From Cyclobacterium plantarum (GTDB lineage: Bacteria; Bacteroidota; Bacteroidia; Cytophagales; Cyclobacteriaceae): a DNA stretch of 64,000 nucleotides. The translations under genes were made by a program, and so were the position numbers. Positions within the stretch are counted from its first letter, which is position 1; every line of letters starts with the position of its first letter. Under the pieces are notes generated by a model. That model saw only the letters and a list, made by a program, of their open reading frames with translations. It did no database searches and was not told the DNA's origin. Shown piece after piece: positions 1 to 64,000 of this stretch. The stretch lies in contig NZ_JAANYN010000010.1 in the NCBI RefSeq assembly GCF_011290685.1, positions 124,001 to 188,000 of the forward strand. The letters run 5' to 3'.

Positions 1-202
1 TGGAGGCGATAAATACCCTTTCTACAGCTGCAAAATTGAATAGCTCTTTGGCCAAAGGTGCATTCTCTGCACTTTTTTCATCCGGGAAATCAAAACTCAC
101 CCCATCATCTGCCAACATGAAATTGGCAACAAACTTTAAAGAATTGGGATTGGGGTTGGCTTCCATGTAAAGATGAACCGGCTTTTTCTCTGCTTCTAAC
201 AT
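1..202 (-). CDS. NifU/Nfu-family protein, N-terminal part (cut by window edge)
   Basis: The reading frame starts at the ATG at 202 and runs off the left end of the window, so only about 67 N-terminal residues are visible. The segment MEANPNPNSLKFV, followed by an F-D-F-P stretch, matches the start of the Nfu N-terminal domain found ahead of the NifU-type CxxC iron-sulfur scaffold domain. In that family the protein carries or delivers Fe-S clusters; the cluster-binding part would lie outside the window. It follows the symporter gene on the same strand with a 98 bp gap, so it may be the last gene of the leftward operon. No alternative in-frame start lies upstream. Family assignment is fairly safe; function is inferred from the family. 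Confidence 0.75.
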   Translation of the reverse strand, partial: MLEAEKKPVHLYMEANPNPNSLKFVANFMLADDGVSFDFPDEKSAENAPLAKELFNFAAVERVFIAS

Positions 203-300
203 TGATCACAATATTTAAGTACGCTATATTTTTCTACCACTGAAACGCCAGGGAATCAATGATGGTTCGGAAAAGGTATATTTCCCCCGATTATTGATTT

Positions 301-1626
301 TCAGGATGCCGTCAATGGGTTTGCTTTGCGCACCAGACCTTCTGGCAATTCCCCCTCAGTAGAGGCGACCACGGTGCATACCATTGCATCTCCTGTTACA
401 TTTACAATTGTCCTGAACATATCCAAAATACGATCAGGGGCGAGTATCAAAGCAATCCCTGCTGCTGGTACGCCTATGGACTCCAAAACAATAATCAGCA
501 TGATTATTCCCGCGCCAGGTACCCCTGCCGTTCCAATTGAGGCAAGTGTAGCGGTCATCACGATCAACAACTGCTGACTTAAAGTCAAGTCCATTCCCAG
601 GGCCTGGGCAATAAATACTGCTGCCACTCCCTGATAGAGGCTTGTGCCGTCCATATTAATGGTAGCACCCAGAGGCAAGACAAAACTACTTACCTCTTCA
701 GAAACACCAATCTCCTCTTCTACCTGCTTCATGGTAACAGGAAGAGTGGCAGAACTGGAGCTGGTCGTGAATGCAAGTAATTGCGCTGGTCTGATGGCTT
801 TGAAAAAATCCAGGTACTTGACTTTAGTGAAAAGTTTCAGGATCATGGGGTAAATGAATAGAATCATAAAAAACAGGCCTCCCAAAACTACCAGGCTGTA
901 CTTTAGCAACGCTAGGAGTAATTCCAGGGCAGAATCCGGATTATCACCCGTTATTTCTACTATGAGGGAAGCCATCAGGGCAAAAACACCATATGGTGCA
1001 AGTATCATGATGAACCCGACAATCTTGATTATGACATCATTCAACCCTTCAAAAAAAGCAATTACAGGTTCTGCCTTACTCTTGGGAATCTGAATCAGTG
1101 CAATGCCGACAATAATGGCAAAAAAAACGACCTGCAGCATGCTGGCATTATCTGTAGCTGCCAGGAAAACATTTTCAGGCACCATGTCCACCAAAGGCTG
1201 CAAGGGACTTTGTTGCTTTAATTCTTCGGCTTGAAGGGATTTACTATCCGCAGTTTCATCATACAAACTCATCAGGTTGTCCCTGGTATCTGTAGGCAAA
1301 CTTTTACCCGGATTGAAAATATTTACGATCACTAAACCTATGGTCACGGAAAGAGCGGTGGTAAAAATATAAGTAAGAATGGTTTTCCCACCGATACGGC
1401 TGAGTTTGGTGATGTCACCTAAGTTAGAGACCCCTACAATCAGGGACGCCAGTACCAGCGGTACAGCTATCATTTTCAGTCCGTTAATGAAAATGGTCCC
1501 TACAGGTTTGATATAATTTAAGGTAAAATCCGGCGAAATTCCCAATTTGACTACTCCCAGGCCTACCATTAGTCCCAGGACCAGGCCGATGATAATTTGG
1601 GTGTGAAGGGGTATTCTTTTTTTCAT
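301..1626 (-). CDS. Dicarboxylate/amino acid:cation symporter (DAACS, GltP/DctA type)
   Basis: A 441-residue inner-membrane protein that imports glutamate/aspartate or C4-dicarboxylates with sodium or protons. Two hallmark motifs are visible: the serine-rich re-entrant loop FTTSSSSATLP (about residues 286-296) and GATINMDGT (about 320-328), whose NMDGT binds cation and substrate. Several hydrophobic helices precede them, as usual for SLC1-fold carriers, and the length is normal. Residues separating glutamate from dicarboxylate carriers cannot be judged by eye, so the substrate is left open. The start is the ATG at 1626, 22 bp after aroC, suggesting cotranscription from batD/aroC. Nothing seems broken. 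Confidence 0.92.
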   Translation of the reverse strand: MKKRIPLHTQIIIGLVLGLMVGLGVVKLGISPDFTLNYIKPVGTIFINGLKMIAVPLVLASLIVGVSNLGDITKLSRIGGKTILTYIFTTALSVTIGLVIVNIFNPGKSLPTDTRDNLMSLYDETADSKSLQAEELKQQSPLQPLVDMVPENVFLAATDNASMLQVVFFAIIVGIALIQIPKSKAEPVIAFFEGLNDVIIKIVGFIMILAPYGVFALMASLIVEITGDNPDSALELLLALLKYSLVVLGGLFFMILFIYPMILKLFTKVKYLDFFKAIRPAQLLAFTTSSSSATLPVTMKQVEEEIGVSEEVSSFVLPLGATINMDGTSLYQGVAAVFIAQALGMDLTLSQQLLIVMTATLASIGTAGVPGAGIIMLIIVLESIGVPAAGIALILAPDRILDMFRTIVNVTGDAMVCTVVASTEGELPEGLVRKANPLTAS

Positions 1627-1648
1627 GTGTGATTAGTGGTTGTGGTGG

Positions 1649-2725
1649 TTATATTTTGCTGGAACGATTCAACAGGATAAAATCTGCTAGTACCAAAGCG
1701 CACATGGCTTCGACGATGGGCACTGCCCTTGGCACCACACAGGGGTCGTGGCGGCCTTTGCCAGTGACGGTAGTAGCTTCTCCCTCGGAATTGATGCTTT
1801 CCTGATCCTGCATGATGGTGGCAACAGGCTTAAAAGCTACCCGAAAATAAATATCTTCTCCATTGGAAATACCGCCCTGGATACCGCCGGAATGGTTCGT
1901 TTTTGTTTTTATTTTGCCTTCTTCTTTGTAAAAAACATCGTTATGCTCTGATCCCTTCATGCTCACCCCTTCAAAACCACTTCCATATTCAAATCCCTTA
2001 ACCGCGTTGATACTAAGCATGGCATGACCTAATACAGCATGTAAACGATCAAAAACCGGTTCACCCAATGCTGCAGGTACCCCCTGAGCCACACAGCTAA
2101 CCACACCACCGATGGTATCCCGGTTTTTTCGGGTCTCATCTATCAAGGCAATCATCTGCTCGGCCGTGGTTGAATCAGGACAGCGAACCATGTTGGATTC
2201 AATTTGGCCAAAATCCAATTCAGCATAGGGCTTTTCAAGGCGAATGTGACCTGCCTGGCTTACGTAAGCATTGATGGTAATGCCATATTGGGCAAGCATT
2301 AATTTTGCAACAGCCCCGGCAGCCACCCTTGCGGCAGTTTCCCTGGCACTACTCCTCCCGCCCCCACGGTAATCCCGAACTCCATATTTTTCATGGTAAG
2401 TAAAATCTGCATGAGAGGGACGGAATTTATCCGCAATATGCGAATAATCCTTGCTTTTTTGATCGGTATTGTAGATGACTATAGCTATTGGCGTACCTGT
2501 ACTTTGGCCCTCAAACACACCGGAAAGGATTTCAAATTCATCTTCTTCCTTTCGCTGGGTGGTAATTTTTGATTGTCCGGGCTTCCTGCGTTGAAGCTCC
2601 TTTCTGATAAATTCTTCCGATATGGCTATTCCTGCCGGACAACCATCTATGATGACGCCAAGCCCCTTACCATGAGATTCACCAAAGGTGGTGATAGTGA
2701 AAACATTACCAAATGTATTGCGCAT
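1649..2725 (-). CDS. aroC: Chorismate synthase
   Basis: A 358-residue cytoplasmic enzyme that converts 5-enolpyruvylshikimate-3-phosphate to chorismate with reduced FMN, the last step of the shikimate pathway. The N-terminus [19 protein letters not shown] is the classic signature of the family, and the [14 protein letters not shown] and [10 protein letters not shown] stretches in the first 140 residues are the conserved FMN/substrate loops. Length is normal. It sits 3 bp after batD and 22 bp before the symporter gene, an arrangement that looks like one transcript of unrelated functions. No sign of damage. Confidence 0.97.
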
Positions 2726-2728
2726 GAA

Positions 2729-4174
2729 CTAATTTTTCTTTATAATCAAAAATCCCAATAAAATCAGTGCCATGAAGAGCAAAACATTTATCAGGATGGA
2801 AAAATAATATTTAAATCCCTGGTTTAAAAGCTTATTGTCCTCAACTTCTATCAGATCATACAATCCTCCCAAACGTGAAGAAGAGATGGCCTGATTTATC
2901 CTGCTCTCCCCAGTGACATTGACTACCGCCTTTGGTTGCAAGGTGTCGTATTGGGCCAAATCCGGATTAAAATAAATCCATTCAAAATGATCTTTCAAAG
3001 CCACCCTTTCCTGTTCATTTAATGTCATAAAATAACTGAACTCTTTCATACCTGTCACTTTTCCCCTTCCCCTGTTGATCTGCACTTGTTCATTTGGATC
3101 AAAAGTGTTGAGTTTTTGTCCTCTTTTTACAACCGGTGGGCGAATGGAACTGATATTCCCCTCACCCAAAATGGTAAAATCATAGGTAAATCCTTCTCCG
3201 GTCCGTGCCTCAAGTTCTTCAAAACTTTCCCTCAGTCGGTAGTTGCCTACACTCACCTCATTTTTCAGGGGGTGTGGGGGGAGCGGTTTGACCTTTATGG
3301 ATTTGGGCTGTGAGTAGAAGGTTTTAAAATCCTGAAGGCGGTTACTTCCAAAAAAACTTGGGTTTTTTGCCAATCTGTATTTGATCATTTCCCAGCCCAC
3401 CTGAGGAAAATCAACGGTTCCAGAATTAAAGGGAAAAAAACTTGCTTCGTAAACCTTATATTTGGTCCATATTTTTCCTCCAAATTCCACTTTCTCCGGT
3501 TGAATACTGGTGATGTTAAAATTCTCTTCCCAGGCATTTCCCGGTTTGATCTCATTGATAATCCGCTCAAGCTGTTTTCCAGGCTCATGAAAATTGAAAG
3601 GAGCCTGATTGGCTTCAGACATATAAAAAGCAAGACTTACATTAAACCCTTCTCCGACAAAGACTTCCTCTTTGTCTACCGAAAGGGAAAAGAACGCATC
3701 ATCCTCCACCTCTACATACTCTGGCTCTTCGGCATCCCTTCTCCCAAAAAGATCATCCAAAGGGTCTAAGGCACGGTTGTTTCTGGTACTGGCCCGTGCA
3801 TCTATTACAGAGATGGTCTTTCCGGGAGTCGATACAGCTTCCCCATTTACAGAAAGTGTAAAGTCAGGCACCGTGAATTGGCCCTTTCTCAAGGGTTTAT
3901 AATATTGGATGATACTATTGGTACTGCTCATTTGGCCATTGATGATATTCATGGATGAGCTTTGGGAAACTCCCTGCTTCTGAAATCCTGGAATATCGGG
4001 TAACTGATCATAAGACCGTATTTTTTCCCCGGAGACCGTTACTTTTATGGTAAAAGTTTCATTCAATGCAACTTCACTTTCTCCCAATTCAATTTTGATA
4101 TCCTGAGCCATCGCCTGACTGGAAAAAAGGCCCAGGAGAAATACGAAAAGAAAATGCTTCGTCGTTAAACACAT
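2729..4174 (-). CDS. batD: BatD-like protein (aerotolerance family)
   Basis: BatD proteins are envelope proteins of the Bat (Bacteroides aerotolerance) group, thought to work with MoxR ATPases and VWA proteins; their exact role is unclear. The first 22 or so residues are a Sec signal peptide (hydrophobic stretch ending AMAQ), followed by a large beta-rich ectodomain and one C-terminal transmembrane helix with a short lysine-rich tail (LLGFLIIKKN). The usual batA/B/C partners are not in the window, so this gene stands alone. I chose the ATG at 4174 (481 aa): the longer frame begins with a TTG at 4210 and would put twelve extra residues before the signal peptide. It lies 3 bp from aroC. Confidence 0.83.
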   Translation of the reverse strand: MCLTTKHFLFVFLLGLFSSQAMAQDIKIELGESEVALNETFTIKVTVSGEKIRSYDQLPDIPGFQKQGVSQSSSMNIINGQMSSTNSIIQYYKPLRKGQFTVPDFTLSVNGEAVSTPGKTISVIDARASTRNNRALDPLDDLFGRRDAEEPEYVEVEDDAFFSLSVDKEEVFVGEGFNVSLAFYMSEANQAPFNFHEPGKQLERIINEIKPGNAWEENFNITSIQPEKVEFGGKIWTKYKVYEASFFPFNSGTVDFPQVGWEMIKYRLAKNPSFFGSNRLQDFKTFYSQPKSIKVKPLPPHPLKNEVSVGNYRLRESFEELEARTGEGFTYDFTILGEGNISSIRPPVVKRGQKLNTFDPNEQVQINRGRGKVTGMKEFSYFMTLNEQERVALKDHFEWIYFNPDLAQYDTLQPKAVVNVTGESRINQAISSSRLGGLYDLIEVEDNKLLNQGFKYYFSILINVLLFMALILLGFLIIKKN

Positions 4175-4309
4175 ATAAGATGATTGTATTATCTTTAAAT
4201 ATAACTGCAAATAAACAAGTATATTTTATACGTAACAAATCAAATCTATTACCGTATGGAGTAATAATAGTATTCTTTTTCCTAAAACTAACTTAAAATA
4301 ACATGACCC

Positions 4310-4501
4310 ATGATGGAATATGTTAAAACTATTTTATTGAAGGTAAGTTTTGACAGCAAACTCTTTGAAAAGGAGTTACGCAAGGGACTGAACCTTCTGG
4401 TTCCCGCAGAACTGGAAGAGTTCAGGGTTTGGTGTTATAAGACATTTTCCAAATTATACGAGCCCATTTTGAACAAATACTTTATCAAACTGGCCGGTTA
4501 A
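4310..4501 (+). CDS. Small hypothetical protein (63 aa)
   Basis: A short frame, ATG at 4310 (a second ATG follows at once), encoding a basic and helical protein with several aromatic residues. I do not recognise a family. Support that it is a real gene comes from context: it is followed within 13 bp by a strong intrinsic terminator on the same strand, and it lies alone in the gap between divergent batD and the next small gene. No signal peptide or membrane helix is visible. Function unknown. Confidence 0.6.
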   Translation: MMEYVKTILLKVSFDSKLFEKELRKGLNLLVPAELEEFRVWCYKTFSKLYEPILNKYFIKLAG

Positions 4502-4513
4502 ACCATCTATCTT

Positions 4514-4541
4514 ATGCCCCGGAAAACTGGGGCATTTTTTT
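4514..4541 (+). terminator. Intrinsic terminator after the 63-aa gene
   Basis: ATGCCCC, an 8-nt loop, then GGGGCAT, directly followed by a run of seven T. The 7-bp GC-rich stem with a T tract fits a rho-independent terminator reading rightward and supports the small gene before it. Confidence 0.85.
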
Positions 4542-4635
4542 GCCCGATACTATCCTTCATTACGCCCCCGGCTTCATTTTTTCTGATGTTTTGTACAGAA
4601 TTTTAGTTACTTTTAACGTAATAAAGAAAAAAGAC

Positions 4636-4947
4636 ATGGAAAAGAAAAAATCAGGATTTGAAGAGATTGAAAAAATGCTTCAGGAAATCGGTAGCAAAAT
4701 CGAAGTACTGATCGAAAAAGGCACAAAGGCAACCGGAGAAGCCAGCGAAGAGATCGAGAAGAAAATTAAGGAACTGCGCAAGAACAAAGAAAAGCTCGAA
4801 AAAGAACTCCATGAAAAAAAGGCAAAGTTCGAAGAAAAATACAAAAGCAATAGAGGAAATGCGAAACCTTTCCTTGAAGAATCATTCTTTCATCTTAAAC
4901 AAAGCGTCCGTTCTTTAATTAATGCCATCAATGAGCTATTGAAATAA
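4636..4947 (+). CDS. Small coiled-coil hypothetical protein (103 aa)
   Basis: A very lysine- and glutamate-rich protein whose residues about 5-75 form a predicted continuous coiled coil (repeated EEIEKK, KELRKNKEKLEKEL). The C-terminal 30 residues are less charged and may form an amphipathic helix. The composition recalls small histone-like or coiled-coil structural proteins, but I cannot name a family. I chose the ATG at 4636 because it is preceded by an A-rich stretch and the translation upstream of it (to 4540) does not look coding and overlaps the preceding terminator. It is free-standing, with about 316 bp to the next gene. Confidence 0.75.
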   Translation: MEKKKSGFEEIEKMLQEIGSKIEVLIEKGTKATGEASEEIEKKIKELRKNKEKLEKELHEKKAKFEEKYKSNRGNAKPFLEESFFHLKQSVRSLINAINELLK

Positions 4948-5263
4948 TCCGCAAAGTGAAGCTCCGGGAAACCAATTTTCACTTAATTATTTAAAATCTG
5001 TATAGATTTCTTTTAAACCCTGAAATTTTTGATGTAAGACCCGAGGCATAAATTTTTTTATTGGATCTGGCAGTAGGCGATTAATCCAAACAGAAAAGTT
5101 CACGGGGTTTGGAAGTTAGCATTGGTTAAACACTCAAGATTTGTACATTCGCCACCTGTTATTTTTCCACCTGATCCAATCCATGTTGCCACTAAGGAAT
5201 AAAATCATGTGCGGGCTGACCGCAAAAATTGAATTATCCGAAATACCATCGTAATTTTGCCTT
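4948..5263. other. Intergenic region, 316 bp
   Basis: Between the coiled-coil gene and the ABC-F gene. No coding frame or RNA gene seen. Its right end carries the ABC-F promoter described separately; the rest shows nothing recognisable. Confidence 0.6.
5229..5259 (+). promoter_or_regulatory. Bacteroidota-type promoter of the ABC-F gene
   Basis: TTG at 5229-5231, a 20-nt spacer, then TAATTTTG at 5252-5259, matching the TTG-N19-21-TAnnTTTG consensus of the Bacteroidota housekeeping sigma factor. The -7 box ends only 4 nt before the ATG at 5264, so transcription would begin at or next to the start codon. Confidence 0.7.
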
Positions 5264-7147
5264 ATGAATCACCTATCCGTAGAAAATTTGAGTAAGTCCT
5301 TTGGGGAGCGCGTGCTTTTTTCCAGGATTTCTTTTGGCATAGATCAGGGACAAAAAACAGCCCTTGTTGGCATTAATGGTGCCGGAAAATCAACTTTGAT
5401 GAAAATTATCATGGGTGAAGAGATCCCTGACGAAGGGCAAGTGGTGATCAACCTGGAAGCCAGGATAGCCTATGTGCACCAAAACCCTGTTTTTTCAGGA
5501 GAAAAAAGTATCTATCAAACCATTTTTGACGATCCGGACAATGAAACCATACAAGTAATTCAGGCCTATCAAAAGGCCCTATTGCAGGCAGAAAAAGACG
5601 GAAACAATGATAAGCTGCAGCCTCTGTTCGAAAAAATGGACCAGCTGCAGGCATGGGATTTTGAATACCAGATCAATGAAGTATTGGGTAAATTAGGCCT
5701 CCATGATACCGGCATTCAGGTATCAGCACTCAGCGGAGGGCAAAGAAAACGCGTGGCACTGGCCAAAGCAATATTAAATTTTCCCGACCTTTTGTTATTG
5801 GATGAGCCTACCAATCACCTGGACCTGGAAACTATCGAATGGCTGGAGGAATATCTTTCAAAAGCCAACCTTTCCCTGCTAATGGTTACTCACGACCGAT
5901 ATTTTCTGGATAAAGTAACCAATCAAATTCTGGAATTGGAGCAAGGAAACCTTTATCGGTACGCAGGAAATTACGGATACTTTCTGGAAAAAAAAGCTGA
6001 TAGGAAAGCTGCTCAGGCCACCGAACAGGAAAAGGCCAAAAGTCTTTACAAAAAAGAGCTTGATTGGATCAGGAGGCAACCAAAAGCCCGGGGTACCAAA
6101 GCCAAATACAGGGTTGACGCATTTGAGGAAACCAAAGAAAAAGCTTTCAATAAATCGGAGGAGCGGGATATCAGTCTGGAAGTTACTGCCCAACGCCTGG
6201 GCAAAAAGATCGTAGAAATCGAAAAAATCCACAAATCCTACGGCGATTTGAATTTGATAAATGATTTTAGTTATGTTTTCAAAAAAGGTGATAAAATTGG
6301 CATCATAGGCCCCAATGGAGCAGGGAAAACCACCTTCCTCAACATGCTCACTGGAATGATATCCCCGGATAAAGGCACGGTCACCATCGGTCAAACCACC
6401 GCTTTTGGCTATTACAGGCAAGAGGAGGATAGTTTCGATGAAACCAAGCGCTTGATTGATATTGTCAAGGAGGTGGCAGAAGTGGTTACAGTAGCGGGTG
6501 GCAGTACCATTACCGTCAGCCAATTTCTCAATCAATTTGGGTTTCCACCCAAGCAGCAACATACCCCTGTTTCAAAATTAAGTGGGGGGGAAAGAAGGAG
6601 ACTCCAACTCCTTATGGTCCTGGTAAAAAGTCCAAATTTCCTGATCCTCGATGAACCTACCAATGACCTGGATATTGTCACCCTGAATACCCTGGAAGAT
6701 TTTTTGGATAATTTCCCGGGTTGCCTGGTCATCGTTTCTCACGACAGGTATTTTATGGACAGACTGGTGGAGCACCTGTTTGTATTTGACGGTGAGGGGA
6801 AAATCAGTGACTTTCCCGGAAATTATACAGACTACCGTGAAAATTTAAAACGCATAAAACCCAATCCCCCAAAAAAAACAGAGGAAAAAAAATCCGGCAA
6901 TAGCAAGGATCAGGACAAAAACACCAATAAAGCCAGTTTCAAAGACAAGAAAGAGTTTGAAACCATTTCTCAGGACCTGGAAAACCTGGCAAGAAAAAAG
7001 GAGTCCTACATCAACAAAATCAATGAGGGAACAGAAAACCACCAGACCCTGATAGAATGGTCTATGGAAATAGAAAGCATTGAAAAAAAGACCGCAGACC
7101 TGGAAATGCGCTGGCTTGAGCTTAGCGAATTGGATGGCATCTCTTGA
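5264..7147 (+). CDS. ABC-F family ATP-binding protein (Uup-like)
   Basis: A 627-residue soluble protein with two ATP-binding domains and no membrane segments. Domain 1 has Walker A GINGAGKS at 36-43, signature LSGGQRKRVALAKA and Walker B LLLLDEPTNHLD. Domain 2 has Walker A GPNGAGKT near 349-356, signature LSGGERRRLQL and FLILDEPTNDLD. A charged linker joins them and the C-terminal 110 residues are lysine-rich and coiled coil, as in Uup. ABC-F proteins act on ribosomes (translation factors or antibiotic protection); Uup-type members are also linked to DNA and ribosome biology. Resistance cannot be deduced here. The gene is monocistronic and has its own promoter. Confidence 0.93.
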   Translation: MNHLSVENLSKSFGERVLFSRISFGIDQGQKTALVGINGAGKSTLMKIIMGEEIPDEGQVVINLEARIAYVHQNPVFSGEKSIYQTIFDDPDNETIQVIQAYQKALLQAEKDGNNDKLQPLFEKMDQLQAWDFEYQINEVLGKLGLHDTGIQVSALSGGQRKRVALAKAILNFPDLLLLDEPTNHLDLETIEWLEEYLSKANLSLLMVTHDRYFLDKVTNQILELEQGNLYRYAGNYGYFLEKKADRKAAQATEQEKAKSLYKKELDWIRRQPKARGTKAKYRVDAFEETKEKAFNKSEERDISLEVTAQRLGKKIVEIEKIHKSYGDLNLINDFSYVFKKGDKIGIIGPNGAGKTTFLNMLTGMISPDKGTVTIGQTTAFGYYRQEEDSFDETKRLIDIVKEVAEVVTVAGGSTITVSQFLNQFGFPPKQQHTPVSKLSGGERRRLQLLMVLVKSPNFLILDEPTNDLDIVTLNTLEDFLDNFPGCLVIVSHDRYFMDRLVEHLFVFDGEGKISDFPGNYTDYRENLKRIKPNPPKKTEEKKSGNSKDQDKNTNKASFKDKKEFETISQDLENLARKKESYINKINEGTENHQTLIEWSMEIESIEKKTADLEMRWLELSELDGIS

Positions 7148-7388
7148 TATCCATCTGCCTGATGACTAATTAAAAGTCATTGTCTTCTCCAGCTGAATCG
7201 TTGTTCTTATTTCCTTGACCTGCTTTGTCTAATAATCTCCAATTCTGAATAACAAAGTCAGCTTTACAATTTGAGTTTCATTAATTGTAAACCTGTCCAG
7301 GACGAAACAGTACATATCCCTTATTCTGATTTATAATACACTGGTGTAAAAATATCGCTTACATTTAGCCTTATGCTTTCTTTTTATT

Positions 7389-8249
7389 TCAGCCTATTTT
7401 TTCCAGAACAACGGCAATTAATCTTTCCATTAGCTCCTCTGGGGAACTTGAAACGTTTTTGGTGATTCGGTTGGCAATAATGGCATTCAGGCTAATGGTT
7501 TCATGCCCCAGTAGCCTGCCCATGGCATAATATCCTGCTGTTTCCATTTCAAAATTGGAGCATTGAAGTCCATTGACATTTATCTTTGCCAATTGATCAA
7601 AAATATCAGTAAAAACAGGATTTAACCTAACTTTTCTACCTTGCGGTCCAAAAAAACCCGGACAAGTCACTGTTATACCTGAAGGCAATTCACTAAACTT
7701 TGTCCTCACCACCGCTGAACCCTGTACGCAATAAGGCATAAATGGCAATTTTAGACCAGATCTTGCCTGAAAAGATAACTCCTGTTCCAGATCGGTTTGG
7801 GGAAGCTTATAAAAAGCCATAAGCGTATCAAGCCCCAATGCATAATCGGACAGCAAAAGACTGTCTTCGGGGATTTCGGCACGCACGCTTCCGGAGGTTC
7901 CCACACGTATAATAGTCAGTCTTTGCGGATTGGGCTTTGGAAGCCTGGTTGCAAAGTCCACATTAAACAAAGCATCCAGTTCGGTCATAAAAATCTCCAC
8001 ATTATCTGTACCCATACCAGTACTGATGACACTCAGTCTTTTACCCTGGAATGTTCCAGTGTGGGTAACAAACTCCCTTTTGCGAACCTTTAACTCCACG
8101 GTATCAAAGTACCTGGAAATCTTTCCTACCCTATCGGGATCTCCTACAGCAATCACCGTATCTGCCACTTGCCCGGGTTTGAGGTTCAAATGGTAAATAC
8201 TTCCATCAGGATTGATGAGGAGTTCCGATTCAGGTATGGGTTTTACCAT
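7389..8249 (-). CDS. Nucleoside phosphorylase (uridine phosphorylase-like)
   Basis: A 286-residue cytoplasmic enzyme of the PNP/UDP family. The phosphate-binding loop VGDPDRVGKI near the N-terminus, the RVGTSGSVR segment in the middle and the nucleoside/ribose region FEMETAGYYAMG near the C-terminus are visible. The family cleaves nucleosides with phosphate to ribose-1-phosphate and free base in salvage; the fold here is nearest to uridine phosphorylase, but base specificity is inferred. Its 5' end overlaps the end of trhO by 20 bp, so the two are translationally close. The gap to the convergent ABC-F gene is 241 bp with no clear terminator. Confidence 0.88.
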   Translation of the reverse strand: MVKPIPESELLINPDGSIYHLNLKPGQVADTVIAVGDPDRVGKISRYFDTVELKVRKREFVTHTGTFQGKRLSVISTGMGTDNVEIFMTELDALFNVDFATRLPKPNPQRLTIIRVGTSGSVRAEIPEDSLLLSDYALGLDTLMAFYKLPQTDLEQELSFQARSGLKLPFMPYCVQGSAVVRTKFSELPSGITVTCPGFFGPQGRKVRLNPVFTDIFDQLAKINVNGLQCSNFEMETAGYYAMGRLLGHETISLNAIIANRITKNVSSSPEELMERLIAVVLEKIG

Positions 8250-9216
8250 GCAAAACAGATTTTATTTTAGATGCGTCGGGTTTTTGATAAAACCCTTTAT
8301 AGGGATTGTACCCATTTGTGTTTTTTTGATAGTAACCGGTACCATTATATGGCCTCTTTTGGGGATGCTCTTTACAGGCCTCAGAACAAGCTCCTTCCAT
8401 TTCCCAACCACAAGATTCACAAATAGGCACATGCTCGTTACATTCCGGATTGGCGCAGTTGACCATGCGGTCTGAAGCTGTTCCGCAAACAAAACATTTA
8501 GATACAATCTTAGGGTTGACCTGATTGACCGCTACAGCAAGGCGATTGTCAAACACGTAACATTTTCCTTCAAAATCCTCTCCCCCGGCTTCCATTCCGT
8601 ATTTGATGATTCCTCCGTGGAGCTGATACACATCTTTGAATCCCTGTTCAAGCAGGAAAGCAGAGGCCTTTTCGCATTTAATGCCGCCGGTGCAATAGGT
8701 CAGCACTTTCTTTTCTTTTAGGTGCTCCAGTTCCCTGACTTTCTCCGGAAAATCCCGAAAGTTATCCATATCCAGCCTCACTGCATTTTTGAAATGCCCC
8801 AATTCATGTTCATAGTTGGAGCGTACATCAAGGATGACCACATCCTCCTGGTCTTTCAAGGCTTTAAATTCATCAGGCTCCAGATGTTTTCCGGTCTTGA
8901 CCCTGGGGTTGATGTGTTTCAAACCGGAATGGACGATTTCATCCTTTGCCCGAACATTGATCTTGGCAAAGGCATGTTCATGGTGGGTGTCAATTTTAAA
9001 TTCGGTATCTGCGAATCTGGGATCAGCCTTAACATAGGCCATGTATTTTTCACAGTCTTCCTTTAAACCGGAGACTGTGCCATTTAGGCCCTCAGAAGAG
9101 ACGATGATCCTTCCCCTGATATTGTTTTCAATGCAAAACAGGTGATGTTCATCCCTGTAGGCTTCCAAATCCTCGATTTGGGCATAACAATAATACAATA
9201 AAATGTTGTAATCCAT
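8230..9216 (-). CDS. trhO: tRNA uridine(34) hydroxylase, rhodanese type
   Basis: TrhO (YceA) makes 5-hydroxyuridine at tRNA position 34 in an O2-dependent way. The 328-residue protein has the acylphosphatase-like N-terminal domain (to about 100), a rhodanese domain with the catalytic loop YCTGGIKCEK (C175, C181), and a cysteine-rich C-terminal tail with four CxxC-like pairs (CFVCGT, CANPEC, CESCGW, CSEAC) as usual in bacterial members. All key residues are present. The gene begins at the ATG at 9216 and overlaps the nucleoside phosphorylase start by 20 bp. Confidence 0.93.
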   Translation of the reverse strand: MDYNILLYYCYAQIEDLEAYRDEHHLFCIENNIRGRIIVSSEGLNGTVSGLKEDCEKYMAYVKADPRFADTEFKIDTHHEHAFAKINVRAKDEIVHSGLKHINPRVKTGKHLEPDEFKALKDQEDVVILDVRSNYEHELGHFKNAVRLDMDNFRDFPEKVRELEHLKEKKVLTYCTGGIKCEKASAFLLEQGFKDVYQLHGGIIKYGMEAGGEDFEGKCYVFDNRLAVAVNQVNPKIVSKCFVCGTASDRMVNCANPECNEHVPICESCGWEMEGACSEACKEHPQKRPYNGTGYYQKNTNGYNPYKGFYQKPDASKIKSVLHGKTHT

Positions 9217-9273
9217 AACTTAAGCCCTGTTTCAGGCAGGGTGTTATTTGAATAAATAGTATACTTCTACTGG

Positions 9274-9912
9274 TTATTTTTCGATGACCTTGGCAGGATT
9301 GCCAAAAACAGTCTGTTTGGCAGCTACATCTGCGATGACGACTGAACCTGCTCCTATTCTGGCATTCTTCCCAATTTTAATCCCTGCTACTACCGTAACT
9401 CCTGAGCCAAGGAATGCCCCATCCTCTATGGTCACTCCGGAGTTCACCACTGCCCCTGCTCCGACCTGCACGAAATCACCAAGCCTGGCCTGGTGCTCTA
9501 TGGTGGCGTTAGTATGTAAAATACAATGATTACCGATCTCGGCTGCTGCCCCGATGGTTACCTTGGCATTGATAAAATTCCCATGTCCTATCGCTGCATC
9601 TGTAGAAATGTAGGCCATGCGGTGCAGGGCGTTTACAGGTTGGACTTTCCTTTTTTCATTAAGCATTTTCACCAATGACTCCCTATACTTTGCATCATCG
9701 ATGGCCACGAATGCTTCGCATTTCTTGCCGATCAATTTAAGAAATCCATCATCCTCGGGACCTCCCAATACGGTGATGTTATTGATTTCCTTTTTGTGAA
9801 GGCTTTCATCCTCATCCAAAAAACCAAAGACCACCAGATCATGGCTGTTAAAAATTTCCAGAGCCGGATGGGCTATTCCCTTAGCCCCAAATATAATGAT
9901 GGGTTTTTCCAT
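9274..9912 (-). CDS. Hexapeptide-repeat acetyltransferase (NeuD/PglD type)
   Basis: A 212-residue protein with an N-terminal Rossmann-like part (IIIFGAKGIA) and, from about residue 95, a left-handed beta-helix of hexapeptide repeats ([LIV]-G-x-x-x-x). This is the architecture of sugar O/N-acyltransferases such as PglD and NeuD, which acetylate UDP-sugars or sialic acid with acetyl-CoA as trimers. No sugar-biosynthesis genes are next to it, so the substrate is unknown. It has its own promoter in the gap after the DUF2851 gene. Start is the ATG at 9912. Confidence 0.87.
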   Translation of the reverse strand: MEKPIIIFGAKGIAHPALEIFNSHDLVVFGFLDEDESLHKKEINNITVLGGPEDDGFLKLIGKKCEAFVAIDDAKYRESLVKMLNEKRKVQPVNALHRMAYISTDAAIGHGNFINAKVTIGAAAEIGNHCILHTNATIEHQARLGDFVQVGAGAVVNSGVTIEDGAFLGSGVTVVAGIKIGKNARIGAGSVVIADVAAKQTVFGNPAKVIEK

Positions 9913-9931
9913 GATTTTTGATTTAGAAGTG

Positions 9932-9963
9932 CAAAATTAATTGAAATTACCATCCCATGCAAA
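9932..9963 (-). promoter_or_regulatory. Bacteroidota-type promoter of the acetyltransferase gene
   Basis: On the minus strand TTTG (9963-9960), a 20-nt spacer, then TAATTTTG (9939-9932): an exact match to the TTTG-N20-TAnnTTTG consensus. It lies in the 53-bp gap before the gene and makes it an independent transcription unit within the leftward run. Confidence 0.72.
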
Positions 9964-9965
9964 GG

Positions 9966-11270
9966 TCATTTCAGATTAGGCCTGAGCAGGTTCTGGCCAA
10001 TTTTGCAATAAAGACACCTTCTTTTGGAGCAATACCCATGATACAGGCCTAACATCCCCTGGCTGTCAAAAGCATTTAGGGGAGACCAGCCGGCCGCCAG
10101 ATAAATCTCCGTCAACCTGTTTTTTTCCTCAGAGACTTCCTGCAGAAAATTGAAACATTTTTCCTGCCAGTGCCCCAAATCGGAATATTGACCATAAGCA
10201 TACCACAGCGGCACCACATAATTAATGGCCAACAAATCCAGGATACCGGAACTTAACCCTCCCCTTGATTTATGTTTCATGGGTTTGCCAAAATGGTAAT
10301 GCTGTTGCCAATATTCGCTTACTTTTATTTCAAAAACTTCCCTGAAAGCCAGTTTATTGTCAAGCCCATACAGCACATTTGAGAATAAGTTTGGTGTCTT
10401 GTTCAATAGAGCAGCCAATTGGGCAAGCCGCAATGAAGGAAAATTACCCGGTCTTACTTTCATGAATTTCCATTCCGATCCGAATAATTCGTTTTTCAGG
10501 TTATATTTCCTTTGAAGGAAATCATAATCAGCCTCCAGTTTTTTCTCGTACTCCTGGTCCAAACCCAGGGTAGCTGGAATCATTCCCGCCTGACCAAAAA
10601 CCATGGCCTCAACCAAAGATTGGGTACCTGCATTTTTCTTGATCAATTTATAGGGAAGGCTTTTGGCCAGTTTAAGCATGGGATTGGCATTGGTTTTGAA
10701 ACCAAAGGCGTAAAAGAGCCACTGGTAAGCAGTCTCTTCCCAATCCTGCTTGTTTTCTTCCAATAAAGTCAGCACCATCCTGCTCTTTTCCTGCAATCTT
10801 TCCACCAGGGCTTTTTCCAGCATGGAGAATTTTAAAATGTCAGGAACTTTCACCAAAGCTTCGCTACATAAAAGCCTATTAGGGGAAAAAAGCAATTTTT
10901 CATAGTTTCTGATTACGTCCAGTGGAACCTTCCCAAACAGGGATAAGGTAGGAATAATGGTCCCATCTGCCCTGTAAACTTCTTCGTCCTGTTCCCAAAC
11001 CACATGCAATACAACGCTATTGTAAGCAGGATCATTTTGGTGTTGGTGTGCTTTCCAGTCTGAAGCTTTCAAATGAATTTCCACATGGCCATAATTTTTG
11101 ATCCCTCCCAAGATTATCTCTGCTTCCTTGAAATCGGGGCCTTCATGTTGGTTGTGCCATCCAATTTTTGGAATAGACAAAGGTATCCCTGAGGTGGTTT
11201 CCAATCCCTTTTTATCAAAATACTGGTATTTCCACACCAGGTGAAGAAAATCTTCCTGAAATTGAACCAT
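9966..11270 (-). CDS. DUF2851 family protein
   Basis: A 434-residue protein of a family widespread in Bacteroidota with no known function. Visible marks are the N-terminal ED(F)LH-W-Y segment with GWHNQHEGPDF, the HVEIHLKASDWKAHQH block (about 78-95) with several histidines and acidic residues that could bind a metal, and a C-terminal cysteine group (CSKRRCLYCKIG). The WHNQHEGPDF-E...VEIH...DW-HxH pattern has a nuclease-like look, but I make no functional claim. It has no signal peptide. It sits 75 bp after pyrF on the same strand. Confidence 0.85.
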   Translation of the reverse strand: MVQFQEDFLHLVWKYQYFDKKGLETTSGIPLSIPKIGWHNQHEGPDFKEAEIILGGIKNYGHVEIHLKASDWKAHQHQNDPAYNSVVLHVVWEQDEEVYRADGTIIPTLSLFGKVPLDVIRNYEKLLFSPNRLLCSEALVKVPDILKFSMLEKALVERLQEKSRMVLTLLEENKQDWEETAYQWLFYAFGFKTNANPMLKLAKSLPYKLIKKNAGTQSLVEAMVFGQAGMIPATLGLDQEYEKKLEADYDFLQRKYNLKNELFGSEWKFMKVRPGNFPSLRLAQLAALLNKTPNLFSNVLYGLDNKLAFREVFEIKVSEYWQQHYHFGKPMKHKSRGGLSSGILDLLAINYVVPLWYAYGQYSDLGHWQEKCFNFLQEVSEEKNRLTEIYLAAGWSPLNAFDSQGMLGLYHGYCSKRRCLYCKIGQNLLRPNLK

Positions 11271-11345
11271 GAAAAATTCATTGAAAAACCTTATTAATAT
11301 AGCTATAAAAATAAAAAAACCAAAGATGAGTCGGTAGAATTTTCT

Positions 11346-12161
11346 TTAACAGTAGGTATTCAGTAGTTCTTCCATAGCAACCTGTAAGCTTTGCGCTTCC
11401 TTTTTTGCCGCCAAACCAAAATCTTCGCCTGAAGAAGCATAAATAATGCCTCTGGAAGAATTGACCAGTAAGCCACACTGGGCATTCATTCCCGCCCTTG
11501 CCACTTCCTCCAGGCTGCCGCCCTGTGCCCCTACCCCGGGCACTAATAAAAAATGATCGGGAACAAGCTGCCGGACAGTCTGTATATGGCTGACACGCGT
11601 GGCACCAACCACATACATCATGTTTTCGGAATTTCCCCAGACCTTGCTTTTCTCCAATACAGTAACAAATAGGGGTTTTTGTTTTTCATCGGTTATCATC
11701 TGAAAATCCTGACTTCCCTGATTCGAGGTCAAAGCCAATAGAATCACCCATTTACCGTCGAACTTCAGAAAAGGAGTAACACTGTCTTCCCCCATATACG
11801 GCGCCACGGTAATGGCATCGAAATTCATTTTCTCAAAAAATGCCCTGGCATAAAGACTTGAGGTATTGCCTATGTCCCCCCTTTTGGCGTCGGCTATGGT
11901 AAAGACATCTGCAGGCAGGTATTCCAGGGTTTTTTGCAATATATCCAGACCTTTGGGGCCCATTGCCTCATAAAAGGCCAGATTTGGTTTATAGGCCACC
12001 GCCTGGTCTATGGTCTGATCAATGATGATTTTATTGAAAACGTATACCGGATCCTTTTCCTTCTGCAGGTGCCTTGGAAGCTTTTCCAGCACAGGATCCA
12101 GCCCTACGCATAAAAACGACCGTTTCTTTTTGATCTCCGCAAAAATTTCTTTTGAAGTCAT
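11346..12161 (-). CDS. pyrF: Orotidine 5'-phosphate decarboxylase
   Basis: A 271-residue cytoplasmic TIM-barrel enzyme that makes UMP from OMP, the last step of de novo pyrimidine synthesis. The catalytic motif [10 protein letters not shown] is at 91-100 (D91, K93, D96). The length and pattern fit the longer 'type 2' PyrF. pyrD lies in the same leftward run, three genes upstream, but a -7 promoter box immediately before the ATG suggests separate initiation. Nothing odd. Confidence 0.96.
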
Positions 12162-12165
12162 GGCA

Positions 12166-12173
12166 CAAAAGTA
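12166..12173 (-). promoter_or_regulatory. -7 promoter box before pyrF
   Basis: TACTTTTG on the minus strand, 4 nt before the ATG, the same spacing as at the ABC-F gene. A well-placed -33 TTG is not evident, so the call rests on the -7 box alone. Confidence 0.45.
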
Positions 12174-12210
12174 AATAAAACAACTTCAAAATAACATAAT
12201 ATCAACCTGT

Positions 12211-12867
12211 TTAACGGAGGTCGATGATTTCAACATCCTGATTTTCACTGGTATTAAATACAAAATAATCATCCATGATGTTGATATTGCTGTCCAGGTC
12301 TTTAAAAGTATATTTAAAAGTACCTCCAACATCATCCTGAATTTCCCATGCCAGTAAATCAAATCTTGATTTATCAACGTATAACTTGATTTTTTCGAAT
12401 TGGGCATTGGGCTTTTCGGCGGTAAGCATGATTTCATGAACCGGCACCCCGTTCATTACACTGCTTCCCTCAAGCTTTGCCTCATAGCCTTTTTTGTAAA
12501 TACTGTAGATGTTCGAGGGGGTAAGTTCTTCAGTGTCTTCCTCAACATCATTGATGGTGACTTCTTTGTACTTGCTTGATTTGATCAGTGTCCAAACGGT
12601 ATTCCCATTATTAAATATTTCCTGATCATTCAAGGTAAGCCGGTATTTCTCGCCCTTAACAGTGACTTCACCTGTATTGGTTTGTATCAGTCCTTCATCC
12701 TCTGTGGAGTAGGTGTATTCAAATATAGCAGAGAAGCCGTTTAATTTTTGGTAATTGTCACTTACTTTATCAAGTATTTCGACGGCTTTTGGGTCGTTTT
12801 GCCCAAAGGATACCTGAAAAAAGCAAAGGAAAATAAGACTTGCGATGATCGTTTTTTTGCCTTTCAT
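12211..12867 (-). CDS. LolA-like outer-membrane lipoprotein carrier protein
   Basis: A 218-residue periplasmic protein with a Sec signal (about residues 1-22, ending VSFGQN). The mature part begins DPKAVEILDKVSDNYQKLNGFSAIFEY, typical of the LolA/LolB-like half-barrel family that shuttles lipoproteins from the inner to the outer membrane. Bacteroidota LolA homologues are divergent, so the carrier role is inferred. The gene is 19 bp after ftsK on the same strand; ftsK-lolA neighbourhood is widely conserved in bacteria and supports the call. Confidence 0.85.
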   Translation of the reverse strand: MKGKKTIIASLIFLCFFQVSFGQNDPKAVEILDKVSDNYQKLNGFSAIFEYTYSTEDEGLIQTNTGEVTVKGEKYRLTLNDQEIFNNGNTVWTLIKSSKYKEVTINDVEEDTEELTPSNIYSIYKKGYEAKLEGSSVMNGVPVHEIMLTAEKPNAQFEKIKLYVDKSRFDLLAWEIQDDVGGTFKYTFKDLDSNINIMDDYFVFNTSENQDVEIIDLR

Positions 12868-12886
12868 TTTATTTAGATCAATATTT

Positions 12887-15337
12887 TTAAAGGTTGTTCA
12901 ATAATTGTTCCAAACTATTTTCATCCTGAACCAAAACCTCTCTGGCTTTACTTCCTTCAAAAGCTCCGACTATGCCAGCTGCTTCCAGCTGGTCAATAAT
13001 CCTGCCAGCGCGGTTGTATCCCAATTTTAGTTTCCTCTGTATCAGTGATGTACTACCTTGCTGGTGCATCACGATCAATCTTGCTGCATCATCAAATAAA
13101 GGGTCTCTATCAGATAGGTCTACCTCTCCGATTCCTCCATCGTCCTCTCCCACAAATTCAGGAAGCAGGTAGGCATCAGGGTAACCGCGCTGATCTCCTA
13201 TCCATTCACAAATGGAATCCACTTCCGGTGTATCGAGGAAAGCACATTGTAATCTGATCACGTCCGAACCCATTGAAAGCAACATGTCACCCATTCCTAT
13301 CAGCTGCTCTGCCCCTCCCGCATCCAAAATTGTACGGCTGTCAATTTTACTTGTCACCCTGAAAGAGAGTCTTGCCGGAAAATTGGCCTTGATAATTCCT
13401 GTTATTACATTGACAGATGGCCGCTGGGTGGCCAACACCAAATGAATACCAATAGCTCTGGCCAATTGGGCCAGCCTGGCAATGGGGCCTTCGATTTCTT
13501 TCCCTGCCGTCATCATCAGGTCAGCCAGCTCATCTATCACCAATACGATGTAGGGCATAAACTGATGTCCTTTTTCTGGGTTTAATTTTCTGGCCACAAA
13601 TTTGGAATTGTACTCCTTCAAGTTTCGGCATCCGGCATCTTTAAGCAAATCATACCGGTTATCCATTTCTATACACAGGGAGTTCAGCGTATAAATCACT
13701 TTCTTGGTATCCGTAATGATGGCCTCCTCAGAATTTGGAAGTTTGGCTAGAAAATGTCTTTCAATTTTATTAAAAAGCGTTAGTTCCACTTTTTTCGGAT
13801 CCACAAGAATTAATTTGAGCTGAGAGGGGTGTTTCTTATAGATCAGAGATGCCAGGATCATGTTCAGCCCCACAGACTTACCCTGACCTGTGGCCCCTGC
13901 CATCAGTAAATGCGGCATCTTGGCTAAATCCACAACAAAAACCTCATTGGATATGGTTTTGCCAAGGGCTACAGGCAGGTCCTTGTCACTTTTCATAAAC
14001 TTTTCCGTTCCCAGGACGGATCGTGCTGCGACCAATTCCCTGTTTTTATTGGGAACTTCTATTCCTATCGTTCCCTTTCCCGGTATTGGAGCAATGATCC
14101 GGATGCCCAGTGCTGCCAGGCTAAGCGCAATGTCATCTTCTAGGTTTTTGATTTTGCTGATTTTCACTCCAGGGTCGGGAATGATTTCATACAAGGTTAC
14201 CGTTGGCCCAATAGTAGCTTTGATCTCCTGAATACCGATCTTAAAATTTACCAGCGTTTCTACAATTTTATTTTTGTTTTCTTCCAGTTCCTGCCGGGTA
14301 ACTGTCACCTTTTGCTGGTCGTATTCATTCAGAAGGTCCAATGTGGGATACCTGTAGCTGGGCAAATCCAGTGTAGGATCATAAGGGTCAAGATTTTCCA
14401 CCGTATCCGCTGTTTTTTCTTCCACTTTCTGCTCCTGGACAAAAAAACCATCGGCTTTTTCCTCAGGCTCATCGTATTGTTCCTCTGTCCGGTCCTCCAC
14501 CTTAAATGCAGGCTCCTGCCTGTTGTCTTTTCCAGACACCGAACTTTCTTTATCGGAAAGCTTCCAGCTGCCCAGTTCTGTTTCATCATCCACATCATCC
14601 TGAATGGCCGAATCATCTTCCGAATCCTCATTTTCCGATAGGGGACTGGGATCTATTTCAGTTTCATTACCATATTTTTCAGAAGCAGCGTCCTTTTCTT
14701 CAGATGTAAACCATCGGATCTGATCTACATTAAAAAAGATAACCACAAAGATCAATAAGGATCCAAAAATCAAAATAAAGGTACCCCAACCCAAAAATTC
14801 ATCTGTGATCAATGCCAGTTCATACCCAAATCCCCCACTTAAAAAAGCAAGGTACTGAAACCCATCCAACAAATGGACCAAATAGCCCAGTAGTAAACCC
14901 AACCAAACAAGGAAAAACAAGGAAAAAGCCGCATATCTGGTTAAGGAAACAGAAGTATTTTTAAAAGAAAGCCTGAGCCCCCATAAAAACAAAAAAGGTG
15001 GAAATAATAAAGCGGCTAGTCCAAACCAACGATAAATCATGTAATGGGACATTACTGCTCCTGTATAGCCCAAAAGGTTTTGGGTCTCCCCAGCCTTGGT
15101 TCTTAATGGAACTCCCGAATCACTTACCAGGCTTTGATCTGCCTGCCCTGCAAAAAGGTAGCTCAAAAAGGCCAATAGCATAAATACGGAAAACATCATA
15201 AAGAAAATACCAAATGACAGTCCCCATCGCTTGTCCTTAAAAACAGCCCAGTTGATTGTGCTTTTGGTTCTTTCTTTTCCTTTTGCCGGTGCAGCTTTCT
15301 TTTTAAAAGTATTCTTCTTGTACGTATTTGCAGCCAT
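12887..15337 (-). CDS. ftsK: DNA translocase FtsK/SpoIIIE
   Basis: An 816-residue inner-membrane DNA pump that segregates the chromosome at the division septum. The N-terminal 190 or so residues hold about four transmembrane helices; an acidic linker follows (about 210-330, many E and D); then the alpha/beta motor with Walker A GATGQGKS (about 479-486), the DPKKVELT segment and Walker B LVIDELADLM; and finally a winged-helix gamma domain (from about 745: QGSTSLIQRKLKLGYNRAGRI) that reads KOPS-like sites. All parts are intact. It is upstream of the LolA-like gene and downstream of pyrD. Confidence 0.96.
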   Translation of the reverse strand: MAANTYKKNTFKKKAAPAKGKERTKSTINWAVFKDKRWGLSFGIFFMMFSVFMLLAFLSYLFAGQADQSLVSDSGVPLRTKAGETQNLLGYTGAVMSHYMIYRWFGLAALLFPPFLFLWGLRLSFKNTSVSLTRYAAFSLFFLVWLGLLLGYLVHLLDGFQYLAFLSGGFGYELALITDEFLGWGTFILIFGSLLIFVVIFFNVDQIRWFTSEEKDAASEKYGNETEIDPSPLSENEDSEDDSAIQDDVDDETELGSWKLSDKESSVSGKDNRQEPAFKVEDRTEEQYDEPEEKADGFFVQEQKVEEKTADTVENLDPYDPTLDLPSYRYPTLDLLNEYDQQKVTVTRQELEENKNKIVETLVNFKIGIQEIKATIGPTVTLYEIIPDPGVKISKIKNLEDDIALSLAALGIRIIAPIPGKGTIGIEVPNKNRELVAARSVLGTEKFMKSDKDLPVALGKTISNEVFVVDLAKMPHLLMAGATGQGKSVGLNMILASLIYKKHPSQLKLILVDPKKVELTLFNKIERHFLAKLPNSEEAIITDTKKVIYTLNSLCIEMDNRYDLLKDAGCRNLKEYNSKFVARKLNPEKGHQFMPYIVLVIDELADLMMTAGKEIEGPIARLAQLARAIGIHLVLATQRPSVNVITGIIKANFPARLSFRVTSKIDSRTILDAGGAEQLIGMGDMLLSMGSDVIRLQCAFLDTPEVDSICEWIGDQRGYPDAYLLPEFVGEDDGGIGEVDLSDRDPLFDDAARLIVMHQQGSTSLIQRKLKLGYNRAGRIIDQLEAAGIVGAFEGSKAREVLVQDENSLEQLLNNL

Positions 15338-15399
15338 GATAATTCCTTTCCTCCACTATCGGGGTGTAATTTAACGCTTGCTTTAGAAATAAAAAAGAT

Positions 15400-16443
15400 T
15401 TACGATTTATCGGACCAACCTACCATACCCATTTTCAATCGCTTAACCATTGCGGGGCCCTCATAAATCATACCAGTATATATCTGAACCAAGCTGGCCC
15501 CCGCAGCTAACTTTTCCTGGACATCCTCCACAGAAAATATTCCTCCCACGCCTATCACGGGAAAGGCATTGCCGGATTGACTGGTCAAATAGCGAATGAC
15601 TTCGGTACTCCTGTCTTTAAGCACCCTACCACTCAGGCCTCCTGCCCCTATCTCCTGAACAAGATTTGAAGAAGTTTTCAATCCATCTCTTACCACAGTG
15701 GTATTGGTGGCTATCACCCCATCTATATTCGTTTCCCTGACGATAGCTATGATATCATCCAATTGCGTATTGGTAAGGTCCGGGGCGATTTTAAGCAAAA
15801 CCGGACGTTTTTGAGGGTAATGGTCAGTGGCTGATTTTACCGCCTGCAAAAGCTGCTTGAGCGGCTCTTTCTCCTGAAGAGCCCTTAAATTCGGCGTATT
15901 GGGAGAACTCACATTGATAACGAAATAATCCACATGAGGATGCAAGGCGTGCAAGCTGTACAAATAATCGTCCAGGGCCAGCTCATTTGGTGTAGTTTTA
16001 TTCTTGCCAATATTACCGCCCACCAATACGCCCGACTTTCTTTTCTTCAATCTTTCTACTGCTGCCAATACCCCCTCATTATTAAAACCCATCCTATTGA
16101 TCAATGCCTGATCCTTGGGCAAGCGAAAAAGCCTGGGCTTCGGATTTCCCTCCTGAGGCTTGGGAGTCAGTGTACCAATCTCAATAAAACCAAATCCCAG
16201 CATGGACATTTCATCGATCAGTTTGGCATCCTTGTCAAATCCCGCTGCCAGGCCTATTGGATTTTTGAAAGTTAACCCAAATACCTCCCGCTCCAGGTCC
16301 TTGTGCTCAAAGGCAAATGCCGATTTGATCACCGAACGCAGGATAGGTAGGTTAAATAGTTTTTTGATCCAGGAAAAGGTGAAATAATGCGCTGATTCAG
16401 GGTTTTTGGTAAACAGTAAAGGCTTGATGAAATGCTTGTACAC
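15400..16443 (-). CDS. pyrD: Dihydroorotate dehydrogenase (quinone), class 2
   Basis: Membrane-associated flavoenzyme that oxidises dihydroorotate to orotate with quinone in pyrimidine synthesis. The N-terminal helical segment [18 protein letters not shown] aligns with the start of class 2 PyrD, followed by [10 protein letters not shown], the [19 protein letters not shown] flavin loop, the active-site [13 protein letters not shown] (serine-based class 2) and GVGGIFS near the end. I chose the GTG at 16443 (347 aa), which matches the known N-terminus; an in-frame ATG at 16560 would add 39 atypical residues. pyrF lies in the same run. Confidence 0.93.
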
Positions 16444-16885
16444 GACGAAAATATTTTGGCTAATCACAAAATTAAACCAATTCTGTGACAATGCCCCGTC
16501 CCCGCCACACAAAATGAAAGATAATGCCCAGGACCGGAAATACACTCTCTGAATGGGCACTGAGGAATCTGAAAAGATGATATTTAATACCCGGCAGTCT
16601 TTCTAAAAAATATTGATGTAATTAAATCCACAGGACTGCAGTTAAACCAGTCAGTGTAACCATTAAAATGCTCACAATATTTGTTTTTTAAGGTTTGCCG
16701 TCAACATAAAAAGCAGTGGTCCGATCCCTGTTCTCAAGTCAAGACTAAACCTACACGTAATCCGGAGTGCCTTTTGAGCTAACTCAGCTTTACAGAAAGA
16801 CTCACTTATCTTCATCGCTTTTTGTGCCGTGACCTATCCTAAAATCCACTAACGCCTTCCCAGCGATTTAAGCACTGCAATAAAA
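16444..16885. other. Intergenic region, about 440 bp
   Basis: Between pyrD and the first Gfo/Idh/MocA gene. TAATTTTG on the minus strand near 16465 is a possible -7 box for pyrD, without a clear -33 partner. No RNA gene, repeat or other coding frame was seen. Confidence 0.5.
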
Positions 16886-18007
16886 CTAAACTAATTTGAT
16901 CTTCTCTTTTTTCCCTGTTTTCACCGCTTTATAAATGGTATCGATGATGATCAAATCTTTAAGACCCTCTTCTCCATCTACAGGAACCTGAGCTGTATCG
17001 CCCTCCAGGATAATTTCTGCCATTCGATCCATTTGTACCGTCTGATGGGTAATGTGGGGTTTATCCAAAGGCCCCTTATGCGTTTTTCCCTTGATAGGTC
17101 CATAACCGGTCGAAGGCTGCATTTCTGCATATCCCTCTGTGCCATTCAAAAAAAACCTGTCCAGGTTACTCATACTGTAAGTAGACAAACAGGAGGCAAC
17201 TACTCCGCTGGGAAAGCCAAATTGAAACATGATGGTCTCATCCACTCCTTCTTTAAATTTCACGGGGTCGGTTTTGGTTTCCTGGGCTGTAACCCATTCC
17301 GGCTCTTCCCCTACCATATACCTGGCACCATTAACGGAATAGATACCTATATCCATCATGGCACCGCCTCCCGCCAACTCCTTGTTCAATCTCCATTGGG
17401 TAGGGTCTCCGATTTTAAACCCACTCAAACCCTGAAAAAATTTAATTTCCCCAAAGGCACCAGCCTCGCGCATCCGAATTACCTCAAGGGTATTCGCCTC
17501 AAAATGCATGCGGTAACCAACCAAAAGCTTCACACCTGCATTTTTACAGGCTTCCACCATCTCTCTTCCTTCTTTGGCATTAAGGGCCATAGGTTTTTCG
17601 CAGATTACATGCTTCCCTGCTGCCGCTACCCGCAAAGTCTGGGGATGGTGCAAAGCGTTTGGCGTAATAATATATACGGCATCAATGTCCGGATTATCCT
17701 TGATGGCATCAAAATTTTCGTAATTGTAGCAGTTTTTTTCAGGGATATTGTATTTGGCCTGCCAGGCAGTAATTTTGGAGGGGGTACCACTAATTACCCC
17801 CACCAGTTTTGCTTTTTTACTATCCACCATGGCTTCAGCCACTCTGGTACCATAGCTGCCCAAGCCCATGATGGCAACGCGTAATAGGGTGCCTTGATCG
17901 GGTTTTTGGTTCATCACATGCATTGATTTGGTTTCAAATCCGGGAATAAAGGGAATAGACACTGCGGAAAGCGTCAATTTTTGCAAAAAATTTCTTCTAC
18001 TTGACAT
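16886..18007 (-). CDS. Gfo/Idh/MocA family oxidoreductase, Tat-exported
   Basis: A 373-residue NAD(P)-dependent oxidoreductase of the glucose-fructose oxidoreductase family. The start MSSRRNFLQKLTLSAVSIPF is a twin-arginine signal, so the enzyme is folded with its cofactor and exported. The Rossmann GLGSYGTR motif lies just after it, and CEKPMA is the conserved dinucleotide/substrate motif. Family members oxidise or epimerise sugars and inositols; substrate here unknown. It is alone on its transcript, with a divergent GNAT gene upstream. Confidence 0.88.
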   Translation of the reverse strand: MSSRRNFLQKLTLSAVSIPFIPGFETKSMHVMNQKPDQGTLLRVAIMGLGSYGTRVAEAMVDSKKAKLVGVISGTPSKITAWQAKYNIPEKNCYNYENFDAIKDNPDIDAVYIITPNALHHPQTLRVAAAGKHVICEKPMALNAKEGREMVEACKNAGVKLLVGYRMHFEANTLEVIRMREAGAFGEIKFFQGLSGFKIGDPTQWRLNKELAGGGAMMDIGIYSVNGARYMVGEEPEWVTAQETKTDPVKFKEGVDETIMFQFGFPSGVVASCLSTYSMSNLDRFFLNGTEGYAEMQPSTGYGPIKGKTHKGPLDKPHITHQTVQMDRMAEIILEGDTAQVPVDGEEGLKDLIIIDTIYKAVKTGKKEKIKLV

Positions 18008-18123
18008 GGGAAATATAGGTTTATGGTTATTTCTTATTGATCGGTATATCGCAAGATATTGGTTTTATCTATAATTGTAAAATATTATTTATCTTCCACT
18101 GTAAACATAACCCCCTGTTGATC

Positions 18124-18540
18124 ATGAAGCCAGGTATTACCTATCAAAAAGAAAACCACCTATCCATGGCTGAATTTCGGGAAATACTGATCGCCTCAAG
18201 CCTGGGAGAAAGAAGGCCCGTGAAGAATTCAGCAAGACTGGAAGACATGCTCCGTCATGCCAACCTCATCATTACCGCCAGACTGGAAGGAAAACTAATC
18301 GGTATAGCCCGATCCCTTACAGATACCACTTTTTGTACCTACCTGTCTGATTTGGCTGTCCATGCGGAATTTCAAAAGCAGGGGATAGGCAAAACTTTGA
18401 TTCAAAAAACCAAAGCTGCTTATCCCCAGGCCAAGCTTATTCTTTTATCTGCACCAAAAGCCACTGCTTATTACCCCAAAATAGGCATGAGCAAACATGA
18501 CAACTGTTATTATCTTGAGGATTTGGATAAGTTAAGCTGA
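18124..18540 (+). CDS. GNAT family N-acetyltransferase
   Basis: A 138-residue acetyl-CoA-dependent transferase. The central segment ARLEGKLIGIARSLTD...LSDLAVHAEFQKQGIGKTLI contains the GNAT motif A with the Q-x-x-G-I/G-x-G/K acetyl-CoA loop (QKQGIGKTL). The C-terminus (YYPKIGMSKHDNCYYL) is the usual end of short GNATs. The ATG at 18124 is chosen since the longer frame from 18037 adds residues that are not family-like. It diverges from one oxidoreductase gene and converges on the other; substrate unknown. Confidence 0.85.
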   Translation: MKPGITYQKENHLSMAEFREILIASSLGERRPVKNSARLEDMLRHANLIITARLEGKLIGIARSLTDTTFCTYLSDLAVHAEFQKQGIGKTLIQKTKAAYPQAKLILLSAPKATAYYPKIGMSKHDNCYYLEDLDKLS

Positions 18541-18606
18541 TCCAATCAGACGCGGCCCTCCGGTAAATGTGTTTTCCGTAGTGTCAAGCCATAATCGATC
18601 GACCCA

Positions 18607-20076
18607 TCAGACTGAACCAGGCGAAGGCAGGTCAAATTCCGCTCTTCTGGGATCATACAGCAACCGGTTGGCTTCAACGGACCTGTCTCCGACAAAGTGC
18701 TCTGCCTCTCCGTCAAACTCCAGCCAGGGACCAACAATATAATCTGCCTGATCCACGGGTACACCCATTCCATCTCTGGCAGTCTCATGAATTTTCATAA
18801 ATTCCTCGAAAGCCAGCTGATTGTCTCCAAACCTGCCGGCCTTTGCGTTAAATGGCACTTTCTCTCCTAATCTGTAAGAAATATTCATCAGGTGTCCCAT
18901 GGTACAACTGTAATGAGCATCATACATGTTACCATTGGCCATCATGGGATCATTGGCTTTACAAGCCGCAATAAAGCTCCCAAATGCACCTCCGGGTGTG
19001 ATGGCCACAGGTTTTGATGCTACATCTCTGGGCTGACTACCGTTATGGGATTGGTATTCTCCTCCCTCCATCAATCTCCCACCGTCTTCAAAATAAAAGC
19101 GATTGGTCACCTCCCTTTCGTAACCTTCGTGATTCACATTTCTGACATTGAAAAAGACATATTGCCCATTGGCAAACTCCGCAAGGGCAAACATGGTATT
19201 CGGGGTTTCGCCCTGATCATCCCAGCGGAACCTTCCTCCCAGTGCCATGACTCTTTTGGGATGGGTATTGGCCACTTCGTCATCAAGTGCCCAATAGGCG
19301 ACGTCAAGTTGGTGTGTACCCTGATTATTCAGTTCACCATTGCCTACCTGCCAAAACCAATGCCAATTATAATGAACCAGGTTTTCATGATAACCATCTA
19401 TGACAGAAGGCCCTTTCCATAAATTCCAATCCAGGTGATTTGGAGGATTGGTAACTGGACTGTATCCAATTCCTTCCCTCGGTTTACAGGCAAAACCATG
19501 GGAAACCTTCATCTTTCCATATTTTCCGGATTTGATTTCACCAATTTGATTGGCCCAGTTATCACTGCTCCTCCTTTGGGTACCATGCTGTACCACAATA
19601 CCATATTTCTGGGCTGCAGCGAGGGCAATTCGGCCCTCATGAACGTCATGGCTGGCGGGTTTTTCCACATAACAATGCTTCCCTGCCTGGGCTGCCCATA
19701 CCACCATCAATGAATGCCAGTTATTGGGTGTGGCCACACTAATGGCATCTATATTTTTGTCTTCCAGAACCCTTCTCACATCTTTTTCTCCCTTTACCTT
19801 ATTGCTATTGGTCTTTCCATCCCGAAGTCCCTGAACCCTCTCGCCAAGAACGCGACTGTCTGGATCTACAAGGTACGCAATCTCAGAATCCTTGTGTTCT
19901 GAAAATTCCCTGATATGGGTTTTTCCCCTGCCATTGACTCCACATACCGCAATCCTAAGCCTTTCATTCGCTCCCATAATGGATGCATAAGATTTGGCAC
20001 TGAAGCTCATGGCTCCAATGGTCAGACCACCGGCACCAAAAATGGATTTCTTGATAAACTCCCTTCTTTCTTTCAT
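18607..20076 (-). CDS. Gfo/Idh/MocA family oxidoreductase, exported
   Basis: A 489-residue member of the family, longer than the first copy in the window because of a C-terminal extension common in Bacteroidota. It starts MKERREFIKKSIFGAGGLTIGAMSF, a twin-arginine-like signal. The nucleotide-binding VCGVNGRGKTH and the VEKPASHD motif are visible. The HNGSQP and DNQLAFEEF regions near the end are typical of sugar-acting members of planctomycete/Bacteroidota type. It converges with the GNAT gene; 591 bp upstream has no gene. Substrate unknown. Confidence 0.87.
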   Translation of the reverse strand: MKERREFIKKSIFGAGGLTIGAMSFSAKSYASIMGANERLRIAVCGVNGRGKTHIREFSEHKDSEIAYLVDPDSRVLGERVQGLRDGKTNSNKVKGEKDVRRVLEDKNIDAISVATPNNWHSLMVVWAAQAGKHCYVEKPASHDVHEGRIALAAAQKYGIVVQHGTQRRSSDNWANQIGEIKSGKYGKMKVSHGFACKPREGIGYSPVTNPPNHLDWNLWKGPSVIDGYHENLVHYNWHWFWQVGNGELNNQGTHQLDVAYWALDDEVANTHPKRVMALGGRFRWDDQGETPNTMFALAEFANGQYVFFNVRNVNHEGYEREVTNRFYFEDGGRLMEGGEYQSHNGSQPRDVASKPVAITPGGAFGSFIAACKANDPMMANGNMYDAHYSCTMGHLMNISYRLGEKVPFNAKAGRFGDNQLAFEEFMKIHETARDGMGVPVDQADYIVGPWLEFDGEAEHFVGDRSVEANRLLYDPRRAEFDLPSPGSV

Positions 20077-20667
20077 TTTTTGGGTTTATTTTAAGGATAA
20101 TTTGAATAAGTAACCTTATAAATAAAAGAAAATACTTTTAGGAATCAAATAATATTTCTTCCTTTTGCAATTTTTGTCCTCGAACGGAATTTTGATTTTG
20201 AAATTAAAGCTTTCAACCAATGCCATTGAAACCGGGTTTAACTCCTTTGGAGGAGGGGCCCCACAAATGCATCTACCGAATCAAAATTCCAAAGACGACT
20301 TCACTGAGGCTTATTCCATAAGACCAATTTCTATTGAGAAAATAGAACAGCGCTACCCCTGATATCTGCGCCTTTTTGTGATATAGATTTACAACGGATG
20401 TTTTGGGAATGATGTCCAGCCGGTAATTTATTGGCTTTTGAAACCCAGCACATGAAAAACGAAACTGTTTGTTAATTAACCAACATGCGGTTCTTGAGAT
20501 TCACTTGACCACCCTCAGTTGGTCTGAAATGAAGAAATGCCAGGAAAATGATTGGTAATCCCAAAGCCTCATCCGGGCGAGTATGATTTACCAAGTCCAC
20601 GAACTTCTAAAAATTAAGCTAATAAATCACTGTTCAATTTACTTTACATAAAAAAATTGAGGTAAAA
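20077..20667. other. Intergenic region, 591 bp
   Basis: Between two leftward genes. No supported coding frame. It contains the 12-bp inverted repeat reported at 20186-20290; the remainder shows no recognisable motif or RNA gene. Confidence 0.5.
20186..20290. repeat. 12-bp inverted repeat enclosing a structured stretch
   Basis: GGAATTTTGATT at 20186-20197 is the exact reverse complement of AATCAAAATTCC at 20279-20290. The 81 nt between hold smaller self-complementary pieces (TTGAAA/TTTCAA, CTCC/GGAG, GGGGCCCC). It could be a structured RNA or a short palindromic element; a single copy was seen in the window. Confidence 0.4.
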
Positions 20668-20904
20668 TCAGGAAGCCTTAAGCAATGTGGTAATCAATTC
20701 AGAAGGTGTTTGTATATGCGCTACCTTTTCCTCTTCAAGCTCTCTTTTAAGCTCATACTCCAACTCAAAAATCAGGCCGGCCACAAAAATTTTGTCCATT
20801 CTCAAATCATTATAAAAATTTGCGGCTTTCTTTTTGCCTGTAAGCGGAATGCCGTAAGACTGAAATACGCCAATAGCTTTGCGCATTGCTGTGATGTTTT
20901 TCAT
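20668..20904 (-). CDS. Acyl-carrier-protein-like small protein lacking the serine
   Basis: A 78-residue acidic protein. Its C-terminal half, NFYNDLRMDKIFVAGLIFEL followed by EYEL...I-Q-T-PSELITTLL, lines up with the ACP pattern F-x-x-DL-x-x-DSL-x-x-x-EL-x-x-x-LE...I-x-T-x-x-x-x-I. The serine that carries phosphopantetheine is replaced by lysine (K38). The protein could therefore not be loaded in the usual way. The fold assignment is my own alignment by eye. It has its own -7 box upstream. Role unknown; it might be a structural or partner-binding ACP relative. Confidence 0.65.
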   Translation of the reverse strand: MKNITAMRKAIGVFQSYGIPLTGKKKAANFYNDLRMDKIFVAGLIFELEYELKRELEEEKVAHIQTPSELITTLLKAS

Positions 20905-20927
20905 TTTTACATAAATAAAATTTAACT

Positions 20928-20935
20928 CAAACTTA
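20928..20935 (-). promoter_or_regulatory. -7 promoter box for the ACP-like gene
   Basis: TAAGTTTG on the minus strand, 23 nt before the ATG at 20904, matches TAnnTTTG. No clear -33 element. Confidence 0.4.
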
Positions 20936-21052
20936 AGACGACATATCTCATGGATTTGTTGTGGGATAAATAGATTTTTTTAATTAAAATTTGTTAATCG
21001 CTGTCTGAAAAGCAGCCAAGCCTTATATAATTTCAAAAAAACAAAAATAGGA

Positions 21053-22348
21053 TCATTTACCAATACGCCTTCCCTTCTTTTTCAGCAGCTTAACATGCTT
21101 GGGCGAACCAATTACCTGTGACCCGTAAATGCCGGAATGGCCGCTAAAAAGGTAGGCCAATACGCATGCGAGACCGATGTACATTCCAGGTGCTGAGCCA
21201 AAAAGCTCTATCCCCATAAAGGTACAGGCCATCGGCGTATTTGTAGCGCCAGAAAAAACCCCGACAAAGCCCATCCCAGCCAACAAAGCCACCGGTAAAG
21301 GGGTCCATTCAGCCATTGCATTACCCAGTGTAGCCCCCACATAAAATAAGGGTGTTACCTCACCTCCCTTAAATCCTGCCCCGAGGGTAAGGGAAGTCTT
21401 TGCCGTTTTTATCAAAAAATCATACCAAGGCAAATCTACCGAAAACGCATCCACAATAGTCGGAATACCCAGACCAATATATTTGGTATCTCCCATCAAA
21501 AAAACAGAAGCGGCAATCATTACACCACCTACCACCGGTCTGAAGGGCGGATATTTGATTTTCCTGGAAAAAAACCCAGCCCAAAAATGAGTAGAAAAGG
21601 CAAACAGCCTCCCTGCAAGGCCAAAACAAATTCCAGCTGGAATGATCCATAATAACAGGATTAGGTCTAATTCAGGCACTAATGGAATGGTATAATGGGT
21701 ATGAGCCACCGCCCAAAGGTCCGCACAGGCATAATCCGCAATATAAGCTGCAAGAAATGCCGGCAAAATCGATTCGTACCGCAGTCTGCCGATCACCAGC
21801 CATTCCAGGGCAAATACCGCTCCTGCCAGGGGTGTGCCAAATACAGATGCAAAACCTGCTGCCACTCCTACGGTGATAACCGTTTTTCTATCGGTATCGG
21901 GAAGTTTAAACCATTTTGTAAATTGATCGGATATCGCTCCACCCATCTGCACGGCCGTACCCTCCCGCCCTGCTGATCCGCCAAAAAAATGGGTCATGAG
22001 AGTACCGAACAGCACCAACGGAACCATTCTTAATGGTATGATTTTTAAAGGATTATAAAACTCTTCCAGTAATTGATTGTTGCCCTTTACTACAGAATTG
22101 CCATACCTGTGGTATACCCAGCCAATGACAAATCCGCCAATAGGAAGGAATAAAATGACATAAATATTTGCTTCCCGAAATTGAGTGGCCCAATCCAGGC
22201 TGATCAAAAAGATTGCCGAAGCGGAACCTGCCAGTAAGCCAATTATGATAGATAGTAGCAGCCATCGAAAAGTGTAGCCAATGTTGGGTGCAAACTCCTG
22301 AAATAAAAATTTTCTTAGGGGCAATAAAATTCTGGTCCTCTTCAACAT
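21053..22348 (-). CDS. ClC-family transporter, probable fluoride exporter (CLC-F)
   Basis: A 431-residue inner-membrane protein of the ClC fold with about ten or more helices. The selectivity motif region reads GGSAGREGTAVQMGG instead of the usual GSGGSxGREGP, and GVFSGATNTPMACT is the C-terminal N-terminus-of-helix motif with a methionine near the position that is tyrosine in chloride ClCs. Both points, and above all the fluoride riboswitch in its leader, indicate a CLC-F fluoride/proton antiporter that protects against fluoride. I use the ATG at 22348; a TTG at 22381 would lie inside the leader hairpin. Confidence 0.85.
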   Translation of the reverse strand: MLKRTRILLPLRKFLFQEFAPNIGYTFRWLLLSIIIGLLAGSASAIFLISLDWATQFREANIYVILFLPIGGFVIGWVYHRYGNSVVKGNNQLLEEFYNPLKIIPLRMVPLVLFGTLMTHFFGGSAGREGTAVQMGGAISDQFTKWFKLPDTDRKTVITVGVAAGFASVFGTPLAGAVFALEWLVIGRLRYESILPAFLAAYIADYACADLWAVAHTHYTIPLVPELDLILLLWIIPAGICFGLAGRLFAFSTHFWAGFFSRKIKYPPFRPVVGGVMIAASVFLMGDTKYIGLGIPTIVDAFSVDLPWYDFLIKTAKTSLTLGAGFKGGEVTPLFYVGATLGNAMAEWTPLPVALLAGMGFVGVFSGATNTPMACTFMGIELFGSAPGMYIGLACVLAYLFSGHSGIYGSQVIGSPKHVKLLKKKGRRIGK

Positions 22349-22374
22349 GAAAGTGGTTTTTAAACGCTGCGCAT

Positions 22375-22397
22375 AAAACAAACCTGAAGTACAGGTT
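22375..22397 (-). terminator. Leader hairpin, possible riboswitch expression platform
   Basis: Read on the minus strand: AACCTG, 5-nt loop, CAGGTT, then TGTTTT. It begins 10 nt after the 3' end of the fluoride aptamer and 26 nt before the ATG, where a riboswitch-controlled terminator would be expected. The stem is short and the U tract interrupted, so efficiency is uncertain. Confidence 0.5.
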
Positions 22398-22407
22398 AGA
22401 AGTTGAA

Positions 22408-22504
22408 GCAGGAGTCATCAGCTGAACAAATACAGCGGTTTAAACCTGAAAAACCTATCCAAAAGAAAGGGGAAATCAGGAAATTTGGTGGAACCCCATC
22501 ACCA
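22408..22504 (-). promoter_or_regulatory. Fluoride riboswitch (crcB motif)
   Basis: Read on the minus strand, TGGTGATGGGGTTCCACC (22504-22487) fits the GGnGAUGGnnUUCnCC 5' core with GGUG/CACC pairing. Then AAACCGCTG, a loop, and CAGCTGATGACTCCTGC (22424-22408) match the AAACCGC and CUGAUGAnnCCUn 3' core; GCTG/CAGC forms the second stem. This is the conserved frame of the fluoride aptamer. About 40 nt are inserted between the two halves, with CCTGA/TCAGG able to pair as an extra hairpin. The gene downstream is a ClC-type transporter, a known target class for this riboswitch. Confidence 0.88.
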
Positions 22505-22511
22505 GATGCGA

Positions 22512-22519
22512 CAAATGTA
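22512..22519 (-). promoter_or_regulatory. -7 promoter box of the riboswitch transcript
   Basis: TACATTTG on the minus strand, 7 nt before the aptamer core begins. This places the transcript start right at the riboswitch. A -33 TTG at the ideal distance is not clear. Confidence 0.5.
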
Positions 22520-22705
22520 AGCAAACAAATTAAATTTTTCAGGAAGAGAATGAATAAAGCCGGGGACATCGACACATTTGATCTTAACAGGAAAAAGGCC
22601 TCCCAAAATAAGGCAGATCAAATTTTTTTGACGACAAAACAAAAATTTAGATGGAATGCTTTTTGATAGGATAATCATTCAGGTTATATAACTGTAATAT
22701 TTTGA

Positions 22706-23608
22706 ATGTCTATTATGCAAAAGATACTGATAACAGGAGGTTCGGGATTAATTGGGAAAGCCATCACTCAATTGCTGGAGGAGCAAGGCAAGGAAGTCGC
22801 ATGGCTGAGCAGAAATCCGGAGAAATACGCACAAAAAGCTTATTATTGGGATCCTGTACAGTATAAAATAGACCAGGAGTCGCTATACTGGGCGGAGGGC
22901 ATCATTCACCTTGCCGGAGAAGGTGTTGCGGATAAGCGCTGGACCGAATCCCGGAAAAAGGACATCCTGGAGAGCCGGGTTAAAAGCAGCAGGCTTCTTT
23001 TTGAGGAACTTGAAAAAGTTAAGGATAAACCCAAGGCATTTGTTAGTTCCAGTGCCGTAGGATACTATGGTTTTGATACCGGCGACAAACTAATCTATGA
23101 GGGGGAGCCCCCCGGCAGGGATTTTCTTGCGAAAGTGGTAAAAGAATGGGAATCGGAAGTTGAAAAAATTCAGGAAATAAAGATTCGAACGGTCATTTTC
23201 AGAACAGGAATTGTTCTTGCAAAAGATGGAGGAGCATTAAAGGAAATGCTTAAACCCCCTGTAGCAGCTCCTCTTGGCTCTGGAAGGCAGTACATGAGTT
23301 GGATACATTTACAGGATCTGGCCAGAATGTTTATTTTTGCCTTAGAAAATCATGGGCTTTCGGGTATTTACAATGCTGTAGGACCTGTGCCGGTAACCAA
23401 CAGCGTGCTAACTGAGCGGGCAGCTAGCTTCAAAGACAAACCTTTCGTTAAAATAGGTGTTCCAGCATTTGCATTAAAGCTACTTTTGGGAGAAATGGCG
23501 CAAATGGTGCTGGGCGGAAACCGGGTCAGCTCTGAAAAAATAGAAGGCACAGGATTCAAATTCAACTACGGAGACCTTAATCAGGCACTTCAACAAATAT
23601 TTCACTAG
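22706..23608 (+). CDS. TIGR01777 family NAD-dependent epimerase/dehydratase
   Basis: A 300-residue protein of the extended short-chain dehydrogenase group (YfcH/SulA-like, TIGR01777). TGGSGLIGKAI near the N-terminus is the Rossmann glycine motif; VSSSAVGYYG (about 113-122) contains the catalytic YxxxG-type tyrosine region; and the C-terminal DUF1731 part (KIGVPAFALKLLLGEMAQMVLGGNRVSSEK) is diagnostic of the family. Substrate is not known for the family. Start is ATG at 22706, with a second in-frame ATG at 22715. Monocistronic. Confidence 0.9.
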   Translation: MSIMQKILITGGSGLIGKAITQLLEEQGKEVAWLSRNPEKYAQKAYYWDPVQYKIDQESLYWAEGIIHLAGEGVADKRWTESRKKDILESRVKSSRLLFEELEKVKDKPKAFVSSSAVGYYGFDTGDKLIYEGEPPGRDFLAKVVKEWESEVEKIQEIKIRTVIFRTGIVLAKDGGALKEMLKPPVAAPLGSGRQYMSWIHLQDLARMFIFALENHGLSGIYNAVGPVPVTNSVLTERAASFKDKPFVKIGVPAFALKLLLGEMAQMVLGGNRVSSEKIEGTGFKFNYGDLNQALQQIFH

Positions 23609-23823
23609 TTTTGATAAATGGTTGTTCCTTTTCTAATTTAACTTAATACTTTCATGTGTTTATAATTGACCCCTAATGGTCATCCCGATTAGTCGGGGCA
23701 GGCTATAGAATCTTTGACGATTAAGATAATCCTTACCCTGGATTTTAATGATGATTTTAATCGTGTGGATTTCATGGCTAATTGTAAAAGTGCAATGACA
23801 TTGCGTCACTAAATCCTATATGT

Positions 23824-26373
23824 ATGAAAATCAAATTGCTAAGCAGCTTTTTTTTGCTGATAATTTTTGTGGCAAGGGCCCAGGAGGCAAGTCTGGATTA
23901 CTACCTGCCCGAGGATTTCACCTATGAGGCAAATATTCCCGAGCCTTCTGCTGTATTGGGTTTTGAGGTGGGGGAATGGCATGCCAACCATTCTCAGGTA
24001 GTTCAATATTTTACCGCAATTGCAGCAAGTTCACCTCGTGCAACCTTGATCAACTATGGCAGCACGTATGAAAAGCGGCCTCTGATAATGTTGGCCGTAT
24101 CCTCTCCTGAAAACATTGAAAACCTGGAAAGCATTAAAACGCAGAGGGCAGCTTTGAGAAATTCGAACGCCGCTCCGGGAAACATGCCTGTGGTCATGTA
24201 CATGGGCCACTCTGTTCATGGTAATGAACCCTCTGGTGTCAATGCGTCTCTTCTCTCTGCCTACCACTTTACCGCAGCCATAGAGCTGGAAGAAGATCTG
24301 GAAAATATGGTGCTTTTGATTGATCCTGCAATTAACCCTGATGGCATCAACCGCTTTGCCTCCTGGGTAAACAGCCACAAAAGTTACTTCCCCAGCGGAG
24401 ACCCAAATAACAGAGAACTCAATGAGCCATGGCCAAGAGGACGGACCAACCATTATTGGTTTGACCTAAACCGGGATTGGCTGCCCGTACAACACCCTGA
24501 GTCCCGTGGCAGAATAGAACAGCTTCAGGAATGGCTGCCCAACATCGTGTTGGATTTTCATGAGATGGGAACAAACAATACTTTCTTCTTTCAGCCCGGG
24601 ATACCCAGCAGGAACAACCCTTTAACCCCTGAAAAAAATTTCGAACTGACTGAGAGGATTGCTCAATACCATGCCCGGTATTTGGATGAAATTGGATCTT
24701 TGTACTATACAAAAGAAAGTTTTGACGATTACTACTATGGTAAAGGTTCTACCTACCCGGATATTCAGGGTGCAGTAGGGATTTTATTTGAGCAAGCCTC
24801 CTCCAGGGGACACTTGCAGGAAAATGCCTTCGGCGAAATTTCATTCCCCTTCACCATAAGAAATCAGTTTACCACAGCCCTTTCCTCATTCGAGGCTGCC
24901 CGGGACATGAGACAAGAGCTGAACCAATACATGGTGGATTTTTATCAGGAATCGAAGCAAGCCTACACCGAGGATGATGACAAGGCTTATATTTTTGGTG
25001 CTCAGGAAGATTATGGCCGGACCTATCATTTTGCTGATATTCTTCTTCAGCATGACATTCAGTTATACAGTCTGGAAGAAGATGTTACCCTCAATGGAGT
25101 ACCGTTTGAATCTGGTAAGTCCTTTATCGTCCCCTTGGACCAACCGCAGTACAAGCTGATCAAAACCATGTTTGAAACGCGTTCTACTTTTACGGATAGC
25201 CTTTTTTATGATGTTTCTACCTGGAACATGCCCATGGCTTTCAATGTAGATTTTATGGCACTCAGCAGCAAAATCCTTAACCTGGCGAAAGTGGAAGATG
25301 TGAGTGGGGGCCTGACTTTTAAGGAAGGAAGGGTACTTGGAGCTGCAGGGGCGTATAGCTATGCATTCGAATGGAAGGAATACTATGCTCCTAAGGCATT
25401 GTATCAGCTAATGGATAAAGGTTATCAGTTGAGACTGGCACACAAACCTTTCCAAAACCAGCTGGGGAAAATATTTTCCAGAGGTACAATACTGGTAGAA
25501 AAAGGAAATACAGAAAAAAGCGACGCGGCATTTTTTGATGACCTCAGCGAGGTAGCGAAGGGTACGGGAATCACGATTCATGCGTTGACAACCGGATATA
25601 CTTCTGGCATAAACCTGGGATCACCAAGTATAGACGTGCTTGAAAAGCCGTCAATCGCCATTTTGGTTGATGAGGGAGTAAGTAGTAGCGATGCAGGAGA
25701 AATCTGGCACCTGTTTGACCAACGGATGAATATCCCCATAACCCTGATACCTACAGGAAGGATGTCCTCTGCTGACCTGAACCGGTACAATGTCCTTGTT
25801 ATGCCATCCGGAAGCTATGGTTCCATCGGCAAAAATGGAATCGGAAAATTAGATACCTGGATCAGGAATGGCGGAACCCTTGTTGCCCGCGGATCAGCTA
25901 TGGACTGGTTGGCAAAGGAGGAACTTGCCTCATTCAATTTTCTGTCCAGGGAAGATTCCGCTGCTTTTTCTCAAAAACAATATGCCGATATGGATAACGA
26001 GCGGGGAGCCAAAGTTACAGGAGGTGCCATTTTTAAAGCGAAGTTGGACATCACTCATCCTGTAGCTTACGGGTATTCTTCCGAAGAAATCCACGTGTTC
26101 AAATCGGGAAATCAGTTTCTCAAACCGGCAAAAAATCCTTATGCCAATCCGCTGATCTACACAGCCGAGCCTTTGGCCAGTGGGTACGTTCATCCGGAAA
26201 ATCTGGAAATGATAAAGAACAACGGCGTCATTCAGGTTTCCGCCATGGGAAGTGGAAGAACAATAGGCTTTGTAGACAATCCGAATTTCAGGGCTTTTTG
26301 GTTTGGAACCAATAAACTATTTCTGAATGCTGTGTTCTTTGGGCAAACCATAAGCGGTGCTTCAGCAAGATAA
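23824..26373 (+). CDS. Secreted M14 zinc carboxypeptidase family protein
   Basis: An 849-residue secreted peptidase with a Sec signal (residues 1-19). The zinc motif is HGNE with H132 and E135, a third histidine ligand at H246 in LDFHEMG, and the catalytic glutamate at E323 in GILFEQA; DLNRDW lies between. The large C-terminal part, including a segment like class-I glutamine-amidotransferase folds (VLVMPSGSYG, about 655), follows as in other long Bacteroidota M14 proteins. Likely a periplasmic or outer-surface peptidase; substrate unknown. It is followed by a terminator and probably stands alone. Confidence 0.92.
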   Translation: MKIKLLSSFFLLIIFVARAQEASLDYYLPEDFTYEANIPEPSAVLGFEVGEWHANHSQVVQYFTAIAASSPRATLINYGSTYEKRPLIMLAVSSPENIENLESIKTQRAALRNSNAAPGNMPVVMYMGHSVHGNEPSGVNASLLSAYHFTAAIELEEDLENMVLLIDPAINPDGINRFASWVNSHKSYFPSGDPNNRELNEPWPRGRTNHYWFDLNRDWLPVQHPESRGRIEQLQEWLPNIVLDFHEMGTNNTFFFQPGIPSRNNPLTPEKNFELTERIAQYHARYLDEIGSLYYTKESFDDYYYGKGSTYPDIQGAVGILFEQASSRGHLQENAFGEISFPFTIRNQFTTALSSFEAARDMRQELNQYMVDFYQESKQAYTEDDDKAYIFGAQEDYGRTYHFADILLQHDIQLYSLEEDVTLNGVPFESGKSFIVPLDQPQYKLIKTMFETRSTFTDSLFYDVSTWNMPMAFNVDFMALSSKILNLAKVEDVSGGLTFKEGRVLGAAGAYSYAFEWKEYYAPKALYQLMDKGYQLRLAHKPFQNQLGKIFSRGTILVEKGNTEKSDAAFFDDLSEVAKGTGITIHALTTGYTSGINLGSPSIDVLEKPSIAILVDEGVSSSDAGEIWHLFDQRMNIPITLIPTGRMSSADLNRYNVLVMPSGSYGSIGKNGIGKLDTWIRNGGTLVARGSAMDWLAKEELASFNFLSREDSAAFSQKQYADMDNERGAKVTGGAIFKAKLDITHPVAYGYSSEEIHVFKSGNQFLKPAKNPYANPLIYTAEPLASGYVHPENLEMIKNNGVIQVSAMGSGRTIGFVDNPNFRAFWFGTNKLFLNAVFFGQTISGASAR

Positions 26374-26379
26374 TATAAT

Positions 26380-26417
26380 CCAGGAGTAGTACAAACCAGT
26401 GCTATTCCTGCATTTTT
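26380..26417 (+). terminator. Probable terminator after the M14 peptidase gene
   Basis: CAGGAGTAG and CTATTCCTG form a 9-bp stem (one G-U) around a 12-nt loop and are followed by CATTTTTA. It begins 7 bp after the stop codon. Confidence 0.6.
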
Positions 26418-26530
26418 ACATCTTGAAAATACATTTATCCTGTTTAAAAACACTCCTAAAGGATTATTTTTAATAAGCTACTTTATATTTTCGCATAGTT
26501 TTGCTTATTTTACTATTTCAAGCATAAAGT

Positions 26531-27037
26531 ATGGCTAAAAAACTCTTTCCTTTAGACAAGAATTACATTCTCCAACAGGCTCAGTTGGCTATGGAAAAGG
26601 AAATGATGGCCTTGATTTTAATTGAATTAAAGCAATCTTTCATTCTTCTTTTCAACCCCTTGCAACTAAAGGATGACACCTACCTGCAAATTCTCCAACA
26701 ACAGGAGTTTCCTCCAAATCACCTCTCCCTCATATACAGACAATTGGCGGGAATTTACCGCTTCAGATACGGGTCAAATCAATTGGAAATTCTATTTGAT
26801 GGTAAATCTCACTTTGACAAATACCAGGAAGATTGGGCTCTTTGCTTAAAAAAATGGCTGTATGCATTAGGGCAGCAGGAAGCATATGTGAAAACCATGC
26901 TCCGAATGACCCTTCTTTATGATAACCCTTCCCGGGCTGGTTTTGCTGAAAACAGGTGTAAATCAATCATCAACGAATACTTTGGGCTTTCGATAGTAAA
27001 AAGAAAAGGGGACCTTTTGATGAAAACCGGAACTTGA
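26531..27037 (+). CDS. Hypothetical protein (168 aa)
   Basis: I do not recognise a family. The protein is mixed alpha/beta with many aromatic residues, no signal peptide and no membrane helix, so probably cytoplasmic. TAGTTTTG at 26496-26503 is a possible -7 promoter box 28 nt before the ATG. It converges on the DUF4286 gene with 12 bp between the stops. Base composition looks like its neighbours. Confidence 0.75.
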   Translation: MAKKLFPLDKNYILQQAQLAMEKEMMALILIELKQSFILLFNPLQLKDDTYLQILQQQEFPPNHLSLIYRQLAGIYRFRYGSNQLEILFDGKSHFDKYQEDWALCLKKWLYALGQQEAYVKTMLRMTLLYDNPSRAGFAENRCKSIINEYFGLSIVKRKGDLLMKTGT

Positions 27038-27049
27038 TGACAAGAGCAG

Positions 27050-27355
27050 TCAATCCACAGATTCTAAAACCGATCTGAAGGATACAAATTGACTTCCAAA
27101 TTTTTCTACAATTTCCTCCCGCAATACCGGCGCATACTTCTGTTGGAAAAATTCCAGGTCCTCCATTCCCTCAGTAAAAAATTGGGCAGAAAAATTCACC
27201 CCATCACCATTGTCCTCCTGAAGAAGTCTGAAGAAACGTTTTTCAAAAAACAAGCCTGTTTGCATCACTTTTGGCAAATACTCAAATTTCATCCACTCAA
27301 CAAACTCAAATTCTCTTTCCTTGTCAATATTGATGGTAATATTATAAAGTATCAT
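27050..27355 (-). CDS. DUF4286 family protein
   Basis: A 101-residue protein, MILYNITINIDKEREFEFVE at the start and the QFFTEGMEDLEFFQQKYAP block later, matching DUF4286, a small Bacteroidota family with a ferredoxin-like/dimeric barrel look. Function unknown. TACTTTTG (27426-27419, minus strand) is a possible -7 box. It is divergent from the carotenoid operon, sharing a 136-bp gap. Confidence 0.85.
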   Translation of the reverse strand: MILYNITINIDKEREFEFVEWMKFEYLPKVMQTGLFFEKRFFRLLQEDNGDGVNFSAQFFTEGMEDLEFFQQKYAPVLREEIVEKFGSQFVSFRSVLESVD

Positions 27356-27450
27356 TGGTTTAACTATTTTTTTTTAATTTTGGCTCGCATTTCACGACCC
27401 TACTTAACAATTTAGAAACAAAAGTATAAAAAATCAATTAACATTAGACA

Positions 27451-27472
27451 GTACCAAAATTGTACCGAAAAC
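27451..27472 (+). promoter_or_regulatory. Tandem 11-bp direct repeats upstream of the carotenoid operon
   Basis: GTACCAAAATT is followed immediately by GTACCGAAAAC, two near-identical 11-mers ending 19 bp before the ATG of the first carotenoid gene. CarH/LitR repressors bind 11-bp-spaced direct repeats, and this operon encodes such a protein, so the repeats are a candidate operator. They also lie between two divergent genes. Inferred, not tested. Confidence 0.45.
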
Positions 27473-27491
27473 CAAACCATTTTACCCGGCC

Positions 27492-28157
27492 ATGAGGAGT
27501 TTCAAAGAAATGCTGTCTTTTTTAAAAAGAAATAAGCTGGTTATAGCTAAAACAGTCCTATTAATCCTCCATTTGGTTGGCTTGCTGGGGCTTTACTTCT
27601 CAATAAGCAGGCCCATATTTCAAACCTTAACCCCTGTTCATCTGCTTGTTGTCACCGGAATATTGATTTCTTTTCATAAAGATTTCAATTTGGGGTTTTG
27701 GTTATTCGGTATTTTTGCATTTACCGTAGGGATGGTATCGGAAATCATTGGCGTAAAAACGGGGTTGATATTTGGTGAATACGCCTACGGACAGGTGCTT
27801 GGTTTTCAAGTGCTTGGGGTCCCATTGATCATTGGGATAAATTGGTTTTTATTGGTCTATCTCACGGGAGGCATCCTAAACAAACGCATAAAAAACGATA
27901 TTTTAGCTGCTATATGTAGTTCCATTCTCATGGTATTGATGGATGTGGTTCTCGAACCGGTAGCCGTCAAACTTGATTTTTGGCAATGGGAACTCAATCA
28001 CATTCCCTTATCGAATTTTGCAGGTTGGTTTCTAATTGCATTTATCATTCAACTGACATACAGGAAGACAACATTTGACAAAAGAAATCAGCTTAACTGG
28101 TTCATTTTCATCAACCTGATCTTGTTTTTTTCCATTTTGGCAATTATCCTTGAATAA
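27492..28157 (+). CDS. Carotenoid biosynthesis protein (CruF/DUF422 type)
   Basis: A 221-residue membrane protein with about six to seven hydrophobic helices. The segment EIIGVKTGLIFGEYAYG (about 80-96) and LMDVVLEPVAVKLDFWQW (about 155-172) match the PF04240 family of carotenoid biosynthesis proteins, of which CruF hydrates the psi-end of carotenoids. The exact step is uncertain. It is the first gene of an operon with crtZ (36 bp gap) and the CarH-like regulator, which supports a carotenoid role. Confidence 0.85.
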   Translation: MRSFKEMLSFLKRNKLVIAKTVLLILHLVGLLGLYFSISRPIFQTLTPVHLLVVTGILISFHKDFNLGFWLFGIFAFTVGMVSEIIGVKTGLIFGEYAYGQVLGFQVLGVPLIIGINWFLLVYLTGGILNKRIKNDILAAICSSILMVLMDVVLEPVAVKLDFWQWELNHIPLSNFAGWFLIAFIIQLTYRKTTFDKRNQLNWFIFINLILFFSILAIILE

Positions 28158-28193
28158 GTAAAACATTTTATTTCTTCTAAAGTTACCCTAAAG

Positions 28194-28643
28194 ATGATTT
28201 ATGCTTTATTATATATAATGGTAGGGTTTTTGGCCATGGAGGTGTCTGGATGGTTTATTCATAAGTACCTCATGCATGGGATTTTATGGAAAATTCATAA
28301 AACACACCACCAACATTCTAAAGGCTATTTTGAGCTGAATGATGTGTTTTCGTTAATTTTTGGGGGTATTGCTATTACATTAATTTTTTTAGGGCTTGAA
28401 AATTTTGATTACAGATTTTGGATGGGCATGGGAATAAGTATTTACGGAATGAGTTATTTCTTTTTACATGATGTACTTATTCACCGCCGGCTGAAGTTTT
28501 TTGGAAAACCGAAAAACAGATTCCTTTCCGCCATATTTAAAGCCCATCAGGCCCACCATGCCAGCAGGTTCAGGGATGGATCTGTATCTTTCGGTTTGTT
28601 TTTTGTTCCCTTTAAGTACTTTAAAAAAAAGAGAGATGAGTAA
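28194..28643 (+). CDS. crtZ: Beta-carotene hydroxylase
   Basis: A 149-residue di-iron membrane hydroxylase that adds OH groups to beta-ionone rings (zeaxanthin route). The four histidine clusters are visible: HKYLMH, HKTHHQH, HDVLIH and HQAHHASR, with about four hydrophobic helices. The gene's stop overlaps the start of the CarH-like regulator (ATG at 28636), so translation is coupled. Intact. Confidence 0.93.
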   Translation: MIYALLYIMVGFLAMEVSGWFIHKYLMHGILWKIHKTHHQHSKGYFELNDVFSLIFGGIAITLIFLGLENFDYRFWMGMGISIYGMSYFFLHDVLIHRRLKFFGKPKNRFLSAIFKAHQAHHASRFRDGSVSFGLFFVPFKYFKKKRDE

Positions 28644-29523
28644 TTATTCAATAAAGGATTTAGAGCAGCTTTCAGGAATTAAAGCCCACACACTTAGGGT
28701 TTGGGAACAAAGGTATAATTTGCTAAAACCCAAAAGAACAGATACCAATATCCGCTTTTATGATGATGAAGACTTGAAGCTGATTCTAAACGTAGCCTTG
28801 TTGAATGACAATGGATATAAAATCAGTAAGATTGCCGGAATGACTCTGGAAAACATGAAATCAGAGATTCTTAAATTAACGGAAAGATCATTTGCCTATG
28901 ACGACCAGATTCATTCTCTGATCATCACCATGGTAGAATTGGATGAAGAACGTTTTGAAAAGATAATTTCAACCAATATCCTGAAAATAGGATTTGAACT
29001 AACCATGCTTCACATCATTTATCCGTTTTTATCCAAAATCGGGATCCTGTGGCAGACCGGTAGCATTCACCCTGGTCAGGAACATTTCATCAGTAATCTG
29101 GTCAGGCAAAAATTAATAGTAGCGATTGACGGACAAATGTATACTGGAGGAGGGAAGAAATTCCTCTTATTCTTGCCAGAAGGTGAGCTGCATGAAATCT
29201 CCCTGCTTTTTTCTTGCTACTTACTCAAATCAAGTGGTCATAAAGTCATCTATTTAGGGCAAAATACGCCTGACGAAGACCTGAATAGCGTGTATAATGC
29301 GCACAAACCCGATTATTTAGTCACTGTCATTACCACTTCTCCATCAGGTGAAGAAGTACAAAAATACCTGAATTCACTGAGCGAAAGATTTGCAGCATCT
29401 GAAATTCTAATTTCCGGATATCAAATTATCGGGCAGGACCTGAATATTCCTGCTAATGTTCACGTTATGCAATATTTAAAAGATATTAAAGATTATTTGG
29501 TGTCTCTCACCCATGTAGCCTGA
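28636..29523 (+). CDS. carH: MerR-family regulator with B12-binding photoreceptor domain (CarH/LitR type)
   Basis: A 295-residue protein: MerR DNA-binding domain (1-70, LSGIKAHTLRVWEQRY) joined to a cobalamin-binding region. The diagnostic W-x9-EH motif is present (W139 ... E149-H150, in WQTGSIHPGQEH), as is a histidine in GELHEISL (H186), placed like the lower ligand of CarH. In CarH proteins adenosylcobalamin holds the repressor tetramer in the dark and light breaks it, releasing carotenoid genes. I chose the ATG at 28636, overlapping crtZ by 8 bp; the longer frame starts inside crtZ. Photosensing is inferred from the motif. Confidence 0.88.
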   Translation: MSNYSIKDLEQLSGIKAHTLRVWEQRYNLLKPKRTDTNIRFYDDEDLKLILNVALLNDNGYKISKIAGMTLENMKSEILKLTERSFAYDDQIHSLIITMVELDEERFEKIISTNILKIGFELTMLHIIYPFLSKIGILWQTGSIHPGQEHFISNLVRQKLIVAIDGQMYTGGGKKFLLFLPEGELHEISLLFSCYLLKSSGHKVIYLGQNTPDEDLNSVYNAHKPDYLVTVITTSPSGEEVQKYLNSLSERFAASEILISGYQIIGQDLNIPANVHVMQYLKDIKDYLVSLTHVA

Positions 29524-29941
29524 TCCAATGGCATGTTGCACCAACTTTTTCAACGCTTAACCTGCAAAGCTTCGGGAAATCTCTACCAAAAAAAGCATCA
29601 GTCTGGCTGTATTGACTTTGTGATCATCTACAAAAAGGATCTCCGTAAAACCATCATTGCTGACTGATTAAAATAAGCGCCATTAAATGTCCAAATAAAA
29701 AATCCATGGTGACTATTTCACAACCTATTGCTATATCAACAGTTTTACCTATGTAATGCTTTTAATTCCGGGATAATCATTCACCGCTATCATACACTAT
29801 CCTCCATTTAGGTAATTTTTTATGGTGAATCAACATTTATTTTGTGGAAAATTTACGAATTCACTTTATCTTACTTAGAAAATAGGCACCCAGTACAAAT
29901 TACCCAAATATTAGCTATTTCTACTTTCAATTGATCAAGAT
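29524..29941. other. Intergenic region, 418 bp
   Basis: Between the CarH-like gene and set A. A 37-codon minus-strand frame (29557-29667) reads like protein but has no start; it may be a gene remnant. No promoter of the known type or RNA gene was seen. Confidence 0.4.
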
Positions 29942-31702
29942 ATGTCACAAAGAAATTGGAGCACCCACCATTACTTGACTACTGGGCTACTCACTTCATT
30001 GATTTTGATTTTTTATACATCTTGTCAGTCTGACAACAATCTTCCGCCTGCTGATCCGGATAATGGGGGGCTGTTTCTTCCAGATGGTTTTGAAGCAATT
30101 GTGGTCGTTGACAGCATTGGTCGGGCTAGGCACCTGACCGTAAATGAAAATGGGGACATTTATGTAAAACTGAGAGTTCCTAATGAGGAAGGACAAGGAA
30201 TTGTTGCCTTAAGAGACAGCAACGGAGATGGGAAAGCAGATAGGGTGGAAACTTTTGGAGAATACTCCGACACGGGCAATTACGGCACTGGAATGGAAAT
30301 TTATAATGGCTACCTTTATTTCAGTACGGCCGGGGAAGTTTACCGGACAAAGATTGATCCGGAAAAATTAGTGCCTGAAGGAGAAGTGGAGTTAATCATG
30401 AAAGATGATTATAAGAATGCAGTTCATGGATATGAACACATAGCCAAACCCCTGGCTTTTGATCAGGAAGGAAACATGTACGTGCCTTTTGGCTCTCCCG
30501 GTGATGTATGTCAGGAGTTCAACAGAAGACCAGGTGCACCGGGAATGGACCCCTGCCCTGAACTGGAATGGCATGGGGGAATCTGGCGGTTTGATGCCAA
30601 CAAGCTCAACCAAACCCAGCAGGATGGTTACAGGTATGCTACCGGCATACGCAGTGTAGTGGCCATGGACTGGAACAAAGACGAAAACAGCCTCTATGTG
30701 GTGCAGCATGGCAGGGATAACCTTCACCGTACCTGGCCGGATTTATTTTCAAGATGGGAGTCGGCACTTCTTCCGTCTGAAGAATTTTTCAAAGTAGAAG
30801 ATGGCACAGATGGAGGATGGCCCTATTATTATTACGACCACTTACAGGAGAAGAAATTACTTAATCCGGAATATGGCGGCGATAAAACTTTAGCCACAGG
30901 TGCTGAAAATGTGGAATCTCCACTTTTGGGTTTTCCAGGCCATTTTGCCCCAAATGATCTATATTTCTACCAGGGTGAGCAGTTTCCGGAAAGGTATAAA
31001 AGCGGAGCCTTTGTGGCTTTCCATGGCAGTACCATAAGAGGCCCCTATCCACAGGGGGGTTATTTTGTGGGTTTTGTCCCTTTTGAAAACGGCAAACCTT
31101 CCGGACCATGGGAGGTCTTTGCAGATGGCTTTGCACAGTTGGATACCATAGTAAATACCGGGGATGCCGCAGCAAGACCTATGGGCATCTCCATGGGCCC
31201 TGATGGTTCCCTTTATATCACAGAAAGCGTACAGGGGAAAATTTGGAGGGTGATGTATACTGGTGAAAAAGAAGATTTTGGGGCGGAAGCCCTCGCTGAA
31301 TTGGAAGAACGAAAAAATACCAGAACAAACATCAAGAACCCAGATGAGGAAGCCGATAATCTGGAGAAAGGACTCCTCGAAACTGGTGCACAAACCTACA
31401 ATATCTATTGTGCTACTTGTCATCAAGCCAATGGTAAAGGTGACGGTACCCGCTTCCCTCCCCTGGCCGAAACAGAATGGGTAACCCGAAATAACAAAAG
31501 ATTGATCAGCCTGGTATTAAATGGAATGGAAGGGCAAATTGAGGTCAATGAGGTGGAGTATAACGGTATCATGCCTGCACACTCCTTTTTAAGTGATGTG
31601 GAAGTGGCTGGAGTTTTGACTTATATAAGGAAAAACTTTGGCAATAATTCTTCCAGCATTTCAGCAACAGAAGTAGCTAAAGTCAGGAATGAATTGCAAT
31701 AA
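29942..31702 (+). CDS. PQQ-type sugar dehydrogenase-like / cytochrome c fusion lipoprotein (set A)
   Basis: A 586-residue exported protein. The start has a hydrophobic stretch ending FYTSCQ, a likely lipoprotein signal. Residues about 40-440 form a sorbosone-dehydrogenase-like beta-propeller (HLTVNENGDIYVKL, MDWNKDENSLYVVQHGRDNL, GPDGSLYITES). Residues about 470-586 are a cytochrome c domain: CATCH at 490-494 with the axial methionine in GIMPAH. Such fusions oxidise aldoses or sugar alcohols and pass electrons to the respiratory chain through the heme. No PQQ synthesis genes are in view. A second copy opens set B at 52742. First gene of a rightward operon. Confidence 0.87.
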   Translation: MSQRNWSTHHYLTTGLLTSLILIFYTSCQSDNNLPPADPDNGGLFLPDGFEAIVVVDSIGRARHLTVNENGDIYVKLRVPNEEGQGIVALRDSNGDGKADRVETFGEYSDTGNYGTGMEIYNGYLYFSTAGEVYRTKIDPEKLVPEGEVELIMKDDYKNAVHGYEHIAKPLAFDQEGNMYVPFGSPGDVCQEFNRRPGAPGMDPCPELEWHGGIWRFDANKLNQTQQDGYRYATGIRSVVAMDWNKDENSLYVVQHGRDNLHRTWPDLFSRWESALLPSEEFFKVEDGTDGGWPYYYYDHLQEKKLLNPEYGGDKTLATGAENVESPLLGFPGHFAPNDLYFYQGEQFPERYKSGAFVAFHGSTIRGPYPQGGYFVGFVPFENGKPSGPWEVFADGFAQLDTIVNTGDAAARPMGISMGPDGSLYITESVQGKIWRVMYTGEKEDFGAEALAELEERKNTRTNIKNPDEEADNLEKGLLETGAQTYNIYCATCHQANGKGDGTRFPPLAETEWVTRNNKRLISLVLNGMEGQIEVNEVEYNGIMPAHSFLSDVEVAGVLTYIRKNFGNNSSSISATEVAKVRNELQ

Positions 31703-31741
31703 CTTGCGTTAGCTGCCTATATTCCCTAAATTCAAACATCA

Positions 31742-32491
31742 ATGAAAGTCGGACTATTCATCTTAATGCTAACACTTGGTTTTTTTAAAAGCCATTTTAC
31801 AGATACCATGAACCATTCAGCAGCAGACCCATCCACATACATGGTACATCCGGTTACTAAACCCATCCTTATCAATGGAAATTGGGAAAAACAAGAGTGG
31901 AGGGAAGTTCCTGCCATTGAGATTGCCTTTCATATGGGAGAAACACCTTCATTTTCTCCCAAAACCGAAGTAAAACTGAGGTATGACAAAGACAATATCT
32001 ATGGCATTTTTAAGGTGCAAGATCGCTATGTGCAATGTCTGGTTCAGGAAATAAACGGCCCAGTTTCGACAGATTCCTGTGTGGAATTTTTCTTTTCTCC
32101 CGATGTCGCTGCGCCACTGGAATATTTTAATCTGGAAATCAACTGCTCCGGGGTTCCTCTCCTTCACTATGTCACCAGTCCCAGAAAAGAGTATAAGGTA
32201 CTGGACCCGGAAGATATCAGACAAATAGAGATTGCACATAGCATGCCGGACAAGGTTGATCCGGAAATCCGGGAGGATACGACCTGGTACATAGAATTCA
32301 AAATGCCTGTAAGTATTTTGAAGGAGCATCGCAACATATCCACGCCTGCTCCGGGGGTTACCTGGAAAGCCAACTTTTATAAGACTGGCAGTAAAACCAG
32401 CAATCCTCACTATTTTACCTGGAACGAAGTAATTAATGACAGACCAGACTTTCACCTACCCAGGTATTTTGGTAACATCACCTTTCAATAA
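31742..32491 (+). CDS. Carbohydrate-binding family 9-like protein
   Basis: A 249-residue exported protein (Sec signal, residues 1-19). The mature part matches the CBM9-like family: LINGNWEKQEWREVPAIEI, then VKLRYDKDNIYGIFKVQD and the FFFSPD and YIEFKMPVSIL blocks. These domains bind sugars or stand alone in sugar operons. It follows the dehydrogenase by 39 bp and precedes RidA by 24 bp. No counterpart exists in set B. Binding is inferred. Confidence 0.8.
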   Translation: MKVGLFILMLTLGFFKSHFTDTMNHSAADPSTYMVHPVTKPILINGNWEKQEWREVPAIEIAFHMGETPSFSPKTEVKLRYDKDNIYGIFKVQDRYVQCLVQEINGPVSTDSCVEFFFSPDVAAPLEYFNLEINCSGVPLLHYVTSPRKEYKVLDPEDIRQIEIAHSMPDKVDPEIREDTTWYIEFKMPVSILKEHRNISTPAPGVTWKANFYKTGSKTSNPHYFTWNEVINDRPDFHLPRYFGNITFQ

Positions 32492-32515
32492 TCGTCCAAT
32501 TCAAACTTAATAAAA

Positions 32516-33046
32516 ATGCTTAAACCACTTCAATTTTTACTGGTAATCGGTTTTCTTTCCATTTCTATTGTGGGCCATGCCCAACAGGATCCGGAAGAGA
32601 AATTAAAATCCATGGGTATCACTTTACAAACACCAGCTCCACCTACCGCCAATTTTGTAAGGGCGGTAAGAACGGGAAACCTGGTGTTTCTTTCCGGGCA
32701 TGGTCCGGCGCGGGGAGACGGAACCAGTGTGCAGGGGAAATTGGGCACTGAACTTACGGTAACTGAAGGACAAGAGGCTGCCAGGCTTACCGGAATTGCC
32801 TTACTTTCCTCATTGAAAGCTGAAATAGGGAATTTGAACAAGGTAAAAAGAATCGTTAAAGTTTTGGGAATGGTCAATGCCAGCCCGGATTTTACCCAGC
32901 AACCCCGTGTCATGAATGGTTTTTCTGACTTTATGGTTGAGGTTTTTGGAGAAAAAGGCAAACATGCCCGCTCCGCTGTGGGTATGGGTTCTTTACCCAA
33001 CAATATTGCCATAGAAATAGAAATGATAGTGGAAATAGAAGACTGA
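32516..33046 (+). CDS. Exported RidA family protein (set A)
   Basis: A 176-residue protein with a Sec signal (1-22) and a RidA/YjgF-like domain. RidA proteins hydrolyse reactive enamines/imines made by PLP enzymes to keto acids and ammonia. The key arginine is present (R152, in KHARSAVG), as is the acidic IEIEMIVEI end. Most RidAs are cytoplasmic; here the protein is exported, like the PLP enzyme encoded next. Three RidA paralogues occur in the window. Confidence 0.88.
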   Translation: MLKPLQFLLVIGFLSISIVGHAQQDPEEKLKSMGITLQTPAPPTANFVRAVRTGNLVFLSGHGPARGDGTSVQGKLGTELTVTEGQEAARLTGIALLSSLKAEIGNLNKVKRIVKVLGMVNASPDFTQQPRVMNGFSDFMVEVFGEKGKHARSAVGMGSLPNNIAIEIEMIVEIED

Positions 33047-33103
33047 GTTCAGGAACACCGATAAATGGCAGCCAGAGCGGGGCATTCTAAAACAAAAATA
33101 ATT

Positions 33104-34327
33104 ATGATAAGCAGAAGAAAATTACTAAAAAGACTGGGTGCCTTACCATTGGTGGGTGGGGTGATAGGCAGTGGCATTCCTTTATCAGGAACCATGGCTG
33201 CAAATGCTGAAACAAGCCCAAAAAGAGATATCGTTAAGGAGTTGGGCTTGAGGAGCTTCATCAATGCCGCCGGAACTTACACGGCCATGACTGCTTCCCT
33301 GATGCCAAAAGAAGTGATGGAAACCATTAATTTCTCTTCCCGTCACTATATCATGCTGGACGAGGTACAGGACAAAGTGGGAGAGAAAATTGCAGCCCTT
33401 TGTCATGCCGAAGCCGCAACGGTTACTGCCGGATGTTGGTCTGCCATGGTTTTGGGAACTGCGGGTGTGCTGACAGGAACTGACCGCGATAAAATCAGGA
33501 AACTGCCCAACCTTGAAGGGATGAAGTCAGAAGTCATTGTACAAAAATCACATAATGTAGGATACGTACACGCCATCACCAATACCGGGGTCAGCGTGAT
33601 AGAAGTAGAGACAGCCGCCGATGTAGATCGCGCCATCAATGGGAAAACGGCAATGATGTGGTTTTTAAATTATCAGGCACCTGATGGAAAGATCAAGCAT
33701 GAAGAGTGGGTGGCTTTAGGCAAAAAACACGGGATTCCCACCATGATCGATATGGCAGCAGATGTACCTCCGGTGGAGAACCTTTGGAAGTACAATGACA
33801 TGGGTTTTGATCTGGTATGCATTTCAGGAGGCAAGGCCATGAGAGGTCCGCAAAGTGCCGGAATTCTTATGGGGAGGAAGGATCTTATCGAAGCAGCGAG
33901 GTTGAGTGCCCCCCCCAGAGGAGGCACCATTGGCAGGGGCATGAAGGTGAATAAAGAAGAAATCCTGGGTATGTATGTGGCTTTGGATGAATACATTAAA
34001 AAAGACCACGATAAGGAATGGCAGGAATGGGAAGATAAGGTGGCCTATGTGGCCAGCGTGGTGGAAAAAATCGATAGCGTGACTACAGAAGTATCCGTTC
34101 CAGAAATTGCCAACCACACCCCTTATCTTAAAATTGCCTGGGACCCGGATAAAATCCAGCTCAGCCGGGCTCAATTACAGGAAAAACTCAGGCAGGGCAA
34201 TCCCTCCATTGAAGTAATCAGTGGTGGTGACCATGCAATAAGCATGACCGTTTTTATGCTGAGGCCCAAAGAAGAAAAAATTGTCGCCAAAAGAATCGCT
34301 GAAGAATTAAACATTGCTAAAGTTTAA
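33104..34327 (+). CDS. SelA-fold PLP-dependent enzyme, Tat-exported (set A)
   Basis: A 407-residue aminotransferase-fold enzyme related to L-seryl-tRNA selenium transferase and to D-glucosaminate-6-phosphate ammonia-lyase (DgaE). The PLP lysine is K244 in SGGKAMRGPQSAG. The N-terminus MISRRKLLKRLGALPL is a clear twin-arginine signal, fitting export of a cofactor-loaded protein. In this family the usual chemistry is alpha,beta-elimination of amino acids or amino sugar acids. I chose the ATG at 33104 rather than 33065, giving the Tat motif at the start. The stop is 3 bp before the amidohydrolase ATG. Confidence 0.87.
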   Translation: MISRRKLLKRLGALPLVGGVIGSGIPLSGTMAANAETSPKRDIVKELGLRSFINAAGTYTAMTASLMPKEVMETINFSSRHYIMLDEVQDKVGEKIAALCHAEAATVTAGCWSAMVLGTAGVLTGTDRDKIRKLPNLEGMKSEVIVQKSHNVGYVHAITNTGVSVIEVETAADVDRAINGKTAMMWFLNYQAPDGKIKHEEWVALGKKHGIPTMIDMAADVPPVENLWKYNDMGFDLVCISGGKAMRGPQSAGILMGRKDLIEAARLSAPPRGGTIGRGMKVNKEEILGMYVALDEYIKKDHDKEWQEWEDKVAYVASVVEKIDSVTTEVSVPEIANHTPYLKIAWDPDKIQLSRAQLQEKLRQGNPSIEVISGGDHAISMTVFMLRPKEEKIVAKRIAEELNIAKV

Positions 34328-34330
34328 ACC

Positions 34331-35584
34331 ATGAAAATCAAAAATCTTTTTCTCTTATTCCTGCTGGTATTTTCCAGTGGACTGTTACCTGCCCAAACCT
34401 ATGATCTGCTCATCAAAGGGGGCAGGTTGATTGATCCAAAAAACAATATTGACGGGGTAATGGACATTGCTATAACTGATGGCAAAATTGCCCGGGTAGC
34501 CAGTTCCATTAGCGCTTCTGATGCCAGGAAAACGATTCCGGCTCAGGGACTTTTGGTAACCCCAGGACTGATAGACATCCATGGTCATGTTTTTCACGGA
34601 ACACAACCAAACCATTATTTAAGTGATGGTTTGATAGCCGTTCCACCGGATGGGTTTACCTTCAGGGTTGGAGTGACTACCATTGTGGATTGTGGAGGTC
34701 CCGGCTGGAAAAACTTTGATACTTTCAAGAAGAATATCATTGATGCAAGCAAGACCCGTGTACTGGCCTTTATGAATATTGTGGGTGAAGGAATGCGAGG
34801 AGGTGCCTGGGAGCAAAATACCGGGGACATGGACGCCAAATTGAGCGCCATGGTGGCCCAGCAAAACCGCCAGCATGTAGTGGGCTTTAAGGTTGCCCAT
34901 TATGGCAGCAGGGATTGGATCCCTATTGATCGTGCTGTGGAAGCTGGAAACATTGCCAAAATGCCTGTGATTGTAGACTTTGGAGGCTCTACCCAGTTTG
35001 AACCCCTTTCTATCCGGGAGCTCTTCTTTGAAAGGTTGAGGCCCGGGGACATATATACCCATACTTATGCAGAACTTAACGGTGCCAGAGAAACCATAGT
35101 GGACAGGGAAACCAGACAATTCCAACCATTTGTACTGGAGGCCCAGAAAAGGGGGATTATTTTTGACGTGGGCTATGGAGGAGCCAGTTTTGAACTCCGT
35201 CAGGCCATTCCGGCCATAGCTGCAGGCCTCTATCCCAATACCATCAGTACGGACCTGCATGCAGGAAGTATGAATGCAGCCATGAAGAATATGCTGAACG
35301 TCATGACCACCTTTATGGCACTTGACATGGAACTTCCCAAAGTGATCAGTGCCAGCACCTGGGAGCCGGCACAAGTCATCCAAAGGACTGAGCTGGGCCA
35401 CTTGTCTGAAGGAGCCATTGCCGATCTGGCCATTTTAAGGGTGAGAGAGGGAGACTTTGGGGTCTGGGACCGCACAGGTCAAAAAGTAGAGACAAACCAA
35501 AGATTGGAATGTGAAATGACCATCAAAGATGGCAATATCGTATACGACTTCAATGGAATGGCCGCACAGGAAATCATTCAATAA
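34331..35584 (+). CDS. Exported amidohydrolase, COG3964 type (set A)
   Basis: A 417-residue metal-dependent hydrolase with a Sec signal (1-21). Metal residues: H84 and H86 (IHGH), the carboxylated-lysine position K187 (GFKVAH), H244 (YTHTY) and D308 (STDLH). The position that is histidine on the fifth strand in related enzymes (VHIG-type) is D216 here (VIVDFG). Studied members of this group deacylate N-acetyl-D-amino acids or acetyl-mandelate; genes of this type often pair with SelA-like enzymes. Ends set A just before a terminator. Confidence 0.87.
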   Translation: MKIKNLFLLFLLVFSSGLLPAQTYDLLIKGGRLIDPKNNIDGVMDIAITDGKIARVASSISASDARKTIPAQGLLVTPGLIDIHGHVFHGTQPNHYLSDGLIAVPPDGFTFRVGVTTIVDCGGPGWKNFDTFKKNIIDASKTRVLAFMNIVGEGMRGGAWEQNTGDMDAKLSAMVAQQNRQHVVGFKVAHYGSRDWIPIDRAVEAGNIAKMPVIVDFGGSTQFEPLSIRELFFERLRPGDIYTHTYAELNGARETIVDRETRQFQPFVLEAQKRGIIFDVGYGGASFELRQAIPAIAAGLYPNTISTDLHAGSMNAAMKNMLNVMTTFMALDMELPKVISASTWEPAQVIQRTELGHLSEGAIADLAILRVREGDFGVWDRTGQKVETNQRLECEMTIKDGNIVYDFNGMAAQEIIQ

Positions 35585-35609
35585 AGTCAAAACATAGAAA
35601 TAATTGTCA

Positions 35610-35640
35610 AAATGCCTTCCCTTCAGGGAGGGCATTTTTC
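35610..35640 (+). terminator. Intrinsic terminator after set A
   Basis: AATGCCTTCCC, a 4-nt loop, then GGGAGGGCATT (one G-U in an 11-bp stem) followed by TTTT. It lies 26 bp after the amidohydrolase stop and closes the set A operon. Confidence 0.88.
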
Positions 35641-35814
35641 ATTTACAGCCACTATGCCTTCAAAAGTCCCTGAATTTGCTGACAATCTTATTAACTGGTT
35701 ACTAAAGTTTGAAAAGCAGTTGGCAAACTCCCCTTCGGATTACATACAATTAATTTAATTTCAAACAGCTAAAAATGTAATTCTACTTTTTATTAAAAAA
35801 TATCTATTTAATTC

Positions 35815-35847
35815 TTTGTATTTATATAAAAAATAAATTTAATTTTG
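35815..35847 (+). promoter_or_regulatory. Bacteroidota-type promoter of the signalling operon
   Basis: TTTG (35815-35818), a 21-nt spacer and TAATTTTG (35840-35847). It lies 48 bp before the ATG at 35896 and overlaps a TTG that would otherwise be a possible start, which argues for the later ATG. Confidence 0.75.
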
Positions 35848-35895
35848 CTGTATGTTGATAAAGTTAAAATGTTCATTTTTTATCTAAACGCACTT

Positions 35896-36468
35896 ATGAA
35901 AAAAAGTTTTTCAATCATCGAGTATCAGGAGGCCGGTCAGGATATCAAAGAAATCTACGACGACACAAAAAAAACACTAGGCATTCCTTTTGTTTTAAAC
36001 TGGTTTAAATGTCAGGCAGGAAACCCTGCATTATTAAAAGGAAATTGGATCAAGCTAAAGTCCACCCTTTGTGAGGGGAATGTACCCAACATCATCAAGC
36101 AATTGATTATCTACACCGTTTCTGCCGAGAGGCAGTGTAATTATTGTGCGGAAGCTCACAAGTTATTTGCCGATATGATGGGAAAGTCCCTAAGTTCGGA
36201 TCCGGATTTTTTAATATCTGAAAACATGGACAGTGACCTGGTTCCAAACAGCTATAAAGTGGCCGTAAGGACTGTTGCCAATGCGGCACTTTCTGATGGA
36301 CATGTGGAAGAAAAAGATTTTGACGCCCTGATGAAAGCAGGATTTAATGAGGATGAAATTCAGGAACTTTTTGCTCAGGCAGACCTGGTTAACATGCTCA
36401 ATACCATTGCCAACATCTCGGGTATTAAAATAGATAATGAAATTGTGGAGTTAAGTTATTCCCTTTAA
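35896..36468 (+). CDS. AhpD-like / carboxymuconolactone decarboxylase family protein
   Basis: A 190-residue cytoplasmic protein with the family's redox motif CNYCAEAH (C81, C84, H88), used in AhpD-type peroxidase cycling. The N-terminal part (KKTLGIPFVLNWFKCQAGNP) is also family-like. It is 1 bp before the GAF/histidine-box gene and may feed a redox signal to it; this is inference. Start: the ATG at 35896, since the longer frame opens with a TTG inside the promoter. Confidence 0.85.
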   Translation: MKKSFSIIEYQEAGQDIKEIYDDTKKTLGIPFVLNWFKCQAGNPALLKGNWIKLKSTLCEGNVPNIIKQLIIYTVSAERQCNYCAEAHKLFADMMGKSLSSDPDFLISENMDSDLVPNSYKVAVRTVANAALSDGHVEEKDFDALMKAGFNEDEIQELFAQADLVNMLNTIANISGIKIDNEIVELSYSL

Positions 36469-36469
36469 C

Positions 36470-37288
36470 ATGGAAGTATCCAATCCTTATTTGGGATACA
36501 AGATCCTTTTTGAGGCCATGGTGAAATTTTCTGCAGGTATATCCATGGCCAAAAAGCTGGAGGAAATATCTTTGGAAATCAGTTTACATTTAAAATACCT
36601 GCTGAATTTCCAGGACTTTAATTATTTCTTTATCGTAGGACAGGAGGTTGATTGCTTCTGGGTAAATCAAATGGGTAAAACCCGCTACCATACCTGCCAT
36701 CTGGATCAACTAGACCCTATCCATAAGCAGGTATTCGAAAGTGGGATACCAAAATATAACTATTGTGAGAAAAGTGACACCAGCACCCACGTCTGGAAAT
36801 TCTTTAATGAAAACAACCATTTCAGTCTGCTCAGCATCAGATCTCATATAGATAATCCATTTAATGAAAAAAGCATTCCAATTATCAAGGTGGTAAATAA
36901 AATGCTATCTGCCCGGATAGAGAACCTGAAAATGATACAATTGATCCATTTTCAAAACCAGGAATTGGAAAGCCTGACAACTGTATTACAATCTAAGAAT
37001 GCTGAAATCCAGGCATTAAACAATCAGCAGGAATCCATCATTATCGAAAAAACTACCCGATTAAAGGATTCCAATAAAAAATTAAAGGGGTTGATCCAGT
37101 TTAATTCTCACCAACTTAGAGAACCCCTTACGAGGGTAATCAGCTTGGTAGCTATTAAAGAAGACCTTCTGGTTGAAGAATACATCAGTGATATTTTACC
37201 CTTGCTATCCGAATCGGTCATGGATCTGGATCGGGCAATAATCGAAGTGATAGAAAGGTCTGAATTTTTTGATAAAGAAGAGAAGTAA
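36470..37288 (+). CDS. GAF-like sensor with histidine box but no ATPase domain
   Basis: A 272-residue cytoplasmic protein: a GAF-like region (about 10-150), a coiled coil (160-205), then a HisKA-type dimerisation domain with H214 in FNSHQLREPLTR. The frame stops after this domain: no N, G1 or G2 box is present. It could be a phosphotransfer partner or dimerise with a full kinase. The gene is 1 bp after the AhpD-like gene and 17 bp before the response regulator. No frameshift remains of an ATPase domain are visible. Confidence 0.75.
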   Translation: MEVSNPYLGYKILFEAMVKFSAGISMAKKLEEISLEISLHLKYLLNFQDFNYFFIVGQEVDCFWVNQMGKTRYHTCHLDQLDPIHKQVFESGIPKYNYCEKSDTSTHVWKFFNENNHFSLLSIRSHIDNPFNEKSIPIIKVVNKMLSARIENLKMIQLIHFQNQELESLTTVLQSKNAEIQALNNQQESIIIEKTTRLKDSNKKLKGLIQFNSHQLREPLTRVISLVAIKEDLLVEEYISDILPLLSESVMDLDRAIIEVIERSEFFDKEEK

Positions 37289-37305
37289 AAACGAATAGTA
37301 AGATT

Positions 37306-37689
37306 ATGAAAGTGTTTTTAATTGATGACCAGAAAATTACAAACGTATTGAACCGGAAGTATTTATCCATGATCCGGGAGGACCTTGATATTTTTGATTT
37401 TGATGATCCGGAATTGGCCATGGACGCATTGGAAAAGGAGAAACCAGCACTCATCTTTTTGGATTTAAACATGCCCATAGTCAGTGGATGGGACATCCTT
37501 TTATTCATGCGCAAAAGAAAAATTGAAATTCCGGTGATTATTCTGACTTCTTCAAGCAGCCAACAGGACAGAGAAAAGGCCAATCTGTTCCACAATGTTT
37601 TTTCTTTTCAACTAAAGCCTCTGACCAAAAGTGGTTTTACAGAATTGTTACAGGGGTATTACCTTCTAAGTGAATATAAACCGACCTAA
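37306..37689 (+). CDS. Single-domain response regulator
   Basis: A 127-residue receiver alone. Acidic pair DD at residues 5-6, phosphoacceptor D53 in LIFLDLNMP, the T/S in ILTSSSS and the K in LKPLT are all present, so it should be phosphorylatable. With no output domain it must act by binding a partner. It ends 27 bp from the stop of a convergent REC-PAS protein. Confidence 0.9.
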   Translation: MKVFLIDDQKITNVLNRKYLSMIREDLDIFDFDDPELAMDALEKEKPALIFLDLNMPIVSGWDILLFMRKRKIEIPVIILTSSSSQQDREKANLFHNVFSFQLKPLTKSGFTELLQGYYLLSEYKPT

Positions 37690-37715
37690 AAATAAATCAC
37701 CAGGAAATATCAAGA

Positions 37716-38738
37716 TTAGCTGCTGTCTTTTTCTTTCAGGCTTACCTTATCGGTTTTGTTTACAATATCCCTGATGATATCATCCAGTTCCTCAGCGGAA
37801 TCCATTATCATTTTACGAAAATTTTCCTTGCCAAAATCTTTTTCCAAACTATCCATGGCCATCACCAGGCTCATCAAACGGGCCAAAGGTGCCCTGACTA
37901 CATGAGATTGCATCCAGGCTATTTCCTGTAAACGTTTGTTTTGATCCTCTATGGCATGGATGTATTGCACCCTTTCGGTAATGTCATTGGCAAGCACGAC
38001 TTCAGCCTTTACTCCCTGGTAATCAATCACGTTGCTTTTTATTTCTACGGTAATGATTTCCCCGTTTTTCTTTCGGTGCTTGAATATTTTCGGTCCGGTT
38101 ATGGTTTTTCCCTCCCTTATGCCGGCGATCACCATTTCCAGCTTCGAAATTTCTTCCCTGGGTCTAATATCCCTGAGATTCATATTCAAAAACTCTTCCT
38201 TCGAATAGCCATAATGGTCTATGGCAGCCTTGTTTACATCCAGGAAGTCCAGGGTATCCATATCATACAAATACATGGGCTGGGGACTGAGCTGAAAAAG
38301 CTCCTTGTAGCGCTTTTCGGAGTCCTGTAACTGAGCGGAGATTTCGTTCCTACCTATGCTATAAACAATGCTTTTGTACAATGAGGTAGGGGACAGGTTA
38401 TCCTTCAGCAAATAATCAGAAACACCCAAAGTAAGGGATTTCATCCCGAATTCTATATTGGAATAACCCGTCAATACCAAAATACTCAAATCTCCAGCAA
38501 GTTCCTTGACCTTCAAAATCAGGGATTCTCCTTGTAAATCAGGTAAAGTTAAATCCAGAATGATTGCATCAAAATAGGTCGTCGGATCAATTAATTTTTC
38601 TCTTGCCTCTTCAAAGGTGTTGACCACGCACAGATCCAAATTAAGGATTTTCTCATGAAGATATTCCTCAATCAGTAAAATATCTCCCAGGTTATCTTCA
38701 ACCAACAATAAATGATACCCTTCCTGATCTTTCACCAT
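37716..38738 (-). CDS. REC-PAS protein with histidine box, no ATPase domain
   Basis: A 340-residue cytoplasmic protein: receiver (1-125, phosphoacceptor D62 in ILDLTLPDL), PAS (about 142-260) and a HisKA-type helix pair with H279 in QSHVVRAPLARL. It ends there; no ATPase domain follows. The H-box resembles that of the GAF protein at 36470. Such proteins may pass phosphate between receivers, or be targets of the large kinase that follows upstream on the same strand (gap 165 bp). Confidence 0.85.
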   Translation of the reverse strand: MVKDQEGYHLLLVEDNLGDILLIEEYLHEKILNLDLCVVNTFEEAREKLIDPTTYFDAIILDLTLPDLQGESLILKVKELAGDLSILVLTGYSNIEFGMKSLTLGVSDYLLKDNLSPTSLYKSIVYSIGRNEISAQLQDSEKRYKELFQLSPQPMYLYDMDTLDFLDVNKAAIDHYGYSKEEFLNMNLRDIRPREEISKLEMVIAGIREGKTITGPKIFKHRKKNGEIITVEIKSNVIDYQGVKAEVVLANDITERVQYIHAIEDQNKRLQEIAWMQSHVVRAPLARLMSLVMAMDSLEKDFGKENFRKMIMDSAEELDDIIRDIVNKTDKVSLKEKDSS

Positions 38739-38903
38739 TACAATCTACTAAAAAACAAACTTGGTTATGTCCTTAAAATTATGTCTAAATAATCGTTTGT
38801 TCGGTTGCTGTTATTTTTCTCGAATTTTTACTAATGTTTCAAAAACTCCTTAATTAAGAAAATAATTAATTTAAATCCAATCAATACATGAATTTTCTAA
38901 GAA

Positions 38904-41195
38904 TTAGTTCTCAAAATCTTTGGTTAAACCTGTAAGCCTGTTTTCACTTATTGTTTTAGGAAAGGTAAAGAAAAAGGTACTTCCTTTTCCCTCTACAGAA
39001 CTAAATCCTATGGTACCACCAAGGTTTTCAATTATTTTTTTACACATTGCCAACCCTATCCCCGACCCGGTAAATTTTTGTTTCTCATGTAATCTGGAAA
39101 ACAATATAAATACCTGGTCATGCAGGCCTTCCGGAATACCTATACCATTATCCTTTACACTAAACATCCAATAATCTTCATTTTCTTCCGCCTGAATATC
39201 AACCTCTGGTATGTGGCCTTCATTTTGATATTTCAAAGCATTATTGATCAGGTTTTGAAATACCTGACGGATAGGGGCGACGGGGATTATCAACCTCGGT
39301 AATTTTCCGAGACTGATGCGGGCATTTTTTTGTTGGATCAATTCTTTATGAAGCTGGAGAATATTGGAAACCAGTTCATCAATGGCCACTTCTTTTACCT
39401 TTTCTTCTATTCTTCCTGCCCTGGAATAGGTTAGAAGGTCCATGATAATGTTTTTCATGCGACTGGCTCCATCCACCGCAAAATGAATATACTGTTTTCC
39501 TTTTTCATCCAGTAAGGTCTGGTATTTTTTCTCTAATAATCCCATAAATCCAGTGATCATCCGCAAGGGTTCCTGCAAATCATGAGAAGCAATATATGCA
39601 AACTGCTCCAGCTCCTGATTGGAACGCTCCAGCTCCAAAGCCTTATCCTGAAGGGCCACATTGAGGCTTTTCAGATTTTCTTCTTTCTTTTTCGTATCGG
39701 TCACGTCCCTGGACATGCCAACAAGCCCTACCACTTTTCCATAACTGTCCTTCAAAGGTACCTTATTGGTCAACAACCAAACCTGTCTACCATTGCGATC
39801 ATGGTAATATTCCTCCACATTCAATATCGGCTCACCATCACGTAGAATCTGCCTGTCATAAGCATCCATCCCCGTGGCAATTTCCTCGGGGAAATAATCG
39901 TAAACCGTTTTACCCAGGGTCTCTTCCTCGCTTGTACTACCTAAAAGGTTTTCATACTGAAACCTGTTGTTGATAATATGCCTTCCATCGGTATCCTTAA
40001 CATAAATCTGAATTGGCAAATTATCTATGATGGCCCGCAACAAAGAACGCTCCTTTATCAATGCTTCATCAACAAGCTTTTTCTCAGTAATGTCATAGCC
40101 TACCCATATGTACTGATAAGCTATGTCCTGATTGTCTTTAAACGGGATCATTATGGTGTCTACCCAGAATACCCCACCGTCTTTTGTTTTCCCCTTCAAT
40201 TCCCCCCTCCAGATTCTCCCGGAATAAGTCGCATCCCAGCAATCCTGGATCAGTTGCTCATCACTTTCATCATAAAGTACCCTGAGGGAATGCTGGTCCA
40301 GACCGGATTTATCGAAACCTGAAATTTCCTGAAATTTCAGGTTGACATATTCTACCTTCCTTTCCCTATCAAGTATCATCACCAAACAAGACTCATCCAA
40401 AGCAAACCGGTAATCAGACAAATCCTTAAGGCTTTCCAGAAGTTGCTCTTCTGCTTCCACTCTATTGGTTATGTCATTGATCAACACCATAGAACAACTT
40501 CTTCCTGCTATTTCTACCAAATGCCCTGTAATCTCCACCAGCATCAACTCACCTGCTTTGTTTAAATGCCGCCAGACTTTTTGGTGAATAGTACCATAAA
40601 TATCCCCACCTTTGGTGTGCTTCTCAATCAGGGGGATGTCTTCTACAGGCCTGATATCCCTGATATTTAAGCTTAAAAATTCTTCCCTACTGTATCCATA
40701 TTTCAACAAGGCCTGCCTGTTGACATCGATAATATTGAGGCTTCCAAATTCCCAGGTGAACATGGGCATTGGATTGTCTTGAAACAGAATCTTGTAGAGA
40801 TCACCTCTATCAGAAAAAAGCTCCGGCTGTTGGGTCAGGCCCGGAACATCAAGCGATTCTATTGAACCACAATAGCGCATAGCATCACCATCCTGTACAA
40901 GCCTGGCTCTGACTATAACCCGGGAACCCGATAGGAGTTCCAGCACCTCAAGAAAAGCCTGACCGGCATTCAGGAAATTCCCAAGGGCATGTGTGAGCAT
41001 AGTAGAAAAATCGGGTTTGAATTTACCCTTTAAGAATGATATGGATACCGGTGCAACCTGGGAAATTTGAAGGATCTCCCTGCCAATGGCACAACAACTA
41101 AAAGACTGATTGGCAGGATCTATTTCCCAGGCACCTACTCCGGTAAGTTTTAATACTTTGGACCAATGCCTGTCTCCTTCTTTTTGATTAACCAT
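38904..41195 (-). CDS. Multi-PAS sensor histidine kinase
   Basis: A 763-residue soluble kinase. Three PAS domains are readable (about 125-245, 255-375, 380-500), with a further PAS-like stretch at the N-terminus. The HisKA domain has SHDLQEPL (H around 537); the ATPase domain has the N box NLINNALKY, DNGIGIP and GSGIGLAMCKKI. No membrane helices, so it senses the cytoplasm (redox, light or ligand). It is the only complete kinase near the receiver and the two ATPase-less proteins and may drive them. It starts 38 bp after the SMP-30 gene. Confidence 0.92.
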   Translation of the reverse strand: MVNQKEGDRHWSKVLKLTGVGAWEIDPANQSFSCCAIGREILQISQVAPVSISFLKGKFKPDFSTMLTHALGNFLNAGQAFLEVLELLSGSRVIVRARLVQDGDAMRYCGSIESLDVPGLTQQPELFSDRGDLYKILFQDNPMPMFTWEFGSLNIIDVNRQALLKYGYSREEFLSLNIRDIRPVEDIPLIEKHTKGGDIYGTIHQKVWRHLNKAGELMLVEITGHLVEIAGRSCSMVLINDITNRVEAEEQLLESLKDLSDYRFALDESCLVMILDRERKVEYVNLKFQEISGFDKSGLDQHSLRVLYDESDEQLIQDCWDATYSGRIWRGELKGKTKDGGVFWVDTIMIPFKDNQDIAYQYIWVGYDITEKKLVDEALIKERSLLRAIIDNLPIQIYVKDTDGRHIINNRFQYENLLGSTSEEETLGKTVYDYFPEEIATGMDAYDRQILRDGEPILNVEEYYHDRNGRQVWLLTNKVPLKDSYGKVVGLVGMSRDVTDTKKKEENLKSLNVALQDKALELERSNQELEQFAYIASHDLQEPLRMITGFMGLLEKKYQTLLDEKGKQYIHFAVDGASRMKNIIMDLLTYSRAGRIEEKVKEVAIDELVSNILQLHKELIQQKNARISLGKLPRLIIPVAPIRQVFQNLINNALKYQNEGHIPEVDIQAEENEDYWMFSVKDNGIGIPEGLHDQVFILFSRLHEKQKFTGSGIGLAMCKKIIENLGGTIGFSSVEGKGSTFFFTFPKTISENRLTGLTKDFEN

Positions 41196-41233
41196 GATTT
41201 CAGTAAAAAATGAATGAGGGCACTATTCCCAAC

Positions 41234-42178
41234 TTATTTATCAAAAGCTCTTCCTGCTTCTTCCGATCTAAAACGATCTATGTTGCCATTATCCTGGAGG
41301 GTGACATAAGCTGTTTTTCCATCTGCCCCTCCGAAGGCAATGTTGGAAGGTTTTTTCCCGGATACGGCAAATTCTTTCAACAATTCCCCATCAGGAGACA
41401 ATTTCACTATGGTACCCTTTCCATGCCTTGTGATGAACAGGTTACCTTGCACATCTACACGCATGCCATCCATTCCAAAATCATCAAAAGAATGAATCAG
41501 TCGTTTATTGGAAATATCCCCCTTTTCATCCAGGTCGTAAGCCCAGACCTTCCGCTGCACTGATTCATTAACATACAGGGTCCTGTTATCGGGACTAACT
41601 TCAATGCCATTCGTGGTACCCATATCAGCTTCCAAAAGTACAAACCGACCATCCAGGCCTACCCTCCAGATCTGTCCTGTACTTTCGGCCCAGTTGGGAT
41701 CACTGGCAAATAAAATATCATTATCCATTATGGCCAGGTCATTTGGCTGGTTCAGTTCATCATGGTGGGCGTATACGGAAATCTCCCGGGATGCCATGTC
41801 TACTTTTAATACATTGTGACCGGTATAATCTGCAATCAGCATCTCTCCCTTGCTGTTGAAACGAATCCCGTTTCCTGTGCTTCCCTCCGGAAGGTTAACA
41901 AACAGGCTTGCTTCACCATCCGGCGTAACCTTACCAATAGTACCTGCCTCTCCAAAATTTACCACATAAACATTTCCTTCTTTATCCACTGCAGGTCCTT
42001 CAATGCCAGTAGTAAATTCACTATTCCTGGTAAACGGCTCACTTGTATAAAATTCTTCCTGGTCCTTCATATCTACGGAATTGGCTTTTTCGTTTTTCCC
42101 GGCACATGCGCCCAATACCAAAAATAAAAGTAGCGCAGTCCAGGTTTTTTCTTTCGTAAGTAACATATTGAATGGCAT
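41234..42178 (-). CDS. SMP-30/gluconolactonase/LRE family lipoprotein
   Basis: A 314-residue protein with a lipoprotein signal ending LVLGACAG (cysteine at about 25), so it is membrane anchored in the periplasm. The mature six-bladed propeller shows GIEGPAVDKEGNVYVVNF, the AIMDNDILFASDP and NGIEVSPDNRTLYVNES blocks of the SMP-30 family (Ca/Zn lactonases). A lactonase would fit after the sugar dehydrogenases, opening the lactone they form; this is inferred. Start ATG 42178, or 42166 four residues later. Confidence 0.86.
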   Translation of the reverse strand: MPFNMLLTKEKTWTALLLFLVLGACAGKNEKANSVDMKDQEEFYTSEPFTRNSEFTTGIEGPAVDKEGNVYVVNFGEAGTIGKVTPDGEASLFVNLPEGSTGNGIRFNSKGEMLIADYTGHNVLKVDMASREISVYAHHDELNQPNDLAIMDNDILFASDPNWAESTGQIWRVGLDGRFVLLEADMGTTNGIEVSPDNRTLYVNESVQRKVWAYDLDEKGDISNKRLIHSFDDFGMDGMRVDVQGNLFITRHGKGTIVKLSPDGELLKEFAVSGKKPSNIAFGGADGKTAYVTLQDNGNIDRFRSEEAGRAFDK

Positions 42179-42295
42179 TAATATACAATATACATCATAT
42201 CAAATTTAACCAAAAATAGCAGCATTACACCTTCTGGCATAAAGTGAATTTACACAAAAATAAGAATTAAAAATTTTTGATACCCAAAAATTTCA

Positions 42296-42314
42296 TTGGT
42301 CCGAAGTGGACCAA
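42296..42314. promoter_or_regulatory. TTGGTCC-N5-GGACCAA dyad upstream of RidA/BASS
   Basis: A perfect 7-bp inverted repeat (42296-42302 and 42308-42314) with a 5-nt centre, 130 bp before the RidA start in the divergent gap with the SMP-30 gene. It looks like a dimeric repressor site; no regulator is assigned. Confidence 0.45.
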
Positions 42315-42443
42315 AAATTCCGAGCTATAGATTCTCCGTTTGGACAAGACTTGGGGGCATTGTACCGGAAGTATTTGGAGAAAAAAATTTATTCCCATAT
42401 ATTCAATGGTTTTAATGCTTACCATAAATCGACACCTACAATC

Positions 42444-42905
42444 ATGGAAAAAATGAAAAGAAGAAGTACCATCAAAAAATTATTTGCCAGCCTTGCAGGA
42501 ATAGCGGGAGTTGGATCGGTAGCCCATGCCAGTACCGATGGGGCACCTGAAAAGGAAGCTTTTAACATTCAGGAGGAACAGGATGTGCCCTTGTTTTCCG
42601 GAGCAACCAAATTGGGAAATACCGTCTACATCGCAGGAAAAGGTGCTCATTTTGAAGGTGATATCAAAGCCCACACCGACCATGTACTCAAGGAACTGGA
42701 GAAAGAACTGGTCAAGGCAGGTAGTTCCATGGAGAAAGTACTGAAAGTTAATGTTTACCTGCACGATTTAAGCGATTATAAGGGTATGAATGAGGTGTTT
42801 AGGGGAAGATTTGGAAGCAAACCACCCGTTCGTACGACTGTCGCCACATATGGGGGTGTACCAGGTGATTCTCTGGTGGAAATGGACTGCATAGCCTATA
42901 TATAA
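42444..42905 (+). CDS. Exported RidA family protein, third copy
   Basis: A 153-residue protein: twin-arginine-type signal (MEKMKRRSTIKKLFASLAG) followed by a RidA domain. The RidA arginine is R130 in PPVRTTVATYG, and VEMDCIAYI ends the barrel. It is less like the RidAs of sets A and B than those are to each other. The ATG at 42444 is used; the earlier GTG (42306) would place 46 non-signal residues in front of the Tat motif. It precedes the BASS transporter by 44-50 bp. Confidence 0.85.
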   Translation: MEKMKRRSTIKKLFASLAGIAGVGSVAHASTDGAPEKEAFNIQEEQDVPLFSGATKLGNTVYIAGKGAHFEGDIKAHTDHVLKELEKELVKAGSSMEKVLKVNVYLHDLSDYKGMNEVFRGRFGSKPPVRTTVATYGGVPGDSLVEMDCIAYI

Positions 42906-42949
42906 ACACCAATTTATTCAGCTTTTAAATCCCGACCCTTAAAACCCAT

Positions 42950-44038
42950 TTGACCTTGAAAAAAGAAAAACTTTTCAAAACCATCATTGGAGCAGGACTA
43001 TTGTGCCTGCTCCTTGCTTTCATTATGATCATTTCAGGAATGATTGCTGCTGCAGGTCCGATTCTTATCCTGTTTTTTGTATTCCTGGGTATTGGTTTCC
43101 GTGGTTTTCAAAAGCTTAAAGGTTTTACCTACACTACCATGATTTTTGCCGGGGTGACAGCAGCCATGTACTACCCGGAATATTTTGTAGAATACAAGGG
43201 CTATTCCTACAGCAATCTGATAACCCCCCTGATTCAGATCATAATGTTTGGGATGGGTACTTCCATGTCCATAAAGGACTTTGCCGGAGTGGCCAAAATG
43301 CCCAGAGGAGTATTTATCGGTTTGCTATCTCAGTTTACCATCATGCCCCTTTTGGGCTTTATCCTTGCCAGCCTGAGCAATTTCCCTGCAGAAATAGCTG
43401 CCGGATTGGTACTGATTGGCTGTTCACCAAGTGGGCTTGCTTCAAACGTGATGAGCTACCTGGCAAAAGCCAACCTGGCACTTTCAATTACCATTACCGC
43501 AATCTCCACCCTGCTTGCTCCATTTATGACGCCGCTTCTGATGAAACTTCTGGCAGGAGAATTTGTGGAAATTGACGTGCTGGACATGATGTGGAGCATT
43601 ATCAAAATGGTCATTATCCCCATTGGGGCCGGATTGTTGTTCAACCGATTTTTAAGCGGCAAAGCCAAATGGCTGGATGATGCCATGCCTTTGGTGTCTA
43701 TGATCGGCATCGGCGTAATTATCGTCATCATTACAGCTGCAGGCCGGGACAGTTTACTGGATATAGGAGGATTGTTGATCATCCTGGTTTTTATCCATAA
43801 TGTCATGGGCTATAACCTGGGTTTCTGGGTTAGCAAATGGCTTGGACTTTCCGAAAAAGATGCCCGTACGGTGGCCCTGGAAGTAGGCATGCAAAATGGT
43901 GGATTGGCATCAGGCCTGGCCAAGGAAATGGGTAAAATCGCCACCGTAGGTCTGGCCCCGGCAGTTTTTGGACCTTTGATGAACATTACAGGTTCCGTGT
44001 TGGCATCCTATTGGCACAGAAAACCACCAAAAGAATAA
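42950..44038 (+). CDS. BASS family transporter (bile acid:sodium symporter type)
   Basis: A 362-residue inner-membrane carrier with about nine to ten helices. IGCSPSGLASNVMSYLAKANLALS (about residues 156-179) and EVGMQNGGLASGLA (about 310) are the family's crossing-helix motifs. BASS members import bile acids, pantoate and keto acids with sodium. No ATG lies at the beginning: translation must start at TTG 42950 or, more naturally, TTG 42956 (then KKEKLFKT). It is next to RidA, so a keto acid is a fair guess. A long dyad terminator follows. Confidence 0.85.
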   Translation: MTLKKEKLFKTIIGAGLLCLLLAFIMIISGMIAAAGPILILFFVFLGIGFRGFQKLKGFTYTTMIFAGVTAAMYYPEYFVEYKGYSYSNLITPLIQIIMFGMGTSMSIKDFAGVAKMPRGVFIGLLSQFTIMPLLGFILASLSNFPAEIAAGLVLIGCSPSGLASNVMSYLAKANLALSITITAISTLLAPFMTPLLMKLLAGEFVEIDVLDMMWSIIKMVIIPIGAGLLFNRFLSGKAKWLDDAMPLVSMIGIGVIIVIITAAGRDSLLDIGGLLIILVFIHNVMGYNLGFWVSKWLGLSEKDARTVALEVGMQNGGLASGLAKEMGKIATVGLAPAVFGPLMNITGSVLASYWHRKPPKE

Positions 44039-44056
44039 AAATATCTTGACCAAAAA

Positions 44057-44091
44057 AATCTTTTCCAAAGTTCGGAACTTTGGAAAAGATT
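44057..44091. terminator. Perfect 35-bp dyad between convergent genes
   Basis: Two 17-bp arms (44057-44073 and 44075-44091), exactly complementary, around one G. It sits 18 bp after the BASS stop and 14 bp from the stop of the convergent FG-GAP gene and is rich in A/T at its ends, fitting a bidirectional terminator. Confidence 0.7.
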
Positions 44092-44104
44092 AAATTTCAA
44101 TTAG

Positions 44105-47100
44105 CTATTTATTTCTCGAAGTAAAGACCCTTATTTTACCATCATTTTGTGCAAATACAAAATATTGTTTTCCCTGCACCTGTAGTTCTTTTATATCCCT
44201 GACTTCCCCCGGAATATGCAGACCGCTGTTGATATGCGGCAAAAGCCTCCAGGTTTCAGCATCATCCATCGCATATACAAAGCCAGGATTGGCATCCAAT
44301 CTGCCCGTGCTGACCCTGGTCTTGCTCAGATTTCCACCTGTAAATAATACAGGATTGGCCTGACCCGGAACCCTGGCCTTTTGCACGGCATAAAGGGGAG
44401 AAAATTGAATCGATTCAGGCAACAGCTTTTCGGTAAATCTACCCTCCCCGTCATTTTCCAAAAACAAGGATTTCAATCTAAAGGCAGCCAAAGTATCTGC
44501 TTCTACCATACCCAAGGCTTCTAGAATTTCACTAACATCAGCCTGGGCAAATGAGCGGTAGTCCGGGAATTTCCCTTTCATCATTGGCAATTGTCCTATC
44601 ATTTCATCCCTGCTGAATGCAAAAGCATTTGTATCCGCCTTGTAGTAGGTCAATATGGGATCGTTTCGCCCATTGTTGTCAAAATCCTTGTAAATTACCT
44701 GCATGGGTTGTTCATGACTTGCCTGGTAAACCGTATTCTTTCCGTAATTTCCCGCCAGAATATCTACATCCCCATCTCCATCCATATCCTTCACATGCAG
44801 GCTCAGCCACCAGCCTTTGGTCCGCTCGGAAAGCTCCTTTTGGGTAAGCTCGAAACGGCCCCCTTCCAGTTTGTAAACCTGAATCCCCATCCATTCTCCG
44901 GCCAGGACCAATTCTACTTTACCATCCCCGTCGGTGTCTGCAAAACAGGCATCACTTACCAGACCAGGAGCAAGCAATTCATTGCTGTATTGGGCCGTGA
45001 CATCCTGGAAATGCCCCTTACCATCATTTAATAACAAATAACTACGTGGAGCTTCCGGGTATCTTCCCGGCAAATACCTGCCTCCTACAAATAAATCTGG
45101 AAATCCATCCTCATTGATATCAGCCACGGTTACAGCACTTCCGCTGAACAACATTTCCGGAAGCGCATCCTCAGATCGAATTAAATTTCCTTCCCCGTCA
45201 TTCAGGTACAACCGGTCCTGATAAGCAGGGTGATTTTCAGAAAAGTCAATGCCCCCGCTGACCACATACAGGTCAGGGAAATTATCTCCATTGGCATCCA
45301 GCCAAACAGCATCCGTATCGGTAGCAAGGCTGTCTTCCTGTAAGGCAATTTGTCTGGATGCTGAAAAATTCCCCTTTCTATCCTGAACAAAAAGTTTGCC
45401 TGCCTGGTCTTTTCCCCCACCAATGAACAGATCCTGAAGCCCGTCTCCATCTACATCTGCAATGGCCATTTTCGGACCCAGAGAGCCCATGGTATTTGGC
45501 ATCAGCCTGTCTTGAGTGAAATCCAGAAAATTACTTTCCTGATGAATAAAATCCAGCCCCAGGGCATTATCAACTTCAACCAGCCATTTTTCATTTGTCT
45601 GCCTGTCAAGGGGTTTTGCCCCAGCTTCCCGCTGGTCCAATAGTATGGTTTGGTTAACTTCAAGATCACGAAGCACCTGGTAAGCAGCACCTGGCCACCA
45701 GACTTCCAGGCTATCGACCCGATTCTGATTTCCTAAACCAAAAACCAATTCATGATCTACGGAAGATTGATAACCCCTGACAGGTATCATTTCCTGAAGG
45801 AAACTTTGACCTCCGGCATGAACCACCACCTTACTTCCAATACCGGATGTGTTGTTACCCATTCCATCAAGTCTGACTTTAAGGTAGGCATGGTCAAAAA
45901 GCCTTTCACTATTGTTCCGGTAAATACTTACCGCGTCATTGGTATGACAAACGATCAGGTCCAGGTCTCCATCACCATCCAAATCTGCGTAAGCGGATGC
46001 GTTGGAAACCGTTTCCTTATCCAGCCCCCAGTCCCGGGCCATATTTTTAAAGGTAAGGTCACCCTGATTGTGGTATAGGTAATTTCTGACATAAATAGGT
46101 GGCATTTTGTCAATCAATTCGGTCAGTGCCTCCTCCTTGCCGGACTGATTGGATTTGATCCTTTCGCTGACCATATAATTCAAAAAATCCATGTCCAGGT
46201 AATTTCTGGCATAACCATTACTTATAAATACATCTTTCCAACCATCGTTGTCAAAATCAGCAGCCAACACTGCCCAACTCCAATCGGAATGGGCAATGCC
46301 ACTGTAATGACCCAGTTCAATAAAATTTCCCGCTCCCTTGTTAAGTTGGAACATGTTGCGCATGGATTGGGCATGAAATCCCTTGTTTAACAGTTCCCTG
46401 TATTTGTCATAATTTTCAGGACCAAGAATGGATTTTTGGTTGAAATTGTATTCGGGCATCATGTCCATGGTAAGCAGATCTGGAAGCAAATCGTTGTTCA
46501 TGTCAGCCGCATCCGCACCCATGGAAAAAAGGGAGACATGCCCCATGTGCTCCCTTACTACTTCTTCAAATGTCCCATCCTGTTGGTTGAAATACAGGTA
46601 ATCCTCTTCATTGTAATCATTGCTTACATAAATATCCAACCAACCATCATCATTAAAATCACTTACCGTAACGGCAAGCCCAAAACCAAGAACATTGTCA
46701 ATAATCCCACTCTCCCGGGTGACATCCGTGAAGCGGTTCTGATCATTCCGGTACAATTTATCCCCCAAAAAAGCTCCGGTTCTCTTTTTATAAGAGCCAT
46801 CAATTCTGCTGAAGCCTGCATATTCCTGGGTGGAGTGGTTCAATAGAAACATATCCAGATCTCCATCATTGTCATAGTCAAAAAAAGAAGCCTGGGTAGA
46901 ATAACCAGGATCATCCAGGCCAAATTCCGCTGCGGCTTCTCTAAAAGTCAGGTCTCCCTGATTGATGAATAGCAGATTTTTCCGGTTATCGGGGTCATTG
47001 GCGGCAGATCGGCAAACATAAATATCCAATAATCCATCCCCATTGACATCTGCCATGGTGGTTCCGGTATTCCACAAGCCTGCTGCCGCAACGCCGGCTT

Positions 47101-47410
47101 TTTCGGTAATGTCCTCAAATCTAAAATTACCTTTATTCAGATACAATTTGCTTGCCATCATGTTTCCCGTGAAGTAAATATCCGGCAAACTGTCATTATT
47201 GATATCTCCTATCGCCAGGCCCCCTCCCTGGTAAAAATAACCATAGGTCAGTACATTGAATTCATCCGATTCCCGGACCAGGTTTTTGAATTCCACTCCA
47301 GTGGTACCGGAAGACAGTTCTGAAAACAAGGCATTTGGGTTTTCCCTTTTGCATGAAAATCCAATCAACAAAAGAAACAGAAATAAGGAAAACCGGGATA
47401 GATAGATCAT
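44105..47410 (-). CDS. FG-GAP/VCBS repeat lipoprotein with ASPIC/UnbV domains
   Basis: An 1101-residue exported protein; the signal ends LIGFSCKR, a lipobox. Many FG-GAP/VCBS-type repeats with calcium-like loops (DxDNDGDLDxF, DINNDSLPDIYF, DVNGDGLLDIYV) form beta-propellers. One ASPIC/UnbV domain is readable (about 510-585, GIGSKVVVHAGG ... WWPGAAYQ). Such giants follow SusCD genes in many Bacteroidota and are thought to be surface proteins, role unknown. It is 78 bp after susD, separated by a terminator. Confidence 0.87.
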   Translation of the reverse strand: MIYLSRFSLFLFLLLIGFSCKRENPNALFSELSSGTTGVEFKNLVRESDEFNVLTYGYFYQGGGLAIGDINNDSLPDIYFTGNMMASKLYLNKGNFRFEDITEKAGVAAAGLWNTGTTMADVNGDGLLDIYVCRSAANDPDNRKNLLFINQGDLTFREAAAEFGLDDPGYSTQASFFDYDNDGDLDMFLLNHSTQEYAGFSRIDGSYKKRTGAFLGDKLYRNDQNRFTDVTRESGIIDNVLGFGLAVTVSDFNDDGWLDIYVSNDYNEEDYLYFNQQDGTFEEVVREHMGHVSLFSMGADAADMNNDLLPDLLTMDMMPEYNFNQKSILGPENYDKYRELLNKGFHAQSMRNMFQLNKGAGNFIELGHYSGIAHSDWSWAVLAADFDNDGWKDVFISNGYARNYLDMDFLNYMVSERIKSNQSGKEEALTELIDKMPPIYVRNYLYHNQGDLTFKNMARDWGLDKETVSNASAYADLDGDGDLDLIVCHTNDAVSIYRNNSERLFDHAYLKVRLDGMGNNTSGIGSKVVVHAGGQSFLQEMIPVRGYQSSVDHELVFGLGNQNRVDSLEVWWPGAAYQVLRDLEVNQTILLDQREAGAKPLDRQTNEKWLVEVDNALGLDFIHQESNFLDFTQDRLMPNTMGSLGPKMAIADVDGDGLQDLFIGGGKDQAGKLFVQDRKGNFSASRQIALQEDSLATDTDAVWLDANGDNFPDLYVVSGGIDFSENHPAYQDRLYLNDGEGNLIRSEDALPEMLFSGSAVTVADINEDGFPDLFVGGRYLPGRYPEAPRSYLLLNDGKGHFQDVTAQYSNELLAPGLVSDACFADTDGDGKVELVLAGEWMGIQVYKLEGGRFELTQKELSERTKGWWLSLHVKDMDGDGDVDILAGNYGKNTVYQASHEQPMQVIYKDFDNNGRNDPILTYYKADTNAFAFSRDEMIGQLPMMKGKFPDYRSFAQADVSEILEALGMVEADTLAAFRLKSLFLENDGEGRFTEKLLPESIQFSPLYAVQKARVPGQANPVLFTGGNLSKTRVSTGRLDANPGFVYAMDDAETWRLLPHINSGLHIPGEVRDIKELQVQGKQYFVFAQNDGKIRVFTSRNK

Positions 47411-47434
47411 GACTTGGCAATTTGATATAAAACT

Positions 47435-47466
47435 AAAAAAAGTGCCGCTATTGACGGCACTTTTTT
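47435..47466. terminator. Terminator after the SusCD pair
   Basis: GTGCCG and CGGCAC with a 7-nt loop, flanked on both sides by runs of seven A and six or seven T, so usable in both directions. On the minus strand it closes the SusCD transcript before the FG-GAP gene. Confidence 0.8.
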
Positions 47467-47488
47467 ATGAAAGAAATATAATGAAAGC

Positions 47489-49111
47489 TTACTCGGGCTT
47501 GGCATCCCACCAAAGCTTGGTGCCGTTGGAATTGCCTCCCCTACTGGTCAGCTCAGGTAGCTGTTCTGCCGCCGTCACTGCCTCGTTGTTGTTGTCGTAT
47601 TCCCCTTGTACGAATATCAACCTGGGCATTACTTCATCTGCGGGAACATCTTCATTGTCAGAATTCAATCTGGGATAAGGAGTTGGGTAATTGGTCCTTC
47701 TCAGTTCAGCCCATGCTTCCCAGCCGTCAGGATAAATAGCAACCCACTTTTGGGTACAAATTTGCTCCAGTTGCTGCTCCTTGGTACCTCCAGTCAAAAA
47801 TGCCACAGGCACATTTGAATTTGGACCCAAATTCCATTCCGGTTTACCCGGAAATGTTACCGGCTTAGGAGTATTGTCACTGTTGATATAAGCCTGTATG
47901 GCTGCAGGCTCAGCACCAATTCTAGGCTCAGACATGGACAGTTCAATTCCCTTTTCATAAAATTCCTGTGCCGAGCCGCCCATTGCCCAACCTTCAAGGG
48001 CACCTTCAGCCAGTAAAAACTGAACCTCTGCAGCACTTAGCACTCTCCAGGGCTCTCCGGCAGCACTACCTCCGCGTCCTTCATTCAGAAAGATAACTCC
48101 CATATCAGAGTGTGCATCATTCCAACCAGTTTCACCCAAATCCTCACGAGAAAGACCATTTCTAAGGCCTTTGTAGGGCTGTCCTTCACCTGATTCCTGG
48201 TAATCCACGGTTTCGCTGAAATAAACGCCGGTACGGGGATCATCATAACCTACCATCACACTTTCCATCAAAGCACTCATACGGAATTCACCCCAGTTGG
48301 TGATGATCCAGTAAGGATTTCTGGACTGAACAGTAGTGTTGATAAAAGCACTGTCATCATTGGACTCCATTACGCCATCAGCTACTGCTTTTTCAGCTTC
48401 TGTTTTGGAAAGGGCAGGATCTATATATTTTACCCTCATGGCCAATCGCAATCTCAGAGAATTGGCATAAGTCAACCACTTGTCCGCTGAGCCACCGAAA
48501 ATCTGGTCATGACCCACAAAGGCAGATCCTCCGGTATTTTGCTTCAACACAGCCACTGCTTCGTCCAATACGGTAAACAAATCCCTGTATACCTCCTCCT
48601 GGGAATCATAAGGTACGGTGGTCTCTCCGTTTCCGAATGAGGAATAAATGATTGGTCCCCAGTAATCGGAAATCCTGTGATAGGCATTCACCTTCCATAC
48701 TTTGATAAAAGCATTTTCCAGGGGCAGTTCGTTTTCTTCAGTAAACTCCTCCACAAACTGTATGACAGGAGCTGCTTGTCCATAGAAGTAATTCCATGCG
48801 CCATTGGACCAACCTCCAACCTGTATGTGCCTGTCAGAGTCAAAGTTCACCTGGGTGGTCGCAAAATATTGGGCATACAAATCAGCAAACAAACTTTGGG
48901 CGGTCTGAAAGCCTGCGGTGCTACCTCCCGGGGCAAGGTACATGGCCCTTCCCTGGGCATTGGCAAACGCCTGACCCAACAAACCAATATCCAAATTGGA
49001 TGCTACAATGGCATTGGGCTGGGTATTCAACTCTTCAAAGTTTTCCGTACAAGCACCCAAAGAAAGGCCTGCCAGGGATAAACCCATCGCTATTTTAGAT
49101 ATCTTCATCAT
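47489..49111 (-). CDS. SusD/RagB family nutrient-binding outer-membrane lipoprotein
   Basis: A 540-residue surface lipoprotein: signal ending LSLGACTENFEELNTQPN, typical for the SusD-like type. SusD proteins cap the SusC channel and bind its substrate. Tetratricopeptide-like helices and the C-terminal KWVAIYPDGWEAWAELRRTNYP segment are as in the family. Gene 10 bp after susC, one operon. Substrate cannot be read; the surrounding enzymes suggest an amino sugar or N-acyl compound. Confidence 0.92.
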   Translation of the reverse strand: MMKISKIAMGLSLAGLSLGACTENFEELNTQPNAIVASNLDIGLLGQAFANAQGRAMYLAPGGSTAGFQTAQSLFADLYAQYFATTQVNFDSDRHIQVGGWSNGAWNYFYGQAAPVIQFVEEFTEENELPLENAFIKVWKVNAYHRISDYWGPIIYSSFGNGETTVPYDSQEEVYRDLFTVLDEAVAVLKQNTGGSAFVGHDQIFGGSADKWLTYANSLRLRLAMRVKYIDPALSKTEAEKAVADGVMESNDDSAFINTTVQSRNPYWIITNWGEFRMSALMESVMVGYDDPRTGVYFSETVDYQESGEGQPYKGLRNGLSREDLGETGWNDAHSDMGVIFLNEGRGGSAAGEPWRVLSAAEVQFLLAEGALEGWAMGGSAQEFYEKGIELSMSEPRIGAEPAAIQAYINSDNTPKPVTFPGKPEWNLGPNSNVPVAFLTGGTKEQQLEQICTQKWVAIYPDGWEAWAELRRTNYPTPYPRLNSDNEDVPADEVMPRLIFVQGEYDNNNEAVTAAEQLPELTSRGGNSNGTKLWWDAKPE

Positions 49112-49121
49112 TTTAATTTTT

Positions 49122-52100
49122 TTAAAATCCTAAATTAACATTGAAACCAAAGGATCTTGCCGTTGGAGGCCCGAAGGAATCAAATCCCTGAGCAGCAGCA
49201 GAAGTTCCTACCGTTACATCAGGATCGATATTCTTCGCTTCATTCAGGAAGAAAAACAAGTTCCTGGCCACAAAGTTGATGCTGACGCTATTTAAGGGCA
49301 GGCCTTCTAGTTTTGCTGCAGGAATGGTATAACCAATCACTGCTTCTCTTAGCCTCACATTGGTAGCAGAATAGGAGAATACCTCGCCGATTGGCGCATT
49401 TCTACCTCCCATGTTTACCCAAAATAGTTCTGCAGTGGTCTCGATATCATTGGGAACAAAAGTACCATCTTCTGTTTCCCTTACAGCGGTTTCATGTGCC
49501 ATGAAATTCTCTCCGAATATCAAGCCGCCTTCTCTTCCCTGCAAGGTCTCTTCCGTCATTCCATCTGCATAAATGATTGCATTGGTCAACGAAGCAATGC
49601 TACCTCCCTGACGGAAATCAATGGTGAAATTAGCCCGGAAGTTTTTGTAGTTGAATGAATTTTGGATACCACCCAGCCAGATAGGATTGTAATTGGCTAC
49701 ACGAACAGTAAATCCCGGAGTGGTCCTTGGAACCCCATTATCTCCAACGATTACCCTTCCCTGGTCATCTCTAAGATATCCCCTGGAATAAACTTCTCCA
49801 AACATTTTTCCTTCCTCAACCCTGAATTGTCTCAGGAAATCACTACCAACAACGATGCTTGGACGCTGGTCATTGATCTCATTGACCATTGATATATTTC
49901 GGGCAAAATTTGCCGTGATATTCCAGTTAAAATCAGCTTTTCGGATTGGAGTGATATTGAGCACAACCTCTATACCCTCATTCTGCACATCGCCGCCATT
50001 GGTGAAGAAACTGGAGGCTCCAGATCCTACCGGCAAGGCAACTGTGAACAGTTGGTTGAATGAATTGGTTTTGTAATAGGTGAAGTCAACGCCCAGACGA
50101 TTGTCCAGAAAGCGGAAATCACCACCCAATTCAATAGATTGTGTTGTCTCCGGAAGCAGGTTCTCATTAGGAAGGGTAGTACTTAAAGAAAGGTATCCTC
50201 CCAATCCACCCGCTGCAAATGCAGCAGTTCTTTGCAGCTGATAAGGGCTGGTATCGTTACCTACCTCTGCAAATGAACCCCTAACTTTGGCAAAAGTGAA
50301 CCATTCTGGAAATTGCACCAGATCAGATACCACGGCGTTCAACCCAACAGAAGGATAAAAGAAGGACCAATTGTCCTTCGGTAAAGTAGAAGACCAGTCA
50401 TTTCTGGCAGTAATGTCCAGGAATATGGCGTTTTTCCATGCCAGTTGGGCAAAGGAATACAGTGAATTTACATCCTTTGGTCCACCTACTCCATGGGTTG
50501 ATACTACCTGTTGGGTGTTCGTCAGTGCAAAGAAATTAGGAACAACCATGTTTTGACCCGTATTGGAGTTCAAAGATGAATTCCTGTTGATCCGGCTGTT
50601 ACCACCCGCATTGATATTGAAATACCAATCCTGGCTCAAGGTTTTTTCATAGCTGATCAGGAAGTCCGTATTGATCTCCATGTTTTCGGATTGGCCAATG
50701 GAATACCTGCCGTTTTGGGCGATGATATAACTGTCATTGTACAGTTTCTCTTCGCTGTTACCAAAAGAACGGTCAAGAGCAGCCCTACCCAGAACAGTCA
50801 GGCCTTCCGCCAGCTGGTAACTTAAGGAGGTAAAAGCCACAATCCTATCGGAAGTGTTCTTTCTCAGGTTTCGGTTGATGGTCCAGTAAGGGTTGGCTCC
50901 ACCGTTTGATCCCGGATTGAAATAATTCTGCCTCAATAAGCCTGAAGCGTTGGTAAATTCGAATCTGGAAATATCCTCCGTGGTAATATTCCTGGGCAAG
51001 CGCATGATATGCCTGTTGGGGTTGGAGAAGTTTTCTCCCTGCGCCAATTGATTATCTATGTCCTGCCGGATATAATTGACTTTAGAATCCAGTGTTAACT
51101 TTTCTGACAATTTATTCGTCAACCTCAGGTTAATACTGTGCCTGCCCAAAGCATTGCCTGGTACAACACCTGCAGCATCTGTGTAAGTATAGGAGAAATA
51201 AGTTTGATTTCTCTCATTACCTCCGGTGATAGCCAGCGTGGTCGCCAGATTATGTCCGGTCTGATAAAAATCACTGATGTTGTCAGGTTGTGGAGAAAAT
51301 GAATAGGTATCATTCGGCCTGTTAGGGTCCGGAGACCAATGTGCTACGGAAGAACCATCCATTCTGGGACCCCATGAAAATTCCGACCCTGGAGCATAGT
51401 TGCCGTTGCTTCCCTGACCATATACATTTTGAAAATTGGCCAGGATCAGGGGCTGATCAAACATATACGATGTATTCACACTCACCTGAAAACCACCTTC
51501 GCGGCCTCTTTTGGTGTTCACCACAATCGCACCGTTATTTGCCCGGCTTCCGTAAAGGGCGGCCGCATTTGGCCCCTTCAGTACGTTGATGCTCTCTATA
51601 TCGTCGGGATTCAGGTTTTCGATTCCATTTGCAGGTACACCATCCACAATATAGAGGGGCTGGCTGTCTCCACTGATGGAACGATTACCTCTCAATACTA
51701 CGCGAGTGCCTCCACCAACACCACTACCTGAGCGGTTAATGGACAATCCGGCCACTTTACCCGAAAGCGAGTTCATCACATTAAGCTCTCTGGCTTCAGA
51801 AAGCTCCTGAGTACTCACATCCTGTACCGTATAAGTAAGGGCTTTCTTCTCTCTTTCCAATCCAAAGGCAGTGACCACTACTTCAGATAGTGCCTCCAAT
51901 TCAGAAGAAAGGGAAACATTTATCTCACTGTTGTTGCCAACAACTCTTTCCTGCGAGGCATATCCCAAATAGGAAAATACCAACACTGATTGCGCATCGG
52001 GAACACTAATACTATATTGCCCATCAATATCCGTGATGGTACCCGTATTGGTCCCTTTAATCAATATACTGACACCCGGTAAGGGAGAATCAGCATCTTC

Positions 52101-52190
52101 ATCGGTCACGGTGCCCGTAACCGTTCTTTCCTGTGCCATGCCTTGAAAGGCAAATAGAGCCAGGAATAAAACTAGTAAACTTTTTTTCAT
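49122..52190 (-). CDS. SusC/RagA family TonB-linked outer-membrane transporter
   Basis: A 1022-residue outer-membrane receptor. Signal peptide (1-19, ending GMAQ), carboxypeptidase-D-like domain (TVTGTVTDEDADSPLPGVSI), the SusC-type plug region EVVVTAFGLEREKKAL, the plug (ISGDSQPLYIVDGVPANGIE) and a long beta barrel ending in an aromatic residue (FGFNVNLGF). It imports nutrients with TonB energy. Followed by susD, typical SusCD. No sigma/anti-sigma pair is adjacent. Confidence 0.94.
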   Translation of the reverse strand: MKKSLLVLFLALFAFQGMAQERTVTGTVTDEDADSPLPGVSILIKGTNTGTITDIDGQYSISVPDAQSVLVFSYLGYASQERVVGNNSEINVSLSSELEALSEVVVTAFGLEREKKALTYTVQDVSTQELSEARELNVMNSLSGKVAGLSINRSGSGVGGGTRVVLRGNRSISGDSQPLYIVDGVPANGIENLNPDDIESINVLKGPNAAALYGSRANNGAIVVNTKRGREGGFQVSVNTSYMFDQPLILANFQNVYGQGSNGNYAPGSEFSWGPRMDGSSVAHWSPDPNRPNDTYSFSPQPDNISDFYQTGHNLATTLAITGGNERNQTYFSYTYTDAAGVVPGNALGRHSINLRLTNKLSEKLTLDSKVNYIRQDIDNQLAQGENFSNPNRHIMRLPRNITTEDISRFEFTNASGLLRQNYFNPGSNGGANPYWTINRNLRKNTSDRIVAFTSLSYQLAEGLTVLGRAALDRSFGNSEEKLYNDSYIIAQNGRYSIGQSENMEINTDFLISYEKTLSQDWYFNINAGGNSRINRNSSLNSNTGQNMVVPNFFALTNTQQVVSTHGVGGPKDVNSLYSFAQLAWKNAIFLDITARNDWSSTLPKDNWSFFYPSVGLNAVVSDLVQFPEWFTFAKVRGSFAEVGNDTSPYQLQRTAAFAAGGLGGYLSLSTTLPNENLLPETTQSIELGGDFRFLDNRLGVDFTYYKTNSFNQLFTVALPVGSGASSFFTNGGDVQNEGIEVVLNITPIRKADFNWNITANFARNISMVNEINDQRPSIVVGSDFLRQFRVEEGKMFGEVYSRGYLRDDQGRVIVGDNGVPRTTPGFTVRVANYNPIWLGGIQNSFNYKNFRANFTIDFRQGGSIASLTNAIIYADGMTEETLQGREGGLIFGENFMAHETAVRETEDGTFVPNDIETTAELFWVNMGGRNAPIGEVFSYSATNVRLREAVIGYTIPAAKLEGLPLNSVSINFVARNLFFFLNEAKNIDPDVTVGTSAAAQGFDSFGPPTARSFGFNVNLGF

Positions 52191-52741
52191 AAGTAAATCA
52201 ACAATTTAATGGATTGGATTTTGGAGTTTTTTTCCAATGTTTAATTTTAACCATCACTGTCGGAAATCAACAGTACCTTCCGAACTATTCCGGAGCAACC
52301 AAATTAAGAAATCGCTTCATTTTGTTTATGATATCAAACTTTTGAAATACGTTATCGGGTCATACCTATTCTTAATTAATCCGTTAGGTTGGTTAGGTTG
52401 GGGAGATTTTAGGGCTAATATTAGGAATAATTTATTTCCAAAGCAACCCTATTATCTTTGAATTAAATTTTTTAGTTCATGCCAAAGCAAAAAGTAAAAA
52501 ATAGCAAAACCTTTCAATAATAGATTAAAAAAATGATTTACTGTTTTTAAGAATTTTGTCGAATAATATGAAGTAAAATGATGAAAAACTTTTTATTTAT
52601 ATTGAGGCAATTGCACTAATTTTTAATTGTAAAACTTCTAGAAGTCACTTTAATATTTTAACTTTTTATCTTTTTACACTACCATCTATTGTTAAAATGA
52701 AAGCTTTTCGTTAATTATCCTCGAAAATCTACTAATAACCA
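52191..52741. other. Intergenic region, 551 bp, between divergent susC and set B
   Basis: Holds a TATCTTTG -7-like box on the plus strand (52453-52460) without a -33 partner, a 12-bp palindrome ACTTCTAGAAGT (52634-52645) and two tandem GTTAGGTTG copies (52383-52400). It is very A/T rich. No coding frame or RNA gene was seen. It should carry the promoters of both operons. Confidence 0.5.
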
Positions 52742-54496
52742 ATGAATCGCATCTGTTTACCGTCCATCTGCAGTTTCGTCCTTTCAGCCGTTTTAATTAT
52801 TCTTTTTTATTCCTGTCAAAGCAGAGATTCTTTACCGCATCCCGATCCGGAAAATGGAGGCCTTTCTTTACCCGGGGGTTTCGGAGCCCTGGTAGTAATA
52901 GATAGTATAGGAAAGGGCAGGCATATAGCGGTCAACGAAAATGGCGACATCTATGTAAAATTGAGATATGCGAAAGGTATGGGCAGCAATGTGGCCCTAA
53001 GGGATACCACTTGGGATGGCAAAGCAGATATCATCAGGTATTTTGGGGATTATGAAGACGAAGGCAGTCTGGCAAATGGAATGCGAATCCATGATGGTTA
53101 CCTGTATTATAGTTCTGCCAGGGTAGTCTACAGAAATAAACTGACCCCAGGGCAACTGATACCTGACAGTCCAATGGAAGTGGTGCTTACTGATGATCAT
53201 GAACACGGTATTCACTGGCACATCACCAAACCTGTATCTTTTGATCAGGAAGGGAATTTATATGTCCCATTTGGAAGTCCCTCAAACGCCTGCCAGGATT
53301 TGGAAAACAAACCCGGTGGCATTCCCGGATCCCAGGGACTGGATCCCTGTCCCGAACTGATCGAACATGGAGGAGTCTGGAAATTTCCTAAGGATAAAAT
53401 GGGAATGACCCAGAAAGATGGTGAATTGTTTGCCACGGGGATCCGAAGTGTTGTGGCCATGGACTACAACCCGGTAGACAATCACATTTATGTGGTGATG
53501 CATGGTAGAGATAACCTGCATTTGCTTTACCCTGAAACCTTCTCTCCCTGGGAAAGTGCTGTTTTGCCTTCAGAAGAGTTTATCAAAGTAAGCCAGGGAG
53601 CAGACTATGGCTGGCCCTATTGTTACTATGACCAGATCAAAAAGAAAAAGGTCCTTGCCCCTGAGTACGGAGGGGATGGTGAAATGGTAGGCAGGTGTGC
53701 TGGTATGGACGATCCGGTCATGGGCTTACCTGGCCACTGGGCTCCCAATGACTTGTTGTTTTATACGGGAGATCAATTTCCCGAACGGTATAAAAACGGC
53801 GCTTTTATCGCCTTTCATGGTTCCACCAACCGGTCTCCATACCAACAATCAGGTTATTTTGTCGCCTTTATACCCTTTCATAACGGGCAGGCAGCTGGAG
53901 ATTGGGAAGTCTTTGCCAATGGTTTTGCGGGAAAAGAACTTATTGTCAATACCAATGATGCTGCATTCAGGCCTATGGGTCTGGCGCAAGGACCTGATGG
54001 TTCATTGTATGTCTCTGATTCAAGAGTAGGCAAAATCTGGCGTATTTTGTTTACAGGAGAAAAGGCCTCATTTGGAAAAGGTGAACTGGAAAAAATGGAA
54101 GCACAAAAATTAGTAGCCAATATCCGCAACCCCCATCCCGAAGAAGATAACCTGGATAAAGGTCAACTTCCTGAAGGTAAAAAGGTATACAATACCTATT
54201 GCTCTCCCTGTCACCAAAGAGATGGCAACGGAGCAACAGGCAGGATACCCGGTCTCAGACAAACGGACTGGGTTACAGGAAGCAAAAAACGGCTGATCCA
54301 ATTGGTACTGGAAGGCCTGGAGGGAGAAATAGAAGTCAATGGAGAATGGTATGACAATGTAATGCCGGCCCATCAATTTTTAAGCGATGATCAAGTTTCA
54401 GAAGTATTGACCTTCATAAGGCAGAATTTCGACAATAAGGCTTCGGCTGTTTCAAAAGAAGATGTAGCAAATATCAGGGCTGAAATTTCAAACTAA
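52742..54496 (+). CDS. PQQ-type sugar dehydrogenase-like / cytochrome c fusion lipoprotein (set B)
   Basis: A 584-residue paralogue of the protein at 29942. Signal ends LFYSCQSR (lipoprotein). The propeller (HIAVNENGDIYVKL, MHGRDNLHLLYPETF, GPDGSLYVSDS) spans about 40-440; the cytochrome c has CSPCH at 487-491 and the axial methionine in NVMPAHQFLSD. Same order of blocks and near-identical motifs show a duplication. It ends overlapping the convergent Nramp-like gene by 9 bp, so it is separated from the rest of set B. Confidence 0.87.
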   Translation: MNRICLPSICSFVLSAVLIILFYSCQSRDSLPHPDPENGGLSLPGGFGALVVIDSIGKGRHIAVNENGDIYVKLRYAKGMGSNVALRDTTWDGKADIIRYFGDYEDEGSLANGMRIHDGYLYYSSARVVYRNKLTPGQLIPDSPMEVVLTDDHEHGIHWHITKPVSFDQEGNLYVPFGSPSNACQDLENKPGGIPGSQGLDPCPELIEHGGVWKFPKDKMGMTQKDGELFATGIRSVVAMDYNPVDNHIYVVMHGRDNLHLLYPETFSPWESAVLPSEEFIKVSQGADYGWPYCYYDQIKKKKVLAPEYGGDGEMVGRCAGMDDPVMGLPGHWAPNDLLFYTGDQFPERYKNGAFIAFHGSTNRSPYQQSGYFVAFIPFHNGQAAGDWEVFANGFAGKELIVNTNDAAFRPMGLAQGPDGSLYVSDSRVGKIWRILFTGEKASFGKGELEKMEAQKLVANIRNPHPEEDNLDKGQLPEGKKVYNTYCSPCHQRDGNGATGRIPGLRQTDWVTGSKKRLIQLVLEGLEGEIEVNGEWYDNVMPAHQFLSDDQVSEVLTFIRQNFDNKASAVSKEDVANIRAEISN

Positions 54497-55768
54497 CTCT
54501 ATTAAGGCCAGAGCCCCTGTGTAGGAGATGATACAGGCAAATATAAAGGCGGTAATTAACCCAATATTCAACCAGAACCCCGCTTTTTGCTCACCCATCA
54601 ACGCTTTTTGATTTACCAGGTATAGTATACAGGCGATAACCAAAGGTAGAACGAAAACCGCAGCCACCTGGGTCAATATTTGAGCAAATATGGGATTGGC
54701 TCCTAAAGCAGGAACTGTCAAACCAACCAGACAAGCCACTCCCGTCAAAACCTTAAAACGGGTAGATCGGATGTCTAGCTCCCCTTCTTTATAATCTGCC
54801 ACCAGTAGCGGGGCCACCATTAGGATTGGGAAAACAGAGGACAGCCCTGCGCTCAATGCTCCGGTCATAAACAAAGCTACAGCAAATTTACCTGCAACGG
54901 GCTCCAGGATATAAACCATGTCCATTACTTTTTCTATGGTTTTGCCATCTGCATAAAGTGCCCCTGTTGCCGCAGCCATGATCGAAAGATTAATTACCAA
55001 CATTAAAATTGCGCCGGTCAGCGCATCGTTTGATTGTTCCCGTGTATGGGAAGGTCCCCATCCCTTACCTTTCATCAACAGAGGCCGCACCACAAAGGTT
55101 GGGGCTGCCATTGTCGTTCCTACAAAAGCTGCCACCAACAACCTCCCCCCTGGCACATCTGGCACGGAGGGGACAAGCCCTTTAACCATCTGCGCCGGAT
55201 CAGGCAGTACCACAAACATGGAAATGATAAAAGAAATACCCATAATGGTCACAAAGACGATCAATACCTTTTCAAAAAAAGAATACTGCCCTACCCACAA
55301 CAGGGAATACATCAGCAGGATCAGCACGATAGCGATACCCAATACCGGCCAATAGGAGTCGCCGGATAAGCCCGGGAAAAACATGATCACCATTTCATAG
55401 ATGGCATTGGCACTTAACCCCAGGATTCCGGATAACGAGTTCCACTGAGCCAGAATTATCCCTCCCACAACCAGATAAGCGATCCACTTTCCTCCTTTCA
55501 ATTTTGTCTTAAAGCTATAAATGGACGTTTGACCAGTAACAACGGCATACCTACCGTAAGCTTCCATTAGCACCCAGGAAAAAATGCAACTTAGCACCAG
55601 CACCCAAAGCAACTGCATGCCGAACTCGCTCCCGGCCTTGGCCATAGAAGTTACACTTCCGGTACCTATCGTATAGCCGATACAAAAAATACCCGGCCCA
55701 ATGCCCAGCATCCAAAGCCAGATTTTTTGCAATAAGTTAGTATTCGGAGTTTTATTCGCCTTGTTCAT
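54488..55768 (-). CDS. Divergent Nramp-family transporter
   Basis: A 426-residue inner-membrane protein with about eleven helices and the Nramp-like start GPGIFCIGYTIGTGSVTSM. The metal motif DPGN of helix 1 is here GTGS (35-38), and the MPHN of helix 6 appears replaced by APTF. The canonical ligands for Mn/Fe are therefore missing, so a different substrate is likely. It lies inside set B on the opposite strand; the gene overlaps the end of the dehydrogenase by 9 bp. Family call by overall pattern, substrate unknown. Confidence 0.75.
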   Translation of the reverse strand: MNKANKTPNTNLLQKIWLWMLGIGPGIFCIGYTIGTGSVTSMAKAGSEFGMQLLWVLVLSCIFSWVLMEAYGRYAVVTGQTSIYSFKTKLKGGKWIAYLVVGGIILAQWNSLSGILGLSANAIYEMVIMFFPGLSGDSYWPVLGIAIVLILLMYSLLWVGQYSFFEKVLIVFVTIMGISFIISMFVVLPDPAQMVKGLVPSVPDVPGGRLLVAAFVGTTMAAPTFVVRPLLMKGKGWGPSHTREQSNDALTGAILMLVINLSIMAAATGALYADGKTIEKVMDMVYILEPVAGKFAVALFMTGALSAGLSSVFPILMVAPLLVADYKEGELDIRSTRFKVLTGVACLVGLTVPALGANPIFAQILTQVAAVFVLPLVIACILYLVNQKALMGEQKAGFWLNIGLITAFIFACIISYTGALALIELV

Positions 55769-56113
55769 AGTTTAACGGAAGAATATGATTTAGCAGGTCG
55801 TTAATTTGACTATTTTTCTCCTCAATAAAAAGGAAATGCATGGTTTACCGAACTTTTAATAAAACAGGGCTTTGTAAAAACAATTTTTTTTACAATATTT
55901 CCGTAAATACCTGGTGAAAACCCTGCTTTATTTGACCGGTTCCTGACGGATATTTGAACAACCTCAAATTTTGAGAGAAGTCAGGACACAAAAATAGAAT
56001 CGGCTATGTGAGGCCTCATGAAAAGCTGATATAGCTCAAAAGATACAGGGGATTATCCATAGGATGAGACTTTCCTTTGCACTAATTTAACCTACATACA
56101 TTTATCTCTGACC
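55769..56113. other. Intergenic region, 345 bp, with an AT-rich dyad
   Basis: Divergent gap between the Nramp-like gene and the set B amidohydrolases. TTGTAAAAA (55872-55880) and TTTTTACAA (55887-55895) are exact complements around 6 nt, a possible operator. No consensus promoter, RNA gene or coding frame was seen. Confidence 0.45.
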
Positions 56114-57397
56114 ATGCCTGTTTTACATCTGACCAAATTGTTGTGCCTGCAATTGCTTTTGATTTGTACTGCTTTGTTATCAACCCTAACAGCCCAGGCG
56201 CAGGAAATTGACCTGCTATTAAAAGGAGGCAGGGTCCTGGACCCCAAAAACGAAATCAATGACATCATGGACATTGCCATTTCAGGCAAAACAATCCTGA
56301 AGGTAGAAAAAGATATTCCGGCAAGTAGTGCCAAAAAAACCATTGACCTCAGTGGTTTTATCGTAACTCCAGGTTTATTGGACATGCATGTGCATGTATT
56401 TCATGGTGCCGATACCGAAGCATACATTGCCAATGGCCTTACCAGCCTGCCACCGGATGGTTTTACTTTCAGGTCAGGAGTCACTACCGTGGTGGATGCA
56501 GGTTCTTCTGGCTGGAGGAATTTCCGGGAATTCAAAAAACAAACCATTGACAAATCCCAAACGCGGATATTGGCCCTGCTCAACATTGTCGGTACAGGCA
56601 TGTATGGGAGGTATGAAGAGCAGGATGTCATGGACATGAATCCTACGATGACCGCAAACATGATTACCCGGTTGTTCCCAGACATATTGGTAGGGATCAA
56701 ATCCGCCCATTACTGGGGCGATTTTACGCAGGTAGACCTGGCTGTAGAGGCGGGCACCCTGGCCAATGTCCCCGTAATGGTGGATTTTGGGGAACACCAG
56801 CCTCCCAATTCCATTGAGTCGCTGTTTATGGAACATCTCAGGCCTGGCGATATTTTTACCCATACCTTCTCTTATGGCCCCAATAACAGGGAAACGATTG
56901 TGGATGAAGACCTGAAGCTTAAACCCTTCATTTTGCCCGCACAGCAACGAGGAATTCGTTTTGATGTGGGGCATGGTGGTGGTGCATTTTCCTTTCGGCA
57001 AGCAATCCCGGCTATTCAGCAGGGCTTTCTTCCGGATGTGATCAGTTCGGACTTACATAAAGACAGCATGAACGGAGGGTTTAAGGATATGGCCAATCTC
57101 CTCTCCAAATTCATGAACATGGGACTCAGCCTGGAGGAAGTCATCCTGAGGGCAACCTGGAACCCTGCGCAGGTAATTCATAGGGAAGACCTGGGTAACC
57201 TGGATCCTGGATCGGAAGCAGACATTGCGGTATTCAGCCTCAGAGAAGGAAATTTTGGCTTTCAGGACATTCGAAGGACCAAGATTGACGGAGATAAAAA
57301 ACTCGAAGCGGAATTAACCATCAGGGCAGGTAGAATTGTGTGGGACCTGAACGGGCTCAGCGTACCCTATTGGGAAACAGAACTGGGCAAACGCTAG
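56114..57397 (+). CDS. Exported amidohydrolase, COG3964 type (set B, first)
   Basis: A 427-residue paralogue of the set A amidohydrolase, with a Sec signal (to about 31, AQAQE). Metal residues: H92 and H94 (MHVH), K196 (GIKSAH), H250 (FTHTF), D313 (SSDLH); the fifth-strand position is D224 (VMVDFG) instead of histidine. Ten bp separate it from the second amidohydrolase. Probably hydrolyses an N-acyl bond in the periplasm; substrate inferred only from the neighbours. Confidence 0.87.
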   Translation: MPVLHLTKLLCLQLLLICTALLSTLTAQAQEIDLLLKGGRVLDPKNEINDIMDIAISGKTILKVEKDIPASSAKKTIDLSGFIVTPGLLDMHVHVFHGADTEAYIANGLTSLPPDGFTFRSGVTTVVDAGSSGWRNFREFKKQTIDKSQTRILALLNIVGTGMYGRYEEQDVMDMNPTMTANMITRLFPDILVGIKSAHYWGDFTQVDLAVEAGTLANVPVMVDFGEHQPPNSIESLFMEHLRPGDIFTHTFSYGPNNRETIVDEDLKLKPFILPAQQRGIRFDVGHGGGAFSFRQAIPAIQQGFLPDVISSDLHKDSMNGGFKDMANLLSKFMNMGLSLEEVILRATWNPAQVIHREDLGNLDPGSEADIAVFSLREGNFGFQDIRRTKIDGDKKLEAELTIRAGRIVWDLNGLSVPYWETELGKR

Positions 57398-57407
57398 ATA
57401 CATCAAT

Positions 57408-58631
57408 ATGAAAAGATGGCCGCTTCTTTTTCTTCTAATCAGCCTTTGCCTGCAGCTGCGGGCTCAGGACCTGGACATATTGATCAAAGGAGCCTACCTG
57501 ATCGATGCAAAAAATGGCATACGCGACAGCATGGATGTAGGTGTTCTGGCAGGAAAAATTGCCAGGGTCGCTCCGCAAATTGCTTCGGGAGATGCAAAAA
57601 AAGTGATTGATGCTTCTGGCTTGATCCTCAGCCCCGGATTGATTGATCTCCACACGCATCTATTCGTGGGCAGCCAGGCAAGAACCTTTGCAGATGGGTT
57701 TTCCAGTGTATCACCGGATAATTTCTCCTTTAGATCCGGCATTACTACCATGGTAGATGCCGGAACCTCCGGATGGAGAAATTTTGAAACTTTCAAAAAA
57801 AATGTCATTGATGCTTCCCAAACCAGGGTACTGGCATTTTTAAATATCGCCGGTACCGGAATGAGCGGAAATCCAGATCAGGAAAACCTATTGGACATGG
57901 ATCCTGAAAAAGCCTTCGAAACTCTGCTACAGTATCCTGACATACTGGTGGGAATCAAAATCGGTCATTTTACTGGTCCGGAATGGACACCCTTCGAAAA
58001 TGCACTCCAGGCGGCTGAGATGGCCAACAAGCCTTTGCTGGTGGAATGCCACCTGCCCCAATACACCCTGGCCCAACAATTGGAAAAAATGAGACCCGGG
58101 GATATCCTCACGCACAGCTTTGAAGAGATTGAAGAGCGCATGCCCATTGTGGATGAGCAGGGCATGCTACGCAGTTTTGTCAAAGCAGCTTATGATAGGG
58201 GTATATTATTCGATGTGGGACATGGAGGGGCCGGATTTTGGTTCAGTCAGGCCATCCCTGCCGTACAACAGGGTTTAACCCCACACAGCTTCGGAACAGA
58301 TCTTCACCGATTCAGCATGAACTCCGGAATGAAAAACATGCTGAATGTCATGTCTAAATTTATTAATATTGGAATGGAAGTAAATGATGTGATCGAAAGG
58401 GCATCCTGGCAGGCTGCGCAAGCCATAAAACGAACTGACCTGGGCCACCTTAGTGAAGGAGCGGTGGCAGACCTTACCTTACTGAAATTACATGAAGGGG
58501 AATTTGGTTTTATCGATGCAGGAGCTAATAAAATTGAAGGAAAATATAAATTGGAAACTGAGCTTACCATGAAAGGCGGGAAAATCGTCTATGACTTGAA
58601 TGGATTGGCTGCAAAAAAATACACTTATTGA
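57408..58631 (+). CDS. Exported amidohydrolase, COG3964 type (set B, second)
   Basis: A 407-residue protein with a Sec signal (1-20, LRAQ). Metal residues: H82 and H84 (LHTH), K184 (GIKIGH), H236 (LTHSF), D298 (GTDLH). The fifth-strand position reads VECH, with E213 where related enzymes have histidine and a histidine two residues later (H215), so it differs from both other copies. The stop is followed after 1 bp by the PLP enzyme gene. Two tandem amidohydrolases may serve different N-acyl groups or stereoisomers. Confidence 0.87.
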   Translation: MKRWPLLFLLISLCLQLRAQDLDILIKGAYLIDAKNGIRDSMDVGVLAGKIARVAPQIASGDAKKVIDASGLILSPGLIDLHTHLFVGSQARTFADGFSSVSPDNFSFRSGITTMVDAGTSGWRNFETFKKNVIDASQTRVLAFLNIAGTGMSGNPDQENLLDMDPEKAFETLLQYPDILVGIKIGHFTGPEWTPFENALQAAEMANKPLLVECHLPQYTLAQQLEKMRPGDILTHSFEEIEERMPIVDEQGMLRSFVKAAYDRGILFDVGHGGAGFWFSQAIPAVQQGLTPHSFGTDLHRFSMNSGMKNMLNVMSKFINIGMEVNDVIERASWQAAQAIKRTDLGHLSEGAVADLTLLKLHEGEFGFIDAGANKIEGKYKLETELTMKGGKIVYDLNGLAAKKYTY

Positions 58632-58632
58632 T

Positions 58633-60252
58633 ATGGACAGAAGAGAAATGATCAAAAACCTGGCAATCCTACCCATGGGGGGCAGCCTGATGAGCATGTC
58701 ACCACTTATGGTAAGTCAAGGAAATAAAAAGCCCGGTGGTCCTTTGGCACTTGATGAAAATATTTACCGTTCATTGGGAGTGGAACCTATCATCAATTGC
58801 AGGGGCACCTTTACCATTATTGGCGGGTCCATTGAAAGGCCTGAAGTACATCAGGCAATGGCTGCAGCGGCAAAAAACTTTGTCCAATATGATGAACTGG
58901 CCTTTGCCATTGGAGAAAGGCTCGCTGAAATCACCAAAGCCGATTTTGGTATCATAACGGCGGGTTGTGCCGCAGCTATGAAACATGCCACTGCTGCTTG
59001 TGTGACCGGCGGCAACCCGGAAAAATTACTAAAAATCCCGGACCTCAGCGGATTTGACAAAACCGAGGTTATCATTCCCAGACATTCCAGAAATGTATAC
59101 GACCATGCTGTAAGGAATATTGGCGTTACCATAGTGGAGGTTAATAGCCCCGAAGAACTGGAGCAAGCCATAAACCCTAAAACGGCAATGATTTACCTGA
59201 TTTCCGGTAGGGGTGCAGATACAGGTCAGCCCTTATCCCTTGAAAACGTTGCCCGTATCGCAAAAAGCAGTAATGTCCCCATCCTTATGGATGCCGCAGC
59301 GGAAAACCTAACCATTCCTTGTGTGCATTTTGAAAGGGGAGCTACCATGGTGGCTTATTCAGGCGGTAAGGCCATTTGCGGTCCGCAATGTGCCGGATTG
59401 CTATTGGGCAGAAAAGACCTGATGCTATCTGCCTGGCAAGCCAGTTCTCCGCACCATGGTCCAGGAAGGGATAATAAAGTGGGTAAAGAGGAAATGCTTG
59501 GCATGTTGGCAGCAGTGGAAGCCTGGACTACCCGCGACCATGACAAGGAATGGGATACCTGGATGGAATGGCTCAACAGCATTGCTGACAGGGCCACAAA
59601 AATAAAGGGGGTGACCCACCAGATCAACCAGCCCAGTGGATTGAATAACCGTGCCCCCATGCTTCAGATCCTTTGGGACCCGGAACAATTGCATATTAGC
59701 GGTGAGGAAGTGGCTGAGCTTTTCGGAAGAACTGCGCCCAGGATTGCCGTTGGCAGCCGAAATCAGGACGGGCTGACATCCATTACCATAAGTCCCAACC
59801 AGATGCAGCCTGGAGAAGCCGGGGTAGTTGCAGACAGAATCCACAAAACCCTATCCGCCAAAAGAAAACCCACCGATAACGCTATGGCTGCTCCTGCAGG
59901 TAATCTTAGTGGGAAATGGGAGGTGGAAATGTCCTTTTTCAGTAGTAAAAGCACCCACAAGTGGATTCTGGAGCAGGATGGGAACTGGCTGAACGGTACA
60001 CACATGAGTGATTTTGCAGACCAGGACCTGTATGGAACAATCGAAGGAAATACAGTTAAAATGCGCAGCAATTTCCGTAAACCGGGAGATTCAGTCACTT
60101 TTATGTTTACCGGCAAAATGGAAGGCAGCCAATTGAAAGGAGAAGTATTTATGGGAGAATACCTCACGGCCGAATTTACTGCCAAAAGACCGGAAGGCAG
60201 CCCAAGAAAAGAAAAAATAATGGTGCCCTCTGGTCCTCCGCTGGCCACCTGA
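58633..60252 (+). CDS. SelA-fold PLP-dependent enzyme with C-terminal beta domain (set B)
   Basis: A 539-residue enzyme. The first 415 residues parallel the set A enzyme; the PLP lysine is K246 in SGGKAICGPQCAG. The start MDRREMIKNLAILPMGG is a twin-arginine-like signal, weaker than in set A. From about residue 420 a domain of about 115 residues follows (SGKWEVEMSFFSSKSTHKW ... LKGEVFMG), beta rich and lipocalin-like, absent from set A; it may bind substrate. ATG at 58633 chosen over 58600, which lies within the preceding gene. Confidence 0.86.
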   Translation: MDRREMIKNLAILPMGGSLMSMSPLMVSQGNKKPGGPLALDENIYRSLGVEPIINCRGTFTIIGGSIERPEVHQAMAAAAKNFVQYDELAFAIGERLAEITKADFGIITAGCAAAMKHATAACVTGGNPEKLLKIPDLSGFDKTEVIIPRHSRNVYDHAVRNIGVTIVEVNSPEELEQAINPKTAMIYLISGRGADTGQPLSLENVARIAKSSNVPILMDAAAENLTIPCVHFERGATMVAYSGGKAICGPQCAGLLLGRKDLMLSAWQASSPHHGPGRDNKVGKEEMLGMLAAVEAWTTRDHDKEWDTWMEWLNSIADRATKIKGVTHQINQPSGLNNRAPMLQILWDPEQLHISGEEVAELFGRTAPRIAVGSRNQDGLTSITISPNQMQPGEAGVVADRIHKTLSAKRKPTDNAMAAPAGNLSGKWEVEMSFFSSKSTHKWILEQDGNWLNGTHMSDFADQDLYGTIEGNTVKMRSNFRKPGDSVTFMFTGKMEGSQLKGEVFMGEYLTAEFTAKRPEGSPRKEKIMVPSGPPLAT

Positions 60253-60314
60253 AAAACCTTTTAAGCAGATAAAAACCCATACCGGTTACCAAAACCTTTA
60301 TTAAAGAAAAACAC

Positions 60315-60896
60315 ATGAAAAAGCTATCCTTAATTTTCCTATTGTCCGCTTTTTGTCTCATTTCCTGTGGTGAAAAAGCAACAAATGCTTCATTAAAAAA
60401 TCAGGAAACCCCCAAAGAAGTGCCCAATGATGGCATAGATGCTGAACAAAGGATCAAGGACCTGGGTATAACCTTAATCCAGCCTAATGCCCCAACCGCC
60501 AATTACCTGAAAGCCAAAACCCTTGGCAATGTGGTCTACCTAGCAGGACATGGACCGGATAGACCGGATGGCACACAGGTCATAGGCAAGCTCGGCACCG
60601 AGTTGGAACTGGAACAAGGGATAGAAGCCGCCCGCTTTACAGGCATTTCCCTGCTATCCTCACTCAAAGCTGAAATCGGTGATCTGAACAGGGTAAAAAA
60701 CATCATCCGGGCACAGGGTATGGTCAATGCTGCCCCTGACTTTAAACAGCACTCACAAGTCATCAATGGCTTTTCGGATTTAATGGTAGAAGTATTTGGG
60801 GAAAAAGGAAAACATGCCAGGGCGGCCATAGGCATGAGCTCTCTTCCCAATAATATTGCCGTAGAAATCGACATGATTGTCGAACTCTATGAATAA
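60315..60896 (+). CDS. Exported RidA family lipoprotein (set B)
   Basis: A 193-residue protein with a lipoprotein signal ending CLISCGEK (cysteine at about 18), then a spacer and a RidA domain very like that of set A (both have the INPL-like IQPNAPTANYLKAK start, LGTELE block and KHARxAxGM with R169 here). Lipid anchoring of a RidA is unusual. It is the last gene of set B, 62 bp after the PLP enzyme. Confidence 0.88.
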   Translation: MKKLSLIFLLSAFCLISCGEKATNASLKNQETPKEVPNDGIDAEQRIKDLGITLIQPNAPTANYLKAKTLGNVVYLAGHGPDRPDGTQVIGKLGTELELEQGIEAARFTGISLLSSLKAEIGDLNRVKNIIRAQGMVNAAPDFKQHSQVINGFSDLMVEVFGEKGKHARAAIGMSSLPNNIAVEIDMIVELYE

Positions 60897-60957
60897 AAAA
60901 TGGTGAAAATTGCTAATCCAAACTATTTCAGCCTGAATCTTGCTTTTGATCAGGCGT

Positions 60958-60976
60958 AGGGCAAAACTTTTGCCCT
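60958..60976. repeat. 9-bp inverted repeat upstream of egtB
   Basis: AGGGCAAAA, one C, TTTTGCCCT: a near-perfect palindrome 40 bp before the egtB ATG and 61 bp after the RidA stop. A second weaker arm pair (GCCTGA/TCAGGC, 60931-60955) precedes it. It may be an operator or a weak terminator; no T tract follows. Confidence 0.5.
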
Positions 60977-61016
60977 ATTCATTAGTTTCATTCATCCAAT
61001 CAAATCCATTCACCGC

Positions 61017-62207
61017 ATGTCAGTGAAATTGAGTCAATCTGAAACCGAAACCACATTACTAATAAACCAATTTAAAAACTGCAGGGAGCAAACAGAAAAG
61101 ATTTGTGCTCCGTTGGAACTTGAAGATTATGTTCCACAGCCTATTGCGGATGTTTCTCCTCCTAAATGGCATTTGGCGCATAGCACCTGGTTTTTTGAAC
61201 AATTTCTGCTCAGTACCTTTAAGCAGGGATATACAGTTTATGACTCCGATTTTGCCTATTTGTTCAACAGTTATTACAACAACGCAGGAGACAGGGTGCT
61301 GCGTCCCAACAGGGGTTTGATGAGCCGGCCACCCGTACGTGATGTATTGGCCTACAGGGACTATGTGACAAAGGAAGTCCTGGATTTTATTGGCTCAGGC
61401 GAGGCTGAAAAGGAAGCATTGGATATCCTTGAATTGGGAATCAATCATGAACAACAGCACCAGGAGTTGCTGGTGTATGATATCAAATACATCCTGGGCC
61501 ACCAGCCGACATTTCCGGTATATGGGGATACTTTCAATCTGCTGCAGGAAAGCCAGGAGCAGCGATGGATTTCCATGGAGGAAGGGCTTTATGCTATCGG
61601 GTTTTCCGGAAATGGTTTTTCTTATGATAATGAAAATGCCAGACATAGGGTTTTCCTTGAGTCCTACCAGATTTCTAACAAACTGGTAAGCAATGCAGAA
61701 TACATGGAATTTATCAAAGCCGGTGCCTACCAGGACTTTAATTTGTGGCATGCTGATGGATGGGATTTCATCCAGAATCAAAAACTCAAAGCTCCCCTTT
61801 ACTGGCACCAAACAGGGGGGGAATGGCGACAATATACCTTTAGCGGCTTAGCACCCATAGACCCAAACTTACCGGTTCAACACCTGAGTTTTTACGAAGC
61901 CTATGCCTTTGCGGAATGGAAAGGCATGCGCCTTCCTACCGAATTTGAATGGGAGGCAGCATCCCCACAGTTTTCCTGGGGGCAACTTTGGGAATGGACC
62001 GGCAGTGCCTACCTTCCCTACCCGGGATTTCAAAAAGCAGCAGGGGCACTGGGAGAATACAATGGCAAGTTTATGGTCAATCAGCATGTTTTGCGAGGGG
62101 CATCGGTAGCTACTCCCCAAGGACATAGCCGGGCTACCTACCGCAACTTTTTTGCACCACCGTCCAGATGGATTTTTTCAGGAATCAGACTTGCTAAAAC
62201 AAAATGA
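61017..62207 (+). CDS. egtB: Ergothioneine biosynthesis iron sulfoxide synthase
   Basis: A 396-residue cytoplasmic non-heme iron enzyme that joins hercynine to a thiol (gamma-glutamylcysteine or cysteine) with O2. The DinB-like N-terminal half has WHLAHSTWFFEQF (conserved) and the iron motif H144-x3-H148-x-E150 in NHEQQHQE; the C-terminal half is the FGE-sulfatase-like domain ending GIRLAKTK. It is translationally coupled to egtD by a 4-bp overlap (ATGA). No egtA, egtC or egtE is next to it. Confidence 0.95.
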   Translation: MSVKLSQSETETTLLINQFKNCREQTEKICAPLELEDYVPQPIADVSPPKWHLAHSTWFFEQFLLSTFKQGYTVYDSDFAYLFNSYYNNAGDRVLRPNRGLMSRPPVRDVLAYRDYVTKEVLDFIGSGEAEKEALDILELGINHEQQHQELLVYDIKYILGHQPTFPVYGDTFNLLQESQEQRWISMEEGLYAIGFSGNGFSYDNENARHRVFLESYQISNKLVSNAEYMEFIKAGAYQDFNLWHADGWDFIQNQKLKAPLYWHQTGGEWRQYTFSGLAPIDPNLPVQHLSFYEAYAFAEWKGMRLPTEFEWEAASPQFSWGQLWEWTGSAYLPYPGFQKAAGALGEYNGKFMVNQHVLRGASVATPQGHSRATYRNFFAPPSRWIFSGIRLAKTK

Positions 62208-63136
62208 CACAAACCAACTTTGAAAAAGACATCCTCAATGGTTTACAATCGAACCCTAAAAGGTTATTTTCAAAATACTTTTATGATGAAAAGGGTTCTG
62301 CCATCTTTCAGGAGATCATGCACATGCCGGAATATTATCTGCCCGGCTGTGAAACAGAGATTTTAAGGCTACGTGCAAAAGATATTATCAGAGAACTTCC
62401 CAGCAAAGGCTACGATGTAGTGGAACTGGGAGCCGGTGACGGAACAAAGACGGCCCTTTTTCTGGATGCCTTACTCCGAGAGAAAAAAAACATTACCTAT
62501 ATCCCACTGGATATTTCCCCAGATATCCTTTCGGTAAATGAACAATTCATGCGGCAAAAGCTTCCGGAATTAGCTGTAAAACCCATTGCCGGAGATTACT
62601 TTGACACCCTCAAAAGCATCAAGGAGAGGGATAAACCAAAAGTCATTCTTTTTCTTGGCAGCAATATTGGAAATTTTGAAGGGGAAAAAGCCCTGGACTT
62701 TATTCAATTTGTAAAAACCTTTATGTCAAAGGGAGACTACTTTATGCTGGGAGTGGATCTAAAAAAACATCCCAGAACCATACTGTCCGCCTATGATGAT
62801 CCCGCAGGAATAACCAAGAAGTTTAACATCAACCTTTTGGAAAGAATCAACCGGGAATTAAATGCTGATTTTGATACAGCCGGGTTTGACCATTATGCCA
62901 GTTATGATCCCCTGAGTGGGGCCACGAAAAGTTTCCTGATCAGTAACATGGCACAAAAAGTACAGGTGGCTGGTCAGACCATTGGCTTTCATGCATTTGA
63001 ACCCATTCACATGGAGGTTTCACAAAAATACAGTTTGGAAGACCTGGACCAGATCAGGTTTAAAGCAGGTTTCAGCACGGACCATCATTTTACCGATAGC
63101 AAATCCTATTTCAGCATCAGCCTATTTGAAGTATAA
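62204..63136 (+). CDS. egtD: L-histidine N-alpha-methyltransferase
   Basis: A 310-residue SAM-dependent enzyme that trimethylates histidine to hercynine, the first step to ergothioneine. The fold-start KYFYDEKGSAIFQEI, the SAM motif VVELGAGDGTKT and LFLGSNIGNFEGEKA are typical of EgtD (DUF2260/PF10017). All parts present. Operon with egtB; ergothioneine is a redox protectant that may relate to the oxidant-linked genes nearby. Confidence 0.95.
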   Translation: MTQTNFEKDILNGLQSNPKRLFSKYFYDEKGSAIFQEIMHMPEYYLPGCETEILRLRAKDIIRELPSKGYDVVELGAGDGTKTALFLDALLREKKNITYIPLDISPDILSVNEQFMRQKLPELAVKPIAGDYFDTLKSIKERDKPKVILFLGSNIGNFEGEKALDFIQFVKTFMSKGDYFMLGVDLKKHPRTILSAYDDPAGITKKFNINLLERINRELNADFDTAGFDHYASYDPLSGATKSFLISNMAQKVQVAGQTIGFHAFEPIHMEVSQKYSLEDLDQIRFKAGFSTDHHFTDSKSYFSISLFEV

Positions 63137-63139
63137 ATT

Positions 63140-63883
63140 TCATTCATCAAATCCTGGTCTGATAAAATGATCCATGTTTGGAAATGCCCTTTCCAACACC
63201 TGTTGGGCTTGCTGCAAACTGGCTAAAATCCGAAAAATCGCACTTTCTTCTTCCTCAAAAAAACCCAGTAAACTTGCCCATGCCCGCATCGACCTTTCGA
63301 TCGCAATCCTGGCTATTTTGGCGCTTCCGTTATAATCCCGTTCCTCTTCAGCAAAGTGTTTATTATATTCATCCTCTTTTCCCAACAGTGCCCGGTGGCA
63401 TTTGGCAGCGATAAGGGGTTGATACCAGCGAATTACCTCCAGGCTGTCTCTGAGGAGCAAAATCTCCCTTTCGCCTTCCTGCATGCTCTTTATTCCAAGG
63501 TTTACCTCTTGAAAAATTTTATCGGTATTGTCCTTCACCTGACCTTTTTCCAGCCATTCCCCGGAGAGTTCCAGGTAGTCCATGGATTTTTTCATCAAAG
63601 GATGATTTTCTACCCTTGATTTTTTGTCTGCCCGCTCCTTTTCAAATTCCTGATCCGTTTCAGCCAGGTCAATGCCTTTCTCATTTGCCATTTTCTCCAG
63701 CATTATTTTGGCTTCTTCCAGGGTTTTGGTAATGGGTTCAAGGGAGGTCTCCCATTTGGGATCATGGGCAGAGATCTTTCGGTCTTTTTCCTCCATGTAA
63801 AAAACCCTGCACCTGTCAGTAAATACACACCGCTCACACCAGCGGTCACAATAATTGTGTACACCTTCTATAAAATGTTCCAT
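63140..63883 (-). CDS. Hypothetical protein with an N-terminal cysteine cluster
   Basis: A 247-residue protein I cannot name. The start MEHFIEGVHNYCDRWCERCV carries four cysteines in CX3CX2CX5C (C12, C16, C19, C25), able to bind zinc or an Fe-S cluster. The rest is strongly helical with a histidine/glutamate-rich middle (KCHRAL, NKHFAEEERDYN) but no membrane segment. The ATG at 63883 is chosen; 29 further upstream residues read poorly. It converges on egtD with 3 bp between the stops. Confidence 0.75.
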   Translation of the reverse strand: MEHFIEGVHNYCDRWCERCVFTDRCRVFYMEEKDRKISAHDPKWETSLEPITKTLEEAKIMLEKMANEKGIDLAETDQEFEKERADKKSRVENHPLMKKSMDYLELSGEWLEKGQVKDNTDKIFQEVNLGIKSMQEGEREILLLRDSLEVIRWYQPLIAAKCHRALLGKEDEYNKHFAEEERDYNGSAKIARIAIERSMRAWASLLGFFEEEESAIFRILASLQQAQQVLERAFPNMDHFIRPGFDE

Positions 63884-64000
63884 GATATTTTTAAAGGTTA
63901 TAGAATAAATATAAGGAATTCCAGGCAGACCCCTGAAATTGTTTGGGGGAAACCCTATATTTAATCTCAATATTCATCCTGTTATTACCATTCCCATGAT

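Follow-up and report, generated by a model that had tools for sequence, protein, structure and literature searches.

Two paralogous gene sets in one window

Why does Cyclobacterium plantarum carry, within a single stretch of 64,000 nucleotides (the window, analyzed at its full length), two similar sets of enzyme genes with putative export signals? An initial annotation had described two gene sets, each encoding a GSDH-like/cytochrome c fusion, a SelA-fold PLP enzyme, one or two amidohydrolases and a RidA protein, and we find the open reading frames for all of these in the window, together with further genes between and within the sets:

29942..31702, + strand: set A GSDH-like beta-propeller/cytochrome c fusion (PF07995, 32.9 bits; PF00034, 37.8 bits; both above cut-off)
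31742..32491, + strand: set A CBM9_2 protein, probably exported (PF16011, 121.9 bits)
32516..33046, + strand: set A RidA, PF14588 type, predicted exported
33101..34327, + strand: set A DgaE/SelA-like PLP enzyme, RR signal MISRRKLLKRL (reading frame opens at 33065; start probably 33101)
34331..35584, + strand: set A amidohydrolase, COG3964 type, Sec-like signal (NF006689, 424.9 against a cut-off of 371)
41234..42178, - strand: SMP-30/gluconolactonase-like lipoprotein between the sets (PF08450, 149.6 bits)
42444..42905, + strand: third RidA (type C), RR signal MKRRSTIKK (PF01042, 66.3 bits; reading frame opens at 42306)
42950..44038, + strand: BASS-type carrier between the sets, so labeled in the initial annotation
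47489..52190, - strand: SusC/SusD pair, candidate outer-membrane uptake system (homologues lie next to set B orthologues at loci L058, L062, L064, L066 and L074-L077)
52742..54496, + strand: set B GSDH-like/cytochrome c fusion (PF07995, 34.5 bits)
54488..55768, - strand: Nramp-like transporter inside set B, on the opposite strand (PF01566, 193 bits)
56114..57397, + strand: set B amidohydrolase 1, COG3964 type (NF006689, 439.4 against 371)
57408..58631, + strand: set B amidohydrolase 2, COG3964 type (NF006689, 403.7 against 371)
about 58633..60252, + strand: set B PLP enzyme, RR signal MDRREMIKNL, C-terminal extension (reading frame opens at 58600)
60315..60896, + strand: set B RidA, PF14588 type, lipobox LISC (by eye)

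Judged by their sequences, sets A and B are paralogous, with 55% identity between the GSDH fusions, 67% between the RidA proteins, 34% between the PLP enzymes and 48-51% between the amidohydrolases. Lipobox motifs were recognized by eye on both GSDH fusions (YTSC in set A, FYSC in set B). We consider it probable that the two sets are copies of a single module of exported enzymes that degrades N-acylated 2-amino sugars or the corresponding aldonic acids. Family membership, conservation of key residues, conservation of export motifs and co-occurrence are established directly.

Recurrence of the genes across genomes

Co-occurrence across genomes had been set as a test beforehand, and its outcome bears out the grouping. 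Among 196 sampled genomes of the family, 57 encode a PLP enzyme, a type-C RidA and an amidohydrolase together, 137 encode none of the three and two deviate, one with a weak PLP match only and the other with an amidohydrolase only. Type C is the widest RidA partner, being present in 57 of the 196 genomes; each of these 57 has the PLP gene, at most 10 kb away in 50 of them. Within five open reading frames of 150 distinct set A-type PLP genes (PLPA) we found an amidohydrolase in 127 cases, RidA in 102, GSDH or a related propeller in 90, a lactonase in 39, BASS in 19 and an exported RraA in 17, in neighborhoods that were selected by their PLP gene and counts that ignore phylogeny. No amidohydrolase, RidA or GSDH gene occurs within that distance of 16 of the 150 PLPA genes and 3 of the 32 set B-type genes (PLPB). 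Because the genes recur together in so many genomes, their grouping is more than chance.

Other genomes, too, have the SMP-30 lipoprotein, third RidA and BASS carrier, located by the initial annotation between the sets, alongside PLP genes, so these three look like parts of the module; neither set was therefore regarded any longer as self-contained. A long set at L121 has the order GSDH-SMP30-AH-RraA-RidA-PLP-RidA. In the acidobacterium Granulicella, a single run comprises RraA, a PLP enzyme, RidA, a second PLP enzyme, an amidohydrolase, a lactonase and a BBE (FAD) oxidase, the first six of these proteins having signal-like N-termini by eye. BBE proteins include sugar oxidases. In Halorussus, genes for a PIG-L deacetylase, a PLP enzyme, glucose 1-dehydrogenase and a Rid protein lie within about 5.5 kb, and glucosamine-6-phosphate deaminase is among the neighbors of PLP genes in other taxa. 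GH20 genes lie near the set at L085, L088, L090 and L091 (one genus, g65; the L085 protein was scanned) and at L134-L136 (Aquiflexum, Cognataquiflexum), and constitute weak evidence because the two groups of loci may be the same genomes. Exo-glucosaminidases exist in family GH9.

It is possible, though on balance unlikely, that sets A and B serve different substrates, set B not being an amino-sugar module and its Nramp gene and second amidohydrolase pointing to a lactam or another amide. Such a division would suit the low identity between the two PLP enzymes, the lack of exported RraA or BASS genes within five open reading frames of any of the 32 PLPB genes and the presence of Nramp with set B in 8 neighborhoods. 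However, set B retains the GSDH-cytochrome c fusion, RidA and amidohydrolases, a second lactonase family, PF10282, lies near PLPB at L059 (protein scanned) and L063 (by similarity), and Granulicella carries both PLP types in one run.

Oxidation, lactone opening and deacylation

Both GSDH fusions exceed the PF07995 cut-off of 25, and among 78 distinct homologues the CxxCH motif is kept in all 78 and an H..KP..FD motif in 69. A search for PqqC as a marker of PQQ synthesis gave no matches in this genome and none in the control genomes either, so it is uninformative on PQQ synthesis. The SMP-30 lipoprotein contains the motifs EGP, PND, NGIE and DG, and lactonase genes of this type neighbor PLP genes elsewhere.

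All three amidohydrolases exceed the cut-off of NF006689 (amidohydrolase/deacetylase), a type that we, like the initial annotation, take to correspond to COG3964. A His of 2ogj (GHGGASF), a structure that we take to be Atu3266 and a member of COG3964, is occupied by Tyr in the set A amidohydrolase, by His in the set B enzymes and by Asn in 8je0, and Tyr or Phe is found there in 111 of 147 set A-type homologues (not deduplicated). With Tyr in place of this His the metal site of the set A enzyme may differ, on metal-ligand assignments that we assume. The D-aminoacylase 1rjp matches the set A enzyme at E=1.1e-5 only.

The substrates of the module might instead be N-acyl- or beta-hydroxy-D-amino acids derived from peptides or peptidoglycan, with deacylation by the amidohydrolase, a D-serine/D-threonine-type dehydratase reaction by the PLP enzyme and hydrolysis of the enamine by RidA. 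Atu3266 is said to act on N-acetyl-D-amino acids, from a 2013 study, and glucosaminate is D-configured. An S15 peptidase and/or gamma-glutamyltranspeptidase adjoins some PLPA relatives instead (L038, L093, L194), and D-aminoacylases are described as the nearest characterized relatives of OngB, the deacetylase of the Ong pathway (PMC9537276). Yet degradation of D-amino acids, which we regard as unlikely, gives no account of the GSDH-like fusion, the two lactonase families, the RraA aldolase, GH20 or CBM9. An amino sugar is favored over N-acyl-D-amino acids because of the lactonase, aldolase and GH20 neighbors and, in other taxa, the PIG-L deacetylase, glucose 1-dehydrogenase and glucosamine-6-phosphate deaminase. 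GlcNAc, the example given in the initial annotation, is one candidate among others.

The PLP enzyme and RidA

The set A PLP enzyme scores below the cut-offs of two NCBIfam profiles (NF047797, 147.6 against 600; TIGR01437, 176.3 against 385.3) and matches 7lc0 at E=3.7e-28; the set B enzyme matches it at E=6.5e-36. When a model of the set A enzyme was searched with Foldseek, 7lc0 was the top match (TM 0.76/0.84), and Cap15 (8t7j) was second-best and nearly level with DGL. The model of the set B enzyme has a C-terminal beta domain, with eight C-terminal strands and a conserved tail. The PLP-binding Lys is kept in all 151 PLPA and all 33 PLPB rows. By contrast, the Arg cluster of DGL, whose placement at the phosphate is modeled, is lost: R301, R332 and R346 are present in 1, 5 and 0 of 151 PLPA rows and in 3, 0 and 0 of 33 PLPB rows. 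This fits the expectation for an unphosphorylated substrate. A basic residue at the Arg226 position occurs in only 13 of 33 PLPB rows.

The PLP enzyme could alternatively be a Cap15-like oxygen-dependent oxidase, with RidA handling an imine by-product, as the almost level structural match might suggest. Cap15 and DGL, however, have three Arg each at positions 301, 332 and 346, whereas at least two basic residues occur there in 0/151 PLPA and 0/33 PLPB rows; in addition, the aldolase and lactonase partners suit a 2-keto-3-deoxy product, and we consider an oxidase very unlikely.

An Arg that we take to be the catalytic residue of RidA is conserved in 20/20 RidA_A, 17/17 RidA_B and 85/86 type-C rows. 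His163 of DGL is kept in only 1/151 PLPA and 3/33 PLPB rows, though a His occurs somewhere in the gapped loop of 37 of the 151 PLPA sequences. DGL lacking His163 is described as releasing free enamine (PMC9529869). As an explanation for RidA, loss of His163 alone is weakened, since rhizobial relatives retain His162-His163 (three rows checked) and nevertheless adjoin RidA.

Export signals

Export motifs were scored at the motif level by an in-house heuristic, not by SignalP. Tat-like signals were found on 147/150 PLPA, 30/32 PLPB and 80/82 type-C RidA homologues compared with 53/741 background genes, the RR pair of the set A PLP enzyme is invariant in 14/14 homologues and the genome encodes TatC. 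At the level of sequence, then, the export motifs that had been noted on the enzymes of both sets are conserved across homologues, and the N-terminal extension is missing from cytoplasmic-looking PLP relatives. The Sec-like class of the heuristic also flags 251/741 background genes, and among the own-genome RidA control ORFs (n=4) two were classed as Sec-like though cytoplasmic-looking and one was not flagged. The fourth control ORF, from L001, is apparently not the RidA frame. Second set B-type amidohydrolases lack a signal by the heuristic in 5/21 cases.

The initial annotation had treated exported PLP chemistry as something unheard of, and that part of its surprise was unfounded: PvdN and PtaA are PLP enzymes exported folded by Tat (PMC6206403). 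They differ in modifying a siderophore, and the cited part of that source describes no catabolic chain for them. That the same chemistry is cytoplasmic, the RR and hydrophobic N-termini being unused for export, would agree with the motif-level nature of the export evidence and with rhizobial and haloarchaeal relatives that have no N-terminal extension, but is most improbable against the invariant RR, the Tat-like frequencies above background, the presence of TatC and the missing extension of cytoplasmic-looking relatives.

A proposed exported pathway and its known relatives

In the exported amino-sugar module that we favor, the GSDH-cytochrome c fusion would act in the periplasm, oxidizing the sugar at C1 and passing electrons to heme c, an SMP-30 or PF10282 lactonase would open the lactone and the NF006689/COG3964-type amidohydrolase would remove the N-acyl group, leaving a 2-amino-3-hydroxy acid. 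By the precedents of DGL and Ong, the Tat-exported DgaE-type PLP enzyme would then catalyze beta-elimination of the 3-hydroxyl and exported RidA would hydrolyze the freed enamine or imine, yielding a 2-keto-3-deoxy acid plus ammonia. In genomes that have one, an exported RraA-type aldolase would cleave this acid, and a BASS carrier would import a 2-oxo acid; BASS carriers transport 2-oxo acids. C. plantarum has two exported-type RraA genes, both beyond the window. The substrate, order of steps, localization and activities are as we infer them from these families, which agree with the chain of oxidation, deacylation, PLP elimination and RidA hydrolysis suggested initially, and Ong provides a precedent (PMC9537276). 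More tentatively, Bacteroidota and Acidobacteriota may break down amino sugars entirely outside the cytoplasm, starting with oxidation at C1, ending with aldol cleavage and using no phosphorylated intermediates. PLP would be preloaded via Tat, exported RidA would shield the periplasm from enamines, electrons would be taken directly at heme c and only ammonia, small organic acids and aldehydes would be taken up.

The Ong pathway of Pseudoalteromonas prydzensis serves oxidative chitin use (PMC9537276, PMC12017989). Its deacetylation of 2-acetamido-gluconate and PLP-dependent deamination are reported as experimentally shown, and its RidA protein as essential with a role not known (PMC9537276). 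It resembles our proposed module in deacetylating a 2-acetamido-aldonate, in relying on a PLP enzyme for the deamination to KDG and in having a RidA, OngD, which is essential; its described features are a D-aminoacylase-type OngB, predicted cytoplasmic OngB and OngC, GlcNAc1A from LPMO-cleaved chitin as substrate and a KDG kinase as the next step (PMC9537276, PMC12017989). The window differs in its DgaE/SelA-type PLP enzyme, its export signals and its NF006689-type amidohydrolases, whose scores above that cut-off do not fit the OngB (D-aminoacylase) type. The D-glucosaminate pathway DgaABCDEF of Salmonella likewise uses a PLP ammonia-lyase of the same fold for beta-elimination of a 2-amino-3-hydroxy aldonate, on a phosphorylated substrate supplied via the PTS and with His162/His163 and Arg301/332/346 (PMC9529869), none of which residues the window PLP enzymes have. 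ABC-RidA-PLP operons of Rhizobium and Phyllobacterium combine related PLP enzymes with RidA, and in Phyllobacterium also an amidohydrolase, but have ABC importers, no N-terminal extension and, in three PLP rows, His162-His163.

The chemistry resembles that of two known cytoplasmic pathways, DGA and Ong, and the literature searched held no exported version of it among the matches listed; it is the exported layout that would be new. If correct, our proposal would mean that an exported enzyme chain can deaminate and break down amino sugars, would assign a function to recurring genes currently named selenium transferase, dihydroorotase and RidA, would give RidA a role outside the cytoplasm and would offer a testable comparison for the essentiality of OngD in the Ong pathway.

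The CBM9_2 gene of set A was absent from the initial annotation. Homologues of this type occur in 16 of 60 fetched neighborhoods, and by the heuristic 11 of 24 such proteins have no signal and only 13 of 24 a Sec-like one.

Two paralogous gene sets

Open reading frames and profile scans bore out the initial annotation of set A (29942-35584) and set B (52742-60896) as combinations of a GSDH-cytochrome c fusion, a PLP enzyme, one or more amidohydrolases and a RidA. Set A also contains a CBM9_2 protein, and set B an Nramp-like gene on the opposite strand; neither was in that first description. Because the A and B proteins share 55% identity in the GSDH fusions, 67% in the RidAs, 48-51% in the amidohydrolases and 34% in the PLP enzymes, the sets are, judged by sequence, old paralogues. 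All three amidohydrolases exceed the NF006689 cut-off. In that of set A (34331-35584), a Tyr takes the place of a His of 2ogj; its 147 closest homologues (not deduplicated) have His here in 36 and Tyr or Phe in 111 (86 Tyr, 25 Phe). The RidAs of sets A and B are PF14588-type and the third RidA, between the sets (type C), is PF01042-type; counting the window's own proteins, 122 of 123 rows retain the RidA arginine.

In other Cyclobacterium loci (L078, L079, L123-L127 and L138, with L079 and L123 apparently from the same genome), set A holds an extra amidohydrolase between CBM9 and RidA; this gap contains none in the window or in L122. By eye, the Nramp-like gene (54488-55768) lacks the usual DPGN motif. 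A distant Nramp adjoins the set B-type PLP gene in L069 and in L072, in the latter with putative 5-oxoprolinase subunits (by eye).

Co-occurrence and gene neighbourhoods

Whether the partners occur together across genomes had been named as a check, and they do. Among 196 sampled genomes of the family, own included, PLP enzyme, type-C RidA and amidohydrolase were found in 58, 57 and 58 respectively, all three together in 57 and none in 137; the exceptions were a 29% PLP match alone (G011) and an amidohydrolase alone (G179). The Fisher p of 4e-49 is only descriptive because the sampled genomes are related. Start to start, type-C RidA lay within 3 kb of a PLP gene in 39 of the 57 genomes and within 10 kb in 50. 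The distribution of the PLP enzyme is patchy, since only 8 of 395 genomes in a phylum sample, own included, were positive at E 1e-40.

Sixty fetched neighbourhoods, picked by their PLP gene and in some cases ending at contig ends, contained the PLP cluster in 59, an amidohydrolase in 52, a GSDH fusion in 31, type-C RidA in 27 and type A/B RidA in 17. Neighbours were then counted around distinct PLP genes of set A type (PLPA) and set B type (PLPB); some named records duplicate others, and identical PLP sequences were tallied once.

Neighbours within five ORFs of distinct PLP genes, window excluded (PLPA of 150; PLPB of 32)
Amidohydrolase: 127; 28
RidA: 102; 15
GSDH or related propeller: 90; 10
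Lactonase: 39; 4
BASS carrier: 19; 0
Exported RraA: 17; 0
Amidohydrolase, RidA and GSDH all missing: 16; 3

Long runs include L121 (GSDH, SMP-30, amidohydrolase, RraA, RidA, PLP, RidA) and L108 (GSDH, amidohydrolase, BASS, RraA, RidA, PLP). Two exported RraA-type proteins, that of L054 and one from the C. plantarum genome, match PF03737.

PLPA relatives (63-65%) in L038, L093 and L194 adjoin an S15 peptidase, joined in L038 and L093 by a gamma-glutamyltranspeptidase, and have no amidohydrolase within five ORFs; here the PLP enzyme would be put to a divergent use. In L039, a GH9-type glycosidase gene (7008-8888) is divergent from a PLPA-GSDH-RidA-amidohydrolase set; exo-glucosaminidases occur within GH9.

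Export signals

Using a heuristic script (RR motif plus hydrophobic stretch), we called Tat-like starts in 147/150 PLPA, 30/32 PLPB and 80/82 type-C RidA proteins, versus 53 of 741 unmatched genes of more than 200 aa from the same loci. By the same heuristic approach, GSDH, amidohydrolase, SMP-30, PF10282 lactonase, RraA and type A/B RidA proteins were mostly Sec-like or lipobox (for example set A-type GSDH 48/52, set A-type amidohydrolase 121/129, RraA 18/19). The Sec-like class is loose, flagging 251/741 background genes and two own-genome RidAs of cytoplasmic look. Rates were weaker for CBM9 (13/24) and the second set B-type amidohydrolase (AHB2, 15/21). The genome encodes TatC, and Tat export of PLP enzymes is already known (PMC6206403).

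PLP enzyme active sites

Among named records, the set A PLP enzyme is matched best (99%) by one from a Cyclobacterium MAG. The model of the set A enzyme (mean pLDDT 82) retrieved the cytoplasmic DgaE-type ammonia-lyase DGL (7lc0) first and the PLP oxidase Cap15 second; because the enzyme scores under the DgaE cut-offs in profile scans, it counts as a relative and not as a member.

The PLP lysine (position 213 in the DGL chain used, Lys-217 in PMC9529869) is invariant in all the distinct sequences compared, 151 PLPA and 33 PLPB with those of the window among them. The position of DGL Arg226 is basic in 150/151 PLPA versus 13/33 PLPB. Nearly gone in both are Arg301, Arg332 and Arg346, the residues located at the phosphate in a docking model of DGL (PMC9529869). 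The equivalent of DGL His163 is kept in only 1/151 PLPA and 3/33 PLPB. This proton donor has probably been lost, short of certainty because the alignment has gaps in this loop, inside which some rows (37/151 and 5/33) carry some His. The H163A mutant of DGL sets free enamine (PMC9529869), and such release would call for RidA; yet RidA adjoins the PLP gene as well in three rhizobial relatives in which both His residues are retained.

In the model of the set B PLP enzyme (58633-60252), eight strands form a C-terminal beta domain (residues about 427-518), followed by a low-confidence tail; 25 of 32 homologues end exactly in GPPLAT.

Plasmid-borne relatives and the candidate substrate

We examined nine plasmid contexts among 242 records with a match. 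A Granulicella plasmid carries, in a single run, RraA, PLP, RidA, a second PLP, amidohydrolase, PF10282 lactonase and a BBE/FAD oxidase. By eye, its PLP enzymes, RidA and lactonase have an N-terminal RR motif with a hydrophobic stretch, RraA and amidohydrolase have Sec-like starts, and the oxidase has no signal-like start. PIG-L deacetylase, PLP, glucose 1-dehydrogenase and Rid lie close together in Halorussus; in Natrinema, PLP is accompanied by Rid, two enolase-type proteins and a member of the DHDPS family. Phyllobacterium has an ABC importer, amidohydrolase, RidA and PLP, about 4 kb from a gene annotated as glucosamine-6-phosphate deaminase. Two Rhizobium records show the order ABC-RidA-PLP, Rid is about 2 kb from the PLP match in Halomicrobium, and Haloarcula combines sugar ABC transport with two PLP genes, the stretch examined lacking a RidA annotation. 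The Sinorhizobium numidicum match lies in an unrelated gene setting.

The dehydrogenase slot thus varies between loci (GSDH, BBE oxidase, glucose 1-dehydrogenase), as does the deacetylase slot (NF006689 type, PIG-L). Because both are replaced, in the company of lactonases and aldolases, the protein families favour, as the substrate, an N-acyl amino sugar that would undergo oxidation at C1. The nearest experimentally tested pathway is the cytoplasmic Ong pathway, whose RidA protein, OngD, is required in vivo for reasons as yet unexplained (PMC9537276). Text searches of the open literature, which mostly leaves out subscription papers, listed cytoplasmic pathways and no exported version among their matches.

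Other loci

A second sugar-acid locus of the genome (L103, G000:C32:307000-326500) encodes three MR_MLE-type proteins and a UxuA-like protein; by eye, the latter and two of the former have Tat-like starts. It also encodes an HpcH/HpaI aldolase and two RraA paralogues 54-56% identical to the exported RraA of L054, and looks like a locus for exported sugar-acid dehydration and cleavage. In L104 (G000:C9:50500-70000), genes of the RraA, RidA and DHDPS families cluster; they appear non-exported and may form a cytoplasmic counterpart. In the window at 61017-63136, profile scans found an FGE-sulfatase/DinB protein adjoining a Methyltransf_33 protein, which we take to be an EgtB/EgtD-like pair.
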